This document shows, in pieces, positions 1-64,000 of a stretch of 64,000 nucleotides of DNA. The position numbers and the translations under genes were made by a program. Every line of letters starts with the position of its first letter. Position 1 is the first letter of the stretch. Location: positions 1 to 64,000 of the forward strand of contig NZ_JONK01000004.1 of the NCBI RefSeq assembly GCF_000711885.1, read 5' to 3'. This DNA comes from Chromobacterium haemolyticum DSM 19808. Its GTDB lineage: Bacteria > Pseudomonadota > Gammaproteobacteria > Burkholderiales > Chromobacteriaceae. The notes under the pieces are model-generated. The model was not told the DNA's origin. It ran no database searches and saw only the letters and a list, made by a program, of their open reading frames with translations.

Positions 1-2
1 CA

Positions 3-1955
3 GTAAGGCACCACCAGGCAAGTGCCGCCGAACAGCAGCGGTCCCCAGATCTCCCACACCGAGAAATCGAAGGCGTAGGAATGGAACAGCGACCAGACAT
101 CATCGGGACCGAAGGCGAAACGCTCGGCGGTGGCGGCGATCAATCGGACCACATTGTGGTGGCTGACCACGCAGCCCTTGGGGGTGCCGGTGGAGCCGGA
201 GGTATAGATGACGTAAGCGGCCTGCTGCGGATGCAGACGACGCGGCGGCGGCGTGGCGTCGCCGGAGGAGACGGCCACATCCAGCCAGCGCAGGGCGAGG
301 CCGGTAGGCAGGGCTTCGGCGGACTCGGCATCGCCGACGACGACATGGATGGCGCTGTCGTGGACGAGGAACTCGAGGCGCTCGGCGGGATAGCCGGGGT
401 CCAGCGGGACATAGGCGGCGCCGGTCTTGAGGATGGCGAGCATGGCGACGAGGAGATCGGGCTGGCGTTGGCAGCAGAGTCCGACGCGCTGTTCCGGTAG
501 CACGCCGAGCTGGAGCAATTGCCGGGCCAATTGATTGGCGCGGGCGTCGAGTTCTTGGTAGCGCAGGGCGGAGGCTTCACCCTGAACGGCGACGCGCTCG
601 GGGAAGGCCTGGGCGGCGTGCTCGAACCAGCTGCACAGATCGGGATGGGGCGGGGCGATGGGCGCGGGCGGCTCGGCGAGGCGCGGGGCCTTGGCCAGCG
701 TTTGCTCCGGATCGCGCAGCAGGCTGTGCAGCAAGGGCTCCACGCCGTCGATGAAGGCGGCGGCATCCAGTTCGGCGAAGCTGGCCAGGTTGTAGTCGAG
801 GTCCACTTTCACCGGCTGGCGCGAGTCCGCCTCGCGCACGAAGACCTTCAGCGGATAGTGCTGCGACAAGGCGCGCATCGCGGTCATATTGCTGACGGTG
901 CCGTCGAACATGGCGTCGTAATCGTGCTTCTCGTACGACAGGCTGATTTCGTAGGGCAGCCTGTCCCGGCCGAGGCCTTCGGTTTCGCCTATCGGATAGC
1001 GGTGATGGCGGAAATCGGCTCTTAGTTCGCGCTGGATCAGGCTGAGCAGTTCCGCGAAGCTCCAGTGCGGTTGGAGCTTCAAGCGCAGCGGGCACAGGCT
1101 GGCGAACAGTCCCGGGGTGTTCTTGGCCAAGGCATTGCGGCGGTTGAGGATGGGCAGGGCCAACAGCAGATCGTCGGCGCCGAACTCGCGCAGCGCATGG
1201 GTGTAGATCAGGCCGATGAAAAAGTGGAAGACGGTGGCCTGGTGCGCGGCGGCCAGTTCGCCGATGCGCCTGTAGGTTTCCGCCGACAGTTGGAAGCTGC
1301 GCTGCCCGCAGCTCAGTTGTCCGCCGGCGTCGGCGAACAGCCGGGTTTGGTAGCCGGCGAGTTTGTTTTGCCAGTATTCCCGGTCCTTCGCGTAATGGCG
1401 CGATTCGTAGTAGCCGTCTTCCTCCTCCACCAATTCGGCCGGCGTCATCATCGGCGTCGGCGCCGGCAGCAAGCCCTGGCGCAGGTGATTGTAGTAACGG
1501 CACTTCTCGCCGTAGAGCTGGGCGATGGCCCAGCCGTCGAAGGCGATGTGGTGGAAGCGGCCGTACAGGATGAAATCCTCTTCCCCGTGACGCAGCAAGG
1601 TGTAGGCGGCCAACGGGGTTTGGCCGTCGAACGCGAAGGCTTGGGCGAAGTCGCGCTCGGTCCATTCCCGGGCAGCGCGTTCCGGCTCCGGCTCGCCGCG
1701 GGTGTCGATTACCGTCAATGGGCGGGGATGACGCGAGCACAGCACCTGGCGCGGCTGGCCGTCGGCATCGTCAATGGCGATGCGTAACGCCGGCGTGTGC
1801 TCCATCAGGGCGGCGAGCGCGGCTTGCAGGGTTTCGATATCGAGTGCGCCCTGAATTTTGATGAAACCGCCGATATTGAATAGTTCGGGTGCGGAGAATA
1901 ACGATTGATGAAAATAAATTTCCAGCTGCCGGCGTGTAAGCGGGAAGGTTTTCAT
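3..1955 (-). CDS. Non-ribosomal peptide synthetase, N-terminal part (C and partial A domain)
   Basis: The frame starts at ATG 1955 and runs off the left edge, so only about 650 residues are visible. A condensation domain comes first, with the HHxxxDG motif read as HHIAFDG near 1530-1550. An adenylation domain follows, with core A3 YTSGSTGTPKG near 170-205 and core A4 FDFSVWEIWG near 40-70. A condensation domain at the very N-terminus, with no loading module before it, fits either a downstream synthetase of a multi-enzyme line or a starter condensation domain that adds an acyl group. The A4 residues give D, F, W at pocket positions 235, 236 and 239, which match the start of the threonine code; the other pocket residues lie outside the window, so the substrate is only a guess. 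The product is unknown. Confidence 0.9.
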   Translation of the reverse strand, partial: MKTFPLTRRQLEIYFHQSLFSAPELFNIGGFIKIQGALDIETLQAALAALMEHTPALRIAIDDADGQPRQVLCSRHPRPLTVIDTRGEPEPERAAREWTERDFAQAFAFDGQTPLAAYTLLRHGEEDFILYGRFHHIAFDGWAIAQLYGEKCRYYNHLRQGLLPAPTPMMTPAELVEEEDGYYESRHYAKDREYWQNKLAGYQTRLFADAGGQLSCGQRSFQLSAETYRRIGELAAAHQATVFHFFIGLIYTHALREFGADDLLLALPILNRRNALAKNTPGLFASLCPLRLKLQPHWSFAELLSLIQRELRADFRHHRYPIGETEGLGRDRLPYEISLSYEKHDYDAMFDGTVSNMTAMRALSQHYPLKVFVREADSRQPVKVDLDYNLASFAELDAAAFIDGVEPLLHSLLRDPEQTLAKAPRLAEPPAPIAPPHPDLCSWFEHAAQAFPERVAVQGEASALRYQELDARANQLARQLLQLGVLPEQRVGLCCQRQPDLLVAMLAILKTGAAYVPLDPGYPAERLEFLVHDSAIHVVVGDAESAEALPTGLALRWLDVAVSSGDATPPPRRLHPQQAAYVIYTSGSTGTPKGCVVSHHNVVRLIAATAERFAFGPDDVWSLFHSYAFDFSVWEIWGPLLFGGTCLVVPY

Positions 1956-2257
1956 TTGAGTTATTCCAATCTTATTTAGAAAGTATTATGCCGAAATATG
2001 CTTCTGTACGGCCTTGTGTGTGTCGCGTAAATCTACACTGGAGTGAATTAAATTAGTGAAGCAATTTAACTGGTAAATAAGTCAGGTTTTTAATGGTTGC
2101 GTTACATGATAGCGTCATTCTATTAAGATAATGGGATAGCTGAATCAGCGATCCGCATTATAAATTTTCAAATATTCCTGCTGAATACGGTTTAAATAAT
2201 TCATGTTTAATCCGTATTGTTTTTATTTTTACTTTTGCATTTGCGAGGAGTTTTGGA
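1956..2257. other. A+T-rich divergent intergenic region between NRPS and cholesterol oxidase
   Basis: These 302 bases separate two divergent genes and are clearly more A+T-rich than the coding DNA on either side. They should hold the promoters of both genes. I see no gene, and no hexamer pair I would commit to. A purine-rich ribosome site (GAGGAG) lies just before the oxidase start. Confidence 0.5.
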
Positions 2258-4012
2258 ATGAGTTCGAATGATGCGGAAAAACCTTTGGCGGCCAGCCGTC
2301 GGGACTTTTTGACCGGAGGCTTGAAACTGGCTTCCGCGGGGGCCTTGGCGGGGTGGTTGCCGGCCGAGCGGATCATGGCGGCGAGGCTGACTTGCAGCCA
2401 GCCCAATAATTTCCCTGCGGAAATTCCCTTATACAAGCAAAGCTTCAAAAACTGGGCCGGCGACATCAAGGTGGACGATGTCTGGACCTGCGCGCCGCGC
2501 TCCGCGGACGAGGTGGTGAAGGTGGCCAACTGGGCCAAGGACAACGGCTATAAGGTGCGGGCGCGCGGCATGATGCATAACTGGTCGCCGTTGACGCTGG
2601 CCGCCGGCGTGAGTTGCCCGGCGGTGGTGTTGTTGGACACCACGCGATATTTGACCGCGATGTCCATCGACGCCTCGGGGCCAGTGGCCAAGGTCACGGC
2701 CCAGGCCGGCATCACTATGGAAGCGTTGCTTACCGGCCTGGAAAAGGCCGGCCTGGGCGTGACCGCCGCGCCGGCGCCGGGGGACCTGACCCTGGGCGGC
2801 GTGCTGGCCATCAACGGCCACGGCACCGCGATTCCGGCCAAGGGCGAACGCCGTCTGGCCGGCGCCAGTTACGGCTCAATCAGCAATCTGGTGCTCAGCC
2901 TCACCGCCGTGGTGTACGACAAGGCCAGCGGGGCTTACGCGCTGCGCAAGTTTGTTCGCAATGATCCGCAAATCGCGCCTCTGCTGGCGCATGTGGGCCG
3001 CTCGCTGATTGTGGAGGCCACTTTGCAGGCGGCGCCCAACCAGCGTTTGCGTTGTCAAAGCTGGTTCAACATCCCCTATGGCGAAATGTTCGCCGCGGCG
3101 GGCAGCGGCGGACGCACCTTCGCCAGCTATCTGGACAGTGCGGGTCGGGTGGAAGCGATCTGGTTCCCGTTCACCAGCAATCCCTGGCTCAAGGTGTGGA
3201 CGGTGACGCCGAACAAGCCGCTGTTCTCCCGCCAGACCGACAAGCCGTTCAACTACCCCTTCTCCGACAACCTGCCCGACGAAGTGACCGATCTGGCCAA
3301 CAAGATTCTGTCGCTGGGAGATGGCAAGCTGACGCCGGCCTTCGGCAAGGCGCAGTTCGCCGCGGCCAGCGCCGGCCTGGTGGCCACGGCCAGCTGGGAC
3401 TTGTGGGGCTGGTCCAAAAACCTGCTGCTCTACGTCAAGCCCACCACCTTGCGCGTCACCGCCAACGGTTACGCGGTATTGACCCGTCGCGAGAACGTGC
3501 AGCGCGTGCTCAATGAATTCGTCACCTTCTATCAGGCGCGGGTGCAGGCTTATCAGCAGCTGGGCCGCTACCCGATGAACGGGCCGGTGGAAATCCGCGT
3601 GACCGGGCTGGACGATCCGAGCGAGGCGGCGCTGAGCGGCGGCGTGGCGCCGGCGCTGTCCGCCATTCGCCCGCGCCCGGATCATCCTGAATGGAATGTC
3701 GCCGTGTGGCTGGACATTCTGACGCTGCCGGGCACGCCGTACGCCAACCAGTTCTATCGCGAGATAGAGCAGTGGATAGAGGCCAATTTCAACGGTTCTT
3801 ACGCGGCGGTGCGTCCGGAGTGGTCCAAGGGCTGGGGCTATACCGATCAGGCGGCGTGGGCGGATTCCGCCATGCTGCAGACGACCATCCCCAACGCCTT
3901 CCGCGCCGGGCAGCCGGCGGCGGCCAACTGGGATGCGGCCAAGGCGGCGCTGGCCGCTTACGATCCGTACCGTCTGTTCTCCTCGCCCTTGCTGGACAGC
4001 CTGGGTCTCTGA
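2258..4012 (+). CDS. Cholesterol oxidase, type II (vanillyl-alcohol-oxidase fold, covalent FAD), secreted
   Basis: The 584-residue protein opens with a twin-arginine-like signal (SRRDFL at residues 13-18, then an Ala/Gly/Leu-rich stretch). It would be exported folded with its FAD. An FAD-binding PCMH-type domain follows. His107 in RGMMHNW sits where class II cholesterol oxidases attach FAD covalently. The C-terminal half looks like the cholesterol-oxidase substrate-binding domain. The enzyme oxidises 3-beta-hydroxysterols to the 4-en-3-one and makes hydrogen peroxide. The length equals what I recall for an enzyme described from a Chromobacterium strain. Start choice: GAGGAG eight bases before ATG 2258. 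The stop TGA (4010-4012) is also the left flanking trinucleotide of a palindromic repeat. Confidence 0.88.
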   Translation: MSSNDAEKPLAASRRDFLTGGLKLASAGALAGWLPAERIMAARLTCSQPNNFPAEIPLYKQSFKNWAGDIKVDDVWTCAPRSADEVVKVANWAKDNGYKVRARGMMHNWSPLTLAAGVSCPAVVLLDTTRYLTAMSIDASGPVAKVTAQAGITMEALLTGLEKAGLGVTAAPAPGDLTLGGVLAINGHGTAIPAKGERRLAGASYGSISNLVLSLTAVVYDKASGAYALRKFVRNDPQIAPLLAHVGRSLIVEATLQAAPNQRLRCQSWFNIPYGEMFAAAGSGGRTFASYLDSAGRVEAIWFPFTSNPWLKVWTVTPNKPLFSRQTDKPFNYPFSDNLPDEVTDLANKILSLGDGKLTPAFGKAQFAAASAGLVATASWDLWGWSKNLLLYVKPTTLRVTANGYAVLTRRENVQRVLNEFVTFYQARVQAYQQLGRYPMNGPVEIRVTGLDDPSEAALSGGVAPALSAIRPRPDHPEWNVAVWLDILTLPGTPYANQFYREIEQWIEANFNGSYAAVRPEWSKGWGYTDQAAWADSAMLQTTIPNAFRAGQPAAANWDAAKAALAAYDPYRLFSSPLLDSLGL

Positions 4013-4155
4013 GAACGTGTTTACGATCTCGCGAGCTAAGGCGAGACAAGGCGAATACGGCTGAGAAAGTGGAGTGTACGCGTGCTGCATGAGCGTTTCG
4101 AAGCGGTGCTCGCCGTGGGACGTATCACGACGCGCAGCAGATCGTAAACAAGTTC
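4013..4155 (+). repeat. Palindromic MITE-like repeat, copy R1 (143 bp)
   Basis: The left end is GAACGTGTTTACGATCT and the right end AGATCGTAAACAAGTTC, an imperfect inverted repeat. It is flanked by TGA at 4010-4012 and TGA at 4156-4158, a 3-bp direct repeat of the form TNA. The left TGA is the stop codon of the cholesterol oxidase gene. Confidence 0.85.
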
Positions 4156-4176
4156 TGAAGCTTGAAGAGAGCGGAG

Positions 4177-4207
4177 ACGGCGCGCCTTCCTGGCGCGTCG
4201 TTTTTTT
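4177..4207 (+). terminator. Rho-independent terminator after cholesterol oxidase
   Basis: A 10-bp stem (4177-4186 with 4192-4201, one G-T pair) has a 5-base loop and runs into seven T residues. It lies beyond repeat R1, so the oxidase transcript would carry R1 in its 3' untranslated region. Confidence 0.75.
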
Positions 4208-4287
4208 GCGCGCTCGCTTACGCCGGGCGGCGAAGGCTACACTATAAGCGTTCCCACCGCGCCGGATTCGCGCCATTCCGCCCAGCC

Positions 4288-5562
4288 ATGCCATCCTGTT
4301 ACGCCCAAGTCGACTGCAATTCCTTTTACGCTTCCTGCGAGCGGGTGTTCAGCCCTGGTCTGGCCGGCTTGCCCATTGTCGTGTTGTCCAACAACGACGG
4401 CTGCATCGTGTCGCGCTCGGCCGAGGCCAAGGCTTTGGGCGTGCCCATGGGCGCGCCTTACTTCCTGCACAAGGCGCGGCTGGAGCAGTTGGGCGTGGCG
4501 GTGTTTTCCTCCAACTACGCCTTGTACGGCGATTTGTCCGGCCGCGCGATGCGGCTGCTGGCCGGCTTCGCGCGCGCGCAGGAGGTGTATTCGATAGATG
4601 AATGCTTTCTGGACATCGGCGGCGAGCCGGAGCCGGAACGGCTGGCGCAAGAGATGCGCTATGCCATGCTGCGTGGCCTGGGCCTGCCTGTGTGCGTCGG
4701 CATCGGCCCCAGCAAGACCTTGGCCAAGCTGGCCAACCACCTGGCCAAGCAAAACCCGGCCTGCGACGGGGTGATGAATCTGCAAGCGCTGGACGCGGCG
4801 GAGCTGCGGAGCTTGCTGGCCGCCGTGCCGGTGGAGGATATCTGGGGCGTGGGACGCAAGCTTTCGGTCAAGCTGCGGCTGGAGCGCATAAACCACGCCG
4901 CGGCGCTGGCGGCTGCGGACCGGGATTGGCTGATCCGCCGTTTCGGCGTCACTGTGGCGCGCATCGCCGACGAACTGGACGGCCTGTCCTGCCTGAGCCT
5001 GGAGGAGGCGCTGCCGCCGAGGCAGTCCTTGATGTCCACGCGCTCCTTCGGCCACAAGGTGACGCAGCTGGAGGAGGCGCGCGAGGCGGTGTCGATGCAC
5101 GCGGCGCAAGTGGCGGAGCGTTTGCGGCGACAAGGCTCTCTGGCCTCCTTCCTGCAAGTGAGCCTGCAACGCGGCGTGTACCAGCAGGGCACGGTGCAGC
5201 GAGACGGCGAGGTGGTGCCCTTGCTGCCGGCCAGCGCCGACAGCCGGGTGTTGGTGGCCGCGGCCAGCCGAGCGCTTGAACGCTTGTGGCGGCCTGGAGC
5301 CAGCTACCAGAAGTGCGGGGTGATGGCCTGGCAATTGGTGGACGCGGAGCGGGCGCAGCCGGACCTGTTCGCCAGCGGGCCGGATCCTGAGAAAGGGAAA
5401 CGCTTGATGGCGGCGCTGGACGCGATCAACCAGCGCATGGGCCGTGGGACGGTCAAGTTGTTGGCGGAAGGCTTGGAACAGCCTTGGAAGATGAAGCAGG
5501 ACATGTTGTCGCCGGCCTATACCACGCGCTGGGAAGATATTCCGGTGGCGAAGGCGAAATAG
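4288..5562 (+). CDS. umuC: Y-family DNA polymerase, UmuC-like
   Basis: The 424-residue product matches the usual UmuC length. Catalytic acidic residues are visible as D9 in VDCNSFYASCE and D104-E105 in SIDECFLD. The little-finger region follows, and the C-terminus (WKMKQDMLSPAYTTRWEDIP) is the tail typical of UmuC. It should act in error-prone translesion synthesis. In enterobacteria UmuC works with cleaved UmuD, but no umuD lies upstream or downstream here, so a partner must be encoded elsewhere or be dispensable. The start is ATG 4288, where family similarity begins. I could not find a convincing LexA box in the short upstream region. Confidence 0.92.
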   Translation: MPSCYAQVDCNSFYASCERVFSPGLAGLPIVVLSNNDGCIVSRSAEAKALGVPMGAPYFLHKARLEQLGVAVFSSNYALYGDLSGRAMRLLAGFARAQEVYSIDECFLDIGGEPEPERLAQEMRYAMLRGLGLPVCVGIGPSKTLAKLANHLAKQNPACDGVMNLQALDAAELRSLLAAVPVEDIWGVGRKLSVKLRLERINHAAALAAADRDWLIRRFGVTVARIADELDGLSCLSLEEALPPRQSLMSTRSFGHKVTQLEEAREAVSMHAAQVAERLRRQGSLASFLQVSLQRGVYQQGTVQRDGEVVPLLPASADSRVLVAAASRALERLWRPGASYQKCGVMAWQLVDAERAQPDLFASGPDPEKGKRLMAALDAINQRMGRGTVKLLAEGLEQPWKMKQDMLSPAYTTRWEDIPVAKAK

Positions 5563-5691
5563 CGGCGGCGGAAAGCGGATTGCGCCCCGGCTCTTGGAGT
5601 AAAATGCCGCTCTTGATTTGCAACTTCGCGGGGCCAGGGCGGTGGCTATAGTGCAATCAAGCCGCCGCGCGCCGCACTTGAAAGCGAGACA

Positions 5692-7104
5692 TTGAACCCT
5701 CTGTTTGCCCAGCCTTGCGCCATTGTCGACTTGGAAACCACCGGCGGCCACATCAGCCGCGACCGCATTACCGAGGTGGGCGTCATCCTGATCGATGGAG
5801 ACCGGGTGGAGCGCTTCAGCTCTCTGATCAACCCCGGCCAGCCCATCCCTCCCTTTATCGAGAACATGACCGGCATTTCCAACGCCATGGTGGCGGAGGC
5901 GCCGAAGTTCTCCGACTTGGCCGAGCGTTTGCTGTCGATGTTGTCCGGCCGTCTGTTTCTGGCGCATAACGCGCGTTTCGATTACAGCTTTTTGAAAAAC
6001 GAGTTTCGCCGCGTCGGGCTGCGCTTCCAGAGCCAGTCGCTGTGCACGGTGAAGCTGTCGCGCCGCCTGTACCCGCAGTTTTTCAAGCATAGCCTGGACA
6101 GCCTGATAGAGCGCCACGACATTCGCCTGCCGGAACGCCACCGGGCGCTGGCGGACGCGGAAGCGGTGCGCCGTTTTCTGGACATCGCCCATCTTGAACT
6201 GGGCGCGGAGGCGATGGGCGCGGCGATGGCGGCGGTGCTGGCCGCGCCGCCGGAGCTGGCCGGCTTGCCGGCGGCCTTGCAGGATCAATTGGAACTGCTG
6301 CCGGACGTGCCGGGGGTGTACACGCTGTACGACGAGGACGACAAGCCTTTGTACGTGGGCCGCGGCGGCAATCTGCGCAACCGGGTGCTGGCGCATTTCG
6401 TTGCGGTCAAAGGCGGAGGCAAGAGCCGCGAGGTGCATATCGGCGAGCCGATAGGCAGGGTGGAATGGCAGGAGACCTTGGGCGATTTCGGCGGGCATTT
6501 GCTGGAGTTGCAGCGCATCCACGCTTTGGCGCCGAGGCATAACCATCGCGGCAAGCTCAGCCCTGAGCTGTGTTCCATCCAACTGGTGACGGAGGACGGC
6601 TTCATTCGTCCCAAGGTGGTGTACGCGCGCGAACTGGATTTCAGCCGCACCGCGGATTTGTACGGCTTGTTCCGCCATGCGCGCGAGGCGCGCAAGATCC
6701 TGGCGGAAATCGCGCTGGGCAATGCGCTGTGCCAGTCGGTGTTGGGAGTGGAAGCGGTGACCAGCCGCAAAGGCGCGCCGTGCGCGGCCTTGAAGCTGGG
6801 CCGTTGCCGCGGCGCCTGTGTCGGCCGCGAGCCGGCGGAGGTGCACGATATCCGGTTGCTGGGTGCCTTGGCCAAGCTGAAAGTGAAGGCCTGGCCGTTC
6901 GCCGGTGCCATCGCGGTGGTGGAAACCGACGAAGTGACCGGCGAGCGCGCCGAGCATGTGTTCGACCGCTGGTGCTATCTGGGGTCGCGTCAGGGCGAGG
7001 GCGGCCCGCTGGAGGGCGCGCCGTCTTTCGATCTGGACAGCTACAAGCTGCTGGAGGGCTGGCTGCGCAAGCCAGTGGAGGGGACGGCGCTGCGCGAGCT
7101 GTGA
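5692..7104 (+). CDS. DEDDh 3'-5' exonuclease (DnaQ-like) fused to GIY-YIG nuclease domain
   Basis: The 470-residue protein starts at TTG 5692. Residues 1-170 form an exonuclease of the Pol III epsilon type, with DxE at D13/E15, HNARFD at 92-97 and the terminal H150-x4-D155. From about residue 205 a UvrC/Cho-type GIY-YIG domain follows (GVYTLY at 208-213, YVGRG at 221-225). The remaining 200 residues include a cysteine-containing stretch (CAALKLGRCRGACVG). This arrangement is known in bacterial proteins annotated as exonuclease/Cho-like endonuclease and suggests one-strand incision followed by trimming during excision repair, though that role is inferred. It lies 130 bp after umuC, also a repair gene. 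Confidence 0.88.
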   Translation: MNPLFAQPCAIVDLETTGGHISRDRITEVGVILIDGDRVERFSSLINPGQPIPPFIENMTGISNAMVAEAPKFSDLAERLLSMLSGRLFLAHNARFDYSFLKNEFRRVGLRFQSQSLCTVKLSRRLYPQFFKHSLDSLIERHDIRLPERHRALADAEAVRRFLDIAHLELGAEAMGAAMAAVLAAPPELAGLPAALQDQLELLPDVPGVYTLYDEDDKPLYVGRGGNLRNRVLAHFVAVKGGGKSREVHIGEPIGRVEWQETLGDFGGHLLELQRIHALAPRHNHRGKLSPELCSIQLVTEDGFIRPKVVYARELDFSRTADLYGLFRHAREARKILAEIALGNALCQSVLGVEAVTSRKGAPCAALKLGRCRGACVGREPAEVHDIRLLGALAKLKVKAWPFAGAIAVVETDEVTGERAEHVFDRWCYLGSRQGEGGPLEGAPSFDLDSYKLLEGWLRKPVEGTALREL

Positions 7105-7112
7105 ACAGGCTT

Positions 7113-8639
7113 TTAAAGCCAGTTCTTCAGCAGCAGCGCCCCCAGCAGGACGGCGATCAGCGCCAGCAGCCAGTTCTGGCGCTTTTGTTCCCGCATCAGC
7201 TGGATATAGCCGCTGATCAGCAGCTCGCTGTTGGCGGAGGACAGCGCGTCATTCAGCTTGCGCGGCAGCGTGGGCAGGGTGGTGGCCCATTGAGGCGCTT
7301 CGTGCTTCAGCGTGCGCAGCAGGCCGCGCCAGCCTATCTGCTCGTTCATCCACTTGGTCAGGAAGGGCTTGGCGGTGTCCCACAGGTCCAGATTGGGGTC
7401 CAACTGGCGGCCCAGGCCTTCGATATTGAGGAGGGTTTTTTGCAGCAGCACCAGTTGGGGCTGGATCTCCACATTGAAGCGGCGGCTGGTTTCGAACAGA
7501 CGCAGCAGCACCATGCCGAAGGAGATTTCCGACAGCGGTTTTTCGAAGATGGGTTCGCACACGGTGCGCACCGCCGCTTCCAGTTCTTCGGCGCGGGTGT
7601 CTTTCGGCACCCAGCCGGATTCGATGTGAGCGGTGGCGACGCGGTGGTAGTCGCGGTTGAAGAAGGCGAGGAAGTTGACCGCCAGGTAGTGCTTGTCGGT
7701 GTCGGTCAGGGTGCCGACGATGCCGAAGTCCAGCGCGATGTAGCGGCCGTCGGCGGCGACGAAGATATTGCCCGGGTGCATGTCCGCGTGGAAAAAGCCG
7801 TGGCGGAACACCTGGGTGAAAAAGATTTCCACGCCGAAGCGGCTGAGCTTGGACAGGTCCACGCCGGCTTCGCGCAGCCGGTCCACCTGGCCCACCGGGA
7901 TGCCGTGCATCCATTCCAGCGTCAGCACGTCGCGGCTGGTGTAGTCGTAGAACACCTCGGGCACGATCAGCATGTCCGAGTTCTTGAAGTTGCGGCGCAG
8001 CTGCGAGGCGTTGGCGGCCTCGTGCATCATGTCCAGTTCGTCGTGCAGGTATTTGTCGAACTCGGCCACCACTTCGCGCGGCTTCAAGCGCTTGCCGTCG
8101 GTGAACAGCTTCTCCACCCAGCCGGCCAGCGTGGCCATCAGCGCCAGGTCTTGCTCTATCACAGGCTGGATGCCGGGGCGCAGCACCTTGACCGCCACTT
8201 CGCGGCCGCGGCTGCCGTCGGGCTGGCGCAACCAGGCCTTGTGCACCTGGGCCACCGAGGCGCTGGCCACCGGGGTGTTGTCGAAGTCGACGTAGAGTTC
8301 GTCCACTTTGCGGCCCAGGCTGCGTTCTATCATCTCGCGCGCTTGCAAGCCGTCGTAAGGCGGCACCTGGTCTTGCAGCCGCGCCAGTTCGTCGGCGTAG
8401 TCCGGGGGCAGCAAATCACGGCGGGTGGACAGCACTTGGCCGAATTTGACGAAGATGGGCCCCAGGCTTTCCAGCGCCAGCCTCACCCGCTGCGGCAGCG
8501 GCGCGCTGGCGTCGCGGCGCCGCGGCAGCAGGGCGAACAGCTTGTGGATGAAGCCGAGTTTGGAATGGCCTTCCAGAAAGTCGTCCAGGCCAAAGCGATA
8601 GCAAGTGCCAACAATTTTGATGAAGCGCGAAATCCGCAT
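7113..8639 (-). CDS. ubiB: Ubiquinone biosynthesis regulatory kinase-like protein UbiB
   Basis: The 508-residue protein belongs to the ABC1/ADCK/UbiB atypical kinase family. The signature KFGQ lies in the N-terminal extension ([14 protein letters not shown]), followed by an Ala-rich loop ([12 protein letters not shown]) and the kinase-like [10 protein letters not shown] and DFG motifs. The C-terminus ends in a hydrophobic helix ([14 protein letters not shown]) that anchors it in the inner membrane. UbiB is needed for aerobic ubiquinone synthesis, probably through an ATPase activity that mobilises lipid intermediates. It follows ubiJ by 6 bp in the same direction, with ubiE further upstream. 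Confidence 0.96.
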
Positions 8640-8645
8640 GTGCCG

Positions 8646-9230
8646 TCAGGCCTTTGTCTGTTCTTGTTGCAGCGCGGCCTGCAGCCGCGCCAGGCGTTTT
8701 TCCAGGCGGCCGGCGTCGTCGCGCAAGGTGTCCACCGCGGCGACGAAGCCTTGCACCTGCCGGCGGCCGGCCAGGACCGGCGCTTCCTCGCGCAGATGCT
8801 CCACCCAGTTGGCGGCCAAACGCCAGGCCACCTGGCCCTTGAAGCCGAGCAGGCCGCGCGCCAGGGTTTCCGCGCGTTGCGCGGCGGCGTCGCCCACCAG
8901 CCGGGACAGGTCCTCGGCGGCGTTCCACTGCAAGCGGCCCAATAGGCGGCCAAGGGCGGCGGCCAGTTCGGCGTCGCCTTCCAGCTGGATGTCGTTCAGC
9001 GCCGGGTCCCGTCCGGCCACCGCCGCCAGCGCGACGGCGTGCTTGAGCCGCACCGTGGCTTCCGGCTCGCCCTCGCAGGCGGCCAGCCAGCCGTCGTCGG
9101 TGATCACGCCGGCCACATGAAAGGGCGGCAGCGCCACGGCGACGCGTCGGCCGGCGTGCGCGGCCAGTTCCGCTCGCACCGCCGGGTGCTGGTTCAACAA
9201 GTGGTTGAATGCCGCAATCTGGATGCCCAT
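8646..9230 (-). CDS. ubiJ: Ubiquinone biosynthesis accessory factor UbiJ (SCP2 domain)
   Basis: The 194-residue protein has an N-terminal SCP2-like lipid-binding domain and a helical, probably coiled-coil C-terminus. Position between ubiE and ubiB, as in other proteobacteria, supports UbiJ, which helps hold the soluble ubiquinone-synthesis complex together and bind the lipid intermediates. The frame is open further upstream, but ATG 9230 has a good GGAGA ribosome site and begins the conserved sequence (MGIQIAAFNHLLNQ). Repeat R2 lies between it and ubiE, so the pair is separated by about 230 bp. Confidence 0.85.
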   Translation of the reverse strand: MGIQIAAFNHLLNQHPAVRAELAAHAGRRVAVALPPFHVAGVITDDGWLAACEGEPEATVRLKHAVALAAVAGRDPALNDIQLEGDAELAAALGRLLGRLQWNAAEDLSRLVGDAAAQRAETLARGLLGFKGQVAWRLAANWVEHLREEAPVLAGRRQVQGFVAAVDTLRDDAGRLEKRLARLQAALQQEQTKA

Positions 9231-9316
9231 GCGTTGTCTCCGCCGTGATTGGAAGGTGAAGGAGTCTAGTCTGATCAAGGCCGCATTGCCGAAGCGCCGC
9301 CGATGATAAACCGGAA

Positions 9317-9456
9317 GATTCTGTTTACGATCTCGCGAGCTAGAGCGATACAAGGCGAAAACGGCTGAGAAAGCGGAATGTACATAAGGTACATGAGCAT
9401 TTTGAAACCGTTTTCAACGCCGTATCGCCGACGCGCAGCAGACTATGAACAGCTTC
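9317..9456 (+). repeat. Palindromic MITE-like repeat, copy R2 (about 140 bp)
   Basis: It has the same orientation as R1. The left end has decayed (GATTCTGTTTACGATCT); the right end is GACTATGAACAGCTTC. The TTA that follows (9457-9459) is the antisense of the ubiE stop codon TAA. The centre holds ATGTAC-5-GTACAT. It splits the ubiE and ubiJ genes of an otherwise tight operon. Confidence 0.8.
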
Positions 9457-10191
9457 TTAGAACTTGTAGCCCTTGTGCAGGGCTACCACGCCGCCGCTCA
9501 TATTGTGGTAGTCCACCTTGCCGAAGCCGGCGTCCAGCATCATCTGCTTCAGCGTCTCCTGATCTGGATGCATGCGGATGGATTCCGCCAGGTACTGATA
9601 GCTGTCGGGATCGTTCGCCACCAGCTTGCCCATGACCGGCAGCGCCTTGAAGGAGTAGAAGTCGTAGAACGGCGACAGCGGTTTCCATACTTTGGAGAAC
9701 TCCAGCACCATCAGTTTGCCGCCCGGCTTCAGCACCCGGCACATTTCCTTCAGCGCCGCATCCTTATGCGTCATATTGCGCAGGCCGAAAGCTACCGACA
9801 CCGCGTCGAAGTAATTCTCGGGGAAGGGCAGTTTCTCCGCGTCGGCCAGCGAGACCGGCAGTATCAGACCTTCGTCCAGCAGCCGGTCGCGGCCCACGGT
9901 CAGCATGGAGCTGTTGATGTCGGTCAGCCACACTTCGCCGCTCTTGCCCACGCGCTTGGCCCAGCCTCGGGACAGGTCGCCGGTGCCGCCGGCGATGTCC
10001 AGCACCTTGTCGCCGGCCTTGACGCCGGAAGTGGTCAGGGTGAAGTGTTTCCACACCCGGTGCAGTCCGCCCGACATCAGGTCGTTCATCACATCGTATT
10101 TCTTGGCCACCGAGTGGAACACATCGGCCACCTTGGCGGCTTTTTCGCTTTCGGCTACGGTCTTGAAGCCGAAGTGGGTCGTCTTGTCCAT
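9457..10191 (-). CDS. ubiE: Ubiquinone/menaquinone C-methyltransferase UbiE
   Basis: The 244-residue class I SAM-dependent methyltransferase shows [12 protein letters not shown] near the start, [10 protein letters not shown] (SAM motif I) and the family signature around LRNMTHKD. It methylates the quinone ring of demethylmenaquinone or the 2-polyprenyl-6-methoxy-benzoquinol intermediate. ATG 10191 is preceded by GGGAG and lies 2 bp after the stop of the DUF971 gene, so the two are translationally linked. The stop TAA is the flanking trinucleotide of repeat R2. Confidence 0.97.
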
Positions 10192-10193
10192 GG

Positions 10194-10565
10194 TCACTCC
10201 CTGCTCGCGCCTGCGGCGGCGAGGCGATTGAGATAATCCTGCCAGTACTGGTCGCGCTTGGCGCCCAGCTCGTATAGATAGCTCCAGCTGTACAGCCCGC
10301 TGTCGTGGCCGTCGTCGAAGGTGATCTTCAGCGCGTAATGGCCCACCGGCTCCAGCGCGGTGACGGCGACATGGCGCTTGCCGGTTTGCAACACTTCCTG
10401 GCCGGCGCCGTGGCCGCGCACTTCCGCCGATGGCGAGTAGACGCGCAGGTATTCGCAAGGCAGTTCGAAGCGGGCGCCGTCGTCGAAGCTGATTTCCAGC
10501 ACGCGCGATACCGCGTGCAGTTGGATGTCCTGCGGCGAGGGCGCGTCGGGGGTGAGTCCGGACAT
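10194..10565 (-). CDS. DUF971 (gamma-butyrobetaine hydroxylase N-terminal-like) protein
   Basis: The 123-residue protein contains the DUF971 fold seen at the N-terminus of gamma-butyrobetaine hydroxylase and as a stand-alone protein in many proteobacteria. Conserved elements include [19 protein letters not shown] and the aromatic patch [13 protein letters not shown]. Its biochemical role is unknown. The tight fit before ubiE suggests a link to quinone or Fe-dependent chemistry, but only by position. The start at 10565 is preceded by GAGGA. Confidence 0.85.
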
Positions 10566-10602
10566 GATCTGATCCTCTAAAGGCGGCTGATCAAGCCGCG
10601 CA

Positions 10603-11625
10603 TCAGTCTTTTCGTTCCAGCAGCATGGCGTCGCCATAGCTGAAGAAACGGTATTCCTGCTCCACCGCGTGCTGGTAGGCGGCGCGGATCTCCTCGTAGC
10701 CGGCGAAGGCCGAGACCAACATCAGCAGCGTGGACTTGGGCAGGTGGAAATTGGTCAGCAGGCGGTCCACCACCCGGAAGCGATAGCCCGGAGTGATGAA
10801 GATGTCGGTTTCGCCGCGGCCTGCGGTCAGTTCGCCGCCGCGGGCCGCGGATTCCAACGCGCGCATGCTGGTGGTGCCCACCGACAGCACTTTGCGGCCC
10901 GCGGCGTGGGCTTCCGCTATCAGCGCGCGAGTGGTTTCCGGCACTTCGTAGATCTCGCTGTGCATCTTATGTTCGGCGATATTGTCCACCCGCACCGGCT
11001 GGAAGGTGCCGGCGCCGACGTGCAGGGTGACGTAGGCCAGCCGCACGCCTTTGGCGCGCAGCTGATCCAGCATGTCTTCGGTGAAATGCAGGCCTGCGGT
11101 GGGCGCCGCCACCGCGCCGCGTTCGCGGGCGTAGACGGTTTGGTAGCGCTCGTCATCCTCGTGACCGGCGCCGCGCTCTATATAAGGGGGCAGCGGCAGC
11201 TTGCCGGAGGTTTCCAGGATGTCGAATAGATTGTCCTCGGCCAGGAAGCGCAGCTTGAACAGTTCGCCGTGGCGCTCTACCATTTCCGCCTCCCAGCGAT
11301 CGGCGAAGATCAGCCTGGTGCCGGGCTTGGGCGATTTGGAGGAGCGGATGTGGGCCAGCGCGGTGTGCGCGTCCAGCACGCGTTCAATCAGCGCCTCGAT
11401 CTTGCCGCCGCTGGCTTTTTCGCCGAACAGCCGCGCCTTGATCACGCGGGTGTCGTTGAAGACCATCACGTCGCCGGGGCTGACCTGATCAATGAAATCG
11501 GTGAAGCGCAGATTGGCGCGCTCATGGCCGGCCACGCGCAGCAAGCGGCTGGCGCCGCGCTCCGCCGGGGGGTGCTGGGCGATCAAGCGCTCGGGCAGGT
11601 GGTAGTCGAAGTCGGAAAGCTGCAT
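10603..11625 (-). CDS. queA: S-adenosylmethionine:tRNA ribosyltransferase-isomerase QueA
   Basis: The 340-residue protein begins [17 protein letters not shown] and contains the QueA signatures [25 protein letters not shown] and [16 protein letters not shown]. It transfers the ribosyl part of SAM to preQ1 at tRNA position 34 to give epoxyqueuosine. ATG 11625 was preferred to an upstream in-frame start at 11652 because family similarity begins there. queF, which makes preQ1, is also in the window but at 16.5 kb. A weak hairpin lies just after the stop. Confidence 0.97.
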
Positions 11626-11904
11626 AAGACGTAAAAGATTCAGAATCGGCAAATTATACCCGTGCCGCCGTCCTCCGGCATCAGCTTAGTGAGCGAGGTG
11701 GCGGGATTTGCGCTGAATCAACATCGATTTTCGGCAAGGCGGTAAAAACTTGCCACGTGGAAAAACGCCCGTGGATACTAGTGCTTTGACTCGAAGAATG
11801 GCCGTGCCTGGTGTCCAAACAACTGTTTTAAATGATGCAAAAGCTAGACATCTTGCAGCGAATTGCGGCAAACTCGCGCCCAAGATGATAAACAGGAGCA
11901 GGCT

Positions 11905-12354
11905 TTGACCGGAAAAATCCTCGTGTTGCATGGCCCCAACCTCAATCTGCTGGGACAGCGGGAGCCGCAGCACTACGGCCGGGAAACGCTTGACGATATC
12001 AACCAGCGGCTGGAACAGCAGGCTAGCGCCGCAGGGTTTGAATTGTCGGCATTGCAGAGCAATGCGGAACATGTGTTGATTGACCGCGTGCAGCAGTGCC
12101 TGCATGACGGTACTGCCTTCATTCTGGTCAATCCGGCCGCTTTCACCCATACCAGCGTCGCCTTGCGCGATGCGCTGGCGGCGGTGCGAGTGCCGTTTAT
12201 CGAAGTCCACCTTTCCAACGTTCATGCGCGCGAACCGTTCCGCCAACATTCGTATTTCTCCGACCTCGCGGTCGGCGTGATCTGCGGACTCGGCGCCCAC
12301 GGCTATGAACTGGCGCTTGCGCACGCCATCCGGCACCTTGCCGCGCAAGCCTGA
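11905..12354 (+). CDS. aroQ: 3-Dehydroquinate dehydratase, type II
   Basis: The 149-residue protein has the type II dehydroquinase N-terminus ([18 protein letters not shown]) with its mobile-loop residues, [10 protein letters not shown]-like NPAAFTHTS and the conserved EVHLSN and HGYELAL segments. It dehydrates 3-dehydroquinate in the shikimate pathway. The start is TTG 11905, chosen because AGGAG lies seven bases before it; longer in-frame starts lack a ribosome site. It is the first gene of an aroQ-accB-accC cluster, an arrangement common in proteobacteria. Confidence 0.95.
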
Positions 12355-12390
12355 CTCACTCTACCGAATATCCCACTCGAAGGATTATCA

Positions 12391-12846
12391 ATGGATCTCC
12401 GTAAACTCAAGAAGCTGATCGATCTCGTCGAGGAATCCGGCATCGCCGAACTCGAAGTGACCGAGGGGGAAGAAAAAGTCCGCATCACCCGCGTATCCGC
12501 CGCGCCGCAGATGGCTTACGCTCAGCCGATGACCGCACTGCAAGTGCCCAACGCGCAAAGCGCAGCCGTTGCCGCTCCGGTTGCCGAGGCCGCCGCGCCG
12601 GCCAGCAACGACAAGAACGCAATGAAATCGCCTATGGTGGGTACGTTCTATCGTTCGCCCAGTCCGGGCGCCAAGAGCTTCATCGAGGTGGGGCAGAACG
12701 TCAACGCCGGCGATACCCTGTGCATCATCGAAGCGATGAAGCTGATGAACGAGATCGAAGCCGACCGTTCCGGCGTGGTCAAGGCCATTCTGGTTGAAGA
12801 CGGCCAGCCGGTGGAATTCGGCGAGCCGTTGTTCATCATCGAGTAA
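12391..12846 (+). CDS. accB: Biotin carboxyl carrier protein of acetyl-CoA carboxylase
   Basis: The 151-residue protein has an N-terminal helix ([16 protein letters not shown]), an Ala/Pro-rich linker at residues 45-75 and a biotinyl domain with EAMKLMNE, where Lys117 carries biotin. It brings the carboxybiotin arm from AccC to the carboxyltransferase in the first step of fatty acid synthesis. It lies 36 bp after aroQ and 121 bp before accC; a strong hairpin occupies that gap. Confidence 0.98.
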
Positions 12847-12918
12847 GCCAGACGACAGGCTGACGGCAAGGGGGCACGGCGCAGCGTCTGTGCCCTTGTC
12901 GTTTGCCACGACAGCATT

Positions 12919-12954
12919 GGCGGCCCCGCCGGCGACGACGCCGGCGGGGCCGCC
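12919..12954 (+). promoter_or_regulatory. Perfect 16-bp hairpin in the accB-accC gap
   Basis: The arms GGCGGCCCCGCCGGCG (12919-12934) and CGCCGGCGGGGCCGCC (12939-12954) are fully complementary around a 4-base loop (ACGA). No T-run follows, so it is not a standard terminator. It ends 13 bases before the accC start codon, directly upstream of the ribosome site (AGCGGAG), so it could affect mRNA processing or accC translation. Confidence 0.7.
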
Positions 12955-12967
12955 AGCGGAGAATTCC

Positions 12968-14326
12968 ATGTTTGAAAAAATTCTGATTGCCAACCGGGGC
13001 GAGATTGCCCTGCGTATCCAGCGCGCCTGCCGCGAAATGGGCATCAAGACCGTGGTGGTGCATTCCGAGGCCGACCGCGAAGCCAAGTACGTGAAGCTGG
13101 CCGACGAGTCGGTTTGCATCGGCCCGGCGCCTAGCGGCAAGAGTTACCTGAACGTGCCGGCCCTGATCGCCGCCGCCGAAGTGACCGACTCCCAGGCCAT
13201 CCATCCGGGTTACGGTTTTCTGTCGGAAAACGCCGACTTCGCCGAGCGCGTCGAGCAGTCCGGCTTCGTGTTCATCGGCCCGCGTCCGGACACCATCCGC
13301 CAGATGGGCGACAAGGTGTCCGCCAAGAACGCGATGATAGAGGCCGGCGTGCCCTGCGTGCCGGGCTCCGACGGCGCCTTGCCGGAAGATCCGGCCGAAA
13401 TCGTCAAGATCGCCAAGAAAATCGGTTTCCCGGTGATCATCAAGGCCGCCGGCGGCGGCGGCGGTCGCGGCATGCGCGTGGTGCATACCGAAGGCGCGCT
13501 GATCAATTCGGTGCAGATGACCCGCGCCGAAGCCGGCGCGGCTTTCGGCAACCCCACCGTCTACATGGAAAAATTCCTGGAAGAGCCGCGCCATATCGAA
13601 ATCCAGATTCTGGCGGACGAATACGGCAACGCCATCTATCTGGGCGAGCGCGACTGCTCGATGCAGCGCCGCCACCAGAAGATCATCGAGGAAGCGCCGG
13701 CGCCGGGCATCACCGACAAGCAGCGCCAGAAGATAGGCGAAGCCTGCGCCGAAGCCTGCCGACGCATCGGCTACCGCGGCGCCGGCACGTTCGAATTCCT
13801 GTTCGAGCGAGGCGAGTTCTACTTCATCGAGATGAATACCCGCGTGCAGGTTGAGCACCCGGTGACCGAGATGATTACCGGCATCGACATCGTGCAAGAG
13901 CAGATCCGCATCGCCGCCGGCGAGAAACTGCGCTACAAACAGAAAGACGTGGTGTTGCGCGGCCATGCGATGGAGTGCCGGATCAACGCGGAGGACCCGT
14001 TCACCTTCGTGCCGTCCCCGGGCAAGATCGAAAGCTACCATCCGGCCGGCGGCCCGGGCATTCGCATCGATTCGCATATTTACCAGGGCTACACCGTGCC
14101 TTCGCATTACGATTCCATGGTGGGCAAGCTGATCGCCTTCGGCGATACCCGCGACCAGGCGATGGCGCGGATGCGGGTAGCGCTGTCGGAAATCTCCATT
14201 TCCGGCATCAAGACCAACATTCCGCTGCATCAGGAACTGTTCATGGACGCGGCCTTCCAACGCGGCGGCACGTGCATTCACTATCTGGAGCAGCGTTTGT
14301 CGCAGCAGAAAAAAGGGGGCGCGTAA
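12968..14326 (+). CDS. accC: Biotin carboxylase subunit of acetyl-CoA carboxylase
   Basis: The 452-residue protein starts [20 protein letters not shown] and contains the ATP-grasp loop GGGGRGMR, the [16 protein letters not shown] active-site segment and the C-terminal biotin-carboxylase domain. It carboxylates the biotin on AccB using bicarbonate and ATP. The start at 12968 fits the family; the frame is open upstream only by chance. Its stop overlaps the prmA start by one base (taATG). Confidence 0.98.
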
Positions 14327-15222
14327 TGGCCTGGCTGCAAGCCACCATTGACGCCGAGTCAACCGTTGCCGAGCGTCTGGCCGACGCGTTGATGGACGCC
14401 GGCGCGCTGTCCACCGCGATCGAGGACGCTTTTGCCGGCACCGAGCGCGAAGAGCCCATTTTCGGCGAGCCCGGCGAGCCGGTGGACAAGCTGTGGAGCC
14501 GCAGCCGCATCATCACCTTGTTTGATGAAGCGGCCGACGTGGCCCTGCTGATCGCCGCCGCCGCCAACGCCTGCGGCCTGAGCCTGCCCAGCTACAACGT
14601 GGAGCGGGTGGAAGAGCAGGATTGGGTGCGTCTGACCCAGTCGCAGTTTGATCCGATCCGGATTTCGGACCGGCTGTGGATCACGCCGACCTGGCACGAA
14701 CCGCCGGCGCCGAACGCCGTCAACCTGCAATTGGACCCGGGCCTGGCTTTCGGCACCGGCAGCCATCCCACCACGCGCTTGTGTCTGCAGTGGCTGGACG
14801 CGCATCTGCAAGGCGGAGAAAGCGTGCTGGACTATGGTTGCGGCTCGGGCATCCTCGCCATCGCCGCGCTGAAGTTGGGCGCGGTCTCGGCCTTGGGCGT
14901 GGATATCGACCCGCAGGCGGTGCGGGCCAGCCAGGACAACGCCGAGCAGAACCAGGTCAAGGCGGATTTCCGCCTGCCGGACCAGAACCCGGAAGCGGTC
15001 TACGACGTGGTACTGGCCAATATTCTGGCCAATCCGCTGCGCATGTTGGGCCAGTTGCTGGCGAGCCACGTCAAAACCGGTGGTAGAATCGTGCTTTCAG
15101 GCATTCTCGCCGAACAAGCCGAAGAATTGTCGGCCATCTACGAACAATGGTTCCAGATGGACGCTCCGGTGTTCGACGAAGGATGGACCAGACTGACAGG
15201 AACCCGACGTCCCACGGTATGA
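14326..15222 (+). CDS. prmA: Ribosomal protein L11 methyltransferase
   Basis: The 298-residue protein has the PrmA N-terminal substrate domain ([11 protein letters not shown]...), the linker FGTGSHPTTRLCLQWL and SAM motif I (VLDYGCGSGILAIAA), with NILANPL as the NPPY-type element. It trimethylates L11 on several amino groups. It overlaps accC by one base and the next gene by three, so the run is almost certainly one transcript. Confidence 0.97.
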   Translation: MAWLQATIDAESTVAERLADALMDAGALSTAIEDAFAGTEREEPIFGEPGEPVDKLWSRSRIITLFDEAADVALLIAAAANACGLSLPSYNVERVEEQDWVRLTQSQFDPIRISDRLWITPTWHEPPAPNAVNLQLDPGLAFGTGSHPTTRLCLQWLDAHLQGGESVLDYGCGSGILAIAALKLGAVSALGVDIDPQAVRASQDNAEQNQVKADFRLPDQNPEAVYDVVLANILANPLRMLGQLLASHVKTGGRIVLSGILAEQAEELSAIYEQWFQMDAPVFDEGWTRLTGTRRPTV

Positions 15223-16328
15223 CATATACGACACAGTGCCCCAATTGCCAGACACGCTTCAAGGTCAATGATGCCCAATTAGCGGCCGCCAATGGCTTGG
15301 TGCGCTGCGGGCGCTGTTCGCATGTGTTCAACGCCACCGAGCACTTCGTCGCGGCGGAAGCGCCGCCGGCGGAGCCTCCGCGCGCCGTGGCGCCACAGCC
15401 GGCCGTTCCGCAGCCGGCTGCCCAGCCTCGCGAGGCGCTGGACGATTTCGAGCTGGAAGTGCCGGATTTCGATCCGGGCGCCAGCACTGCTGAAGCCCCG
15501 CCGGACGAATTGCTGATGCCCCCGCCGATGGCGGAGGAGACCCCGGCCGCCCGCGCCGACGTCGAGGAGTTCCAGCGCGCTTTGGCGGAGGCGATGCAGA
15601 ATCGCCATGTCAGCGCGCCGCTGGGCAACCCGTTTGACGCCGAGCCGCCTGCCGCCGCGGAGCCCGCGCCGGAAGTGTTCGGCAACCGTCGTCGCCCCGC
15701 GCCGGAACCGGAAGCGGAAGCCGCGCCGGCAGCGATTGCTGAGCCCAAGTTTGAAGAGCCCCCCGCCAGACCGATGCAGGAAGCGCGCGTCGAGCCGCTG
15801 TCTAGCCACCGTGAAGACGAGCCGGACGAGTCGCCGCGTCGACGCCATCCGGCGCTAACCTTCCTGGCCGTCCTCGCCTCGGTGATAGGCGTGCTGGTGT
15901 TGGCCGGCCAATTGGTGTATTTCAACCGCACCCGGATCGCGGCGGAAGTGCCGGAGCTGCGTCCGACGCTGGAAAGCCTGTGCGGCGCCGTAGGCTGCGC
16001 GGTGCCTTGGCCCACCGACATCGCCCGCGTGCGCACCGAGTGGTCGGAATTGGCCTTCGTCCCGGATTTCCCCAATCTGATCCAGTTATCCGCCACGCTG
16101 AAGAACCACGCCACTTACTCCCAGGCCTATCCGATGCTGGAAGTGACCTTGAAGGATTCGGACGACCAAGTGCTGATCCGCAAAGTGTTCGCGCCCAAGG
16201 AGTATTTGAAGCCCGACGATTTCAAGCTGGGGCATTTCAACGCCAACAGCGAGGTCAAGGTGACCATGCGCTTGGATGCGGGCAAGGTGCATGCGATGGG
16301 GTATAGCTTGTATTGGTTCTACCCTTGA
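15219..16328 (+). CDS. Zinc-ribbon (MJ0042-type) and DUF3426 membrane protein
   Basis: The 369-residue protein starts MTYTTQCPNCQTRFKV, giving a zinc ribbon with two CxxC pairs in the first 40 residues. A long Pro/Ala/Glu-rich linker follows (residues about 45-205). Next is one membrane helix (FLAVLASVIGVLVLAGQLVYF) and then a DUF3426 domain of about 120 residues that should be periplasmic. This architecture is common next to prmA in betaproteobacteria. Its function is unknown; a sensor or assembly role is only a guess. The ATG overlaps the prmA stop (ATGA). Confidence 0.9.
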   Translation: MTYTTQCPNCQTRFKVNDAQLAAANGLVRCGRCSHVFNATEHFVAAEAPPAEPPRAVAPQPAVPQPAAQPREALDDFELEVPDFDPGASTAEAPPDELLMPPPMAEETPAARADVEEFQRALAEAMQNRHVSAPLGNPFDAEPPAAAEPAPEVFGNRRRPAPEPEAEAAPAAIAEPKFEEPPARPMQEARVEPLSSHREDEPDESPRRRHPALTFLAVLASVIGVLVLAGQLVYFNRTRIAAEVPELRPTLESLCGAVGCAVPWPTDIARVRTEWSELAFVPDFPNLIQLSATLKNHATYSQAYPMLEVTLKDSDDQVLIRKVFAPKEYLKPDDFKLGHFNANSEVKVTMRLDAGKVHAMGYSLYWFYP

Positions 16329-16355
16329 ACCATTGATCATCGTTTCCAATACGAC

Positions 16356-16389
16356 AAACAGGCCGGCATTTGCCGGCCTGTTTGCTTTT
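16356..16389 (+). terminator. Terminator after the aroQ-to-DUF3426 cluster
   Basis: The arms AAACAGGCCGGCA (16356-16368) and TGCCGGCCTGTTT (16371-16383) pair perfectly and run into a T-rich tail. It lies 27 bases after the DUF3426 stop. Confidence 0.85.
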
Positions 16390-16398
16390 CCCCGCTCA

Positions 16399-16541
16399 GA
16401 GCCTGTTCAAAGTCTCGCGAGCAAGGGTGAGACAAGGCGAAAACGAGCGAAAAAGCCGAATGTACACGTGGTACATGAGCATTTTGAGCTTGTATTCACC
16501 GTGCAACGCTCCACGAAGCGCAGCAGACTTTGAACTGGTTC
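16399..16541 (+). repeat. Palindromic MITE-like repeat, copy R3 (143 bp)
   Basis: The ends are GAGCCTGTTCAAAGTCT and AGACTTTGAACTGGTTC. The flanks are TCA (16396-16398) and TTA (16542-16544): both fit TNA but differ in the middle base. The centre holds ATGTAC-ACGTG-GTACAT. It lies between convergent genes, and the queF stop is 12 bases beyond the right end. Confidence 0.85.
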
Positions 16542-16552
16542 TTAGAACAACC

Positions 16553-17392
16553 TTATTGCCTCGCGGTGCGGGTATTCCCCACCGGCATCTCGCCGCAATT
16601 GCTCCGGAAGGGGTTGATGTCCAGTCCGCCGCGGCGGGTGTAGCGTGCGTAGACGGTGAGCCGGCTGGGCGCGCAGGCGCGCAGCAGATCGGTGAAGATG
16701 CGTTCCACGCATTGCTCGTGGAATTCATTGTGCTGGCGGAAGCCTATCAGGTAGCGCAGCAGCGCCTCGCGGTCCAGCCGTGGGCCGGTGTAGCGGATCT
16801 GCACGCTGCCCCAGTCCGGTTGGCCGGTGACCAGGCAGTTGGATTTCAGCAGATGGCTGCACAGGGTTTCGCTGACGACATCGTCGGCGTCGGCGCGCAG
16901 GATCTGCGGGCAGGGCGCGTAGTTATCCACCTCGATGTCCAGATCGTCGATGCAGTCGCCGGCCAGTTCGGCGATGGTTTCGCCGCCAAACTCTTGCGGC
17001 AGCATGATGTCGACGCCTATCGCCTTGCCGGCGGCGGCGGATAGGTCGTCGGCCAGCTGGCGGCGCAGCGCGTCCAGGCCGGCCATCCGGGTCTGGTTGT
17101 AGCTGTTCAGATAAAGCTTGAACGATTTGGATTCTATCAGGTTGGGGCTGTCGGCGGGGATGCGGAAGGTGGCGATGCCCACCTGCGGCTTGCCGCGCGC
17201 ATTGAGCCAGGACAGCTCGAAACCGGTCCAGATGTCCACGCCGGCAAATGGCAGCGCGGCGGCGTCCACGCCGATTTCGTCGCGCTTGACTTGGCGGGGG
17301 ATCGGAAACAGCAGGCCGGGGGCGTAATGGTCCTGGTAGCTGACGGTTTTGCCCAGAGGCGATTGCTCCGGGGACATGGCTTGAGTGTTCAT
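16553..17392 (-). CDS. queF: NADPH-dependent 7-cyano-7-deazaguanine reductase QueF
   Basis: The 279-residue protein is a long (YqcD-type) QueF. Catalytic-cysteine context SNCLVTGQPDWGSV and the NADPH/substrate motif ESKSFKLYLNS are visible, as is the C-terminal RRGGLDINPFRS. It reduces preQ0 to preQ1, the substrate that the tRNA-guanine transglycosylase inserts before QueA acts. Start is uncertain: ATG codons at 17416, 17392 and 17377 are in frame. I chose 17392 because a TATAAT-like element lies just upstream and the length then matches the family. Confidence 0.95.
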   Translation of the reverse strand: MNTQAMSPEQSPLGKTVSYQDHYAPGLLFPIPRQVKRDEIGVDAAALPFAGVDIWTGFELSWLNARGKPQVGIATFRIPADSPNLIESKSFKLYLNSYNQTRMAGLDALRRQLADDLSAAAGKAIGVDIMLPQEFGGETIAELAGDCIDDLDIEVDNYAPCPQILRADADDVVSETLCSHLLKSNCLVTGQPDWGSVQIRYTGPRLDREALLRYLIGFRQHNEFHEQCVERIFTDLLRACAPSRLTVYARYTRRGGLDINPFRSNCGEMPVGNTRTARQ

Positions 17393-17455
17393 GGCTTGAA
17401 TTATATCGGTTTTCAAAGCGGCATCGCCGCGGCGTCGCTGAGCGTGAGCCGCTTT

Positions 17456-18223
17456 TTAAAGCAGGCCCTTGCGCCACAGCGCCATCACATCCATGGTCAG
17501 CGCCACGCTGCAATGCAAGGCGATGCCCAGCCAGATGGAGCGATAGCGATAGCTGAGCGCGCCCAGCGCGACGCCGGCGACAATGGCGGCCAGGCTTTCC
17601 AGCAGCGGTTTTTCAAAATGGATCATGCAGTAGGGCAGCACCATCACGAAGACGGCGCTGACGCCCAGCCTGGGCTTGAGCCCATGCACCATATAGCCGC
17701 GAAAGAAGAATTCCAGCGCGGCGAACTGGGCGAAGTACAACAGCTCCCACAGCAGCCAGTGCGGCCACAGGCTTTCGCCTGCGCTAAGCCGGAAAAAAGG
17801 GTAGATCTTCAAAAAGCCCGGCTGTCCCGATGCCCACCACACCAGGGGCAGCATCACCGCGTAGAACAGCGGAAACAGCTTCAGGTCGGTTTTCAAGGCG
17901 GCGCGGTCCGGCCAGGCCAGGCCGAAGTCGGCCAGCGGGCGGCGGTCCAGCAGGCGGATGGCCAGCAGCGGCAGCAGGCAGTAGCTGGCGATGCTGGCCA
18001 GCGCCCAATAGGCGGCGCGGTAGAGATCGGTGTCCGGGTTGTGCACCACCTGCTGGCGGAAGGACAGGCCCAGCGCCGGCCACGATTGCTGCAGCCAGTT
18101 CAGCATCCAGTAGCGGTTGGCGGGGTAGTAGAGCAGGGTCAGGCACAGGCAACTGACCAGCAGCACGCCCGCGGCCTGGCGGTCGGCCGGCGTCAGGGAG
18201 GGCGTGCGCGGCAGGCTGCTCAT
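17456..18223 (-). CDS. CPBP-family intramembrane protease-like protein
   Basis: The 255-residue protein has about six hydrophobic segments and the CPBP (Abi/CAAX protease-like) motifs: LEFFFRG, then YCMIHFEKP, then HCSVALTMD. In the first motif the usual EExxxR is reduced to LExxxR, so one of the paired glutamates is missing. Members process or protect small peptides in some bacteria, but most have no known substrate. It starts 2 bp after the murJ stop in the same direction, so it is probably co-transcribed with murJ. Confidence 0.8.
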   Translation of the reverse strand: MSSLPRTPSLTPADRQAAGVLLVSCLCLTLLYYPANRYWMLNWLQQSWPALGLSFRQQVVHNPDTDLYRAAYWALASIASYCLLPLLAIRLLDRRPLADFGLAWPDRAALKTDLKLFPLFYAVMLPLVWWASGQPGFLKIYPFFRLSAGESLWPHWLLWELLYFAQFAALEFFFRGYMVHGLKPRLGVSAVFVMVLPYCMIHFEKPLLESLAAIVAGVALGALSYRYRSIWLGIALHCSVALTMDVMALWRKGLL

Positions 18224-18225
18224 GT

Positions 18226-19761
18226 TTAGCGTTCGCGGCGCATGAAGTCGCGCGGGCGGAAGCCGAGCGCGAACAGCGCGGCGAAATAGACGACCGCGCC
18301 GGCCGTCACCAGCAGGCTGAGCCAGGCCACGCGCTGCCAGGCTGGGCCGTGCCAGTGGACGGGCAGCAGCCATTGCAGCGCCAGCAAGGCGGCGGCCATG
18401 GCGGCGATGGCCACGGCCATTTTGCCGAGGAAGCCGCCCCAGCCGGCGGAGGGCTGGTAGATGCCGCGTTTGAGCAGCGCGCGCAGCAGCAGGCCGGCGT
18501 TGAGGCAGGAGGCGAGACCGATGGACAGCGCCAGGCCGGCGTGCTTGAGCGGGAACACGAAGGCCAGGTTCATCACTTGGGTCAGGCACAGGGTGATCAG
18601 GGCGATGCGCACCGGGGTTTTGATGTCCTGGCGCGCGTAGAAGCCAGGCGCCAGCACTTTGACCAGAATCAGGCCGAGCAGGCCGAAGGAGTAGGCGATC
18701 ACCGCCTGCTGCGACATGAGCGCGTCGTGGGCGGTGAATTTGCCGTAGGTGAACAGCGTGGCCAGCAGCGGGCCGGACAACAGGCCCAGGCCCACAGTGG
18801 CCGGCACCGCCAGCAGCAACGACAGGCGGATGCCCCAGTCCAAGAGCACGCTGAACTCGCCGTCGGAGCGGGTGGCCGCGTGTTTGGATAGAGAGGGCAG
18901 CAGGATGGTGCCCAGCGCCACGCCCAGCACGCCGGAGGGGAACTCCATCAGCCGGTCCGCGTAATACATCCAGGACACGCTGCCGGTGGGCAGAAAGGAG
19001 GCGAAGGTGGAGTTGATCAGCAGCGAGATCTGCGCGACCGACACGCCGAAAATGGCCGGCCCCATCTGTTTGATCACGCGCCAGACCGCCGGGTCGCGGA
19101 AGGCGAACACCGGGCGCGCCAGCATGCCTATCTGTTTTAGGAAGGGCAGCTGCCACACCAGTTGCACCAGGCCGCCGACAAACACCGCCCAGGCCAGCGC
19201 CATGATGGGCGGATCAAAGTGGCTGCTGAAGAACAGCGCGAACACGATGAAGCTGAGGTTGAGAAAGGTGGGCGTGAAGGCCGGAATCGAGAACTTGCCC
19301 CAGCTGTTGAGCACGCTGCCGGTCATGGACGACAGCGAAATGAAGAAAATATAAGGGAAGGACACGCGCAGGATGTCGGCGAACAGAGCCGCTTTGGCCG
19401 GCTCGCGGTAAAAGCCGGGCGCGGATATCCACATGATCAGAGGCGCGGCCAGCATGCCGACGGCGGTGACCAGCAGCAGCACCGAACCCAGCACGCCGGT
19501 GATTTTGGCGACGAATTCGCGGGTTTCCTCTTCGCTGCGCTGGTTCTTGTATTCGCCCAGAATGGGCACGAAAGCTTGCGAAAACGCGCCTTCGGCGAAC
19601 AGGCGGCGCAGCATGTTGGGAATCTTGAAGGCGGCGTTGAAGGCGTCGGCGGCCATGCCGGCCCCGAAAACGCGAGCGATGATGGTGTCGCGGACCAGGC
19701 CCAGGATGCGGGACACCATGGTCATGCTGCTGACAGCAGCCAGAGCCTTGAGCAGATTCAT
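18226..19761 (-). CDS. murJ: Lipid II flippase MurJ
   Basis: The 511-residue protein has the MurJ/MviN N-terminus ([25 protein letters not shown]) and about fourteen membrane helices of the MOP exporter superfamily. The essential arginines are visible in SRILGLVRD and [12 protein letters not shown]. It moves lipid II across the inner membrane for peptidoglycan synthesis. It is divergent from rpsT, the usual neighbour arrangement in Neisseriales and other betaproteobacteria. Confidence 0.97.
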
Positions 19762-19821
19762 GTTGCGGGTGGTTTATCTAGCGTTGAGCAGGCCCGCTAG
19801 TGTACGCCGCCAGGTTTATTG

Positions 19822-19850
19822 TTGCAAAACCTGAGTTTAGGGCTTAGAAT
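19822..19850 (+). promoter_or_regulatory. Sigma-70 type promoter of rpsT
   Basis: TTGCAA (19822-19827) and TAGAAT (19845-19850) are separated by exactly 17 bases. The start of transcription would fall near 19857, leaving a leader of about 30 bases before the rpsT start. Confidence 0.65.
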
Positions 19851-19887
19851 CGCGGGTTTCAGATTCCGCTCATCAGGAGAAAGATTC

Positions 19888-20151
19888 ATGGCTAACAGCG
19901 CACAAGCTCGCAAGCGTGCACGCACAGCCCTTAAGCAGCGCGCGCACAACGCCAGCCTGCGTACTGCATTCCGTACTGCAGTTAAGAAAGTGCTCAAGGC
20001 AGTTGAAGCCGGCGATAAAGCCGCTGCCAAGGTAGTGTTCCACACTTCCGAAAAAGTGATTGACCGCATTGCTGACAAGGGCGTGTTCCACAAGAACAAG
20101 GCCGCTCGTCACAAGAGCCGTCTGTCGGCTCAGATCAAGGCCATGGCCTGA
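19888..20151 (+). CDS. rpsT: 30S ribosomal protein S20
   Basis: The 87-residue, Lys/Arg/Ala-rich protein begins [17 protein letters not shown], the classic S20 start, and binds 16S rRNA. ATG 19888 is preceded by AGGAGA. Expression is from the promoter just upstream and ends at a strong hairpin 26 bases after the stop, so it is a single-gene unit. Confidence 0.98.
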
Positions 20152-20177
20152 TCACAGCCCAGAGCTGAAGAATACGC

Positions 20178-20205
20178 AAAGGCTCCGCATCGCGGAGCCT
20201 TTTGT
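20178..20205 (+). terminator. Terminator after rpsT
   Basis: The 11-bp stem AAAGGCTCCGC (20178-20188) / GCGGAGCCTTT (20192-20202) has a 3-base loop followed by T residues. Confidence 0.85.
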
Positions 20206-20243
20206 GTGTCTGGCGCATTGATTTCCCTGGGGGAGGCATGGCT

Positions 20244-21290
20244 ATGTCTGGATGGACGGCATGTGCGCTGGCTTTGTGCGCGGCGCAGACCTTGGCGGCG
20301 GAGCTGCCGCAGCAACTGGCCGAGTGCGGCCGCCTGGCGGACGCCAAGCTGCGTTTGGCCTGCTATGACGGACTAGCTGCCGGCCAGCCCGCGGCGGCGG
20401 CCTTGCCTTCCCCCGCCGTTCCGTCTCAGGAGCGGCAGGTTTCGGCCGGCGGCGTTCCGCCGGATGCGGCGCCGGCGCCCAGCCGGTTGGCCGAGGCATG
20501 GGATCTGGACGGCCGCTCCCGTGGAGACACATTCGGTTTCCGCTTGTACCGCCCCAATTACTATCTGCCGGTCTGGCAGATGGCCAGGCCCAACAACGAG
20601 CCGCAATCGCCAACCCGTTCGCCCAGTCAGACGCCGGGCGGGCATCTGGACAAGACCGAGGCCAAGTTCCAGCTGTCGTTCAAGACCAAGGTGTGGGAAG
20701 ACATGTTCGATACCCCACTGAACCTGTGGTTCGCCTACACCCAGCAATCGCATTGGCAAATCTACAACCAGGCGCATTCCGCGCCGTTCCGCGGCACCGA
20801 CTACGAACCGGAGTTGATCCTGACCTTCCCGTTGCCGTCCGCCTGGGCCTGGGGCGACACCCGGCTGCGCATGGGCGGCCTGGGTTTGTTGCATCAATCC
20901 AACGGCCGAGCCAATCCCTTGTCGCGCAGCTGGAACCGGGTGTACGCGATGGCGGCGCTGGACAACGGTCCGTTTACCTTGCAAGGACGCTGGTGGGCGC
21001 GGCTGCCGGAATCCGGCGACAAGGACGACAACCCGGATATCGTGAAATACATGGGGCACGGCGATCTGCAGGCGATCTACCAATATCGCGGCCAGACTTT
21101 CAGCGCCTTGTGGCGGCCTAATTTCGACAGCGGCAAGCACGGCCTGCAATTGGACTGGAGTTTCCCGGTGAAGGGCAAGTTGAGGGGGTATGTGCAGGCT
21201 TTCGACGGTTACGGCGAAAGCCTGATCGACTACAACGTGCGCACTCGCGCGCTGGGCATTGGCCTGACGATGAGCGATTGGTTGGAGTGA
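20244..21290 (+). CDS. pldA: Outer membrane phospholipase A (OMPLA)
   Basis: The 348-residue protein starts with a signal peptide (MSGWTACALALCAAQTLAA). A Pro/Ala-rich stretch up to about residue 85 precedes the 12-stranded barrel. The catalytic triad of OMPLA is visible as H217 and S219 in LLHQSNGRA and N231 in SRSWNRVY, with the same spacing as in E. coli (142/144/156). It hydrolyses phospholipids in the outer leaflet, active as a calcium-dependent dimer. ATG 20244 was chosen over 20238 because GGGAGG lies 8 bases before it. The N-terminal extension before the barrel is longer than in E. coli. Confidence 0.92.
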   Translation: MSGWTACALALCAAQTLAAELPQQLAECGRLADAKLRLACYDGLAAGQPAAAALPSPAVPSQERQVSAGGVPPDAAPAPSRLAEAWDLDGRSRGDTFGFRLYRPNYYLPVWQMARPNNEPQSPTRSPSQTPGGHLDKTEAKFQLSFKTKVWEDMFDTPLNLWFAYTQQSHWQIYNQAHSAPFRGTDYEPELILTFPLPSAWAWGDTRLRMGGLGLLHQSNGRANPLSRSWNRVYAMAALDNGPFTLQGRWWARLPESGDKDDNPDIVKYMGHGDLQAIYQYRGQTFSALWRPNFDSGKHGLQLDWSFPVKGKLRGYVQAFDGYGESLIDYNVRTRALGIGLTMSDWLE

Positions 21291-21348
21291 GCCTCGCGAG
21301 CTGTCCGGGGCTGGAGTCCGCTGCGCGGCTGCTGGAAAGAATGTGAGC

Positions 21349-21368
21349 GGCCCGCCCATGGGCGGGCC
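21349..21368. terminator. Perfect 20-bp palindrome between convergent pldA and ackA
   Basis: GGCCCGCCCA (21349-21358) is followed directly by its reverse complement. It could stop transcription in both directions, but no clear T-run follows on either strand, so an intrinsic terminator is only likely. Confidence 0.45.
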
Positions 21369-21374
21369 CTGCGC

Positions 21375-22529
21375 TTATTGCAGCAGCGCGGCCGCTTGGC
21401 GCGCCATCTCGCCCTCCTCGTCGGTGGGCAGCACATAGGCGGCGCGCGCGCTGGCGGCGGTGGTCAGCCGCCTGGCCTGGGCCAGGTTGGCCGCCTGGTC
21501 GGCTTCAAAGCCCAGCCAGGCCAGCTGTTGCAGCACTCGGCCGCGCACCTCCGGCGAGTGCTCGCCCACGCCGGCGGTGAATATCAGCGCATCCAGGCCC
21601 TTCATCGCCGCGGCCAGGCTGGCCACCTCGCGCGCCACCCGATAGCAGAACAGCTCTATGGCTTCGCGCGCCGCCGGCAAATCGCTGGCCAGCAGTTCGC
21701 GCATATCGGACGAGAGACCGGAGACCCCTAGCAGGCCGGAGTTCTTATACAGCTCGCGCCGCACATCGGCCACGCTCATGCCGGCCTGTTCCTGCCAGTA
21801 GAGAATGACTTCAGGGTCGATGTAGCCGGGACGGCTGCCCATCATCAGTCCGTCCACCGCGGAGAAGCCCATGCTGGAGGCCATGCTGCGGCCGGCGTCC
21901 AGCGCGCAGGCGCTGGCGCCGCTGCCCAGGTGGCAGACCACCACCTTGGCGCGGTCCAGGCCCAGTTCCGGCAGCCGCCGCGCGATGGCGGCGTAGGACA
22001 GGCCGTGGAAGCCGTAGCGGCGAACGCCGTCGTCGTGCCAGTGGCGGGCGATGCCGAAGCGGGTGGCCACTTCCGGCTGCTGAGCGTGGAAGGCGGTGTC
22101 GAAGCAGGCGAACTGCGGCAAACGGGCGTCGTACTCCTCGAAGGCGGCGATCACGGACAGACTGACCGGCTGATGCAGCGGCGCCAGCGCCACATAGTCC
22201 TCCAGCTGAGCGCGAATGTCGGCGTCCAGCCGCAGCGCGGCGGTGAAGCGGCCGCCGCCGTGCACCACCCTGTGCACCACGGCCAGCGGCTCCAGCTGCT
22301 GATCGGCCAGGCTGTTGATCACCGCGGCGATGGCGCTGCCGCGGCTGCCGTCGTCCAGCGCGTGGCGGCTCAGCGTCTGGCCCTTGCCGTCCAGCAATTG
22401 CAGTTCCGGCTTGGTCTGGCCAAAGCGGTCCACCATGCCGCGCGCCAGCAACTGGCGTCCATCCGAGGTGAAGGCGCGGAATTTAAGCGTGGAGGAACCG
22501 GCGTTAACGGCGAGCAGTACCCGGCTCAT
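21375..22529 (-). CDS. ackA: Acetate/propionate-type acyl kinase
   Basis: The 384-residue protein has the acetokinase signatures VNAGSSTLKF (residues 8-17), FDTAFH and GFHGLSYAAIA, and the nucleotide motif CHLGSGASACAL. It makes acyl phosphate from the carboxylate and ATP, or the reverse. The ATG overlaps the stop of the upstream acyltransferase gene by four bases (ATGA). Substrate (acetate, propionate or butyrate) cannot be read from sequence; the neighbouring Ptb-type transferase leaves longer acyl groups open. Confidence 0.93.
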   Translation of the reverse strand: MSRVLLAVNAGSSTLKFRAFTSDGRQLLARGMVDRFGQTKPELQLLDGKGQTLSRHALDDGSRGSAIAAVINSLADQQLEPLAVVHRVVHGGGRFTAALRLDADIRAQLEDYVALAPLHQPVSLSVIAAFEEYDARLPQFACFDTAFHAQQPEVATRFGIARHWHDDGVRRYGFHGLSYAAIARRLPELGLDRAKVVVCHLGSGASACALDAGRSMASSMGFSAVDGLMMGSRPGYIDPEVILYWQEQAGMSVADVRRELYKNSGLLGVSGLSSDMRELLASDLPAAREAIELFCYRVAREVASLAAAMKGLDALIFTAGVGEHSPEVRGRVLQQLAWLGFEADQAANLAQARRLTTAASARAAYVLPTDEEGEMARQAAALLQ

Positions 22530-23461
22530 GAGCGGGGCCCGCTTTGCCGGCGTTTGTGCGCCAGCAGGTTGGCCACCGCGGCGGAGGCGAGGCGGCCGGT
22601 GGCGTCGTCGGCGCGGCTGGTCAGCACGATGGGCGCGCGCGCGCCCATCACGATGCCGGCGGAAGCCGCGGCGGCGAGATAGGTCAGCTGCTTGCCCAGC
22701 ATATTGCCGGCTTCCAGGTCCGGCACCAGCAGGATGTCCGGGTCGCCGGCCACCGGTGAGACGATGCCTTTGCTGTCGGCGGCTTCGCGCGAGATGGCGT
22801 TGTCGAAGGCCAGCGGGCCATCGAGGATGGCGCCGGTGATCTGGCCGCGATCCGCCATCTTGCACAGCGCGGCGGCGTCCAGTGTGGAGCGCATCGCCGG
22901 ATTGATGGTTTCCACCGCCGCCAGGATGGCCACCTTGGGCTGGGAAATGCCCAGCGCCTGGGTCAGGTCGATGGCGTTCTGACAGATGTCGCGCTTGGTC
23001 AGCAGGTCGGGCTCGATATTGATCGCGGCGTCGGTGATGAACAGATAACGCGGATAGGTTTCCACCTTCATGATCCAAACGTGGCTGATGCGGCGGTCGG
23101 TACGGATGCCGGTGCCGCGCGCCAGCGCTTCGCCCATGAATTCGTCGGTGTGCAGGCTGCCCTTCATCAGAATGTCGGCGTAGCCTTCGCGCACCAGGGT
23201 CACCGCCTGTTCGGCGGCGGCATGGCTGTGCGGCACGTCGACCAGCTCAAAGCGCTTCAGGTCCACTTCCAGTTCGTCGGCCAACTTGGCCAGCCTGGCG
23301 GCGGGGGCGACCAGAATGGGAGTGGCGATGCCGTGGTCGGCTGCCTCCACCGCGCCCAGCAGCGCTTCGCGGCTGCAGGGGTGGGCCACGGCCATCGGCA
23401 GCGGGCCCAGGCCAACGGCCTGTTGGAGGATGTCGGAAAAAGCATGTTCGTCGCGAGTCAT
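22526..23461 (-). CDS. Phosphate acetyl/butyryltransferase family protein
   Basis: The 311-residue protein is a short PTA/PTB-type enzyme without the N-terminal domains of the long E. coli Pta. Conserved parts are DILMKGSLHTDEFM, HVWIMKVETYPRYLFITDAAINI and the C-terminal PDILLVPDLEAGNML. It exchanges CoA and phosphate on an acyl group and would feed the kinase downstream. Ptb-like members often prefer butyryl-CoA, but this is not decidable here. It lies 11 bp after the fabI stop. ATG 23461 is preceded by GGGAGC. Confidence 0.9.
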   Translation of the reverse strand: MTRDEHAFSDILQQAVGLGPLPMAVAHPCSREALLGAVEAADHGIATPILVAPAARLAKLADELEVDLKRFELVDVPHSHAAAEQAVTLVREGYADILMKGSLHTDEFMGEALARGTGIRTDRRISHVWIMKVETYPRYLFITDAAINIEPDLLTKRDICQNAIDLTQALGISQPKVAILAAVETINPAMRSTLDAAALCKMADRGQITGAILDGPLAFDNAISREAADSKGIVSPVAGDPDILLVPDLEAGNMLGKQLTYLAAAASAGIVMGARAPIVLTSRADDATGRLASAAVANLLAHKRRQSGPRS

Positions 23462-23472
23462 GGCGTGCTCCC

Positions 23473-24270
23473 TCAGGCCTTGATGTGATGGCCGCCATCG
23501 ACATAGATGGTTTGACCGGTCAGGCCGCGGGCGGCTTCGGAGATGAGGAAGGCGCAGGTGGTGCCCACGTCTTCGATTTCCACCAGGCGGTTCTGCGGCG
23601 CTCGCGCGATGGCGTCCTCGATCAATTGATCGAAATGGGCGATGCCGGAGGCGGCGCGAGTGCGCAGCGGGCCGGGAGACACCGCGTGCACGCGGATGTT
23701 CTTGGCGCCCAGTTCGCTGGCCAGGTAGCGCGATACACTTTCCAGCGCCGCCTTGACCGGGCCCATGATGTTGTAGTTCTCCACCACCTTGTCCGCGCCG
23801 TAATAGCTCATGGTGATCAGGCTGCCGCCCTGAATCATCAAAGGCTCTGCCAAGCGGGCCATTTCGATGAAGGAATAGCAGGACACGCGCATCGCCTGCT
23901 GGAAACCGGCGAGCGAGCAGTCGGTGACGCGGCCGTGCAGGTCGTCCATGGGGCAGAAGGCGATGGAGTGAATGACAAAATCCAGTTTGCCCCATTGCTG
24001 GCGGATCGCCTCGAACACCGCTTCCATCTGCCCGGGCTGCTCCACGTCCAGCGGCAGCACCAGCGGCGAGCCCAGTTGGTCGGCCAGCGGACGCACGTAT
24101 TTTTCCGCTTTCTGGTTCAGGTAGGTAACGGCGAACTCCGCGCCAAGGTCGCGTAATACGCTGGCGCAGCCGTAGGCGATGCTGTTCTCATTGGCGATGC
24201 CGACGATCAGGCCTTTCTTGCCGGCAAGAATGTTGCGAATGCTTTCCATCTGACCCTCTTGGTAAACCAT
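23473..24270 (-). CDS. fabI: Enoyl-[acyl-carrier-protein] reductase (NADH), FabI-type
   Basis: The 265-residue protein is an atypical short-chain dehydrogenase with GLIVGIANENSIAYGCA as the nucleotide site and a Y-x6-K pair in YNIMGPVK. It reduces enoyl-ACP in the last step of fatty-acid elongation. Start: ATG 24270 has a strong GGAGGT site; ATG 24249 (MESIRN) is also possible with GAGGG and would give 258 residues. FabI is first in an operon with the acyltransferase and kinase, not with fatty-acid genes. That suggests it could be a second, specialised reductase rather than the housekeeping one. Confidence 0.9.
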   Translation of the reverse strand: MVYQEGQMESIRNILAGKKGLIVGIANENSIAYGCASVLRDLGAEFAVTYLNQKAEKYVRPLADQLGSPLVLPLDVEQPGQMEAVFEAIRQQWGKLDFVIHSIAFCPMDDLHGRVTDCSLAGFQQAMRVSCYSFIEMARLAEPLMIQGGSLITMSYYGADKVVENYNIMGPVKAALESVSRYLASELGAKNIRVHAVSPGPLRTRAASGIAHFDQLIEDAIARAPQNRLVEIEDVGTTCAFLISEAARGLTGQTIYVDGGHHIKA

Positions 24271-24354
24271 GTGACCTCCGGGATTTGTAGGGTTGCAGGG
24301 CAGTATTGCGGGCTAATGAAGCAAAGGGATTTTTGTATTGACGATTCAGTCGGA

Positions 24355-24360
24355 TATAAT
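24355..24360 (+). promoter_or_regulatory. Candidate -10 element upstream of the FmdB-type gene
   Basis: A perfect TATAAT lies 155 bases before the FmdB start. The hexamer 17 bases upstream is a poor -35 (TTTGTA), so this is only a candidate. Confidence 0.35.
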
Positions 24361-24514
24361 CGACGATTTGGCGGGAACGAAGGCTTGATCTCGAGGCACT
24401 TCGTCCGCATCTGTCCGACTAGGCATGCCGAGCGGAAGTTCTCGCTCGGATAGTGCAGTGCAGCATGAGTTCGGTTTATTATGCCATCATGATTACTGGT
24501 GGGGAAGCAAAGCT

Positions 24515-24778
24515 ATGCCAATCTACGAATACCGTTGCGGCGCCTGCGGCGTCGCCAAAGAGCACCTGCAAAAACTCAGCGACGAGCCGATCGCTCAATG
24601 CCCTGCCTGCGGCAGCGCCGAGTATCGCAAGCAGCTGTCCGCGGCCGGCTTCCAGTTGAAAGGTTCCGGCTGGTACGCCACGGACTTCAAGGGCGGCTCA
24701 TCCTCCGCATCCTCCGACAGCGCGTCTTCGGACAGCGGCGGCGGGCATAGTTGCGGCACTGGCTGTGGGTGCGCGTAA
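24515..24778 (+). CDS. FmdB-family putative regulatory zinc-ribbon protein
   Basis: The 87-residue protein begins MPIYEYRCGACG and carries two CxxC pairs (residues 8-11 and 29-32) that form the FmdB/CxxC-CxxC-SSSS ribbon. A Ser/Gly-rich tail ends in HSCGTGCGCA, which adds more potential metal ligands. The family's role is not established. GGGGAAG precedes the start. In many betaproteobacteria this gene sits with the DUF502 gene and aspS, as here. Confidence 0.88.
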   Translation: MPIYEYRCGACGVAKEHLQKLSDEPIAQCPACGSAEYRKQLSAAGFQLKGSGWYATDFKGGSSSASSDSASSDSGGGHSCGTGCGCA

Positions 24779-24784
24779 ACCCCA

Positions 24785-25453
24785 ATGACGCCGCAAATCA
24801 AAATGACGCTAAAGGGCTATCTGGTCACCGGCTTGCTGGTGTGGTTGCCCCTGGCCGTGACGCTGTGGGTGTTGAACCTGATCGTCACTTCGCTGGACCA
24901 GACGCTGAACCTGCTGCCGCAGGAATGGCAGCCGGAGGCCTTGCTCGGCTTCCATCTGCCGGGCCTGGGCGTGGTGCTGTCGGTGATGATTCTGTTGGGC
25001 ACCGGCATGTTGGCCGCCAATGTGCTGGGCCAGCGCGTGCTGGATATGTGGGACGCGCTGCTGTCCCGCATTCCGGTGGTGAAGAGCATTTACAACAGCG
25101 TCAAGCAAGTCAGCGACACCTTGCTGTCCGATTCCGGCCAGGCCTTCAAAAAGGCGCTGCTGGTCCAGTTTCCTCATTCCGGCATGTGGACGGTGGCGTT
25201 TCAAACCGGCCCGCTGCCTGATGTCGTGTCCGAATCCTTGTCCGACGACGAGTTCATCGGGGTCTATGTGCCCACCATCCCCAACCCGACCTCGGGTTAT
25301 TTCGTGATGGTGGCCAAGAAGGACACCCGCAACTTGAACATGAGCGTGGACGAAGCGTTGAAATACGCGATCTCCATGGGCATGGTGGCGCCGAATCCGC
25401 CGCCGGCCGCCCAGCGTCCGCGCCTGAACGACGAACATAATCGGCAGGGCTAG
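24785..25453 (+). CDS. DUF502 family membrane protein
   Basis: The 222-residue protein has two N-terminal membrane helices (GYLVTGLLVWLPLAVTLWVL and a segment near LGVVLSVMILLGTGMLAANVLG) and a soluble C-terminal domain. The conserved IPVVKSIYNSVKQVSDTLLS and IPNPTSGYFVMV segments are DUF502 hallmarks. Function is unknown. It lies 6 bp after the FmdB-type gene. ATG 24785 and 24803 are both possible starts; neither has a clear ribosome site. Confidence 0.87.
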   Translation: MTPQIKMTLKGYLVTGLLVWLPLAVTLWVLNLIVTSLDQTLNLLPQEWQPEALLGFHLPGLGVVLSVMILLGTGMLAANVLGQRVLDMWDALLSRIPVVKSIYNSVKQVSDTLLSDSGQAFKKALLVQFPHSGMWTVAFQTGPLPDVVSESLSDDEFIGVYVPTIPNPTSGYFVMVAKKDTRNLNMSVDEALKYAISMGMVAPNPPPAAQRPRLNDEHNRQG

Positions 25454-25475
25454 ACCGACACCCTGTCTAGCCCTT
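25447..25475 (+). terminator. Weak hairpin over the end of the DUF502 gene
   Basis: GGGCTAGAC (25447-25455) pairs with GTCTAGCCC (25465-25473) and covers the stop codon. Only two T residues follow, so it may reduce rather than stop read-through into aspS. Confidence 0.35.
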
Positions 25476-25537
25476 AACGCCTTTCTTTCCCCCGGGCGGG
25501 GAAGCCTCAACGAATTTGAATAAAAGGGTTTACCCAA

Positions 25538-27331
25538 ATGCGTACCGACTATTGCGGACTTATTGACAAGAAATACCTCGGCCAGACCGTCACCGTGAAG
25601 GGCTGGGCTCACCGCCGCCGCGACCATGGCGGCGTGATCTTCATCGACCTGCGCGACCGCGAAGGCCTGGTGCAGGTGGTGATTGATCCGGACACCCCGG
25701 AAGCGTTCCAGCTGGCCGACAGCAGCCGCGGCGAATACGTGCTGTCCATCACCGGCATCGTGCGCGAGCGTCCGGCCGGCACCGCCAACAGCAAGATGAT
25801 TTCCGGCGAGATCGAAATCCTGGCCAAGGAAATCGAAATCCTCAACGCCGCCGCCACGCCTCCGTTCCAGATCGACGACGAAAACCTGTCCGAGAACGTG
25901 CGCCTGACCAACCGCGTGATTGATCTGCGCCGCCCGGCGATGCAGAAAAACCTGCGCTTGCGCTACAAGGTGGCGATGGGCGTGCGCAACCATCTGGACA
26001 AGCAGGGCTTCATCGATATCGAAACCCCGATGCTGACCCGCTCCACGCCGGAAGGCGCGCGCGATTACCTGGTGCCGTCCCGCGTGCATCCGGGCGAATT
26101 CTTCGCGTTGCCGCAATCGCCGCAGCTGTTCAAGCAATTGCTGATGGTGGCCGGCTTTGACCGCTACTACCAGATCACCAAGTGCTTCCGAGACGAAGAC
26201 CTGCGCGCCGACCGTCAGCCGGAGTTCACCCAGATCGATATCGAGACCTCGTTCCTGAACGAGGATGAGATCATGGACATCACCGAGGGCATGACCAAGG
26301 AGATCTTCCGCGACGTGCTGGGCGTGGAGCTGCCGCAGTTCCCGCGCATGACTTACGCCGACGCGATGTTCTACTACGGCTCCGACAAGCCGGACATGCG
26401 CGTGGATCTGAAATTCACCGAACTGACCGATGTGATGAAGTCGGAAGAGTTCAAGGTGTTCCGCGGCGCGGCCGACATGGCGGGCGGTCGCGTGGTGGCC
26501 CTGCGCGTGCCGGGCGGTTCCGGCCTCAGCCGCAAGGAAATCGACGACTACACCCAGTTCGTCGGAATCTACGGCGCCAAGGGTCTGGCCTACATCAAGG
26601 TCAACGACGCCAGCAAGCCGACGGAAGAAGGCCTGCAGTCGCCCATCGTCAAGTTTCTGTCCGAGGGCGGCCTGAAAGCCATCATCGAGCGCACCGGCGC
26701 GCAAAACGGCGACATCATCTTCTTCGGCGCGGACAAGGCCAAGGTGGTGAACGAGGCCATCGGCGCGCTGCGCATCAAGATCGGCCACGAACACGGCCTG
26801 GCCAACGGCTACTTCGTCAAGGAATGGCGTCCGCTGTGGGTGGTGGACTTCCCGATGTTCGAGCACGACGAGGACGACGATCGCTGGACCGCTTGCCACC
26901 ATCCGTTCACCAGCCCGAAGCCGGGCCACGAGGATCTGATGGCCACCGATCCGGGCGCCTGCCTGGCGCGCGCCTACGACATGGTGCTGAACGGCTGGGA
27001 AATCGGCGGCGGCTCCATCCGTATCCATCGCGCCGACATCCAGGAAAAAGTGTTCGGCGCGCTGAAAATCAGCCCGGAAGAGCAGCAGAACAAGTTCGGC
27101 TTCCTGTTGGACAACCTGAAGTTCGGCGCGCCGCCGCATGGCGGCCTGGCTTTCGGTCTGGACCGCCTGGTGACGCTGATGTGCGGCGCGGAGTCCATCC
27201 GCGACGTGATCGCCTTCCCGAAAACCCAGCGCGCTCAGTGCCTGCTGACCAACGCGCCCAACGCGGTGGACGACAAGCAACTGCGCGAACTGAACCTGCG
27301 TCTGCGCCAGAAGGCCGAGCCGTCCGCTTGA
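25538..27331 (+). CDS. aspS: Aspartyl-tRNA synthetase
   Basis: The 597-residue protein has the bacterial AspRS layout: an OB-fold anticodon domain ([23 protein letters not shown]), class II motif 2 ([18 protein letters not shown]), the GAD insertion around residues 290-410 and motif 3 ([13 protein letters not shown]). It charges tRNA-Asp, and bacterial types of this kind in Neisseriales are often non-discriminating and also charge tRNA-Asn; that cannot be decided here. It ends at a strong terminator. Confidence 0.98.
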
Positions 27332-27351
27332 TGCTGGTTTGATCCGACGAT

Positions 27352-27383
27352 AACGGCCGTTGCGCAAGCAGCGGCCGTTTTTC
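27352..27383 (+). terminator. Terminator after aspS
   Basis: The 12-bp stem (27352-27363 with 27368-27379, one G-T pair) is closed by a GCAA tetraloop and runs into five T residues. Confidence 0.85.
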
Positions 27384-27621
27384 ATTCTGAGGCTCTTGAC
27401 GGCCTTGGCTTGAACCTTGCGCTTTTGGCCCAATCTAACAGCAGCCTCATACTTGACGCGAGCGCCTGCCGGGCCGGCATTGCAAAACTTTATCGCAACG
27501 ATATGGATTTACAATTTGCCGATGTTGGCGGGCCTGATTTATAAAGCCTCGCATTCCGCCGCGTTTCCCGACGCCCGATCAGGGAAGCGCAGTCATACCA
27601 AGACCTTTAAGGAGATCCGCA

Positions 27622-28236
27622 ATGGCCGTACTCGTTGGCAAACAAGCCCCCTTCTTCGATGGCGCGAAAACCTTCTCCGCCGTGCTGGGCGATGGTCAGA
27701 TCGTTGACAACTACTCCTTCAAGCAAGCTACCGCCGGCAAATACGCGGTAGTATTCTTCTACCCGCTGGACTTCACCTTCGTGTGCCCGTCCGAACTGAT
27801 CGCTTTCGACCACCGTCTGGCCGACTTCAAAGCCAAGAACGTGGAAGTGATCGGCGTGTCCATCGACAGCCAGTTCACTCACGCCGCATGGCGCAATACC
27901 CCGGTGGAAAAAGGCGGCATCGGCCAGGTTGGCTACACCCTGGTGGCCGATATCCAGCACGAACTGTGCAAGGCCTTCGACGTTGAAGCCGATGGCGGCG
28001 TCGCTTTCCGCGGCTCTTTCCTGATCGACCGCTCCGGCGTGGTGCAGCACCAAGTGGTGAACAACCTGCCGCTGGGCCGCAACGTCGACGAAATGCTGCG
28101 CATGGTTGACGCGCTGCAGTTCACCGAAGAGCACGGCGAAGTATGCCCGGCGGGTTGGAACAAGGGTAAGAAAGGCATGAAGCCGAGCGCTGAAGGCGTG
28201 GCTTCCTACCTGGCTGAAAACGCCAAGGACCTGTAA
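27622..28236 (+). CDS. 2-Cys peroxiredoxin (AhpC/Prx1 type)
   Basis: The 204-residue protein has the peroxidatic cysteine in DFTFVCPSE (C55) and the resolving cysteine in GEVCPAGW (C175). The GGIG motif (98-101) is present, a feature linked with sensitivity to over-oxidation when a C-terminal YF is also there; the YF is absent. It reduces hydrogen peroxide and organic hydroperoxides with thioredoxin or a dedicated reductase; no ahpF is nearby. The start has a strong AAGGAG site. The 290-bp upstream gap has no other gene; I found no certain OxyR site in it. Confidence 0.94.
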   Translation: MAVLVGKQAPFFDGAKTFSAVLGDGQIVDNYSFKQATAGKYAVVFFYPLDFTFVCPSELIAFDHRLADFKAKNVEVIGVSIDSQFTHAAWRNTPVEKGGIGQVGYTLVADIQHELCKAFDVEADGGVAFRGSFLIDRSGVVQHQVVNNLPLGRNVDEMLRMVDALQFTEEHGEVCPAGWNKGKKGMKPSAEGVASYLAENAKDL

Positions 28237-28265
28237 TCCGTCGTAAACGGATTGCGTCCAACCCT

Positions 28266-28297
28266 GCCCCGCGCGCCTTGGCCCGCGGGGCTTTTTA
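28266..28297 (+). terminator. Terminator after the peroxiredoxin gene
   Basis: GCCCCGCG (28266-28273) pairs with CGCGGGGC (28284-28291) and is followed by TTTTTATT. Confidence 0.85.
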
Positions 28298-28375
28298 TTG
28301 CGCGGCCTTGGCCGACTTGGCGCATTGCTCGCTATAACTAACAATAAGCTACCAAGATAATGACAGGCCCGAGCC

Positions 28376-29578
28376 ATGTCTCTGCCGATCAGCCAGCTGG
28401 ACAGCTACACCATGCTGCATGTGATGCGCTCCACCCACCTGTCCGTGCCGCACGCCTTGTTGGGCGCTGCCTTGCTGACCGGCCTGGAATGGGGGAGGGC
28501 GCCGCTTGCGGCCGCCTTGCTGTGGCTGCTGCTTTTTAGCCTGCTGCTGCTGAGCTTGTGGGGCACCACTTGGCGCGCCAGCCGCTGCCCCGAACACGAC
28601 GATTGGCAGATCGCCGCCTTGTATCGGCGCTTCTCAGCGCAGATCGTCGCCGCGGGCTCGGGCTGGGGCGCCGCGGCCTGGATTCTGATGCCTGGAGACG
28701 ATCTGACATATAGTCTGATCGTGGTGCTGTGGGGCATTGCGGTCAGCGCGGTGCAAGGCGCGATGCTGTCGGCGCGCCGTGAGCTGTTTTATGGTTTCGT
28801 CGGTCCGCTCTGGGGCTTGCTGCTGCTGCGTCTGTTCCTCTCTCCGGAGCCGGTGCTGCGCTGGGTGGGCGCTTCCGGCCTCGTCTATTGCCTGTCGCTG
28901 ACGTTGTTCACCTCTTTGTTGCATCGCTTTGCGCTGGAGTCCATGGGACAGCGCGCAGAAAACGCCAGCCTGATGCGAGAGTTGACGTTGGAGCAGGCGC
29001 AGTTGGATAGTTACAACGCGATGCTGGAGCAGAAAAACATAGAACTGGACGGGGCGGTGGAGCGCATCAGCGAGCTGGCCTCGCGCGATCCCTTGACCGG
29101 CGTGTTGAACATGCGCTCCTTGATGCGGGAAATGGAGCGCTTGCTGGAACATTCGGAAACCCAGGGCGCGCCTTTCGCCATCGCCATCATCGATCTGGAC
29201 CATTTCAAGCGCATCAACGACAGTTGCGGCCATGCGCGCGGCGACGAGGTGTTGCAACAGCTGTGCGCGCTGGCGCAGCAGGCGCTGGTGGATGGCGAGC
29301 TGTTCGGCCGTTACGGCGGGGAGGAGTTCCTGCTGCTGGCGCCTGCCTGCAGCGGCTCTGAGTTGAACCGGCGCATGGAGGCGCTGCGCGGCAAGGTGGG
29401 TGGCTGGGACTGGCGGCGTCTGACCGGCGACTTGCCCGTGACCTTGTCCTGCGGCGTGGCCGCCTGGCGGCGGGGCGTGGACCCGCTGAGTCTGCTGCAA
29501 CAGGCGGACAAGGCGCTGTATCAAGCCAAGGCGCAGGGGCGCGACCGCGTCTGCCTGGCGAGAGAGGGCGAGGCGTGA
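28376..29578 (+). CDS. Membrane-bound diguanylate cyclase (GGDEF), first of a pair
   Basis: The 400-residue protein has about five to six hydrophobic helices in residues 1-185, a short coiled segment (EQKNIELDGAVERISELASRD contains the linker) and a GGDEF domain from about residue 240. The active-site loop reads RYGGEEF, so synthesis of c-di-GMP from two GTP is expected. The product-inhibition site RxxD, normally just before RYGG, is absent (VDGE in that position). The membrane part matches no sensory domain I recognise. It overlaps the next GGDEF gene. Confidence 0.9.
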   Translation: MSLPISQLDSYTMLHVMRSTHLSVPHALLGAALLTGLEWGRAPLAAALLWLLLFSLLLLSLWGTTWRASRCPEHDDWQIAALYRRFSAQIVAAGSGWGAAAWILMPGDDLTYSLIVVLWGIAVSAVQGAMLSARRELFYGFVGPLWGLLLLRLFLSPEPVLRWVGASGLVYCLSLTLFTSLLHRFALESMGQRAENASLMRELTLEQAQLDSYNAMLEQKNIELDGAVERISELASRDPLTGVLNMRSLMREMERLLEHSETQGAPFAIAIIDLDHFKRINDSCGHARGDEVLQQLCALAQQALVDGELFGRYGGEEFLLLAPACSGSELNRRMEALRGKVGGWDWRRLTGDLPVTLSCGVAAWRRGVDPLSLLQQADKALYQAKAQGRDRVCLAREGEA

Positions 29579-30807
29579 GGCGGAGACTGGGCATTCTGAT
29601 GCCGTTTCCCTGGCAAGCGCCTCATCCGCAGTTGGAGGCGGAATTGGTGCGTCAGTTCGTTTCCATGCTCCAGCTTTCGATTCTGCAGTCTTTCATCGCC
29701 ATCCCGCTATTTGGTCTGCTGATGTTCGGGCATGCGCCCGGCTGGCGCATCTTGAGCTGGGTGGGGATGTTCCTGCTGATGCAGTTGCTGTTCGCGCGCC
29801 TGGTTTATCGTTTTCGCCGTGACGCGCATAGCCAGGATCAAGTGTTCCGGCATTATCAGGCGCTGCGGCAGTTGATGCTGTTCAGCGCGCTGGTGTGGAG
29901 CATGATGATGTGGTTCATGTTTCCCCAGACGGAGGGGCCTTACCGCATCGTGGTGGTGCTGTGGCTAGCCGGCGGCTTCGCCGCGGTCTGCCTGCTGCTG
30001 GCCCCGTGCCGCGATCTGCACCTGACGTTTTTCGTCGGTTACTGGATATACCCGCTGTATCGTTTCCACTGCGAGGGCACTTTGCTGTACAGCGCTTTGC
30101 TGGTGGGCGCGGTGATCTTCATCCTGGTGCAGTGGGAATTCCTGTCCAGCTTCAATCCCCTGCTGCGCGACACCGTGAGACTGCGCGAGCGCAATGCGGT
30201 GGTGCTGCGCTGCCTGCAAGCGCTGTACGCGGAAAGCGCGGCCAAGCGGGAACTGCTGGAGCAGCGCAGGCAGATGTTGCAGCAGGCGGCTGAGCAGATG
30301 AATCTGCTGGCGGACTCCGACGTGTTGACCGGCTGCTTGAATCAGCGGGCCTTGCGTTGCCGGATGGCGGAACTGGATCAGTCCAACGAGGCGGTCTGGA
30401 GCCTGGCGATGTTGGATCTGGACGAGTTCAAGCAAGTGAACGACCGCTTTGGCCATTTGGTGGGCGACCAGGTGTTGCAGCAGGCGGCGCAGCTCATTGC
30501 CTCCTGTCTGGAGGGCTGGATGACGCTGGCGCGCTATGGCGGAGAGGAGTTTGTGGTGCTGGCCCCTGGCTTGGCGCCTGAGAGGCTGGCGGAGAAGATG
30601 GAGGCGGTCAGGCTGCGCCTGGCCCAAGCTCAACTGGACGGATTACCCGACGGCTACGCGCAGACGGTGTCCATCGGCGTGGCGGGCCAGCCGCCACTGA
30701 ACGGCAGCCAGCAGGCTTTGCTGCAGGCGGACGCCGCCTTGTACCGGGCCAAAGCATCCGGTCGCAACCGGGTGTGCGTGTGGGACGCTGAGCCGGAGCG
30801 GGGTTAG
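29575..30807 (+). CDS. Membrane-bound diguanylate cyclase (GGDEF), second of a pair
   Basis: The 410-residue protein has the same plan: five to six membrane helices to about residue 200, a coiled coil (ESAAKRELLEQRRQMLQQAA) and a C-terminal GGDEF domain with RYGGEEF. The RxxD inhibitory site is again missing. GTG 29575 overlaps the upstream stop (GTGA), implying translational coupling; ATG 29599 is the alternative. The two neighbours look like a diverged tandem duplication. The stop TAG (30805-30807) overlaps the TTA flank and first base of repeat R4. Confidence 0.88.
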   Translation: MRRRLGILMPFPWQAPHPQLEAELVRQFVSMLQLSILQSFIAIPLFGLLMFGHAPGWRILSWVGMFLLMQLLFARLVYRFRRDAHSQDQVFRHYQALRQLMLFSALVWSMMMWFMFPQTEGPYRIVVVLWLAGGFAAVCLLLAPCRDLHLTFFVGYWIYPLYRFHCEGTLLYSALLVGAVIFILVQWEFLSSFNPLLRDTVRLRERNAVVLRCLQALYAESAAKRELLEQRRQMLQQAAEQMNLLADSDVLTGCLNQRALRCRMAELDQSNEAVWSLAMLDLDEFKQVNDRFGHLVGDQVLQQAAQLIASCLEGWMTLARYGGEEFVVLAPGLAPERLAEKMEAVRLRLAQAQLDGLPDGYAQTVSIGVAGQPPLNGSQQALLQADAALYRAKASGRNRVCVWDAEPERG

Positions 30808-30946
30808 AACCTGTTCACGATCTGCTGCGCTGCGGCGATACGGCGTTAAAAACAAGCTCAAAATGCTCATGTACCACGTGTACATTCCGCTTTTTCGCTC
30901 GTTTTCGCCTTGTCTCGCTCTTGCTCGCGAGATCGTGAACAGGCTC
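30807..30946 (-). repeat. Palindromic MITE-like repeat, copy R4 (140 bp, inverted orientation)
   Basis: The ends are GAACCTGTTCACGATCTGC and GAGATCGTGAACAGGCTC. Both flanks are TTA (30804-30806 and 30947-30949). It is inverted relative to R1-R3. The left TTA plus the first G of the element forms the stop codon of the second GGDEF gene. The right TTA is shared with R5. Confidence 0.88.
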
Positions 30947-30949
30947 TTA

Positions 30950-31089
30950 GAGCTTGTTCAAAGTCTGCTGCGCCGCGGCGATACGGCGTTGAAAACCGCT
31001 TCAAAATGCTCATGCACCGTGTGTACACTCCGCTTCTTCATCCGTTTTCGTCCTGTCTCGCTCTTGCTCGCGAGATTTTGAACAGGCTC
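30950..31089 (-). repeat. Palindromic MITE-like repeat, copy R5 (140 bp, tandem with R4)
   Basis: The ends are GAGCTTGTTCAAAGTCTGC and GAGATTTTGAACAGGCTC. It follows R4 head-to-tail with a single TTA between them; the right flank is TAA (31090-31092). R4 and R5 fill the gap between the convergent GGDEF and tesA genes; I see nothing else there. Confidence 0.88.
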
Positions 31090-31149
31090 TAATACAGTCG
31101 CCGCCGCAAATGTCCCGACGCAACGGAAAACCGCCGCGCGGGAGGTGTT

Positions 31150-31749
31150 TCAGCTCAGCGGCAGCTTGGCCTTGACCGTGCGCATCATCGCGGGCTGGGC
31201 GGCGGCGACAGGGTGCAGCCCGTCCGGTTGGAACTGGGACAAATCGGCCTCGAAGCCGGCCACCAGCAAGGGCACGAAGGAGAGGCGCTCGCGTTTGGCC
31301 AAGTCGGCGTAGGCTTTGCGGAACTCGGCGCCGTATTGCGGGCCATAGTTCGGGGGCAGGGCCATGCCCACCAGCACTACCTTGGCCTTGCTTTGTTTGG
31401 CCAAGGCGATCATCTTGGACAGGTTGCCGCGCATCTGCTCCAGCGGCAGGCCGCGCAGCCCGTCGTTGGCGCCCAGCTCCAGCACCACGATGTCCGGACG
31501 ATGGCGCGCCAGTGCGTCTGGCAACCTGGCCAGGCCGCCGGCGGTGGTTTCGCCTGAGATGCTGGCATTGACGATGCGGTGCTTCGCCCCCATCTCCTTG
31601 GCGAGCAGGCTGACCCAGCCCTGGCCGGGAGACAGGCCGTAACCGGCGGACAGGCTGTCTCCGAATACCAATATCGTGGCGGCGGACGCCGGCAACATCA
31701 GCAGGCACAGGCCGGCGGAAAGTAGAACTTTGCTTAGTATCGAGCGCAT
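31150..31749 (-). CDS. tesA: Periplasmic SGNH esterase/lysophospholipase, TesA-like
   Basis: The 199-residue protein has a signal peptide (MRSILSKVLLSAGLCLLMLPASA), then block I GDSLSAGYG with nucleophile S32, block III GANDGLRG with N95 and a C-terminal DGLHP that supplies the catalytic Asp and His. E. coli TesA is a thioesterase I/protease I/lysophospholipase L1 of the same size. ATG 31749 is only 2 bases from the ATG of the divergent ybbA-like gene, so each promoter must lie within the other gene. Confidence 0.93.
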   Translation of the reverse strand: MRSILSKVLLSAGLCLLMLPASAATILVFGDSLSAGYGLSPGQGWVSLLAKEMGAKHRIVNASISGETTAGGLARLPDALARHRPDIVVLELGANDGLRGLPLEQMRGNLSKMIALAKQSKAKVVLVGMALPPNYGPQYGAEFRKAYADLAKRERLSFVPLLVAGFEADLSQFQPDGLHPVAAAQPAMMRTVKAKLPLS

Positions 31750-31751
31750 AA

Positions 31752-32444
31752 ATGAATCCAATTGAAACTCAGGCGGTGTTGTCGGCCAGCGAGCTGGCCA
31801 AGCAGGTGCATTTCCACGGCGAGCCGCTGAACATCCTGCGCAGCGCCACGCTAACCCTGTATCCGGGCGAGAGCGTGGCCATCGTCGGCGCTTCCGGTTC
31901 CGGCAAGTCTACCCTGTTGTCCCTGTTGGCGGGTCTGGATCATCCGTCCGGCGGCGAGGTGTCCTTGTTTGGCCAAGCCTTGTCCGGCTTGAGCGAAGAC
32001 GCGCGCGCGCTGCTGCGCAGAGACAAGGTGGGGTTCGTGTTCCAGAATTTCCAGCTGATGCCGCAACTGACCGCGCAGGAAAACGTGATGCTGCCGCTGG
32101 AGCTGGCCGGCCGCGCCGACGCGCGCGAAGCGGCGCGCCAGATGCTGGACCGCGTCGGCCTCAGCCATAGGCTGGGCCATTATCCGCGCCACTTGTCCGG
32201 CGGCGAGCAGCAACGAGTCGCCTTGGCGCGCGCCTTCGTCATTCACCCCGGGCTATTGTTCGCCGACGAGCCCACCGGCAATCTGGACCCGCACAGCGGC
32301 CGCCAGATCATCGATCTGCTGTTCCAGCTCAACGCCGAGCAGGGCACCGCTCTGGTGCTGGTCACCCACGACACCGAGCTGGCCAGCCGCTGCGACGCCA
32401 TCTACCGGCTGGTGGAAGGCAAGCTCAACGGGGCGCGCTCATGA
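31752..32444 (+). CDS. ybbA: ABC transporter ATP-binding protein, YbbA/LolD-like
   Basis: The 230-residue ATPase shows Walker A GASGSGKST, the signature LSGGEQQRV and Walker B LLFADEPTG. It belongs to the MacB/LolD group that drives mechanotransmission rather than membrane passage. Together with the following permease and divergent tesA it reproduces the E. coli tesA-ybbA-ybbP locus. Its stop overlaps the permease start by four bases (ATGA). Confidence 0.92.
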   Translation: MNPIETQAVLSASELAKQVHFHGEPLNILRSATLTLYPGESVAIVGASGSGKSTLLSLLAGLDHPSGGEVSLFGQALSGLSEDARALLRRDKVGFVFQNFQLMPQLTAQENVMLPLELAGRADAREAARQMLDRVGLSHRLGHYPRHLSGGEQQRVALARAFVIHPGLLFADEPTGNLDPHSGRQIIDLLFQLNAEQGTALVLVTHDTELASRCDAIYRLVEGKLNGARS

Positions 32445-34933
32445 CTCTCGCCGGCCGCTTAACCTTGGTGTTGCGCTTCATCCGCCGCGAACTGGTGTCC
32501 GGCGAGCTCACCATCCTGGCCCTGGCTCTGGTGGTGGCGGTGATGGCGATGAGCAGCGTGGCCTTTTTCTCCGACCGCGTAGAGCGCGCGCTGACCACCC
32601 AGGCCACGCAGCTGCTGGCCGCGGACTTGGTGCTCAACGGCAATCAGCCGGCGTCGGAGCCTATCCGCCGCGAGGCGGAGAAGCGGGGCCTGCGGCTGGC
32701 CGACAACATCAGCTTTCCTTCCATGGTGTTTTCCGGCGGCCAGGCGGCTTTGGCCACGTATAAATCGGTCAGCGACAACTATCCCCTGCGCGGCGAAGTC
32801 AGCGTGAGGCTGGCCGACGGCCGCATCGCCAGCGGCAGCTTGCGACCGGCCGCGGGCACTGCCTGGGCCGACGCCAGGCTGATGCGGCGCTTGAAGCTGA
32901 AGCTGGGCGACACCCTGGGCGTGGGAGGCGCGCAACTGCGGCTGGCCGGCGAAATCATCCGCGAGCCGGACGGCGCGATGGATTTGTACAACTTCGTGCC
33001 GCGGCTGATGTTCAACCGCGCCGACCTGGCCGCCACCGGCCTGATCCAGGAAGGCAGCCGCGCGCGGTGGCGCTTGATGTTCGCCGGCGACGATCGCGGC
33101 ATCGCCGATTTCCGCCAGTGGCTGGACAAGGCCAAGCCCAAAGACGCGCGGCTGGAAAACGTCGAGGAGGCGAGGCCGGAGGTGCGCACAGCGCTGGAGC
33201 GCGCGCGGCGCTTTCTCGGCCTGACCGCGATGCTGACCGTGGCGCTGGCCGCGTCAGCGGTGGCGCTGGTGGTTCGCCGTTACCTGGCGCGCCATTGGCA
33301 GCAGGTGGCGGTGCTGCGCTGCCTGGGTCTGACGGCGGGCGAGGTGTGGGGCTTGTTCGTCAGCCTGTTTCTATTGTTGGGGCTGCTGGCCGGCGCTTTG
33401 GGCACCGCCGGCGGCTTCGGTGTGCAACTGGCGCTGATGCGGCTCGCCAGCGGTTATGTCGGCGAGATTCTGCCGGATCCGGGCTGGCTGACCTGGCTGG
33501 TGGGGCCGTTGGCCTCGCTGGTGTTGCTGGCCGGCCTGGCTCTGCCGCCCTTGATGGGCATACGCGACGTGCCGCCGGCGGCGGTGCTGCGCGATGAATT
33601 GACGCCGACGCGTCAGGGCCTGCTGGCGCCCTTGCTGGCCCTGGTGGCGCTGCTGGGCCTGGCCGCCTGGCAAGTTGGCGACCTGGCTGTGGCCGGCTGG
33701 CTGCTGGCCGGCATGCTGGGTTTCTTCGCCGCGGTGGGCGCGCTGGCGCTGGGCGTGGTCTATCTGATGCGGCGGCTGCCGCGCGGACGCCGCGTGGGCT
33801 GGCGCTTCGGCATCGCCAATATCGCCCGCCGCCACTGGCTGGCGGTGATCCAGATCGTGTCCTTGTCGGTGGGCCTGATGGCCTTGCTGACGCTGACCAT
33901 TGTGCGCGACGACCTGATCGGCGCCTGGCAACGCAGCGTGCCGGCGGACGCGCCGAATAAATTCGTCATCAATATTCAGCGCCACCAGCTCGACGGCGTG
34001 CGCAACGCCTTCGCCGCGGAGGGACGCGCGGCGCCTGAATTGGCGCCCATGGTGCGGGCGCGGCTGATCGCGATCAACGAGCGCCCGGTACGGCCATCCG
34101 CGTATGAGGACGAACGCGCGCGGCGCTTGGCCGAGCGGGAGTTCAACCTCTCTTGGCGCGATGAGTTGCCGCCGGGCAACAAGCTGACGGCGGGCCAGTG
34201 GTGGCCAGTTCAGAAACGGATTCCGCCGCAGTTCTCGGTGGAACGGGAACTGGCCGGCACTTTGGGCATCAAGCTGGGCGATACGCTGGTTTTCGATCTG
34301 GCCGGCACCGCTTACCGCGCCAAGGTCACCAGTTTGCGCGAAGTGCCGTGGGACAGCTTCCGCGTCAATTTCTTCGTGATCGGCACGCCCGGTCAGTTCA
34401 GTCAGCAGCCGGCCAGTTGGATCACCAGCTTCCGGCTGGAGGCGGCGGACGAGGATTTCGTCAATCGCCTGGTGGGCGAGTTTCCCAATCTGACCGTGAT
34501 CGACGTCGGGGCGATCCTGACCGAGGTGAGGGCGATGATGGACAAGCTGTCGCGCGGCATCGAGGCCATGTTCGGCCTGGCCTTGGCCGCCGGCGTGCTG
34601 GTGTTGTGGGCGTCGCTGGCGGCCACTCGCGACGAGAGGCTGTTCGATGTCGGTCTGATGCGGGCGCTGGGGGCGTCGCGGCGGCAGGTGCGCAGCGTGG
34701 TGCTGGCGGAACTGGCCTGGCTGGGCGCGTTTTCCGGTTTATTGGCGGCATTGGGCGCGATGGGCATCGGCGCTTTGGCTTCGGTCAAATTGTTCAACCT
34801 GCCCTTGGTGTTCAATCCGTGGCTGTTGCCCGCCGGCATCGCCTGTGGCGCGCTAGTGGTGGTGGTGGCCGGTTGGCCGCTCGTCGGGAGAGTGACCCGG
34901 ACTTCGCCGATGGCGGTGTTGAGAGCGATTTGA
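32441..34933 (+). CDS. ybbP: ABC transporter permease, YbbP-like (FtsX family)
   Basis: The 830-residue protein has an N-terminal helix followed by a large periplasmic domain, two FtsX modules (around residues 255-380 and 700-830) and four additional membrane helices between them, the ten-helix plan of YbbP/AcbP-type permeases. Its substrate is not known; the fixed link to TesA suggests lipid or lipoprotein handling in the envelope. Confidence 0.9.
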   Translation: MTLAGRLTLVLRFIRRELVSGELTILALALVVAVMAMSSVAFFSDRVERALTTQATQLLAADLVLNGNQPASEPIRREAEKRGLRLADNISFPSMVFSGGQAALATYKSVSDNYPLRGEVSVRLADGRIASGSLRPAAGTAWADARLMRRLKLKLGDTLGVGGAQLRLAGEIIREPDGAMDLYNFVPRLMFNRADLAATGLIQEGSRARWRLMFAGDDRGIADFRQWLDKAKPKDARLENVEEARPEVRTALERARRFLGLTAMLTVALAASAVALVVRRYLARHWQQVAVLRCLGLTAGEVWGLFVSLFLLLGLLAGALGTAGGFGVQLALMRLASGYVGEILPDPGWLTWLVGPLASLVLLAGLALPPLMGIRDVPPAAVLRDELTPTRQGLLAPLLALVALLGLAAWQVGDLAVAGWLLAGMLGFFAAVGALALGVVYLMRRLPRGRRVGWRFGIANIARRHWLAVIQIVSLSVGLMALLTLTIVRDDLIGAWQRSVPADAPNKFVINIQRHQLDGVRNAFAAEGRAAPELAPMVRARLIAINERPVRPSAYEDERARRLAEREFNLSWRDELPPGNKLTAGQWWPVQKRIPPQFSVERELAGTLGIKLGDTLVFDLAGTAYRAKVTSLREVPWDSFRVNFFVIGTPGQFSQQPASWITSFRLEAADEDFVNRLVGEFPNLTVIDVGAILTEVRAMMDKLSRGIEAMFGLALAAGVLVLWASLAATRDERLFDVGLMRALGASRRQVRSVVLAELAWLGAFSGLLAALGAMGIGALASVKLFNLPLVFNPWLLPAGIACGALVVVVAGWPLVGRVTRTSPMAVLRAI

Positions 34934-34985
34934 GTTTGATGGTCAAAGCTGAGAGTCAAGCGGGGCGAAACCCGCAAGGAGACGC

Positions 34986-35513
34986 ATGATGGATGCGATA
35001 GTACAGGCGGCAATGGCCAAGTGGCCGAACGTGCCCGCCGTGTTTGGCTGGTTGCGGCTGGACGCGCGCGGCCAGTGGTGGATCAAGGACGAGCGCTTGC
35101 AGCATGAGGCGATGACCGAGTTTTTTGGCCGCAACTACAGCCGCGACGGTCTGGGGCGCTGTTATGTGCAGAACGGGCCGCAAAAAGTCTATGTGACGCT
35201 GGACGCCGCGCCGCTGGTGGCGCGGCGCACTCCGTCGGGTTGGAGCACGCTGCCGTACGACGACGACGTGCCGGCGCGCTCCGCCTGGCTGACGCCGGAA
35301 GGCATGTTGTTGATCGAGATCGGCGGCGAGCTGGCGGCGGTGGATGACCGCGACCTGGCCGCGGTGCTGGAAGAAGGGGCGCCGGGCTGGGACGGCGACA
35401 TGGCCTCGTTGCCGGACAGGCTGGCGTTGGGCAAGGCGGCGATTCCGCTGGGGAAGGAGAGCCTGCCGGATTTGTGGCTGCGTTACGGCATTGTCGGACG
35501 GCCCAAAGGCTGA
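34986..35513 (+). CDS. Conserved hypothetical protein (DUF2946-like)
   Basis: The 175-residue protein has no signal or membrane helix. It begins MMDAIVQAAMAKWPNVPAVFGWLRLDARGQW, a pattern I associate with a betaproteobacterial DUF family, probably DUF2946, but the name is from memory. The start is supported by AAGGAG. It follows the ybbP-like gene by 52 bp and may share its transcript. It ends before a strong terminator. Confidence 0.75.
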   Translation: MMDAIVQAAMAKWPNVPAVFGWLRLDARGQWWIKDERLQHEAMTEFFGRNYSRDGLGRCYVQNGPQKVYVTLDAAPLVARRTPSGWSTLPYDDDVPARSAWLTPEGMLLIEIGGELAAVDDRDLAAVLEEGAPGWDGDMASLPDRLALGKAAIPLGKESLPDLWLRYGIVGRPKG

Positions 35514-35528
35514 GCCGTTTCACCGTCA

Positions 35529-35560
35529 AACAAAACCCCGGGCTTGCCCGGGGTTTTGTT
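35529..35560. terminator. Strong bidirectional terminator
   Basis: The 14-bp arms AACAAAACCCCGGG (35529-35542) and CCCGGGGTTTTGTT (35547-35560) pair perfectly around CTTG. With A-rich and T-rich sides it can work on both strands between convergent genes. Confidence 0.88.
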
Positions 35561-35578
35561 TGGTCCGCGGATGGCTTA

Positions 35579-35721
35579 GAACCTGTTTACGATCTCGCGA
35601 ACAAGGGCGAAACAAGGCGAAAACGGCTGAGAACGCCGAATGTACATGGCGTACATGAGCATTTTGAGCTTGTACTCACCGTGCAACGCTCCACGAAGCG
35701 CAGCAGACTTTGAACAAGCTC
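35579..35721 (+). repeat. Palindromic MITE-like repeat, copy R6 (143 bp)
   Basis: The ends are GAACCTGTTTACGATCT and AGACTTTGAACAAGCTC, with TTA on both sides (35576-35578, 35722-35724). The centre is ATGTAC-ATGGC-GTACAT. The right TTA is the antisense of the MFS gene's stop codon TAA. Confidence 0.9.
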
Positions 35722-36993
35722 TTAGAGCGGACGCGACTCCACCTGCACCAGACGCTTGCGCCCAGCCAACATGCCCATGGCGAAGGTGGCGGCGGAGATG
35801 AGCGTGAACAACAGACCCAGCGGCCACAAGCTGTGGGTCTGGTCGCGGATCAGGCCTACGCTGAGCGGACCGAGAGAAGCCAGCGCATAGCCGACGCCCT
35901 GGGCCATGCCGGACAGATGAGCGGCCACATGGGGATCCGGCGAGCGCAACGCCAGCAGGCTCAACGCCATGCTGAACAGGCCGCCTTGGCCCAGACCCAG
36001 CAGCACCGCCCAGAACAGCAGGCTGTCTGTCGGCGCGAACAGCATGCCGAGCAGGCCGCTGATCACCAGCGCCACGGTGACGGCGATCGGCGGGCGCTGG
36101 TCGCGACAGCGCTGTCCCAGCGCCGGCACCAGCAGCGAGGACACCACCTGCACCATGATGGAAATGGACAGCAGCAGGCCGGCGTGCAGCGCGGTCTCGC
36201 CGCGGTCTATCAGGATGGACGGCAGCCAGCCGAACACGATGTAGGCCATCGACGACTGCAAACCCATGAACAAGGTGACTTGCCAGGCCAAGGGATCGCG
36301 CAGCAAGCCGCGCACCAGCCATTGACCGTGATGGGACGCCTGCCGGATCCGCGTTTGCGGCCACCACACCAGCAAGGCCAGCAGCGCCGGGCTTGCCCAG
36401 ATCGCCAACGCGCCTTGCCAGCTGTCGCCCATCCAGCGCATGGCCGGCACGGTGAGACCGGCGGCCAGCGCCGCGCCCAGGCACAGCGCCATGGTGTAGA
36501 CCCCGGTCATCAGGCTGACCTGAGCGGGGAAGTCGCGTTTGACAATGCCGGGCAGCAATACGCCTATGACGCCGATGCTGGCGCCGGCCAAGGCTGAACC
36601 GGCGAACAGGCCGAATTGACCGAACTGAGTGCGCAGCAAAATGCCCAGCGCCAGCGTCACCAGGATGAGCGCGATGGTTTTTTCGCTGCCCCAGAGGCGG
36701 GCCAACCGCGGCGCCAAGGGGCCGAAAAGACCGAGACAGGCCACGGGCAGCGTGGTGAGTAGGCCGGCCATCAGGCCGCTGAGCCCGCGGCTGGCGGCGA
36801 CATCGCGCAGCACTGGGGACAGGCTGGACAGCGCCGGCCGCAGATTGACGCCGACCAGGATCAGGCCCAGCAGCAACAGCCAGGGACGGTGCAGCGCGGG
36901 ACGTTGGCTTTGCACGCCGGCGTCGTCTATCTCGGCGTCGATCAGCGTGTCTTCGACCGGCAAATGATCCGGCACGGATTTGGAGGTGGACAT
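35722..36993 (-). CDS. MFS transporter, CynX/NimT type
   Basis: The 423-residue protein has a charged, cytoplasmic N-terminus of about 45 residues and then twelve membrane helices. The first transmembrane motif, GVNLRPALSSLSPVLRD, is typical of the CynX/NimT (cyanate, nitroimidazole) branch of the major facilitator superfamily. The substrate is unknown. ATG 36993 was chosen for its AAGGAAG site over an upstream start. The adjacent GntR-type gene lies 71 bp upstream in the same direction and probably controls it. Confidence 0.88.
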   Translation of the reverse strand: MSTSKSVPDHLPVEDTLIDAEIDDAGVQSQRPALHRPWLLLLGLILVGVNLRPALSSLSPVLRDVAASRGLSGLMAGLLTTLPVACLGLFGPLAPRLARLWGSEKTIALILVTLALGILLRTQFGQFGLFAGSALAGASIGVIGVLLPGIVKRDFPAQVSLMTGVYTMALCLGAALAAGLTVPAMRWMGDSWQGALAIWASPALLALLVWWPQTRIRQASHHGQWLVRGLLRDPLAWQVTLFMGLQSSMAYIVFGWLPSILIDRGETALHAGLLLSISIMVQVVSSLLVPALGQRCRDQRPPIAVTVALVISGLLGMLFAPTDSLLFWAVLLGLGQGGLFSMALSLLALRSPDPHVAAHLSGMAQGVGYALASLGPLSVGLIRDQTHSLWPLGLLFTLISAATFAMGMLAGRKRLVQVESRPL

Positions 36994-37064
36994 GGGTCTT
37001 CCTTCTGCGCTTTTGTTGTTGTCGGAGCGGGCTCCCCGCGCCAGGGGGCCGACTCGAATCTGGC

Positions 37065-37763
37065 TCAAGCCGCGGCGGAGCGATTGAGCAAGCGGTCCAG
37101 CGCCTCCAGCAGGGGGCGGGTGATGGCGGCGGCGGCGCGCGCGGCCTCGTCCGGCCGGCGCAGCCGGATGGCTTCGTAAATGGCGTGGTGGGCGGCGAGG
37201 TCAGGGTCCGGCAGGGCCTCATCGAGGATGGATTGCTGCACGTGTTGGCGCACCGCGCGCGAAAAATAAGCGTAGAGTTCCGCCAGTGCCTGGTTGCCGC
37301 TGGCGTTGGCGACGGCGAGATGAAATTCCAGATCTCGTTCGATGAAGTTTTCCAGAGGCTCCTGCGGCAGCCGCTCTCCACGCCGCGCGAGCGCGTCCGC
37401 TATCGCGCTGAGATCCGCTTCCGGGCAGCGGCTGGCGGCCAGCCGCGCGGCGTTTTCCTCCAGCATGCAGCGCACTTCCAGATGTTCGCGCAGGCTGGCG
37501 CGGCTGATGGCGCGCATGGCGTCGCCGGGGTTGACCGTGGCGCGCACATAACTGCCGTCGCCCTGGCGCACTTCCAGCAGGCCGGCGTAAAGCAGCACCC
37601 GCACGGCTTCGCGCACCGTGTTCCGGCTGACGCCCAACTGTTCCGCCAGTTCCGGCTCGGTGGGAATGCGCGCGCCTAACGGCCAATCGCCGTCCGCCAG
37701 CCGCTTGGCGATGTTCTCCACCGCAATGTCGACTAGCGAGCGTTTATAGGGAAGCGCCGACAT
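37065..37763 (-). CDS. GntR-family (FadR/FCD) transcriptional regulator
   Basis: The 232-residue protein has a winged helix-turn-helix in the first 75 residues (IPTEPELAEQLGVSRNTVREAVRVLLYAGLL) and an FCD ligand domain with the metal-binding Asp and His residues (D...HLAVANASGN, later AAHHAIYEAI). ATG 37763 has AGGAG at ideal spacing; ATG 37781 is possible but weaker. It should sense a small carboxylate and act on itself and the MFS gene. A palindrome just upstream is a candidate operator. Confidence 0.92.
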   Translation of the reverse strand: MSALPYKRSLVDIAVENIAKRLADGDWPLGARIPTEPELAEQLGVSRNTVREAVRVLLYAGLLEVRQGDGSYVRATVNPGDAMRAISRASLREHLEVRCMLEENAARLAASRCPEADLSAIADALARRGERLPQEPLENFIERDLEFHLAVANASGNQALAELYAYFSRAVRQHVQQSILDEALPDPDLAAHHAIYEAIRLRRPDEAARAAAAITRPLLEALDRLLNRSAAA

Positions 37764-37775
37764 GACTTGCTCCTG

Positions 37776-37798
37776 ATTCATCCAATCATCCGATGAAT
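37776..37798. promoter_or_regulatory. Candidate GntR operator
   Basis: ATTCATC (37776-37782) and GATGAAT (37792-37798) form a perfect inverted repeat with a 9-base spacer, which itself contains part of a CATC-C-GATG palindrome. It lies just before the GntR gene start, suited to autoregulation. Confidence 0.5.
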
Positions 37799-37856
37799 TT
37801 TAACGGGACAATACGGCACCGACAATGCTAAGTGGAAAACAAATAGCAAATATTAC

Positions 37857-39401
37857 TTAAGCATAAGTGGAGATGCCGTTGCCGCTATTGTTGTTGGACA
37901 GGCCCAGGCCGTTGTTCAGAATCTGGGCACTGACCGCATAGGGCGCGCCCAGGGAGTAGACCATCGCGTACAGCGACAGCGCGCTGATCTGTTGCGCGCT
38001 CAGTTGGATGGAGCCGGACTGATTGACCGTCAAGGAGGAGAGATTGGCGGGAATGGTGTTGGAAGCCGGAGTGGCGGATTGTCGTATTTGTTGACTGAAT
38101 TGCATTTTCTGCAAGGCGGTCAGGGTTTGCGGGATGGTGCCGTTGCCGTAGGAAGCGTAGCTATTGGCCAGCCAGTTCAATGCCCTGGCGGCGGTGTAGA
38201 GCAGGTTGGCCACGCCTTGGGAGTCGCTGCTGTAAGCGCTTTGCAGGCTGTTGTTGCTCAGGCTGAGGCTGCCCATCTGGCCGAACTGTTGCGGATACTG
38301 GAAGTTGAGGCCGATCTGGTTCAGCTTGACCAGCAGCGAGCTGCCGTTGCTGTAACTGGCGCTGGCCTGCTGGTTCATGCTGCTGGCCAATTGTTTGGCG
38401 ATAGGGTCGCGACTGAGCAGGCCGCCGCTGACCAGCAGCGCGTTCAGGCTGCCTTGCAGAGTGTTGAAAGCGTCGGCCAGGGATTGCGCCTGTCCGTTGA
38501 GGCCGTTCAGGTCCAGCTTGACTGAAATATTGGTGCTGCCGGTGGACAGCAAGTCCATCGACACCGAGGAGCCCAAGGAGATGCCGCTGTTGCCGGCGTT
38601 GGAGCCGGAGGCGCCGTTGATCAGGTAGTTGGCGTTTTGCGCGGCCTGGGTCTGGGTCAGGTTCTGGCCGCTGCCCACCGCCTGGGTTTGGTCGAAAGCG
38701 AGACGGGACAGGCCGTTTTGGTCTGTATTGTTGCCGTCGTTATCGCTGACCAGGATCTGAAAGTTGTTGCTGGTGCCGGTCTGGGCAGCGCTGATCTGCA
38801 ACTGATAATTGCCGGAGGCGTTCTGCACGATATTGGCCACCATGCCGACGCCGGAGCCGTTGATGGCGGTGGCGATGCTGGACAGCGTGCCGTTGTTGAT
38901 GGACAGCGTGGCCGAACTGCCGCTGGGAGTGAAGCTGGTGGCCGAGGTGGGCGAGGTGTAGGCGTAGCTGCCGGTCTTGATGGTCAGGGTGCCGCTGCCC
39001 ACCGCGGTGCTGCTGGTGTCCGGCAAGGTAAAGGCGGTGACTGCGCTGTGCGCCTGCGCCAGCTGCGAGATCGATACGCTGTAATTGCCGTTTTGCGCGC
39101 CGGCGGCGGTGGAAACGCGGGCCACCGACGGGTTGCTGCTGCTGCCGCTGATGGAATTGTTGACCGCGTATGGGGAATAAATCTGCTGCAGGCTGTCCTG
39201 GAAGATATTCAGGCTGGACAGCAATTGGCCCAGCCCGGAAATCAGCACCACATTGGGATCGGTGCCGGCGCTTTGCGAGCTGTTGCCGCTGCGGATGAGC
39301 GGGACAATGGGAGATGAGCCCAATAAACCGCTCAAGAGTTGATTGTTATTGCCGAAAAGCGATAACAGCGGATTGTAATTTCCGAGGATATTGTTTGCCA
39401 T
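37857..39401 (-). CDS. Orphan FliD-like (flagellar hook-associated protein 2-like) protein
   Basis: The 514-residue protein is very rich in Ser, Asn, Gln and Gly and has no cysteine, as in flagellar axial proteins. Residues about 95-150 (VARVSTAAGAQNGNYSVSISQLAQAHSAVTAF) resemble the FliD N-terminal region. Residues about 230-330 (LSRLAFDQTQ...NANYLINGASGS) resemble the FliD central domain with its N-A-x-Y/F-x-x-N/D-G pattern. No other flagellar gene is in the window. It could be a secreted or capping paralogue, or a relic; I cannot say which. It is monocistronic. Confidence 0.65.
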   Translation of the reverse strand: MANNILGNYNPLLSLFGNNNQLLSGLLGSSPIVPLIRSGNSSQSAGTDPNVVLISGLGQLLSSLNIFQDSLQQIYSPYAVNNSISGSSSNPSVARVSTAAGAQNGNYSVSISQLAQAHSAVTAFTLPDTSSTAVGSGTLTIKTGSYAYTSPTSATSFTPSGSSATLSINNGTLSSIATAINGSGVGMVANIVQNASGNYQLQISAAQTGTSNNFQILVSDNDGNNTDQNGLSRLAFDQTQAVGSGQNLTQTQAAQNANYLINGASGSNAGNSGISLGSSVSMDLLSTGSTNISVKLDLNGLNGQAQSLADAFNTLQGSLNALLVSGGLLSRDPIAKQLASSMNQQASASYSNGSSLLVKLNQIGLNFQYPQQFGQMGSLSLSNNSLQSAYSSDSQGVANLLYTAARALNWLANSYASYGNGTIPQTLTALQKMQFSQQIRQSATPASNTIPANLSSLTVNQSGSIQLSAQQISALSLYAMVYSLGAPYAVSAQILNNGLGLSNNNSGNGISTYA

Positions 39402-39505
39402 GGCTCACCCGCAGAATCCCTGTTGCCACCTCTCAGTGTAGGTGAAGAATCAGGGATTTGCCGGTGAGCGGGCTGTCCCGGCGGACAGGCCGCCGGGAAG
39501 GAGAC

Positions 39506-39769
39506 TTACTTGGCCGGGGCCGCGTCCTTCACGCATTTCTTCACGAAGCTGGCCTTGGCCGCGCCGGCCAGTTTCTTCTCGGCGGCTTTGGCGTCACAGC
39601 TTTTTTGGGCGTTGGCGGCGGCGCCGTCTTTCTCGCATTTCTTCAGGAAGCTGCTCTTGGCGGCGCCGGCCAGTTTTTTCTCGGCGGCTTTGGCGTCGCA
39701 GGCGGCGTCAGCCAGCGCCAGGTTGGCGGAAGTCAGGGCCAGAACAGCGATCATCAGGTATTTGCGCAT
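39506..39769 (-). CDS. psiF: PsiF-repeat periplasmic protein
   Basis: The 87-residue protein has a signal peptide (MRKYLMIAVLALTSANLALA) and two nearly identical PsiF repeats, each beginning CDAKAAEKKLAGAAK and ending SFxKKCxKD. Each repeat holds two cysteines. In E. coli psiF is phosphate-starvation inducible and lies next to phoA; its role is unknown. No phosphate gene is nearby here, and I saw no Pho box. Confidence 0.9.
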   Translation of the reverse strand: MRKYLMIAVLALTSANLALADAACDAKAAEKKLAGAAKSSFLKKCEKDGAAANAQKSCDAKAAEKKLAGAAKASFVKKCVKDAAPAK

Positions 39770-39928
39770 GATTCATCCTTAGTAGGGCGGGTTGTCGGTC
39801 CCATGACGGGCGAGAAAAACGATACTCCAAGTTATAGCGCATGAACACTGCATTTTGTTGACGTCATGTAACGGCTTGCATCAATAGATATCAGTATCGT
39901 TAGCAAAATCGACAAGGGGTCAAAGCGC

Positions 39929-39938
39929 GAACAGGTTC
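39929..39938. repeat. Solo terminus of the R-type repeat at the modB stop
   Basis: GAACAGGTTC, identical to the right end of R7 and R8, is followed by TCA (39939-39941), the antisense of the modB stop TGA. No left half is present, so it is a remnant, or chance. Confidence 0.35.
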
Positions 39939-40613
39939 TCAGTCGTAGCGGCGCTGACGCGCGTTGAGACGATAAACCAGGGCCAGGGTGGAGAAGGCGA
40001 ACAAGACCAGCAATAGCCCCAGACGGTGCGCGCTGGCGTAGTCCGCCTGCTCAACATGGTTGTACAGCGCGATGGAAATGACCCGGGTTTCCCCTTCGAT
40101 ATTGCCGCCTATCATCAGCACCACCCCGAACTCGCCCACGGTGTGGGCGAAGCCCATGCTGGCGGCGGCGAGCACGCCGGAACGACAGCTGGGCAGAATG
40201 ACGCGGGTCAGCCGCTGCCAGCGGTTGGCGCCCAGCATCATCGCGGTTTCGATTTCCTCGCGCCGCACCGCGTTGAAGCTGACGATGAGCGGCTGCAGCA
40301 CGAAGGGCAGGGAATACAGCACCGAGGCGATGATCAGCCCCTGAAAGGTGAAGGCGAGGCCGGGCCAGCCCAGCCAGGCGGTCAGCTGGCCGATGGGACC
40401 ATGCGGGCCGAAGGCCACCAGTAGATAGAAGCCCAGCACCGTGGGCGGCAGCACCAGCGGCAAGGTTGCGCCGGCCTCTATCACCGGTTTGAGGCGGGAG
40501 CGCGTGCGCGACAGCCACCAGCCCAGCGGCACGCACAGCACGAGCAGGATCAGGGTGCTGATGGCGGCCAGCCGCAGCGTGAGGGCGATGGCCGCCCATT
40601 CGGAAGCCGTCAT
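39939..40613 (-). CDS. modB: Molybdate ABC transporter permease ModB
   Basis: The 224-residue protein has five to six membrane helices and the inner-membrane permease EAA-type loop (EEIETAMMLGANRWQRLTRVILP). N-terminal residues (LRLAAISTLILLVLCVPLGWWLS) fit ModB. It moves molybdate delivered by ModA, powered by a ModC ATPase. Its ATG overlaps the modA stop by four bases. No modC follows: the next gene, psiF, is unrelated. Confidence 0.93.
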   Translation of the reverse strand: MTASEWAAIALTLRLAAISTLILLVLCVPLGWWLSRTRSRLKPVIEAGATLPLVLPPTVLGFYLLVAFGPHGPIGQLTAWLGWPGLAFTFQGLIIASVLYSLPFVLQPLIVSFNAVRREEIETAMMLGANRWQRLTRVILPSCRSGVLAAASMGFAHTVGEFGVVLMIGGNIEGETRVISIALYNHVEQADYASAHRLGLLLVLFAFSTLALVYRLNARQRRYD

Positions 40614-41338
40614 TGCGCGAAGTCGTAGCCCGCTTTCTTGATCAGCGCGCGCGCCTTGTCGCCCTTGAGGAAGGCGAGAAAGGCCCTGGCCGCCGGGGTG
40701 TCGCGCACGAGCAGCGCGTCCTGGCGGATGGGCTGATGCAGCTTGGCGGGCACCAGCCAGTAGTGCTTGGAGATGCCTTGCTCCAACAATTGCGCGTAAG
40801 CGACGAAGGCGAAGTCGGCTCCGCCGACTTGGGCGAACTGCATGGTCTGGCTGATATTGTCGCCGGTGACGAACTTGGGCTTGAGCGCGTCGGCGAGCTT
40901 CAGCGCGGTCAGGGTTTCCATCGCGGCGCGGCCGTAGGGCGCGGCCGCCGGGTTGGCGATGGCCAGTTTGTTGAAGTTGCCGCCGCGCAGCGCGGCTTCG
41001 CCCGCGTCGTCGCGCTGCTTGCTCCATAACGCGAGTTTGCCGATGGCGTAGGTGAAGCGGCTGTCGGGTTTGCCTATCTTGTCGCGCAGCAATTCGGCAG
41101 GGCGTTCGTCGTCCGCGGACAGGAACACGTCAAACGGCGCGCCCTGGCGGATCTGCGCGGCCAGCTTGCCGGAAGCGCCGCCGCTAGCCTTGATGTCGTG
41201 GCCGCTGGCTGCCTTGAACTCCACCGCGACCTTGTCCAGCGTCTGCTGGAAATTGCTGGCGACCGCCACGGTGACGGTGTCGGCGGCGGCGAACAGCGGG
41301 GACAGCAACAGCAACAAGCTCAAGACTTTGCGCGGCAT
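40610..41338 (-). CDS. modA: Molybdate-binding periplasmic protein ModA
   Basis: The 242-residue protein has a signal peptide (MPRKVLSLLLLLSPLFAAA) and the ModA-type fold: VAVASNFQQTLDKVA, SGGASGKLAAQIRQGAPFDVFLSAD, and VGGADFAFVAYAQ near the C-terminus. It binds molybdate or tungstate in the periplasm. ATG 41338 is preceded by AGGAAG. No ModE-type palindrome was found in the short upstream region. Confidence 0.94.
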   Translation of the reverse strand: MPRKVLSLLLLLSPLFAAADTVTVAVASNFQQTLDKVAVEFKAASGHDIKASGGASGKLAAQIRQGAPFDVFLSADDERPAELLRDKIGKPDSRFTYAIGKLALWSKQRDDAGEAALRGGNFNKLAIANPAAAPYGRAAMETLTALKLADALKPKFVTGDNISQTMQFAQVGGADFAFVAYAQLLEQGISKHYWLVPAKLHQPIRQDALLVRDTPAARAFLAFLKGDKARALIKKAGYDFAQ

Positions 41339-41395
41339 GGTCTGCTTCCTGACAGGGTATGAGGCGACCATTATGCCGCCAGCCCGGGCGCTAGC

Positions 41396-42076
41396 CTACT
41401 CCCCAAACGGTGTAGCCGCCGCCAAGTGTTGGGCCATCTGCCGCGCGTGATGGCGGCTCCAAAGGTCGACGCGCTGTTGCAGCCACTCCGCGTTGGATGG
41501 TTGCGCGTCGTCCGGATTGAATTCTTTTCCCAGCAGGTTGACGCCGCCGGCCAGCAGCAATCCGGACTCCGAGTCCTCCAGCTGGCCTATGGTGGAGACT
41601 TGGGCGAGGTAGGGGTCGATGTCGTCGGCGAAGCGGGCCAGATTGAGTGAGGCCTGCAATGGCCGCCGCGCATCCGGTCCGGCCAGTTCCTTCAGCATGT
41701 CGCCCACCGCCACGCGCAGTCGGGCGATGCCCGGTCCGGCCGCGTCGGCCACCGGCAGCCCCTCGAGGCATAGCGCCCGGGCCAGGCTGTTGCGGTAGCA
41801 GGCGTCGAGCCGGTTATGCTCATCCGCCGCCGTGGCCTGCCATTGGCCGTCCGCTTGGCGGCCCAGAAAGATCAGCGGTTCGATCAGGATGCCGTGATAG
41901 CGTTTCAGATCAACGCCGGGCTGCAGGTAGAGCACCTGGCCGGCATGATCCGGGCTGGGGTGGAAGGCTTCGCTGGGCAGCAGGACCAGATTCTCCGGCT
42001 TGTCCCCGGCGTGACCGATATTGGCCAGCAAGGCGGAAGCCATCAGCGCGCAGGCGAGTTTAAAGAAGGGTTTCAT
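41396..42076 (-). CDS. Secreted hypothetical protein, paralogue of the upstream gene
   Basis: The 226-residue protein starts MKPFFKLACALMASALLANIGHAG, a signal peptide without a lipobox at the cleavage site. The core LYLQPGVDLKRYHGILIEPLIFLGRQADGQWQ recalls DUF3313-type envelope proteins, but I am not sure of the family. It shares its start (MKPFFxLxCAL), the Y-H-(G/A)-(I/L)-(L/I)-(I/V)-E-P-L core and the IxPYLxxVSxxxQLED block with the protein encoded at 42183-42860. The two are tandem duplicates. No function can be given. Confidence 0.75.
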   Translation of the reverse strand: MKPFFKLACALMASALLANIGHAGDKPENLVLLPSEAFHPSPDHAGQVLYLQPGVDLKRYHGILIEPLIFLGRQADGQWQATAADEHNRLDACYRNSLARALCLEGLPVADAAGPGIARLRVAVGDMLKELAGPDARRPLQASLNLARFADDIDPYLAQVSTIGQLEDSESGLLLAGGVNLLGKEFNPDDAQPSNAEWLQQRVDLWSRHHARQMAQHLAAATPFGE

Positions 42077-42182
42077 CGTGCGGGCTCAATGGGGATTGCG
42101 TGGGAGATGGACTGCGGCCGCCCAGCGGCGTTCCATCGATATTGTTGCGACTTTGTGACGAGGCGGACTATCTTCATGCGGT

Positions 42183-42860
42183 TTATTGCGCAGGCGAGGC
42201 CGCGCCGTGCCGCGCTGTCGGCGTCAATTGCTGGCGCAGCAACGGGGACCAATCCTGGATCAGCAATTGCCGCCAGCCGTCGTCCTCGTCGCTGGCTTCG
42301 GCTTCGGCCTGTGACTGCATGGTGACGCCGCCGGCGACCACGCCTCGTCCCATCGCGTCTTCCAATTGAGACACCGAGGACACCAGTTGCAGATACGGTT
42401 CTATATTGGAAGCCATGCAAGGCAGCTGCAGGGCCACGTGACTGCTGCTCAACGGTTGGCTGTCTTGGGCGATCCGAGACTGGCGCGCCGCCACCGCGAT
42501 GCGCAAGCGCAGCACGCCTGGGGTGGCGATGTCGGTCAGCGCGATCGGCCAAGCTTGCAACAGCGCGGCCACTTGGCGGCGCAGGATCTGGTTGACGATT
42601 TCTTGTTCCGCGGCTTGCAGTAACTGCCAGCCGCCGTCCTGTTGCCGGTTCAGCAGCAACAGCGGTTCCACGATCAGCGCGTGGTAGTCGTTCAGCGCCG
42701 TGGGCGATTGCAGGTAAGTCAATTGCTGCGCATGCCGGCCTTGCCGGAAGGCTGCCATCGGCAGGCGCCATAAATCCCTGTCGGTCTGCCGGACTGCCGC
42801 CAATCTGGCCAGCGCCGTCCAGGCCACCAATGCGCATCCCAGATTGAAGAATGGCTTCAT
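42183..42860 (-). CDS. Secreted hypothetical protein, tandem paralogue
   Basis: The 225-residue protein starts MKPFFNLGCALVAWTALARLAAV, a probable signal peptide. Core segments YLQSPTALNDYHALIVEPLLLL and IEPYLQLVSSVSQLEDA align with its downstream paralogue. The pair differs across most other positions, so the duplication is old. ATG 42860 is chosen because the paralogue begins at the same residue; the ribosome site is weak. Role unknown; cell-envelope location likely. Confidence 0.72.
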   Translation of the reverse strand: MKPFFNLGCALVAWTALARLAAVRQTDRDLWRLPMAAFRQGRHAQQLTYLQSPTALNDYHALIVEPLLLLNRQQDGGWQLLQAAEQEIVNQILRRQVAALLQAWPIALTDIATPGVLRLRIAVAARQSRIAQDSQPLSSSHVALQLPCMASNIEPYLQLVSSVSQLEDAMGRGVVAGGVTMQSQAEAEASDEDDGWRQLLIQDWSPLLRQQLTPTARHGAASPAQ

Positions 42861-43058
42861 GAAAAGACTCGCATCATTTAAGCAGTCCATTTAATCAGGT
42901 ATAGAACGCGAGCAAAACTATGCAAAATGGAAAGGTGGACAGTTGATTTGGCGCAAACTTTGCTTGATTGCGGGAGGAAGGCCTGACATGTCGGTCAGGC
43001 CGGCTTGTCTGGTATCATGCGCGATCGTTCCGCTGCGCTGCCTGATTCTTTCCGTCAA

Positions 43059-44051
43059 ATGATGAAAACACTGTTTCGCCTGATGTTGCTGTGCCTCGCG
43101 CTGGGCTGTGCCTGGCTGGCCTGGGTGGTTCTGATTCCGGTTGGTTTGCCGGAAGCCGGTTACAAGCTGACCGTGGGGCCCAACCGCACCCTGAGCCAAG
43201 TGGCGCGCGGGCTGGAACAGGAGGGAGTGGTTCGCAGCCGCCAGGTGATGGTGGCCCTGGCCCGCCTGCAAGGCGTGGACCGCAAGATCAAGGCGGGTCT
43301 GTATCGTTTCGACGGCCAGGCATCGATGCTGGACATCTTGAACCGCTTGGCCGATGGCCACCCTGACGAGGCCAGCCTGACGGTGATCGAGGGCTGGACC
43401 TTCCGTCAGTTCCGTCAGGCGATAGACCGCAACCCGGATATCCAGCACACCGCCAAGGACTGGAGCGACGAGGAGATCATGCGGCGGCTCGGCTTTGGCG
43501 ACGCCAAGCCGGAAGGCCTGTTCTTTCCCAGCACCTATTTGTTCAGCCCGGGCATAGAAGACGCAGAACTGTACCGGCAGGCTTTCAGCGCCATGCAGCA
43601 ACGGTTGGAGGCGGCCTGGGCGGCGCGCAAGCCGGAGCTGCCTTACCGCACGCCTTACGAACTGCTGATCATGGCCAGCCTGATCGAAAAGGAAACCGGC
43701 GAAGACGCCGACCGTCCAATGGTGGCCGGGGTGTTCGTCAACCGTTTGAAGCAGGGCATGCGGCTGCAGACCGACCCATCGGTGATCTACGGCATGGGCA
43801 GCCTGTATCAGGGCAAGATAGGCAAGGCTGATCTGCGCCGCGACACGCCTTACAATACGTATACCCGCGCCGGGCTGACGCCGACGCCCATCGCCTTGCC
43901 GGGCAAGGCGGCGCTGGACGCGGCGGCTAATCCGGCCGCAACCAACGCCCTGTATTTCGTCGCCCGAGGCGACGGCACCTCGCACTTTTCCGCGACGCTG
44001 GACGAACACAACCAGGCGGTGCGCAAATACATCTTGAAGAAAGGACAGTAA
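43059..44051 (+). CDS. mltG: Endolytic murein transglycosylase MltG
   Basis: The 330-residue protein has one N-terminal membrane helix ([19 protein letters not shown]), a LysM-like stretch and the YceG domain with the catalytic Glu in [12 protein letters not shown]. It cleaves nascent glycan strands and sets their length. Tandem ATG codons at 43059 and 43062 are both possible. It overlaps tmk by one base. The upstream partner pabC, usual in gammaproteobacteria, is absent. Confidence 0.94.
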
Positions 44052-44686
44052 TGGCGCTAGAGCAGCAACGCGGCCGCTTCATCAGCCTGGAGGGCATAGA
44101 CGGCGCCGGGAAGAGCACCCATCTGACCTTTATCCGCGATTGGCTGACGCAACACGGCGTCGACGCCGTATTCACCCGCGAGCCGGGCGGCACTCCGCTG
44201 GGAGAAAAAATCCGCGAACTGCTGTTGGCGGTGGACACCGAGGCCTCGCTGGACGCGGAAACCCTGCTGGTGTTCGCCTCGCGCCAGCAATTGCTGCACA
44301 GCGTGATCGAGCCCGCGCTCGCCGCCGGCCAGTGGCTGGTGTCCGACCGCTTCACCGATTCCACCTTCGCCTTCCAGGGCGGCGGCCGGGGCGTGCCCTT
44401 CGAGCGCATCGCCGAACTGGAGCAATGGGTGCAGCACGGTTTGCAGCCGGATCTGACCTTGCTGTTCGACTTGCCGCTGGAGGTGGCGGCCGAGCGCATG
44501 TCCAAGACCCGCCAGCTGGATCGCTTTGAGCAGGAAAAAGCCGATTTCCACGTGCGCGTGCGGGAAGCTTATCTGCGGCGCGCCGCCGGCCAGCCGCGTT
44601 TCGCGGTGCTGGACGCCAGCCGTTCCATCGCAGAGATCCAGGTGGATATCGCGGCCTGCTTGCAAAAACTGCTGGAGGCCGCGTGA
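44051..44686 (+). CDS. tmk: Thymidylate kinase
   Basis: The 211-residue protein has the P-loop GIDGAGKST, the [15 protein letters not shown] substrate segment and the lid [13 protein letters not shown]. It phosphorylates dTMP to dTDP. The overlaps with mltG (one base) and holB (stop/start TGATG) show one operon. Confidence 0.97.
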
Positions 44687-45699
44687 TGCTGCTGCCCTGG
44701 CAACAAGGCGACTGGGCGCGGCTGAACGCCGAGCGCGACCGCCTGCCCAACGCCTGGTTGTTCACCGGCGCGGCGGGCATCGGCAAACTGGAGTTCGCTG
44801 AATATCTGGCCCAGTCCTTGCTATGCGAACGCCCCCAAGCCGGTCACCGTCCTTGCGGCGAATGCGAAGCCTGTCGTTGGTATCTGCACGGCACTCATCC
44901 GGACTTCCGCCGCTTGTCGCCGCTGGGCGATGAGGACGAAGAAGGCAAGGAGGGCGCGGAGGGCAAGAAGGTCAGCCGCAAGCTGCCGGTGATCAAAATC
45001 GAGGCGGTGCGCGAGGTGATCGACTTCGCTCATCTGAGCGCGCATCGCGCCGGCCGGCGCATCGTGCTGGTGGAACCGGCGGAAAGCCTGAATCCGGCCG
45101 CCGCCAACGCCTTGCTCAAAATCCTGGAAGAACCGCCGGCGGAGGTCTTGTTTCTGCTGGTGGCGCATGCGCCCCAGCGCCTGCTGCCCACCATACGCAG
45201 CCGCTGCCGCCAATTTCCGCTGACGCGGCCGGACCAGGCGCAAGCGCTGGCCTGGCTGCGCGAGCAAGGCGTGGCCGACGCCGAACTGGAGCTGGCCCAC
45301 AATGGTGGCGCGCCGCTGTTCGACCACGATCCGGCGCTGGCCAAGCTGCGTGGCCAGTTTGTTCAAGGACTGGCCCAACCCAGCTTCGCCAATGTGCTGC
45401 AGCTGGCGGAGGCGGTGGATAAACAGAAACTGCCGCTGTTGCTGCCCATCGGCTGGCTGATGAAATGGCTGCATGATCTAGCGAGTTTGAGACTGGCCGG
45501 TTTGCTCCGCTATTATCCAGATCAGGAGCGCGCCTTGCAGCAGCTGTCGGCGCGCGCCGACATCGCGCAATTGATGGCGTGTCAGCAAACGCTCAACCAA
45601 CTGGCGCCGTTTGGCCAGCATACGCTGAACACGCGCTTGCAATTGGAGGCGGTGCTGATGGACTATCTCAAGATATTCGCCAGCGGCAAGGCCGCCTGA
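44686..45699 (+). CDS. holB: DNA polymerase III delta-prime subunit
   Basis: The 337-residue protein has a degenerate P-loop (GAAGIGKLEFAEYLAQ), a zinc-binding set (CGECEACRW with an upstream cysteine) and SRC motif in IRSRCRQF. It is part of the clamp loader. An acidic/basic insert (DEDEEGKEGAEGKK, about residues 84-97) interrupts the usual sequence. ATG 44686 overlaps the tmk stop. Confidence 0.95.
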   Translation: MLLPWQQGDWARLNAERDRLPNAWLFTGAAGIGKLEFAEYLAQSLLCERPQAGHRPCGECEACRWYLHGTHPDFRRLSPLGDEDEEGKEGAEGKKVSRKLPVIKIEAVREVIDFAHLSAHRAGRRIVLVEPAESLNPAAANALLKILEEPPAEVLFLLVAHAPQRLLPTIRSRCRQFPLTRPDQAQALAWLREQGVADAELELAHNGGAPLFDHDPALAKLRGQFVQGLAQPSFANVLQLAEAVDKQKLPLLLPIGWLMKWLHDLASLRLAGLLRYYPDQERALQQLSARADIAQLMACQQTLNQLAPFGQHTLNTRLQLEAVLMDYLKIFASGKAA

Positions 45700-45717
45700 C
45701 ACTGAGGGTTAGCAAGT

Positions 45718-46092
45718 ATGGACACTTCCGCCACTCGCCCGGACCTCAACCCCAACCGTCCCGGGGTGCTGTCCCTGCACATCAAGGAGCGCAGCGCGCT
45801 GTTCGCCGCCTACATGCCCTTTGTGCGCCACGGCGGCATTTTCATTCCCACCAACAAGGAAATGAAGCTGGGCGAGGAAGTCTTCTTGCTGCTGACCTTG
45901 ATGGACGACCCGCAGCGCATCGCGGTGCAGGCCAAGGTGGTATGGCTGACGCCGGCCGGCGCCAACAACAGCCGGGTGCAGGGCGTCGGCGTCGAATTCG
46001 TCGCTGGAGATACCGGCAAGCAGGCCAAGGACAAGATCGAGGCCCTGCTCAGCGGTGTGCTCAACTCCAGCCGGCCCACCCATACCATGTGA
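45718..46092 (+). CDS. PilZ-domain protein (type IV pilus-associated)
   Basis: The 124-residue protein is a single PilZ domain. The position between holB and tatD matches pilZ of Pseudomonas and Neisseria, needed for type IV pilus assembly. The canonical c-di-GMP motif RxxxR is not present near the N-terminus, as in true PilZ, which does not bind the nucleotide. It follows holB by 18 bp. Confidence 0.88.
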   Translation: MDTSATRPDLNPNRPGVLSLHIKERSALFAAYMPFVRHGGIFIPTNKEMKLGEEVFLLLTLMDDPQRIAVQAKVVWLTPAGANNSRVQGVGVEFVAGDTGKQAKDKIEALLSGVLNSSRPTHTM

Positions 46093-46140
46093 TTGTTTTC
46101 GCGACGCGCATCCGCGCGCCGCAGTCTGATTGACGCAACT

Positions 46141-46911
46141 ATGTTTATCGATTCCCACTGCCACATCAATTTTCCCGACCTCGCCGCGCGCATGCCGGAA
46201 GTGCTGGCCAATATGCAGGCCAACCAGGTGAGCCATGCGCTGGTGATCGGCGTCAGCCGTCCCAAATATCCGCAAGTGCTGGCGCTGGCGGAAAGCCACG
46301 GCAATTTGTACGCCACCGTGGGCGTGCATCCGGATGATCCGGAGGCGGAAGAATACAGCGAGGACGAGCTGGTGGCGCTGGCCGCGCATCCGCGAGTGGT
46401 GGGCATAGGCGAAACCGGCCTTGACTACCACTGGTGCAAGGGCGATCTGGACTGGCAGCATCAACGCTTCCGCACTCATATCCGAGCCGCCAAGCGCGTG
46501 GGCCTGCCGCTGGTGATTCATACCCGCGAATCCGCCGAGGACACCATCCGCCTGATGCGTGAAGAGAACGCTGAAGTGTGCGGCGGCGTGATGCATTGCT
46601 TCACCGAAACCTGGGAAGTGGCGCAGGCGGCGCTGGAGCTGGGCTTCTACATTTCCTTCTCTGGCGTGGTGACTTTCAAGAATGCGGCGCAGGTCAAGGA
46701 GGTGGCTCAGAAAGTGCCGCTGGAACGGATGTTGATCGAAACCGACTCGCCCTATCTGGCGCCGGTGCCGTATCGCGGCAAGGTCAATGAACCGGCCTAC
46801 GTCCGCCATGTGGCCGCGCATATCGCGGAACTGCGCGGCATCGATCTGGAAGAGGTGGCGCGCGTCACCAGCGATAATTTTTTCCGGCTCTTCTCCAAGG
46901 CCGGTCGTTGA
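46141..46911 (+). CDS. tatD: TatD-family metal-dependent DNase
   Basis: The 256-residue protein begins MFIDSHCHINF and has the amidohydrolase-type ligands of TatD: HCH, VGIGETGLDYHW, VIHTRES, MHCFTE and IETDSPYLAP. The family has 3'-5' exonuclease and AP-endonuclease-like activity. The ribosome site is weak, suggesting coupling with pilZ 48 bp upstream. It ends the mltG-tmk-holB-pilZ-tatD cluster. Confidence 0.94.
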   Translation: MFIDSHCHINFPDLAARMPEVLANMQANQVSHALVIGVSRPKYPQVLALAESHGNLYATVGVHPDDPEAEEYSEDELVALAAHPRVVGIGETGLDYHWCKGDLDWQHQRFRTHIRAAKRVGLPLVIHTRESAEDTIRLMREENAEVCGGVMHCFTETWEVAQAALELGFYISFSGVVTFKNAAQVKEVAQKVPLERMLIETDSPYLAPVPYRGKVNEPAYVRHVAAHIAELRGIDLEEVARVTSDNFFRLFSKAGR

Positions 46912-46925
46912 AGCGGAGAAAGCGC

Positions 46926-47318
46926 ATGAAGCGAATCTTGCTGTCCGGGCTGGCCTTGCTGGCCGTCCTGTTGTCGGCCCAGGCTTGGGCCAATTGCGTC
47001 AATCTGAACGGCCGCAGCTATTGTTCCGAAGACGGCGGCATTGCTCTGGTGCAGCGCGGACAGGCGATGTGCGGCAAGGGCGAATGCGCGATTGATGAAT
47101 TCGGCAACGTATTGTGCTCGCCGTATCCGGGCGGCGGGGTGGTGCGCGCCAATGGCGTCACCTACGCCGGCCCCGGCGCCTGCCTGTTGTCGCGGGACGG
47201 CAATCCGTATTGCGCCAAGCAGCCGCGCGGCAGCTGCCAGCAAGACGCGGACGGGAATGTCCGTTGCGACGGCGGCTGGGTGCGCGAGAAGGCGGAACGC
47301 CCGGAGCGCTGCCGCTGA
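46926..47318 (+). CDS. Small secreted Cys-rich protein with four C-x8/9-C repeats
   Basis: The 130-residue protein has a signal peptide (MKRILLSGLALLAVLLSAQAWA) and ten cysteines in the mature part. Four units share the plan C-x(8-9)-C with a late G-N/R: CVNLNGRSYC, CAIDEFGNVLC, CLLSRDGNPYC and CQQDADGNVRC. An even cysteine count suggests disulfide bonds in the periplasm or outside. It follows tatD by 14 bp with a GGAG site. I do not recognise the family. Confidence 0.75.
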   Translation: MKRILLSGLALLAVLLSAQAWANCVNLNGRSYCSEDGGIALVQRGQAMCGKGECAIDEFGNVLCSPYPGGGVVRANGVTYAGPGACLLSRDGNPYCAKQPRGSCQQDADGNVRCDGGWVREKAERPERCR

Positions 47319-47342
47319 TGTCTTGTTACTTGGAAAACGTCA

Positions 47343-48119
47343 TTGGGCTCGCTTGAAGTCACCATCCTGGGCTGCGGCTCCAGCTCCGGCACGCCGGCCA
47401 TAGGCTGCGATTGCGCTACCTGCCGCTCGCCGGATCCCCGCAATCGCCGTACCCGCGCCAGCGCCTACATTAAGGTGGCCGGCCAGGGGCTGTTGATCGA
47501 CACCGGGCCGGACCTGCGGCAGCAGGCGCTGCGCGAGGGGCTGAGCCGGGTGGACGCGGTGTTGTATACCCATCCGCATGCAGACCACCTGAACGGCATC
47601 GACGATCTGCGCGCTTTTTGTTATGTGAAAAAGGGGCCGATCACGCTCTACGGCAACGCCTTCACCCTGGACAACATCAAGCGTCGTTTCGACTACGCCT
47701 TGCTGCCGCCGTCCAAGATGTGGGACAAGCCGGTGCTGTTGCCACAGCAAGTGGACGGGCCGGTGGACTGTGGCGGCGTCACGCTGACGCCGGTGCCGCT
47801 GGAACACGGCTCCTGGCCTTGCCTCGGCTGGCGCGTCGGCGACATGGCCTGGTTGACCGACGTGTCGGACATCCCGGACAGCAGCCTGCCCCTGCTGCAA
47901 GGACTGAAAGTCTTGTTCCTGGATTGCCTGAACCACGACCCCTATCCATCCCACCTGGACGTGAGCCAATCCTTCGCCTGGGCCAAGCGCATCGGCGCTG
48001 CGCGCACGGTGCTGATCCACATGACCCATCGGCTGGAGTTCGCCGCGCTCAGCGCCGAATGTCCGCCCGGCGTGGAGGTGGGCTATGACGGCCTGCGCGT
48101 CGAGCTGCCGTTTAGCTGA
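47343..48119 (+). CDS. MBL-fold metallo-hydrolase, PhnP-like
   Basis: The 258-residue protein has the beta-lactamase fold motif HPHADH and further ligands DVSD and HMTH. An N-terminal cysteine set (CDCATC) matches PhnP-type enzymes, which bind an extra zinc and cleave cyclic phosphodiesters. No other phn gene is near, so a phosphonate role is not implied. TTG 47343 is the only start in frame after the upstream stop at 47316; its ribosome site is weak. Confidence 0.88.
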   Translation: MGSLEVTILGCGSSSGTPAIGCDCATCRSPDPRNRRTRASAYIKVAGQGLLIDTGPDLRQQALREGLSRVDAVLYTHPHADHLNGIDDLRAFCYVKKGPITLYGNAFTLDNIKRRFDYALLPPSKMWDKPVLLPQQVDGPVDCGGVTLTPVPLEHGSWPCLGWRVGDMAWLTDVSDIPDSSLPLLQGLKVLFLDCLNHDPYPSHLDVSQSFAWAKRIGAARTVLIHMTHRLEFAALSAECPPGVEVGYDGLRVELPFS

Positions 48120-48163
48120 TGCCCGTCATGTCAAGAAATCGTTAATAATCAATCGCTTTTATT

Positions 48164-48628
48164 TCAGGGCTGTAGCGGGATTTTCTGATCCAGCACCGCC
48201 ACCGCGGTCAGCGCGTTGTCCGGACTGCCGTCTATCAGCTTGTCGGAGTAACTGAGGTAGGTCAGCGTATTGCGCTTGGCGTCGACGATGCGCACCACGC
48301 GCACATGCTTGAAGATGAAGGACGCGCCTTCCTTGAACACCTGTTCCTGCTTGGGCAGCGGCCGCGAAAACTTGATCGCGCCCACTTGGCGGCAGGCCAC
48401 GGAGAAGCGCGACGGGTCCTTGGCCAGCCCTAGCGCGCCCTTGTAGCCGCCGGTCTTGGCGCGGGAGATATAGCAGGCCACGCCTTGCACCGCCGGGTCG
48501 TCAAAAGCTTCCACCACTACCTTGTCGTTGGGGCTGAGCAGTTTGAAGGTGGTGGACACCTCGCCCACCTCTTCGGCCATCACGGGCGCGGCCAGACAGG
48601 CGAGCAGCAACAGGGCTATCTTGTTCAT
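48164..48628 (-). CDS. creA: CreA-family periplasmic protein
   Basis: The 154-residue protein has a signal peptide (MNKIALLLLACLAAPVMA) and the CreA core (VGEVSTTFKLLSPNDKVVVEAFDDPAVQGVACYISRAKTGG in part, with two cysteines later). The name comes from the E. coli cre locus, but its function is unknown. It stands alone here, convergent with the PhnP-like gene. Confidence 0.93.
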   Translation of the reverse strand: MNKIALLLLACLAAPVMAEEVGEVSTTFKLLSPNDKVVVEAFDDPAVQGVACYISRAKTGGYKGALGLAKDPSRFSVACRQVGAIKFSRPLPKQEQVFKEGASFIFKHVRVVRIVDAKRNTLTYLSYSDKLIDGSPDNALTAVAVLDQKIPLQP

Positions 48629-48720
48629 TCGTGTTCTCCAGCCGCGGGAAAGACGCCGGCCGGGAAGGGCGGCCGACGGTCAGCGGATGGAAGCGATTGT
48701 AGGGAAAGCCGGCCTTCGCC

Positions 48721-49026
48721 TCAATCGCCAGCCGCTTTGGCGCGGAAAGCCGCCATTTCATCGGCGACGAAGTACTCTATCATCGTGCGGTAGACCGCCG
48801 CGGTCAGCGCCGCGTCGGCCCCCAGTTCGCCGGCCAGACGCTCGACGCGACGCATCACCTGATCGACGCGTTTGCCGCCTTCCACTTCGTCCCGGCTGTG
48901 CTTGAACGCCGGCGCCTGACGCACATAAAGGCCGCGCTCGGCGATTAGCGACACCAGAGCGCGGTCGATGCGGTCGATCTGGCCCCGCACCTCATCCAGG
49001 TTTTGGCATTGGTAGATCTGTTCCAT
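48721..49026 (-). CDS. Stand-alone AroQ-type chorismate mutase / isochorismate-pyruvate lyase-like protein
   Basis: The 101-residue protein is a single AroQ helical domain. The pattern LDEVRGQIDRIDRALVSLI and the tail IEYFVADEMAAF look more like PchB (isochorismate-pyruvate lyase, salicylate synthesis) than like the P-protein mutase, but the two activities overlap in this fold. No salicylate or siderophore gene is adjacent; the NRPS at the far left of the window is 47 kb away. Start at 49026, preceded by AAAGGC. Confidence 0.8.
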   Translation of the reverse strand: MEQIYQCQNLDEVRGQIDRIDRALVSLIAERGLYVRQAPAFKHSRDEVEGGKRVDQVMRRVERLAGELGADAALTAAVYRTMIEYFVADEMAAFRAKAAGD

Positions 49027-49039
49027 TAAAAGCCTTTCG

Positions 49040-49163
49040 GAATCGGTTTCATAGCCTAACAAGCTAGGGCGAGACAAGGCGGAGGCTGCTGTGTGGCGCA
49101 TGGGCATGCCGGAGTCGTTCCCAACGCCGTATCGCTGAAGCGCGGCAGACGATGAACAGGTTC
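49040..49163 (+). repeat. Palindromic MITE-like repeat, copy R7 (about 124 bp, diverged)
   Basis: The right end GATGAACAGGTTC is intact and followed by TCA (49164-49166), the antisense of the trpS stop TGA. The left end (GAATCGGTTTCATAG) has drifted, and the middle is shorter and lacks the ATGTAC/GTACAT hairpin. The core GCTAGGGCGAGACAAGGCG identifies it. Confidence 0.75.
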
Positions 49164-50186
49164 TCAGTAGTAGTTCAAGCCCATCGCCGCTTTAACCTCG
49201 GCCAGCGTGGCGGCCGCCACCGCGCGTGCGCGCTGGGTGCCGGTCTTCAGCATCTCCATCACCGCGGCCGGATCACGCGCGTACTGCTCGCGGCGGGTGC
49301 GGGTTGGTTCCAGCAAGGCCTGCAGGCATTCCTCCAGCTGTTTCTTGATCACGGTGTCGCCCAGGCCGCCGCGGCGGTAATGATCCTTCCATTCCGCCAC
49401 TTGCGCCGGGTCGGAATGGAATACGTCCAGATAGGTGAACACCACATTGCCTTCCACCTGGCCCGGGTCGGCGACGCGCAGGTGATTGGGGTCGGTGTAC
49501 ATCATCTTCACCGCCTGGCGGATCTCGTCAGGCGTGGCCGACAAAGTAATGGTGTTGCCCAGGGATTTGGACATCTTGGCCTTGCCGTCGATGCCGGGCA
49601 GGCGGGAGCCGTGTTCCGGCACCACCGCGCGCGCTTCCACCAACACCGTTTGATCTACGCTGGCGTTGAAGCGGCGCACGATCTCATTGGTCTGCTCGAT
49701 CATGGGAATCTGGTCTTCGCCCACCGGCACGATGCTGGCCTTGAAGGCGGTGATGTCCGCGGCCTGGGCGGCGGGGTAGGTGAGGAAGCCGGCGGGGATG
49801 TCGCGCTCGTAGCCGCGCTGCTTGATCTCGTCCTTGATGGTGGGGTTGCGCTCCAGCCGCGCCACGGTGACCAGGTTGAGATAGTAGGAAGACAGCTCGG
49901 TCAGCTCCGGCACCAGGCTCTGGATGAAGATGGTGCTTTTTCCCGGGTCTATGCCCACCGCCAGGTAATCCAGCGCCACCTGCAGCACATTGTCGCGTAC
50001 CTTCAGATAGTTGCCCATATTGTCGGTCAGCGCCTGGGCGTCGGCGAGCAGCAGGAACTGACGGCAACGGTCTTGCAAAATCACGCGGTTGCGCAGCGAG
50101 CCGACGTAGTGGCCCAGATGCAGTTGTCCGGTGGTGCGGTCGCCGGTGAGGATGATGTCTTTGGCTGTGATGTTGTCCAGATTCAT
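49164..50186 (-). CDS. trpS: Tryptophanyl-tRNA synthetase
   Basis: The 340-residue class I synthetase has the HIGH-equivalent [11 protein letters not shown] and KMSKS in [10 protein letters not shown]. An insertion relative to the shortest TrpRS places it with the common bacterial type. The protein ends GLNYY and its stop TGA lies in the flank of repeat R7. The 220-bp region upstream shows no gene; I see no T-box or leader-peptide signal. Confidence 0.97.
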
Positions 50187-50405
50187 ATTGGTCTCCAGTG
50201 AGCTTGCTGGAAACTGCCGATCCGGGGGAGGAGAGGTACTGCTGGAAACCCTATGCCGCCGTATCGGCAGCTTCCGGGTTTTGGGTGTGCAAACGCCGGT
50301 GCCGCCTTAGTTCAGGCGCCACCACCAAAAAAAGGATGCGAATGCGGTTGCGTAGTTCATGGGCTTTATCAGAGCACGGCGAGCAAAGCAGCGTCAAGCG
50401 TCTTT

Positions 50406-50705
50406 TCAGGCCAGGACATGCAGCAGGCTGCCGGCCGGCGGCATGAGGTCTTCGGAATAGGGCGAATCATTCTTGTTTCGGGCCGCGCTCTGAGCTTGGC
50501 GCAACAGCCGTTCGAAAGACTCACCGTGGGAAGCGGCATCCCTGTTGGTCGTGGAGGATTGCGGGTGTGGAGCGACGAACTCCGCCATTTCCTTGCGCGG
50601 GTCGCTGGCGGCGGCGCGGCTGTCAGTCTTGGCGGCGACCGCGCTCACTTGTCTCAACGGCGAGGCGGCGGCCTTGAGTTGCGCGGTGATGGAGAGGATA
50701 TGCAT
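50406..50705 (-). CDS. Hypothetical protein, 99 residues
   Basis: The frame has strong G/C third-position use over its whole length, as expected of a real gene here. The product is soluble, polar (Ala, Ser, Arg-rich) and has no motif I know. The start has no good ribosome site. The short product and isolation keep confidence moderate. Confidence 0.5.
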   Translation of the reverse strand: MHILSITAQLKAAASPLRQVSAVAAKTDSRAAASDPRKEMAEFVAPHPQSSTTNRDAASHGESFERLLRQAQSAARNKNDSPYSEDLMPPAGSLLHVLA

Positions 50706-50896
50706 CGGGGGGCCCGGTTCAAGGGATCAAGATGCTTGTTTGAGAGCGCCTGCTTGCTATATGTTCCGGTCGAAATTGTAAAAAAGTGATAATAAACAAA
50801 GTGCTATATGGATATTGTTGCTGAGCTTCTTAGGCGGTGGGCATGAAAACGGCCGGGCGACGCCGGCCGGTTCCAATGGGATACGGGCAAGGCTTA

Positions 50897-51008
50897 GAGC
50901 CGCTAACAAAACCTCGCAGAGAACCTGAGCCAAGGCGCGCCGACGCAGGCAGTACAAGTCGTACGACAAGGAGGCGCAACGCAGGATCAGGAGTTTTGTT
51001 AGCGGGTC
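50897..51008 (+). repeat. Second palindromic MITE-like element, S1 (112 bp)
   Basis: The ends GAGCCGCTAACAAAACCTC (50897-50915) and GAGTTTTGTTAGCGGGTC (50991-51008) form an inverted repeat different from the R family. TTA lies on both sides (50894-50896 and 51009-51011). The centre holds GTAC-AAGTC-GTAC. The right TTA is also the left flank of R8. The bases between 50706 and 50896 contain no gene that I can support. Confidence 0.78.
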
Positions 51009-51011
51009 TTA

Positions 51012-51151
51012 GAGCCTGTTCAAAGTCTCGCGAGCTAGGGCGAGACAAGGCGAAAACGAGCCAACAAGCGGAATGGTCAAGTGGTGCATGAGCATTTCTA
51101 GGATGTTTTCAACGCCGTATCGCCGAAGCGCAGCAGATTTTGAACAGGTTC
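51012..51151 (+). repeat. Palindromic MITE-like repeat, copy R8 (140 bp)
   Basis: The ends are GAGCCTGTTCAAAGTCT and CAGATTTTGAACAGGTTC, with TTA on both sides (51009-51011, 51152-51154). The right TTA is the antisense of the ppsR stop TAA. Confidence 0.9.
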
Positions 51152-51976
51152 TTAGAAACGCCGGCCCAGCGCCGCCTTGTGCATGATGGTGGAGGCGATT
51201 TCCTCAATGGACTTGTGAGTGGTGCTGATGAAGGGGACGCCGTGATGGCGGAACATGGACTCGGCCTCGTTCACCTCGCGTCGGCAGTTGTCCATGCTGG
51301 CGTATTTGGAGTCCGGCCGGCGCTCGGAGCGGATATGATGCAGCCGCGCCGGGTCGATGGTCAGGCCGAAGATCTTGTCCTTGAACGGCAGCAGCAACTT
51401 GGGCAGCGTAGGGCTGCCCAGGTCTTCCGGCGTCAGCGGGTAGTTGGCGGCGCGGATGCCATATTGCAGCGCCAGATACAGGCAGGTCGGGGTCTTGCCG
51501 GAGCGGGATACGCCCACCAGGATCACGTCCGCTTCATGCAAGTCCTTCAGTTTGACGCCGTCGTCGTGGTTCAGCGAAAAGTTGACCGCTTCGATGCGGT
51601 GATCGTACTTCTCCTCGTTGACCATGCCGTGGGCCTTGCCCACGCTCAGCGAGGCGCGCTGGCCGATTTCCTGTTCCAGCTGGCCAATGAAGGTGTCGAA
51701 GAAATCTATCATCACCGCGTTCTCAACCTGCAGCGCGCTGCGCACGTCCGGGTTGATGATGCTGGTGAATACCAGCGGCTTCAGGTGATCCGTTTCCGAC
51801 ACTTGGCGGATAACCTCCGCCAGCGCTTCGGCCTTTTCCACGGTATCGACAAAGGGAATGGTCTCGCGCTTGAATTCCACTGTGTCGAACTGGGTCAGCA
51901 GCGTGTGGCCCAGCGATTCGGCGGTGATGCCGGTGCGATCGGAAACGAAGAAGGCGGAGCGGAGATGGTGGGGCAT
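51152..51976 (-). CDS. ppsR: Phosphoenolpyruvate synthase regulatory protein (bifunctional kinase/phosphorylase)
   Basis: The 274-residue protein is of the DUF299 family with a P-loop-like [15 protein letters not shown] at about residues 150-165. PpsR inactivates PEP synthase by ADP-dependent phosphorylation of a threonine and reactivates it by phosphorolysis. It is divergent from its target ppsA, 321 bp apart, which supports the call. ATG 51976 is preceded by AGGTG. Confidence 0.95.
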
Positions 51977-52297
51977 GCAAACACCTGTATTGCGAGTGAA
52001 CAAGGCCGGAACCGCGCCTGCCGCGCTTTGCGGCGCGCCCGGGGTTCAAAGGATTCTATACTCTGAAAGGCCGCGACGAAACCCGCTAGGAGGGCCGCTT
52101 AGCCGTGTAGTGCGTAAATTACACGGTTTTGACAATCATTTTCATCAGGAATGTCTGTCAACTTATTGATTCTGTTGCAATGCTTGTCCTCGTTCAGCCG
52201 AAAACCCGTGTTGCGCTGCAAAAGACGCTACGCATCTGGCACGTAATTCGGCTAGAATGCGGCCCTATCGTCCCAATCCAACACAGGAAGTGAAGTG
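51977..52297. other. Divergent ppsR-ppsA promoter region
   Basis: The 321 bases hold no gene. TTGACA at 52129-52134 resembles a -35 box but lacks a convincing -10 at 17 bases. A nearby palindrome is listed separately. AGGAAG at 52285-52290 is the ppsA ribosome site. Confidence 0.5.
52103..52126. promoter_or_regulatory. Inverted repeat in the ppsR-ppsA region
   Basis: CCGTGTA and TACACGG flank a 10-base centre. It overlaps the approach to a TTGACA box, so it could be an operator for ppsA. TTTT follows on the plus strand, so a weak terminator for some other transcript cannot be excluded. Confidence 0.4.
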
Positions 52298-54685
52298 ATG
52301 GCTGAGAACTACGTCATCTGGTTCGAGAAACTGCGCATGACCGATGTGGAGCAGGTAGGCGGCAAGAACGCCTCCCTTGGTGAAATGATCAGCCAATTGG
52401 CCGGCTCCGGGGTTCGCGTCCCAGGCGGCTTTGCCACCACGGCGCAGGCTTACCGGGATTTTTTGCAGCACAACGGTCTGGCCGACAAGATCAGCGCCGC
52501 ACTGGCCAATCTGGACATCGACGATGTCAGCGAACTGGCCCGAATCGGCAAGGAAATCCGGCAATGGATCATCGATACCCCGTTCCCCGCCAAGCTTGAC
52601 GCCGATATCAAAGAGGCCTGGGATAAGATGGTGGCCGATGCCGGCGGTGCCGATATTTCCGTTGCCGTCCGCTCCTCCGCCACCGCCGAAGACCTCCCCG
52701 ACGCCTCGTTCGCAGGCCAGCAAGAAACCTTCCTGAATATCCGCGGCCTTGACAATGTCAAGGATGCGATGAAACACGTTTTCGCCTCCCTCTACAACGA
52801 CCGCGCCATTTCCTACCGCGTGCACAAAGGCTTTGAGCACGACGTAGTGGCTCTGTCCGCCGGCGTGCAGCGCATGGTGCGTTCTGACTGTGGCGCGGCC
52901 GGCGTGATGTTCACCATCGACACCGAATCCGGTTTTGAAGACGTCGTGTTCATCACCGCGTCTTACGGCCTGGGCGAAACCGTGGTGCAAGGCGCGGTGA
53001 ACCCTGACGAGTTCTACGTGCACAAGCCGACGCTGAAAGCCGGCCGTCCGGCGGTGTTGCGCAAAACCATGGGCTCCAAGCTGATCAAGATGGAGTTCAC
53101 CGACGCCTCGCAAGCCGGCCGCTCGGTGAAGACCGTGGACGTGTCCCCGGCGGAGCGTCAGCAATTCTCCATCAGCGACGCCGAAGTGGCCGAATTGGCC
53201 GAATACGCGTTGATCATCGAGAAGCACTACGGTCGTCCGATGGACATCGAGTGGGGCCGCGACGGCCACGACGGCAAGCTCTACATCCTGCAGGCCCGCC
53301 CGGAAACGGTGAAGTCGCAGGAAGACCGCAAGGACACGCTGCGCCGCTATCGCCTGAACAGCAAATCGCAAGTGCTGTGCGAAGGCCGCGCCATCGGCCA
53401 GAAGATCGGCCAGGGCGTGGTGCGCACCATCAAGGACGCGTCCGAGATGGACCGCGTCAAGCCGGGCGACGTGCTGGTCACCGACATGACCGACCCGGAT
53501 TGGGAGCCGGTAATGAAACGCGCCGCCGCCATCGTCACCAACCGCGGCGGCCGTACCTGCCACGCGGCCATCATCGCGCGCGAGCTGGGCATCCCGGCCG
53601 TGGTGGGTTGCGGCGACGCCACCCAGGTGTTGTCCGAAGGCATGCAGGTCACTGTTTCCTGCGCCGAAGGCGACACCGGCAACATCTATGACGGCCTGCT
53701 GGACGTGGAAGTGATCGACCTGGAACTGGACAAGATGCCCAAGGCCCCGGTCAAGATCATGATGAACGTCGGCAACCCGGAACTGGCTTTCGACTTCGCG
53801 CAGCTGCCGAACGAAGGCGTGGGCCTGGCGCGCATGGAGTTCGTGATCAACCGTCAGATCGGCATCCACCCGAAAGCGCTGTTGGAGTTCGATAAGCTGC
53901 CGGCGGATCTGAAAGCCACCATCAGCGACCGCATCGCCGGCTACGCCAGCCCGGTGGACTTCTACGTCGACAAGATCGCCGAAGGCGTGTCCACTCTGGC
54001 CGCCGCCTTCTATCCGAAAAAGGTCATCGTGCGCATGTCCGACTTCAAGTCGAACGAGTACGCCAACCTGATCGGCGGTCAGCTGTACGAGCCGCACGAA
54101 GAAAACCCGATGATCGGTTTCCGCGGCGCCGCGCGCTACGTGGCCGAATCCTTCCGCGATTGCTTTGAACTGGAATGCCGCGCCATCAAGAAAGTGCGCG
54201 ACGTGATGGGTCTGACCAATGTGGAAGTGATGATTCCCTTTGTGCGCACCTTGTTCGAAGCCGAGCAAGTGGTGGAGATCCTGGCGGCCAACGGTCTCAA
54301 GCGCGGCGAAAACGGCCTGCGTCTGATCATGATGTGTGAGCTGCCGACCAACGCCGTGCTGGCGGACAAGTTCCTGCAGCACTTCGACGGTTTCTCCATC
54401 GGCTCCAACGACATGACCCAGCTGACGCTGGGCGTGGACCGCGACTCCGGCGGCCCGATCGCTTCCACCTTCGACGAGCGCAACGAAGCGGTCAAAGCCA
54501 TGTTGCACATGGCGATCCAGGCTTGCCGCAAGCAAGGCAAGTACATCGGCATTTGCGGTCAAGGCCCGTCCGACCATCCGGACTTCGCCAAGTGGCTGGT
54601 GGAAGAGGGCATCGAAACCGTGTCCCTGAACCCGGACACCGTGGTGGAGACCTGGCTGTACTTGGCGCGTGAACTGAACAGCTAA
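52298..54685 (+). CDS. ppsA: Phosphoenolpyruvate synthase
   Basis: The 795-residue protein has the ATP-binding PPDK N-domain ([12 protein letters not shown]...), the phosphohistidine domain with [21 protein letters not shown] (His at about 422, preceded by the regulatory threonine) and the PEP-binding barrel with [18 protein letters not shown]. It makes PEP from pyruvate and ATP for gluconeogenesis. Control by PpsR encoded divergently is expected. ATG 52298 was preferred to GTG 52295. Confidence 0.98.
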
Positions 54686-54704
54686 TCCCTGCTTCACCGC
54701 TTTC

Positions 54705-54736
54705 AAACCGCCCGCTTGCCGGGCGGTTTTGTTTTG
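54705..54736 (+). terminator. Terminator after ppsA
   Basis: AAACCGCCCG (54705-54714) pairs with CGGGCGGTTT (54720-54729) and is followed by TTTTGTTTTG-type sequence. Confidence 0.88.
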
Positions 54737-54826
54737 TCCGGCGTTTCTTGCAAGCTGGCGCGGGAACGGATGCATATGCTGGGCGGCATCAACGATTCGA
54801 CTCATCACCTTTATCAGGATGCACCC

Positions 54827-55210
54827 ATGCGACTCCCATTTCTCCCGGTTTCCCATCAGACACTGGATGTCTTGATCCCGCGCTATCTGAACGCGCCCCA
54901 GGCGAAGGAGGCCAGCGCGCTGGCCAAAGTATTAAAGGCTTGCTCCAACCAGGCCGTGGAGCGCGGCAGCTACGCGGACTTGGGCGCTTTGCGCGATGCC
55001 ATCGCCGCAGAGATCAAACCGCTGCCGGCCAGCTTCGGGCATAAAGACTTAAGATTGAACGCGGAGTTGCAGCTTGCGCTCAAGGGCGTGGACAAGCGAA
55101 TCGCCAGCGAACAAGCGCATTACCGTCAGCAGGCGAGCTATGCGCTGCAAGGCTATGCGGCCGATCCGGACTCTTCTCGCCGCTTGTTGGGGGCCCGGGC
55201 AAGCGCTTAA
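54827..55210 (+). CDS. Hypothetical protein, 127 residues
   Basis: The product begins MRLPFLPVSHQTLDVLIPRYLN, is mostly helical and Ala/Leu/Arg-rich, and has no signal or membrane helix. ATG 54827 has an AGGA site; longer starts in frame run back into the ppsA terminator and are unlikely. I do not recognise the family. It lies alone between ppsA and the BOF gene. Confidence 0.65.
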   Translation: MRLPFLPVSHQTLDVLIPRYLNAPQAKEASALAKVLKACSNQAVERGSYADLGALRDAIAAEIKPLPASFGHKDLRLNAELQLALKGVDKRIASEQAHYRQQASYALQGYAADPDSSRRLLGARASA

Positions 55211-55271
55211 GTTTGCGTTAAGCCGGCGCTGTTTTAATGGCACCGTCAACCAACACTTAAGGAGCCACAAC

Positions 55272-55619
55272 ATGAAAACCATCACCGTTCTGCTCACTGC
55301 CGCCGCCTTGTCCCTGCCGTTCGCCGCTCAGGCGGAATTCGCCGGCCCCGGCGTGCCGGCCGCGGTCACTACCGTAGCCGCCGCGCAGAAAGCCGCCGAC
55401 GACACTCCGGTTACCCTGGAAGGCAAGATCGTGCGCCAGATCGACCACAAGCGTTATGAATTTCGCGACGCCACCGGTTCGATGACGGTGAAGATCAGCC
55501 AGAAACGCCTGCCGGCGAAAAAGTTCGACCAGAACAGCAAGCTGCGCATCGTCGGCGAAGTGGACAAGGAACTGACTTCGACCAAGGTGGACGCCAAGCT
55601 GGTGGAAGTTTTGCCGTAA
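55272..55619 (+). CDS. YgiW/YdeI-type BOF (bacterial OB-fold) periplasmic protein
   Basis: The 115-residue protein has a signal peptide (MKTITVLLTAAALSLPFAAQA) and a BOF domain (VTLEGKIVRQIDHKRYEFRDATGSMTVKI in part; later LRIVGEVDKE). Relatives in E. coli and Salmonella are stress-tolerance proteins without known biochemistry. TAAGGAG precedes the start. A strong terminator follows. Confidence 0.9.
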   Translation: MKTITVLLTAAALSLPFAAQAEFAGPGVPAAVTTVAAAQKAADDTPVTLEGKIVRQIDHKRYEFRDATGSMTVKISQKRLPAKKFDQNSKLRIVGEVDKELTSTKVDAKLVEVLP

Positions 55620-55642
55620 GCCGCTTTCCCCTGGCCAATGCG

Positions 55643-55677
55643 ACGGGCCCGGCGCTGCATGAGCAGGCCGGGCCCGT
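55643..55677. terminator. Long bidirectional hairpin between convergent genes
   Basis: ACGGGCCCGGC (55643-55653) pairs with GCCGGGCCCGT (55667-55677), extended inward by CTGC/GCAG around ATGA, with one bulged G. It sits between the BOF gene and the Tpx-like gene. Confidence 0.75.
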
Positions 55678-55692
55678 GTTGTTATTGGGGGC

Positions 55693-56283
55693 TTACTGTG
55701 ACGGGCCTTCGTCCTTCAACTGCTCCTCGTGCTCCAATTCTTGTTGCGCCTCCAGCGCCTGTTCCTCGGCTTCGCGCAGCAAGTGGTTGATCCTTTCGAA
55801 GTCGAACAGATCCTGGGTGTTGCGCAGCCGCTCGGCGTAATGAATGATGTTGCTGCCGTCGGCCAGCAGCAGAGCGGGCGCGGTGTAGCCGCTAAGCGGA
55901 TATTCGCGGATCAACACCCCGTAATGTTTGTGGAAATCGCGGCCGCGTAGCGTGGACAGCAGGGTAACGTGGGGCAAGCCGTGCTCGCGCCGGGCGCGGG
56001 CCAGAGAGGACGGCGAATCCACCGTGATCACCACCAGGCTGATTTGCGGCCAGCGCTCCAGAAAGCGCCGCGTCTCCTGTAGCAGATATTGGCCGCCATG
56101 CTCGTATTCATCCAGCGAGAGCAAGGTCAGAATCAGCTTGGGTACGCCGCCCAAGCCTTCCAGCGACACGTCCTGCTTGCCGTCGCCCACCAGCATGAAG
56201 CTGGGTAGATAAGCGCCCACTTCAGGGAAGTCCCCCTCCACCGGCAACAACTCATCGCCGTATTGCAACATGAAGTCGCTCAT
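55693..56283 (-). CDS. Cysteine-free thiol-peroxidase-like (thioredoxin-fold) protein
   Basis: The 196-residue protein aligns in outline with Tpx/AhpC-TSA proteins: VGAYLPSFMLVG, then KLILTLLSLDEYEHGG, where Tpx has the SIDTxxC peroxidatic site, then ISLVVITVDSPSSLARAR and GLPHVTLLST. It contains no cysteine at all, so it cannot act as a thiol peroxidase. A glutamate-rich tail of about 35 residues is added at the C-terminus. It may be a regulator or a chaperone derived from the fold; nothing around it helps. Confidence 0.72.
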   Translation of the reverse strand: MSDFMLQYGDELLPVEGDFPEVGAYLPSFMLVGDGKQDVSLEGLGGVPKLILTLLSLDEYEHGGQYLLQETRRFLERWPQISLVVITVDSPSSLARARREHGLPHVTLLSTLRGRDFHKHYGVLIREYPLSGYTAPALLLADGSNIIHYAERLRNTQDLFDFERINHLLREAEEQALEAQQELEHEEQLKDEGPSQ

Positions 56284-56357
56284 TCTCGTCTCCCTATGCC
56301 CATTCTTCTATCGTGGACCACATGACGGCAAAATCAAGCCGCCGTTTTGCTATGAGC

Positions 56358-56384
56358 ATAAAAAAAGCCCGCGTGGACGCAGGC
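56358..56384 (-). terminator. Terminator after dctA
   Basis: On the minus strand AGCCTGCG pairs with CGCGGGCT (one G-T pair) and runs into seven T residues, 25 bases after the dctA stop. Confidence 0.82.
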
Positions 56385-56408
56385 TGTAAGGGCTGGGAAA
56401 ACAAAAGT

Positions 56409-57743
56409 TCAGGATTGGGCGGCTTTCGCGGTGGCCAGCTGAGCGGGCAGCGGCGCGGCGGCCGGCTCCTCCGGCAGAACCGGCTCACCCGCCAGCACGC
56501 GGCGCATGCGTTCTTCGTCCAGCGCCTTCTCCCAGCGCGCCACCACGATGGTGGCCACGCCGTTGCCTATCAAATTGGTGATCGCGCGGGCTTCAGACAT
56601 GAAGCGGTCGATGCCGATCAGCAGCGCCAGGCCGGACACCGGCAGCTTGCCGCCCAGCGTGGCCAGCGTGGCGGCCAGGGTGATGAAGCCGCCGCCGGTC
56701 ACCGCCGCCGCGCCCTTGGAGGTCAGCAGCAGCACGCCCAGCAGGCCCAGCTCCTCCGCCAGCGTCAGGTCCACATTGGTGGCCTGGGCGATGAAGATGG
56801 CGGCCATGGTCAGATAGATGGAGGTGCCGTCCAGATTGAAGGAGTAGCCGGTGGGAATCACCATGCCCACCACCGGTTTGGAGCAGCCCAGGTTCTCCAG
56901 CTTCTTCATGATGCCCGGCAGCGCGGATTCCGACGAGGATGTGCCCAGCACCAGCAGCAGTTCTTCCTTGATGTAGACCAGGAAGCGCCACAGGCTGAAG
57001 CCGTTGAGTTTGGCGATGGTGCCCAGCACAACGAAGACGAAGGCGAAACAGGTGAGGTAGACACAGAGCATCAGGAAGCCCAACTGCTTGAGCGAACCCA
57101 CGCCGTACTTGCCGATGGTGAAGGCCATCGCGCCGAAGGTGCCGATGGGGGCCAGCTTCATCAGCATATTGATCACGCCGAACAGAGCGTGGGAAAACTC
57201 GTCCAGGATGTGGACGATGGTCTTGCCGTTGTCGCCCATCTTGGTCAGCGCCAGGCCCAGCAGCACCGAGAAGGTCAGCACCTGCAGGATTTCGCCATTG
57301 GCGAACGCGCCCACCACCGTATCCGGGATGATGTGCATCAGGAAATCAATGCTGCTCATTTCCTTGGCGTTGGCCGCGTACTTGGCCACCGAGTGCGCGT
57401 CCAGCGTGCTGGGGTCCACATTGAGGCCGGCGCCGGGCTTGAGCACATTCACCACCACCAGGCCGATCACTAGCGCCAGTGTGGTGACGGCTTCAAAGTA
57501 GAACAGCGCTTTCACGCCCACGCGGCCCACTTCCTTCATATCGCCCATCTTGGCGATGCCCACCACCACGGTGGCGAAGATGATGGGGGCGATCATCATC
57601 TTGATCAGTTTGATGAAGGCGTCGCCCAGCGGCTTCATCTTCGCGCCCAGGTCGGGAACGAAGGCGCCGAGCATCACGCCGAGGAAAATGGCCAGCAGCA
57701 CCTGGAAATAGAGGCGCTGGTAAAGAGGGGTTTTGGTTCGCAT
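56409..57743 (-). CDS. dctA: C4-dicarboxylate:cation symporter DctA
   Basis: The 444-residue protein belongs to the DAACS (glutamate/dicarboxylate) family: [15 protein letters not shown] at the start, the hairpin [28 protein letters not shown] and [16 protein letters not shown]. It imports succinate, fumarate and malate with protons or sodium. ATG 57743 has an AGGGA site; the upstream open frame is not coding. No dctBD regulators are adjacent, so control is from elsewhere. Confidence 0.95.
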
Positions 57744-58022
57744 CGCGGTCCCTGTAGCGTTGTCTGACTCCGGCGCGGGGAGGGCCGAAGTTGTTATGCA
57801 ATCAAAAGCGGGCTCTTGATGGCCCATGACTGCGGATGCTAGCAAGAGGAAGAGCGGCGACGAATTGCCGATATCCCTATGCGGGATATCCCCAACACGA
57901 ACCAAATCACGCCTGCGCGTTGGCATGGCCGCGTCGTTTTGGCGGAGGCAAGGCTCCATCCAAGCCGTCAGCTTCTATGCTTGGAAGACGCATCGTCAGA
58001 ATCCAGCGGGAGGCTTGTCGCC

Positions 58023-58748
58023 ATGAGGCACGCATTTGTCTACCTAGCCCTGTTGTTGGGCGCGCTCTCCGCCTGCGTCATGGCGGAATCGGCCTCGCCT
58101 CGCCTCCGCTTGCTGACCGAGGACTACCCGCCGTTCAACATCGCGCTGGAGGAGGGCAAGATCGGCGGCCTGTCCACCGACATCCTGCGCGAACTGTTCC
58201 AGCGCGCCGGCATTCCGTACAGCATGGAACTGCTGCCCTGGCTGCGCGCCTACGCCATCGCGCAGCAGGAGAGCAATAGCTGCGTTTACTCGACCTCGCG
58301 CACGGCGAGCCGGGAGGGGCAGTTCAAATGGGTGGGGCCGCTGGTCAGCAATTCCTGGAGCCTGTTCGCCGGCCCCCACAGCCCCACGGGGGTGGCCACG
58401 CTGGAGGACGCGCGCGGCTACACCATAGGCGGCTACAAAGGCTCGGGCATGTCGCAGTATCTGGCCGATCTGGGCTTCAAACTGGACCTGGCGAGAGCGG
58501 ACGATTTGAACGCCAGGAAGCTTGTGGCCGGCCATATCGATTTCTGGGCCAGCGGCGAGTTCAGCGGCGCTTATATCGCCGCCGCCAACCGTCTGCCCGT
58601 CCGCCTGCTGTTCAGCTTCAACACGGTGCAGATGTATCTGGCCTGCAACCTGGGGGTGGACGAGCGCATCGTGCAGAAACTCAACAAGACGCTGCTCAGT
58701 ATGCAGCGCGACGGCGTGGTCGACGCGCTGCGCAAGCATTATCGCTAG
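58023..58748 (+). CDS. Extracellular solute-binding protein, family 3-like
   Basis: The 241-residue protein has a signal peptide (MRHAFVYLALLLGALSACVMA) and the fold of amino-acid-type binding proteins: LRLLTEDYPPFNI at the mature N-terminus, GGLSTDILRELFQRAGI, and the YTIGGYKGSGMSQYLADLG domain crossover. In Chromobacterium and Pseudomonas many such proteins lack transporter partners, as here. The ligand is unknown. GGGAGG precedes the ATG. Confidence 0.88.
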   Translation: MRHAFVYLALLLGALSACVMAESASPRLRLLTEDYPPFNIALEEGKIGGLSTDILRELFQRAGIPYSMELLPWLRAYAIAQQESNSCVYSTSRTASREGQFKWVGPLVSNSWSLFAGPHSPTGVATLEDARGYTIGGYKGSGMSQYLADLGFKLDLARADDLNARKLVAGHIDFWASGEFSGAYIAAANRLPVRLLFSFNTVQMYLACNLGVDERIVQKLNKTLLSMQRDGVVDALRKHYR

Positions 58749-58772
58749 GCTGACCTAATATGGGCGCTAAGC

Positions 58773-59375
58773 TCAGTGGAATTGCTTGATATAGGACGCC
58801 ACGCCGCCCAATAGCATCTCAATCGAGATCGCGGTCAGCACCAGGCCCATCAACCGCTCCAGCGCGGTGATCGCCTGCTCGCCCAGCAGCTTTTGCAGCT
58901 TGCCGGAAAACAGGAATACCAGCAGCGTCACCAACATGCAGATGGTCAAGGCGCCCAGCCATTCCAGCATCCGCTCCGGCTCGCGGGTGGACATCAGCAG
59001 CACGGTGGCCATCGCCGAGGGGCCGGCGATCAACGGCACGGCGATCGGCACGATGAAGGGCTCGCCGTGCATCTTGTCGCCGCCGAACACGCTGCCCTCG
59101 CCGGGGAAGATCATCTTGATGGCGATCAGGAACAGAATCACGCCGCCGGCCACCCGCATCGAATCATCGGTCAGATGCATCAAGTCCAGAAAATTGCGGC
59201 CAAAGAACATGAAGGCGGACAGCACCAGGAAGGCGATCAGGCATTCGCGGTAGACCACGCGGCGGCGGCGTTCCGGCTTGACCTGCTTGAGCGCGGCGAT
59301 GAACAGTGGAATATTGCCCAGCGGATCGGTGATCAGGATCAGCAGGACGGTGGCGGACAGGAAAGAGGTTTGCAT
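58773..59375 (-). CDS. MarC-family integral membrane protein
   Basis: The 200-residue protein has six membrane helices and MarC/UPF0056 hallmarks: LLILITDPLGNIPLFIAALK, PIAVPLIAGPSAMATVLL and the C-terminal LTAISIEMLLGGV. The family's function is not known, and early links to antibiotic resistance are not supported. It is convergent with the binding-protein gene. Confidence 0.92.
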   Translation of the reverse strand: MQTSFLSATVLLILITDPLGNIPLFIAALKQVKPERRRRVVYRECLIAFLVLSAFMFFGRNFLDLMHLTDDSMRVAGGVILFLIAIKMIFPGEGSVFGGDKMHGEPFIVPIAVPLIAGPSAMATVLLMSTREPERMLEWLGALTICMLVTLLVFLFSGKLQKLLGEQAITALERLMGLVLTAISIEMLLGGVASYIKQFH

Positions 59376-59570
59376 GGTGTGTGCTTGCAGCGTTGAGTGG
59401 TATCAATGGCGCGCAGGCCCTGTGCGTAAGGCTCTGGATTTTTAAGCGCGCGTCCGGGCGGGATTATCTCATGGCGATGCCGAATGGGTTAGTCCGGATT
59501 GCGACGGTTTTATTCGTTTGGCCTGCCGGCTCGTCTGCCCGCCTGGCGCGGCTGGCGGGCGTTGGCGGGC

Positions 59571-59883
59571 TCAGCTCAGTTCCTGCAACGCTTCATAAGC
59601 CTGTTGCAAGCGCCGGGCAAAGGATTCGAGCAGACAATATACCTGCTCGCGCTCCAGATGCCCGATCTCGGACTGGTTCAGCAGCGTTAGCAACTCGGCC
59701 AGCGCTGCGGATTGGGCCTAGCTTCAGCGAGGCGGCGTGATAGATGTCGTGGATGGATTGGCTGCAATGCGTCAGCCGTTTTAGCTCGGGTTCGAGGATG
59801 CGCAGTGCGTCTTGTGGCAGGCTCTGCGCGTGCGGCTGCTGGATCAGGCGGTCTAGTTCAATGAGGCTGGGGAAGGGATTCAT
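59571..59883 (-). pseudogene. Small hypothetical gene broken by a +1 frameshift
   Basis: ATG 59883 has a strong GGAGG site and opens MNPFPSLIELDRLIQQPHAQ. The good coding frame runs to ...HAASLKL (residue 55). One extra base near 59718 then shifts it. The next frame continues as a Leu/Glu/Gln-rich helical sequence (AQSAALAELLTLLNQSEIGH and onward) and ends ALQELS-stop at 59571. The 313-bp span is 103 codons plus stop plus one base. Without the shift the product is a small helical protein, perhaps related to DUF1484. It may be a real mutation or a sequencing error. Confidence 0.65.
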
Positions 59884-60040
59884 GGCCGGGCCTCCAGAAC
59901 CGAGGCGCGGGCCGGGGCGGCTCGGGGGATCGCTGAAAGTTTAAACGAATCGGCGGAGGCGGCGATTGAGGAGCGGGTTGAGGCCATGAGCCTCAAAACG
60001 GCCTGAAGATCGCACCTTATATTCTGGAGCAATACATCAT

Positions 60041-60069
60041 AAAAACGGCGAGCCATGGCTCGCCGTTTT
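60041..60069. terminator. Terminator after the THUMP methyltransferase gene
   Basis: AAAACGGCGAGCC (60042-60054) pairs with GGCTCGCCGTTTT (60057-60069). On the minus strand it is followed by T residues, 18 bases after the stop. Confidence 0.85.
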
Positions 60070-60086
60070 GCTGTCCGCGCGCTGTG

Positions 60087-62792
60087 TTACTCCGCGGTGT
60101 GATCGTCCTGCTCGATGGTTTCGGCCTGCTCGCCCGGTTTTTCCTTGCGGGCGCTGCCTTCCACCATATTGATGACGAACAGCCGGCATTGTAGCGAGCC
60201 GTTGTACAGCGGGGTGCGGCGCTTGGGCGACAGGTGGATCAGCTTGGCCAGACGCAGGTCGCCGCTGAACAGGTTGGCGTGCCAGCCGGCGAAGTGTGCC
60301 TTCAGCCAGTCGCCCAGTTGCGGGTACCATTCAGCCAGCTGGTCCAGTTCGTCCATGCGCACGCCGTAGGGCGGGTTGGCCACCAGGATGCCGTTTTCGC
60401 CGTTGGGGCGGGTGTCCAGCACATCCATCGCTTTCAGTTCCACCAGGCCGGAGAGGCCGGCGCGCTCCAGGTTGTCCTTGGCGACGTTGATGATGGCCTG
60501 ATCGCGGTCGGAGCCGTTGATCGTCAGCTTGGTCAGCGGCTTTTCGGCGTGCTGGGCGTCCAGCAGCAGTTTTTCCCAACTGGCGGAATCGAAGCCGCGC
60601 AGTTTCTGGAAGGCGAATTTGCGTTGGCGGCCCGGCGCGCGGTTCAGCGCGATGTCGGCGGCTTCCACCAGGAAGGTGCCGCTGCCGCACATCGGGTCCA
60701 GCAGCGGCTGGCTGCCGTTGTAGCCGGTCAGCATCAGGATGCCGGCGGCCAGGTTTTCACGCAGCGGCGCGTCGCCGGTTTCCTGGCGCCAGCCGCGCTT
60801 GAACAGCGGCTCGCCGCTGGTGTCCAGGTAGATGGTGGCGCTGTCTTCAGTCAGGAAAACATGGATGCGCACGTCCGGGTGACGGGTGTCGACATTGGGC
60901 CGGCCCAGCTGCGCCTGGCGGAAGCGGTCGCAGATCGCGTCTTTCACTTTCAGCGAGATGAAATCCAGGCTCTTGAAGTGGCAGCGGATGGCGTCGGTCT
61001 TCAGCTTGATGCTGTTGGACACGTCGAACCAGCGCGGCCAGTCCACGTTCATCGCCAGGCGGTAGATGTCCTGCTCGTTGCGGTAGCCGCCTTGGGCCAG
61101 TTGCAGCAGCACGCGGCTGGCGGTGCGGCTGTGCAGGTTGGCCGCCATCAGCAGATCGCGGTCGCCGGCGAAGGCCACGCCGCCGTCGGCGGTGGCGATG
61201 TCGCGCGCGCCCAGGCCGCGCAGTTCGTCGGCCAGGATGGCTTCCAGGCCCCGCGGGCAGGGGGCGAACAGGGACAGCACGCTGTCGCGCACCTGGGTCA
61301 GGCTGGGCGCTTGGCGTTCGGAAGGCGCATGGCGCGGCGCTTCGGCGTAGCGGTGTTCGCCGCGGGTTTCCACGCGGTGTTGGTCGCCCAGCGGCTTCAG
61401 GCGGCCGGCGCCGGGGTTACCGAACTGTTGGCGAGTTTCGCCTTCGCGACGCTCGTGGCGCGGGCGTTCTTCTTGCTGCCAGCTTTGGCGCGGGGCGCGT
61501 TCGGCGTCGTCGCGGCGGTCGTCGTTATCGCGATAGGACGGTTTGCTGAACAGCTTGCGCGTGCCGCCTTCGCTGCGTTCGGCCGGCTCGCTTTGCCGCC
61601 GGTCCTGACGCGGCGCTTGTTCGCTGTCGTCGCGGCGGAAGCGGTTGTCGCGTTCGGCGGATTTGCCGAACAGCTTGCGCGGGCCGTCCTCGCCGCGTTC
61701 AGCAGGCTCGTTTTGCTGCCACGGCTTGCGGGGCGCTTGTTCGGCGTCGTCGCGGCGGAAACGGTTGTCGCGGTCGCCGTGTTGGCGCTCTTGCCATGGC
61801 TTGCGCGGGGCGTCGTCGCGGCGGTCGCTATGCTGGCGCTCTTGCCACGGTTTGCGCGGGGCATCGTCGCGGCTCTCGCCGTGTTGACGTTCCTGCCATG
61901 GCTTGCGTGGTGTTTGCTCGGCGTCGTCACGGCGGAAGTGGTTGTCGTGCTTGGCAGATTTGCCGAACAGCTTGCGCGGACCATCTTCGCGCTGCTCGCT
62001 GTGCTGGCGTTCCTGCCAAGGCTTGCGCGGCGCCTGTTCGGCGTCGTCCCGGCGGAAGCGCTGCTCACGGTCTGCGGACGGATTGAACGGCTTGCGCGGC
62101 TGATCCACATGGCGTTCGCCGTCGCGCTGTTGCCAGCGGGGCTTGCCTTGCGGCGCGCCTTGTTCGCCGTCCCGTTCCAGGTGCAGCGGTTTGCGGCCGG
62201 ACGGGCCGCGGTCGCGGCTGTAAGGCTTGCGTTCTTGTTCCACGTCCGCCGTGGCGTTCAGCGGTTTGCGGCCGGATGGGCCTCGGTCGCGGCTGTAATC
62301 GCGCGGCTCGCGGTCTTCGCGGTGATGGAAGGGCTTCTTGGGGCCGCTGCCTTGCGGGCGTTCTTCGCCGTCACGGGCGAAGCTGCGCGGTTGCCAGTTG
62401 TTGCCGCGCTCTTTATTGAAGCGGTCCTGCTTGAAATTATCTTGGCCTTCGTTGCGTTCAAAGCGCTGCTGGCCTTGCGGGCGGCGTTCGTTGCCATACG
62501 GCTTGTCGCGCCCGGCTTGTTGGTCGCGTCCTTGGTAGGGGCCGCGCTTGCCGCCGTCTCGCGGGGTTTGTCCCTGTCCTGCGCCGCGGTCCTGCCAGTT
62601 TGGCTTGGCATTGCCTGGGCGCGGGCCGGAATAGGGCGCGCGCGGCGAGGCGTCCGCCGAAGGCGCTTTCTTCTGGATCACGGGGCTTTTGCCGGCCGGG
62701 CTGTCTCCGCCTGCCGGCGAACTGGCCTCATTGTCGCGGCTATTGAAATCGCGGCGCATATTGGCACGCTGGCGGGAACGGAAACTGGACAT
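60087..62792 (-). CDS. THUMP-domain RNA methyltransferase with a 500-residue disordered N-terminal extension
   Basis: The 901-residue protein has two parts. Residues 1-500 (61293-62792) are low-complexity, made of Arg, Asp, Glu, Gln, Pro, Gly and Lys, with tandem units such as RRDDAEQAPRKPWQ, RKPWQERQH and SRDRGPSGRKPL. Residues 501-901 form a compact enzyme: THUMP domain, then LLDPMCGSGTFLVEA (SAM motif I, about 697-711) and VANPPYG (about 804-810). This matches the UPF0020/RlmL-N type that makes m2G2445 in 23S rRNA; stand-alone relatives of about 380-400 residues are common. ATG 62792 has AAGGAAG. The extension is probably unstructured and RNA-binding. Confidence 0.88.
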   Translation of the reverse strand: MSSFRSRQRANMRRDFNSRDNEASSPAGGDSPAGKSPVIQKKAPSADASPRAPYSGPRPGNAKPNWQDRGAGQGQTPRDGGKRGPYQGRDQQAGRDKPYGNERRPQGQQRFERNEGQDNFKQDRFNKERGNNWQPRSFARDGEERPQGSGPKKPFHHREDREPRDYSRDRGPSGRKPLNATADVEQERKPYSRDRGPSGRKPLHLERDGEQGAPQGKPRWQQRDGERHVDQPRKPFNPSADREQRFRRDDAEQAPRKPWQERQHSEQREDGPRKLFGKSAKHDNHFRRDDAEQTPRKPWQERQHGESRDDAPRKPWQERQHSDRRDDAPRKPWQERQHGDRDNRFRRDDAEQAPRKPWQQNEPAERGEDGPRKLFGKSAERDNRFRRDDSEQAPRQDRRQSEPAERSEGGTRKLFSKPSYRDNDDRRDDAERAPRQSWQQEERPRHERREGETRQQFGNPGAGRLKPLGDQHRVETRGEHRYAEAPRHAPSERQAPSLTQVRDSVLSLFAPCPRGLEAILADELRGLGARDIATADGGVAFAGDRDLLMAANLHSRTASRVLLQLAQGGYRNEQDIYRLAMNVDWPRWFDVSNSIKLKTDAIRCHFKSLDFISLKVKDAICDRFRQAQLGRPNVDTRHPDVRIHVFLTEDSATIYLDTSGEPLFKRGWRQETGDAPLRENLAAGILMLTGYNGSQPLLDPMCGSGTFLVEAADIALNRAPGRQRKFAFQKLRGFDSASWEKLLLDAQHAEKPLTKLTINGSDRDQAIINVAKDNLERAGLSGLVELKAMDVLDTRPNGENGILVANPPYGVRMDELDQLAEWYPQLGDWLKAHFAGWHANLFSGDLRLAKLIHLSPKRRTPLYNGSLQCRLFVINMVEGSARKEKPGEQAETIEQDDHTAE

Positions 62793-62912
62793 GGAACTTC
62801 CTTGAGTAAGCAGACTTTTAAGCAATTCTTTGATTTTAACTTATTTGTCCGGAGGCTGCTTGGTGACTGCAAGGGTTTCCGCTACCATATCCGGTTCGAT
62901 TCAAGATGATAA

Positions 62913-63959
62913 ATGATGTTGCACAGCTCATTCGCCGCGCGGCTGACCGCCTGGCAAAAAATGCATGGACGCCATGATTTGCCATGGCAAGTCAGCGACC
63001 CGTACCGGATTTGGCTGTCCGAGATCATGCTGCAGCAGACCCAGGTCAAAAGCGTGCTGGAATATTACCCGCGCTTTCTCGCCCGCTTTCCGGACGTGGC
63101 GGCTTTGGCCGCCGCGCCGCAGGAGGATGTGCTGACACTGTGGAGCGGCCTGGGTTATTACAGCCGGGCGCGCAATCTGCACAAGGCGGCGCAGATGGTG
63201 ATGGCCGAATTTGGCGGCAGCTTCCCGGCCGAGCGCCAGCAACTGGAGCGTCTGCCCGGCGTGGGGCGTTCCACCGCGGCGGCGATTGCTTCTTTTGCTT
63301 TTGGCCGGCGGGAAACCATTCTGGACGGCAACGTCAAGCGCGTGCTGACCCGCTGTTTCGGCGTTGCCGGTTTCCCCGGCGAGAAGGCGGTGGAGCAGCG
63401 TTTGTGGTGCTTGGCCGAAACATTGTTGCCGCAGGATGAGGCGCTGATGAGCGCCTACACTCAAGGTTTGATGGACTTGGGCGCCACGGTGTGCAGCCGC
63501 GGCAAGCCGGCTTGTACCGTCTGTCCGATGGTGGACGGCTGCGTGGCGGCGCGCGAGGGGCGCACCGGAGAGCTGCCGACGCCGCGGCCCAAAAAGGCCG
63601 TGCCCACGCGCCATACGGTGATGCTGCTGGCCACGCACCAGGACAAGGTGTGGCTGCAGCGGCGGCCGCCTTCCGGCATTTGGGGCGGACTGTTGTCGTT
63701 GCCGGAGTTCGAGACCTCGACGCAGGCCGAGGACTGGCTGCAGCGCGCGGGGCAGGGCGACGCTTTGCCGGCCTGGCCGGAGTTGGAACATGTATTCACG
63801 CATTATCGTTTGATCATTACGCCGTTGCCGGCGCGCCTGGATGGCTTGAACGGCGGCGCGGTGATGGAAGACAACGGCCAGTGGCTGCCGTTGGCGGAAG
63901 CGCCGGACGCCGGTGTGCCCGCGCCGGTGCGCCGGTTGTTGTTGCGCTTGGCCGAGTAG
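62913..63959 (+). CDS. mutY: Adenine DNA glycosylase MutY
   Basis: The 348-residue protein has the catalytic Glu37 (LSEIMLQQTQ) and Asp138 (ILDGNVKRV), the helix-hairpin-helix LPGVGRSTAAAI and the iron-sulfur ligands C-x6-C-x2-C-x5-C in CSRGKPACTVCPMVDGC. A NUDIX-like C-terminal domain recognises 8-oxoG. It removes adenine mispaired with 8-oxoG. It is divergent from the methyltransferase gene, with 120 bp between. ATG codons at 62913 and 62916 are both possible. The last 41 bases of the window, after its stop, show nothing. Confidence 0.96.
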   Translation: MMLHSSFAARLTAWQKMHGRHDLPWQVSDPYRIWLSEIMLQQTQVKSVLEYYPRFLARFPDVAALAAAPQEDVLTLWSGLGYYSRARNLHKAAQMVMAEFGGSFPAERQQLERLPGVGRSTAAAIASFAFGRRETILDGNVKRVLTRCFGVAGFPGEKAVEQRLWCLAETLLPQDEALMSAYTQGLMDLGATVCSRGKPACTVCPMVDGCVAAREGRTGELPTPRPKKAVPTRHTVMLLATHQDKVWLQRRPPSGIWGGLLSLPEFETSTQAEDWLQRAGQGDALPAWPELEHVFTHYRLIITPLPARLDGLNGGAVMEDNGQWLPLAEAPDAGVPAPVRRLLLRLAE

Positions 63960-64000
63960 CCGGGCGCTGTCGAAACACGATTTGATTGAGTTACTGGGTT

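What the first reader, a model, noticed from the sequence alone, without database searches (positions are those of the whole stretch)
4013..51151. Family of 124-143 bp palindromic elements flanked by TNA direct repeats (eight copies)
Copies at 4013, 9317, 16399, 30807, 30950, 35579, 49040 and 51012 share termini close to GAACCTGTTC...GAACAGGTTC and a core GCGAGACAAGGCGAAAACG. Flanks are TGA/TGA (4013) and TTA/TTA (30807, 35579, 51012); others are TCA/TTA, TTA/TAA or decayed on one side. Terminal inverted repeats plus a fixed-length 3-bp duplication indicate a non-autonomous mobile element (MITE). A TNA target is a hallmark of some IS5-family transposases, so the mobiliser may be such an IS elsewhere in the genome. 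None of this size class is known to me from Chromobacterium.
Basis: partly seen in the sequence, partly recalled or inferred. Interest (0 to 1): 0.82.

Follow-up and report, generated by a model that had tools for sequence, protein, structure and literature searches.

The report
Hairpin mini-transposons parked at stop codons
The eight repeats are copies of a tiny mobile DNA element, present in hundreds of copies in this Chromobacterium genome, that appears to borrow the enzyme of larger transposons, often sits exactly on gene stop codons without breaking the gene, and carries a hairpin core also found between different ends in other bacteria.

Summary
The eight repeats are MITEs (family A, about 140 bp), with 363 core matches genome-wide against 3 for a reversed control. 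Of 69 full copies, 68 have TNA on at least one side, 34 identical TNAs on both. Sister species show empty sites with one TNA. The same genome carries two IS5-family transposons with A's ends.

Beyond the finding: (1) The target is C-TNA-G, and insertion rebuilds it at both junctions, so copies become landing sites: 66 of 188 CT[AT]AG sites in 464 kb lie at element edges. (2) In 33 of 73 copies the TSD is the stop codon of the adjoining gene; none lies inside a called gene. CTNAG preference explains most of this. (3) A second MITE family (B), with ends of a third IS, abuts one copy. (4) A's interior hairpin, with compensatory changes, recurs in Pseudomonas and Halomonas between different terminal repeats, two kinds in one Halomonas replicon. 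The persistent unit may be the core, not the ends.

Not shown: transposition itself, any hairpin function, the transposons owning the other ends. Two high-copy relatives lack a detectable A-type transposase.

The parts
4013..4155 (+). MITE A copy; TSD TGA at 4010-4012 and 4156-4158; left TSD is the stop codon of ORF 2258-4012 (cholesterol-oxidase-type protein)
   Evidence: exact empty site in G011
9317..9456 (+). MITE A copy; left flank decayed; right TSD TTA 9457-9459 is the stop codon (TAA, - strand) of the ubiE/COQ5-family gene
16399..16541 (+). MITE A copy; flanks TCA 16396-16398 and TTA 16542-16544
   Evidence: empty site with one TTA in G014 and G022
30807..30946 (-). MITE A copy; TSDs TTA 30804-30806 and 30947-30949; its first + strand base (G) completes the TAG stop of ORF 29575-30807 (GGDEF protein)
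30950..31089 (-). MITE A copy in tandem with the previous one, sharing TTA 30947-30949; other flank TAA 31090-31092
35579..35721 (+). MITE A copy; TSDs TTA 35576-35578 and 35722-35724; right TSD is the stop codon of the MFS gene 35722-37068 (-)
49040..49163 (+). degenerate, internally deleted MITE A copy; right flank TCA 49164-49166 is the stop codon (TGA, - strand) of the class I tRNA-synthetase (W/Y type) gene 49164-50186 (-)
51012..51151 (+). MITE A copy; TSDs TTA 51009-51011 and 51152-51154; right TSD is the stop codon of the kinase/pyrophosphorylase gene 51152-52003 (-)
50897..51008 (+). MITE B copy (other ends, matching IS gamma); TSDs TTA 50894-50896 and 51009-51011, the latter shared with the A copy at 51012

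Best explanation
The repeats are a non-autonomous IS5-type MITE family (A), moved in trans by IS5-family transposases that recognise the outer ~17 bp (GAACCTGTTTACGATCT or GAGCCTGTTCAAAGTCT) and insert at C-TNA-G, duplicating TNA. Because the element begins with G and ends with C, insertion at CTNAG gives CTNA-G...C-TNAG. Both junctions are again CTNAG, so every copy offers two new targets, and A, B and IS copies stack at shared TNAs. A stop codon within C-TAA/TGA-G (or TAG in TTAG) is rebuilt by the duplication, so insertion there leaves the gene intact. With selection against insertions in genes and promoters, the survivors sit at gene 3' ends, often exactly on the stop codon. Shown: anatomy, copy number, TSDs, empty sites, matching IS ends, CTNAG preference, stop-codon positions. 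Inferred: mobilisation in trans and the role of selection.
For: 363 core matches genome-wide against 3 for the reversed pattern. TNA on at least one side in 68 of 69, identical TNA on both in 34 of 69; identical flanks of any kind 34, permutation mean 14.2, maximum 25 of 5000. Empty sites. IS alpha (850 bp, split IS5-family transposase, NF033580) and IS beta have A's ends; IS gamma has B's ends. The two ends of a copy are of matched type in 36 of 50 typed copies, permutation mean 17.3, p 5e-5. C before TNA in 23 of 34, G after in 24 of 34, both in 16 of 34 clean A sites, against 4.6% of 3006 element-free intergenic TNAs. IS flanks, distinct by 80 nt: 35 of 35 TNA; C before in 17 of 17 beta and 12 of 18 gamma; an A copy reaches the IS edge in 8 of 17 beta and 1 of 18 gamma. 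CT[AT]AG: 66 of 188 at element edges. TSD equals a stop codon in 33 of 73, 0 of 73 inside genes; with strict gene of 73 at distance 0 against 20 over distances 1-60 together, and 41 stops but 2 starts within 30 bp of an element edge.
Against: No movement was observed. G011 and G022 carry 260 and 220 core matches, yet a search with IS alpha's transposase found nothing in either, and end fragments of IS beta and gamma found nothing in G022 (no positive control in those calls). Conversely G023 has 71%-identical transposase pieces and no A core. So transposase and MITE are not tightly coupled today. IS alpha's two reading frames overlap in a way that, by my reading, needs a +1 or -2 shift, so that copy may be dead. 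No full-length beta or gamma was seen (contig ends). The stop-codon excess over other TNAs in the same gap (32 of 63 against 20.4 expected, P 2e-4) shrinks to 28.7 expected (P 0.18) once CTNAG context is weighted, so targeting of stop codons as such is not shown. For B the stop-codon test is not significant (3 of 10 against 1.4, P 0.13), and by my B profile 0 of 9 B copies had identical TNAs on both sides, perhaps because the profile ends are off by a base or two.
Confidence: 0.87

Rival explanations
1. The elements are domesticated 3'-end modules (bidirectional terminators or mRNA-stabilising hairpins), kept at stop codons because they help the adjoining genes.
For: Folding better than shuffles for most window copies (z -2.0 to -8.2 for 7 of 8, +0.4 for the degenerate one); stem pairs covary; position at gene 3' ends, 1 of 66 copies with both neighbours called between divergent genes although 691 of 2988 intergenic TNAs lie there.
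Against: Insertion sites differ between sister species. Private substitutions in stems mostly break pairs (43 of 55) and copies at stop codons pair no better than others (0.870 against 0.866, P 0.72). A scan of 30700-36000 found 4 terminator-like sites (5.3 expected), none in the three A copies there. CTNAG context explains most of the stop-codon excess.
Confidence: 0.1
2. The transposase, or a host factor such as translation termination, targets stop codons directly rather than the CTNAG sequence.
For: In intergenic gaps with at least 5 TNA sites, 16 of 34 copies are at the stop against 9.3 expected after context weighting (P 0.004).
Against: That subset was chosen after the fact; over all 63 copies the weighted test gives P 0.18. 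Of the IS flanks read, 3 of 15 beta and 0 of 18 gamma end at a called stop (flanks with the same last 40 nt counted once).
Confidence: 0.08
3. The elements are not mobile: old repeats spread by recombination or vertical descent (REP-like).
For: Many copies are diverged, and some relatives carry copies without a detectable cognate transposase.
Against: Target duplications, empty sites, insertion into the duplications of other elements, and IS elements with the same ends.
Confidence: 0.02

Closest known systems
MITEPsy1 of Pseudomonas syringae pv. phaseolicola (PMC3189936, passages read)
   Same: Short non-coding element with terminal repeats like those of a resident IS5-family IS (ISPsy2); target duplication; its transposition was observed experimentally.
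   Different: 100 nt, six copies in strain 1448A, ends GGAAGGTCTGAAAAAGCC, 4-nt duplication of CTAG or YTAA. A has other ends, 3-nt TNA, hundreds of copies. Its interior was not compared here.
Correia elements of Neisseria (PMC10969869 and PMC2229807, passages read)
   Same: High-copy small MITE of another betaproteobacterium.
   Different: Other size classes (107, 155, 204 bp in the passages); target duplication of TA type (recalled) rather than TNA; no link to stop codons as insertion sites in the passages read.
MITEAba12 of Acinetobacter (PMC6382973, abstract and passages read)
   Same: 113-bp MITE tied to a co-resident IS by shared ends; survey of 90 copies, 40% with target duplications.
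   Different: 9-bp duplications, and there the ends were reported as the most conserved part; between A and its Pseudomonas and Halomonas relatives the interior is.
IS5-family insertion sequences with TNA targets (IS1031 and ISL2 groups, recalled)
   Same: Transposase model NF033580 (IS5 family) fits IS alpha; 3-bp TNA duplication.
   Different: A encodes nothing and shares only the outer ~17 bp with IS alpha and beta. Subgroup not tested (ISfinder not available).
Rfam sX9, a Xanthomonas sRNA (RF02228)
   Same: Full-length but weak match from the centre of A outward through one end (18.6 bits).
   Different: Far below the gathering score of 44; may be chance.

Membership tests
MITE | short, no coding capacity, terminal inverted repeats | tested here: met
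   140/143 bp; outer helix paired in 91.9% of cells over the 59 copies aligned
MITE | fixed-length target duplication | tested here: met
   identical TNA on both sides in 34 of 69, on at least one side in 68 of 69
MITE | empty sites in relatives | tested here: met
   84 comparisons, both flanks found in 44: 4 exact, 13 near, 26 filled, 1 intermediate; clearest at 4013
MITE | ends shared with an autonomous element of the same genome | tested here: met
   IS alpha and IS beta
MITE | transposition in trans | not testable with these tools
   needs an assay
IS5-family-driven element | cognate transposase belongs to the IS5 family | tested here: met
   IS alpha: NF033580 at 148.5 bits (cut-off 110) for orfB, 91.2 bits for orfA alone; beta and gamma by PF13340/PF01609 only
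IS1031/ISL2 subgroup | TNA target duplication | tested here: met
   that TNA marks these groups is recalled
IS1031/ISL2 subgroup | transposase groups with that subgroup in a tree | not tested
   no ISfinder reference set here
Correia element | 2-bp TA duplication | tested here: not met
   3-bp TNA; the Correia feature is recalled; Correia end sequences were not compared
MITEPsy1 | ends GGAAGGTCTGAAAAAGCC and 4-nt CTAG/YTAA target | tested here: not met
Rfam sX9 sRNA | score at or above the gathering threshold | tested here: not met
   18.6 bits against 44; no Rfam match in the window at gathering

The most novel reading that the evidence does not exclude
The unit that persists is the hairpin core, not the transposon ends. 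One ~105-bp palindromic core, held in shape by compensatory base changes, has acquired several sets of terminal repeats in Beta- and Gammaproteobacteria (A; the GTACGAAAA/GTCTGAAAA group; the Halomonas CTCTGATTAAC type; and a TTGAAAAACG type that resembles A's ends weakly) and so rides different IS transposases: a parasite of parasites that changes its ticket. On this reading the core does something that helps it, for example by folding on single-stranded DNA or as RNA.
Probability: 0.33. Interest if true: 0.82.

Novelty: new variant of a known kind. Interest (0 to 1): 0.63.

Why it matters
It gives a clear case in which simple target chemistry (C-TNA-G rebuilt at both junctions) can explain how a bacterial MITE reaches hundreds of copies with little harm: it makes its own landing sites and regenerates the stop codons it hits. 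The same hairpin core between different ends suggests that MITE interiors can outlive and switch their transposases, which would turn an assumed passive filler into the conserved part. Annotation in this clade is affected too, since stop codons and tandem elements coincide.

Tried and rejected
Domesticated terminator or mRNA-end module: weakened by the singleton test, by equal pairing at stop and non-stop copies and by the absence of terminator-like sites in three copies. Direct targeting of stop codons: mostly explained by the CTNAG preference. Known RNA family: none at gathering in the window; sX9 and others sub-threshold. MITE as a simple internal deletion of IS alpha: rejected, only the outer ~17 bp look shared (by eye). 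Element in phages: no match in the phages collection, though some IMG/VR contigs carry A copies. IS beta and gamma in G022: not found; the queries were end fragments without a positive control, so divergent relatives could be missed. Orientation of A relative to the gene whose stop it abuts: 23 against 11, suggestive only.

Rows dropped: four of the nine IMG/VR loci (L228, L230, L231, L232) look like unrelated matches to the short pattern and were dropped. Alignment A2 took 18 sequences; left out were L234 (only the centre of the core), L237 (core with a long insert), L242 (twin of L241), L240 (twin of L225), L249 (cut by the contig end), L252 and the A copies on viral contigs. L239 is nearly the same as L238 and was kept. 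Alignment A1 took 59 copies of 138-144 bp out of 73.

Literature: searches (listings and starts of abstracts seen) showed no paper that I recognised as describing this element or stop-codon insertion by an IS5-type MITE; the library is open-access only. The shared core with different ends was noticed during, made in the same turn as the last of the ten searches, and was not itself searched for in print. The terminator scan lowered the first rival from 0.12 to 0.10.
Full report
WHAT IS THERE. The window is the first 64 kb of contig C3 of a 5.03-Mb draft genome of the Chromobacterium haemolyticum group: a protein of the window is 98, 97 and 96% identical in C. haemolyticum, C. alkanivorans and C. 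aquaticum. The eight repeats are real. Seven are full length; the one at 49040 is degenerate. I call the family A. A 19-nt core pattern (up to 3 mismatches) has 174 + 189 matches genome-wide against 2 + 1 for the reversed pattern.

SAMPLE. Most statistics rest on the window plus 20 stretches of 20 kb (464 kb). The stretches were chosen because they hold core matches, most of them several, so densities there are not genome averages. A profile found 89 A hits, 69 with both ends by the strict rule and 73 by a slightly looser one. Genes were called by my own script (codon-usage scoring, 418 genes, 83% coding).

MOBILITY. Left flank TNA in 53 of 69, right in 59, at least one in 68, identical TNA on both in 34. 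In 84 flank comparisons among five genomes over the window's orthologous regions, both flanks were found in 44: 26 filled, 4 exact empty sites (one TNA, the element missing), 13 near-empty by my gap rule (not all need be true empty sites), 1 intermediate. Three of the four exact cases concern one extra tandem copy in G011; the clearest is 4013, where G011 has a single TGA. At 16399, G014 and G022 have a single TTA in CGCTTAG.

THE MOBILISERS. PF13340 and PF01609 searches of the genome returned 24 and 27 places, many at contig ends as expected of collapsed multi-copy ISs. Three ISs matter. Alpha: one 850-bp copy, C3:189664-190513, flanked by TTA, ends GAGCCTGTTCAAAGTCT / GAACCTGTTCAAAGTCT, transposase in two overlapping frames, NF033580 IS5 family. 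Beta: many near-identical contig-end copies, ends GAACCTGTTTACGATCT. Gamma: ends GACCCGCTAACAAAACC. A copies have alpha-type (TTCAA) or beta-type (TTTAC) ends, or a third type (TTCAC). The two ends of one copy are of the same type in 36 of 50 typed copies (19 with an untyped end dropped), permutation mean 17.3, highest 31 in 20,000 permutations. Family B has gamma ends.

TARGET AND SELF-MADE LANDING SITES. At 34 clean sites, all of A, C precedes TNA in 23 and G follows in 24, both in 16; among 3006 element-free intergenic TNAs both occur in 4.6%. IS flanks distinct by 80 nt: 35 of 35 TNA; C before in 17 of 17 beta and 12 of 18 gamma, which collapsed flanks alike over 40 nt, 33 of 33 TNA, all TTA or TAA, 27 with C. 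The two ends of one IS copy are counted separately because the contigs break inside. Because A begins with G and ends with C, both junctions reconstitute CTNAG. In the sample 66 of 188 CT[AT]AG sites are element edges, 20 lie inside elements, 41 in coding sequence, 11 at other stops, 50 elsewhere between genes. Accordingly elements stack: 18 of 107 A/B hits are in abutting pairs (gap 3 or 4), 30807 and 30950 share a TTA, B and A share a TTA at 51009, and an A copy reaches the IS edge in 8 of 17 beta flanks but 1 of 18 gamma flanks.

STOP CODONS. In the window five of eight copies have a flanking TNA that is the stop codon of the neighbouring gene, and all five genes have Pfam matches. At 30807 the element's edge G completes a TAG. 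In the sample 33 of 73 copies have a TSD that is a stop codon, none of 73 lies inside a called gene. With strict gene calls: 25 of 73 at distance 0, 20 spread over distances 1-60, 3 at -1; 41 stops but only 2 starts lie within 30 bp. Given the gap in which it sits, 32 of 63 copies are at the stop against 20.4 expected from TNA sites alone (P 2e-4), but 28.7 after weighting by CTNAG context learnt from the 31 non-stop copies (P 0.18); in gaps with at least five sites 16 of 34 against 9.3 (P 0.004, subset chosen afterwards). For B, 3 of 10 against 1.4 (P 0.13). So sequence preference does most of the work: of 326 element-free TNA stops, 54 are in CTNAG (17%), against 4.6% of other intergenic TNAs. 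Copies avoid divergent gene pairs: 1 of 66 (7 of 73 without a called left neighbour dropped) against 691 of 2988 TNA sites and 28 of 250 CTNAG sites, which points to selection against promoter insertions.

DISTRIBUTION. In 61 genomes of the family, 5 of 19 of the genus (this one and G011, G014, G015, G022) have 220-363 matches, the other 14 have 0-12 (reversed control 0-5); six species of another genus have 35-108. Related copies, most at 75-90% identity in the capped list, occur in four other genera and in one low-copy species of this genus; of 24 fetched copies with both ends, 15 have identical TNA flanks and 23 TNA on at least one side. In 250 genomes of the order, 21 have a match at up to 2 mismatches; outside the family only two have more than one (42 and 9). 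The core pattern was taken from this genome, so variant families elsewhere would be missed. Against a simple transposase link: alpha/beta-like transposase is absent by this search from G011 and G022 and present, at 71%, in G023 without A.

THE CORE WITH CHANGED ENDS. The plasmid collection gave A-like interiors in Pseudomonas and Halomonas. IMG/VR contigs gave more. For six such elements aligned to the 30807 copy, interiors are 64-77% identical over 103-105 positions while the outer 16 bp agree at 3-8 of 16 (one end 10), and the two ends of each element agree with each other at 14-16 of 16 (except P. veronii, 7 of 16, where my left boundary was offset). Allowing shifts, the best match of each end type to A's ends is 6-10 of 16, with 6.5-6.6 expected for shuffled ends: no more than chance for the GTACGAAAA type (P 0.18, 0.83) and the CTCTGATTAAC type (0.22), borderline for GTCTGAAAA (0.06), slightly above chance for TTGAAAAACG (0.02, 0.05). 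The GTACGAAAA and GTCTGAAAA types resemble each other (10-11 of 16). End types: GGTCTGTACGAAAAGT (P. amygdali, flanks CTAG/CTAG), GGCAATGTCTGAAAAGT, CAGRCCRTTGAAAAACG, GGAGCCTCTGATTAAC (Halomonas, flanks TTAA/TTAA). One Halomonas replicon has the core with the last type at 1107.7 kb and with GCTTTGTACGAAAAAT-type ends (CTAG/CTAA flanks) at 1668.9 kb. Which ISs own these ends was not tested. Slow divergence of the ends is not excluded.

THE HAIRPIN. Over 59 A copies, the structure of one copy is paired in 86.8% of cells; 140 cells have changes on both sides against 67 in shuffles, and slid controls give 8-29. The RNAalifold consensus of the same alignment is weaker: 26 pairs, 4 with double changes. 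Over 18 sequences of the various end types the inner 25 pairs are paired in 91.6%, with 42 double changes against 12.8 shuffled and 3-8 when slid. Related sequences inflate such counts, and the structure came from one of the sequences; but several different inner stems occur (for example ACGAGC/GCTTGT, ACAGGC/GCCTGT, TTGGC/GCCAA). Private changes in stems mostly break pairs (43 of 55), so the pairing seems to be kept in the active lineages rather than in resting copies.

KNOWN OR NEW. MITEs driven by IS5-family transposases are known; MITEPsy1 was shown to move (PMC3189936, passages). I found no description of this family or of the stop-codon habit in the searches listed under Tried and rejected; the shared core was not searched for in print. 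I file it as a new variant of a known kind.

Noticed in passing
window 50897-51008: Second MITE family B (112 bp here; 40 genome matches scored of 128 first-look candidates, some with an insert of about 22 bp), ends of IS gamma, TTA target, abutting A.
   Followed up: partly
G000 contig ends (C5, C6, C13, C17, C19, C30, C31, C40 and others): The draft assembly breaks inside near-identical IS beta and IS gamma copies, a sign of recent multiplication.
   Followed up: partly
L226 and L252 (Halomonas sp. PA16-9 replicon): Same hairpin core with two different kinds of terminal repeats in one replicon.
   Followed up: yes
window 30869-30941: Weak full-length match to Rfam sX9 (Xanthomonas sRNA), 18.6 bits, from the centre of A out through one end; sX9 might be transcribed from a Xanthomonas relative of this element.
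   Followed up: partly
L244, L245, L246, L248, L250 (IMG/VR contigs): A copies on viral or prophage contigs, one contig with two copies: a possible vehicle between genomes.
   Followed up: no
window 30947-31132 against L031/L032: In relatives about 1.3 kb of other sequence lies where the window has the tandem A pair, so the site is a wider hot spot of change.
   Followed up: no
window 61430-62072 and 39510-39701: Direct repeats (families of 226 and 51 nt; a 90-nt pair spaced 102 nt) within long open frames.
   Followed up: no
alignment A1 columns 100-119: Two forms of the right arm (140- and 143-bp classes) occur with all three main end types, as if copies recombine.
   Followed up: partly
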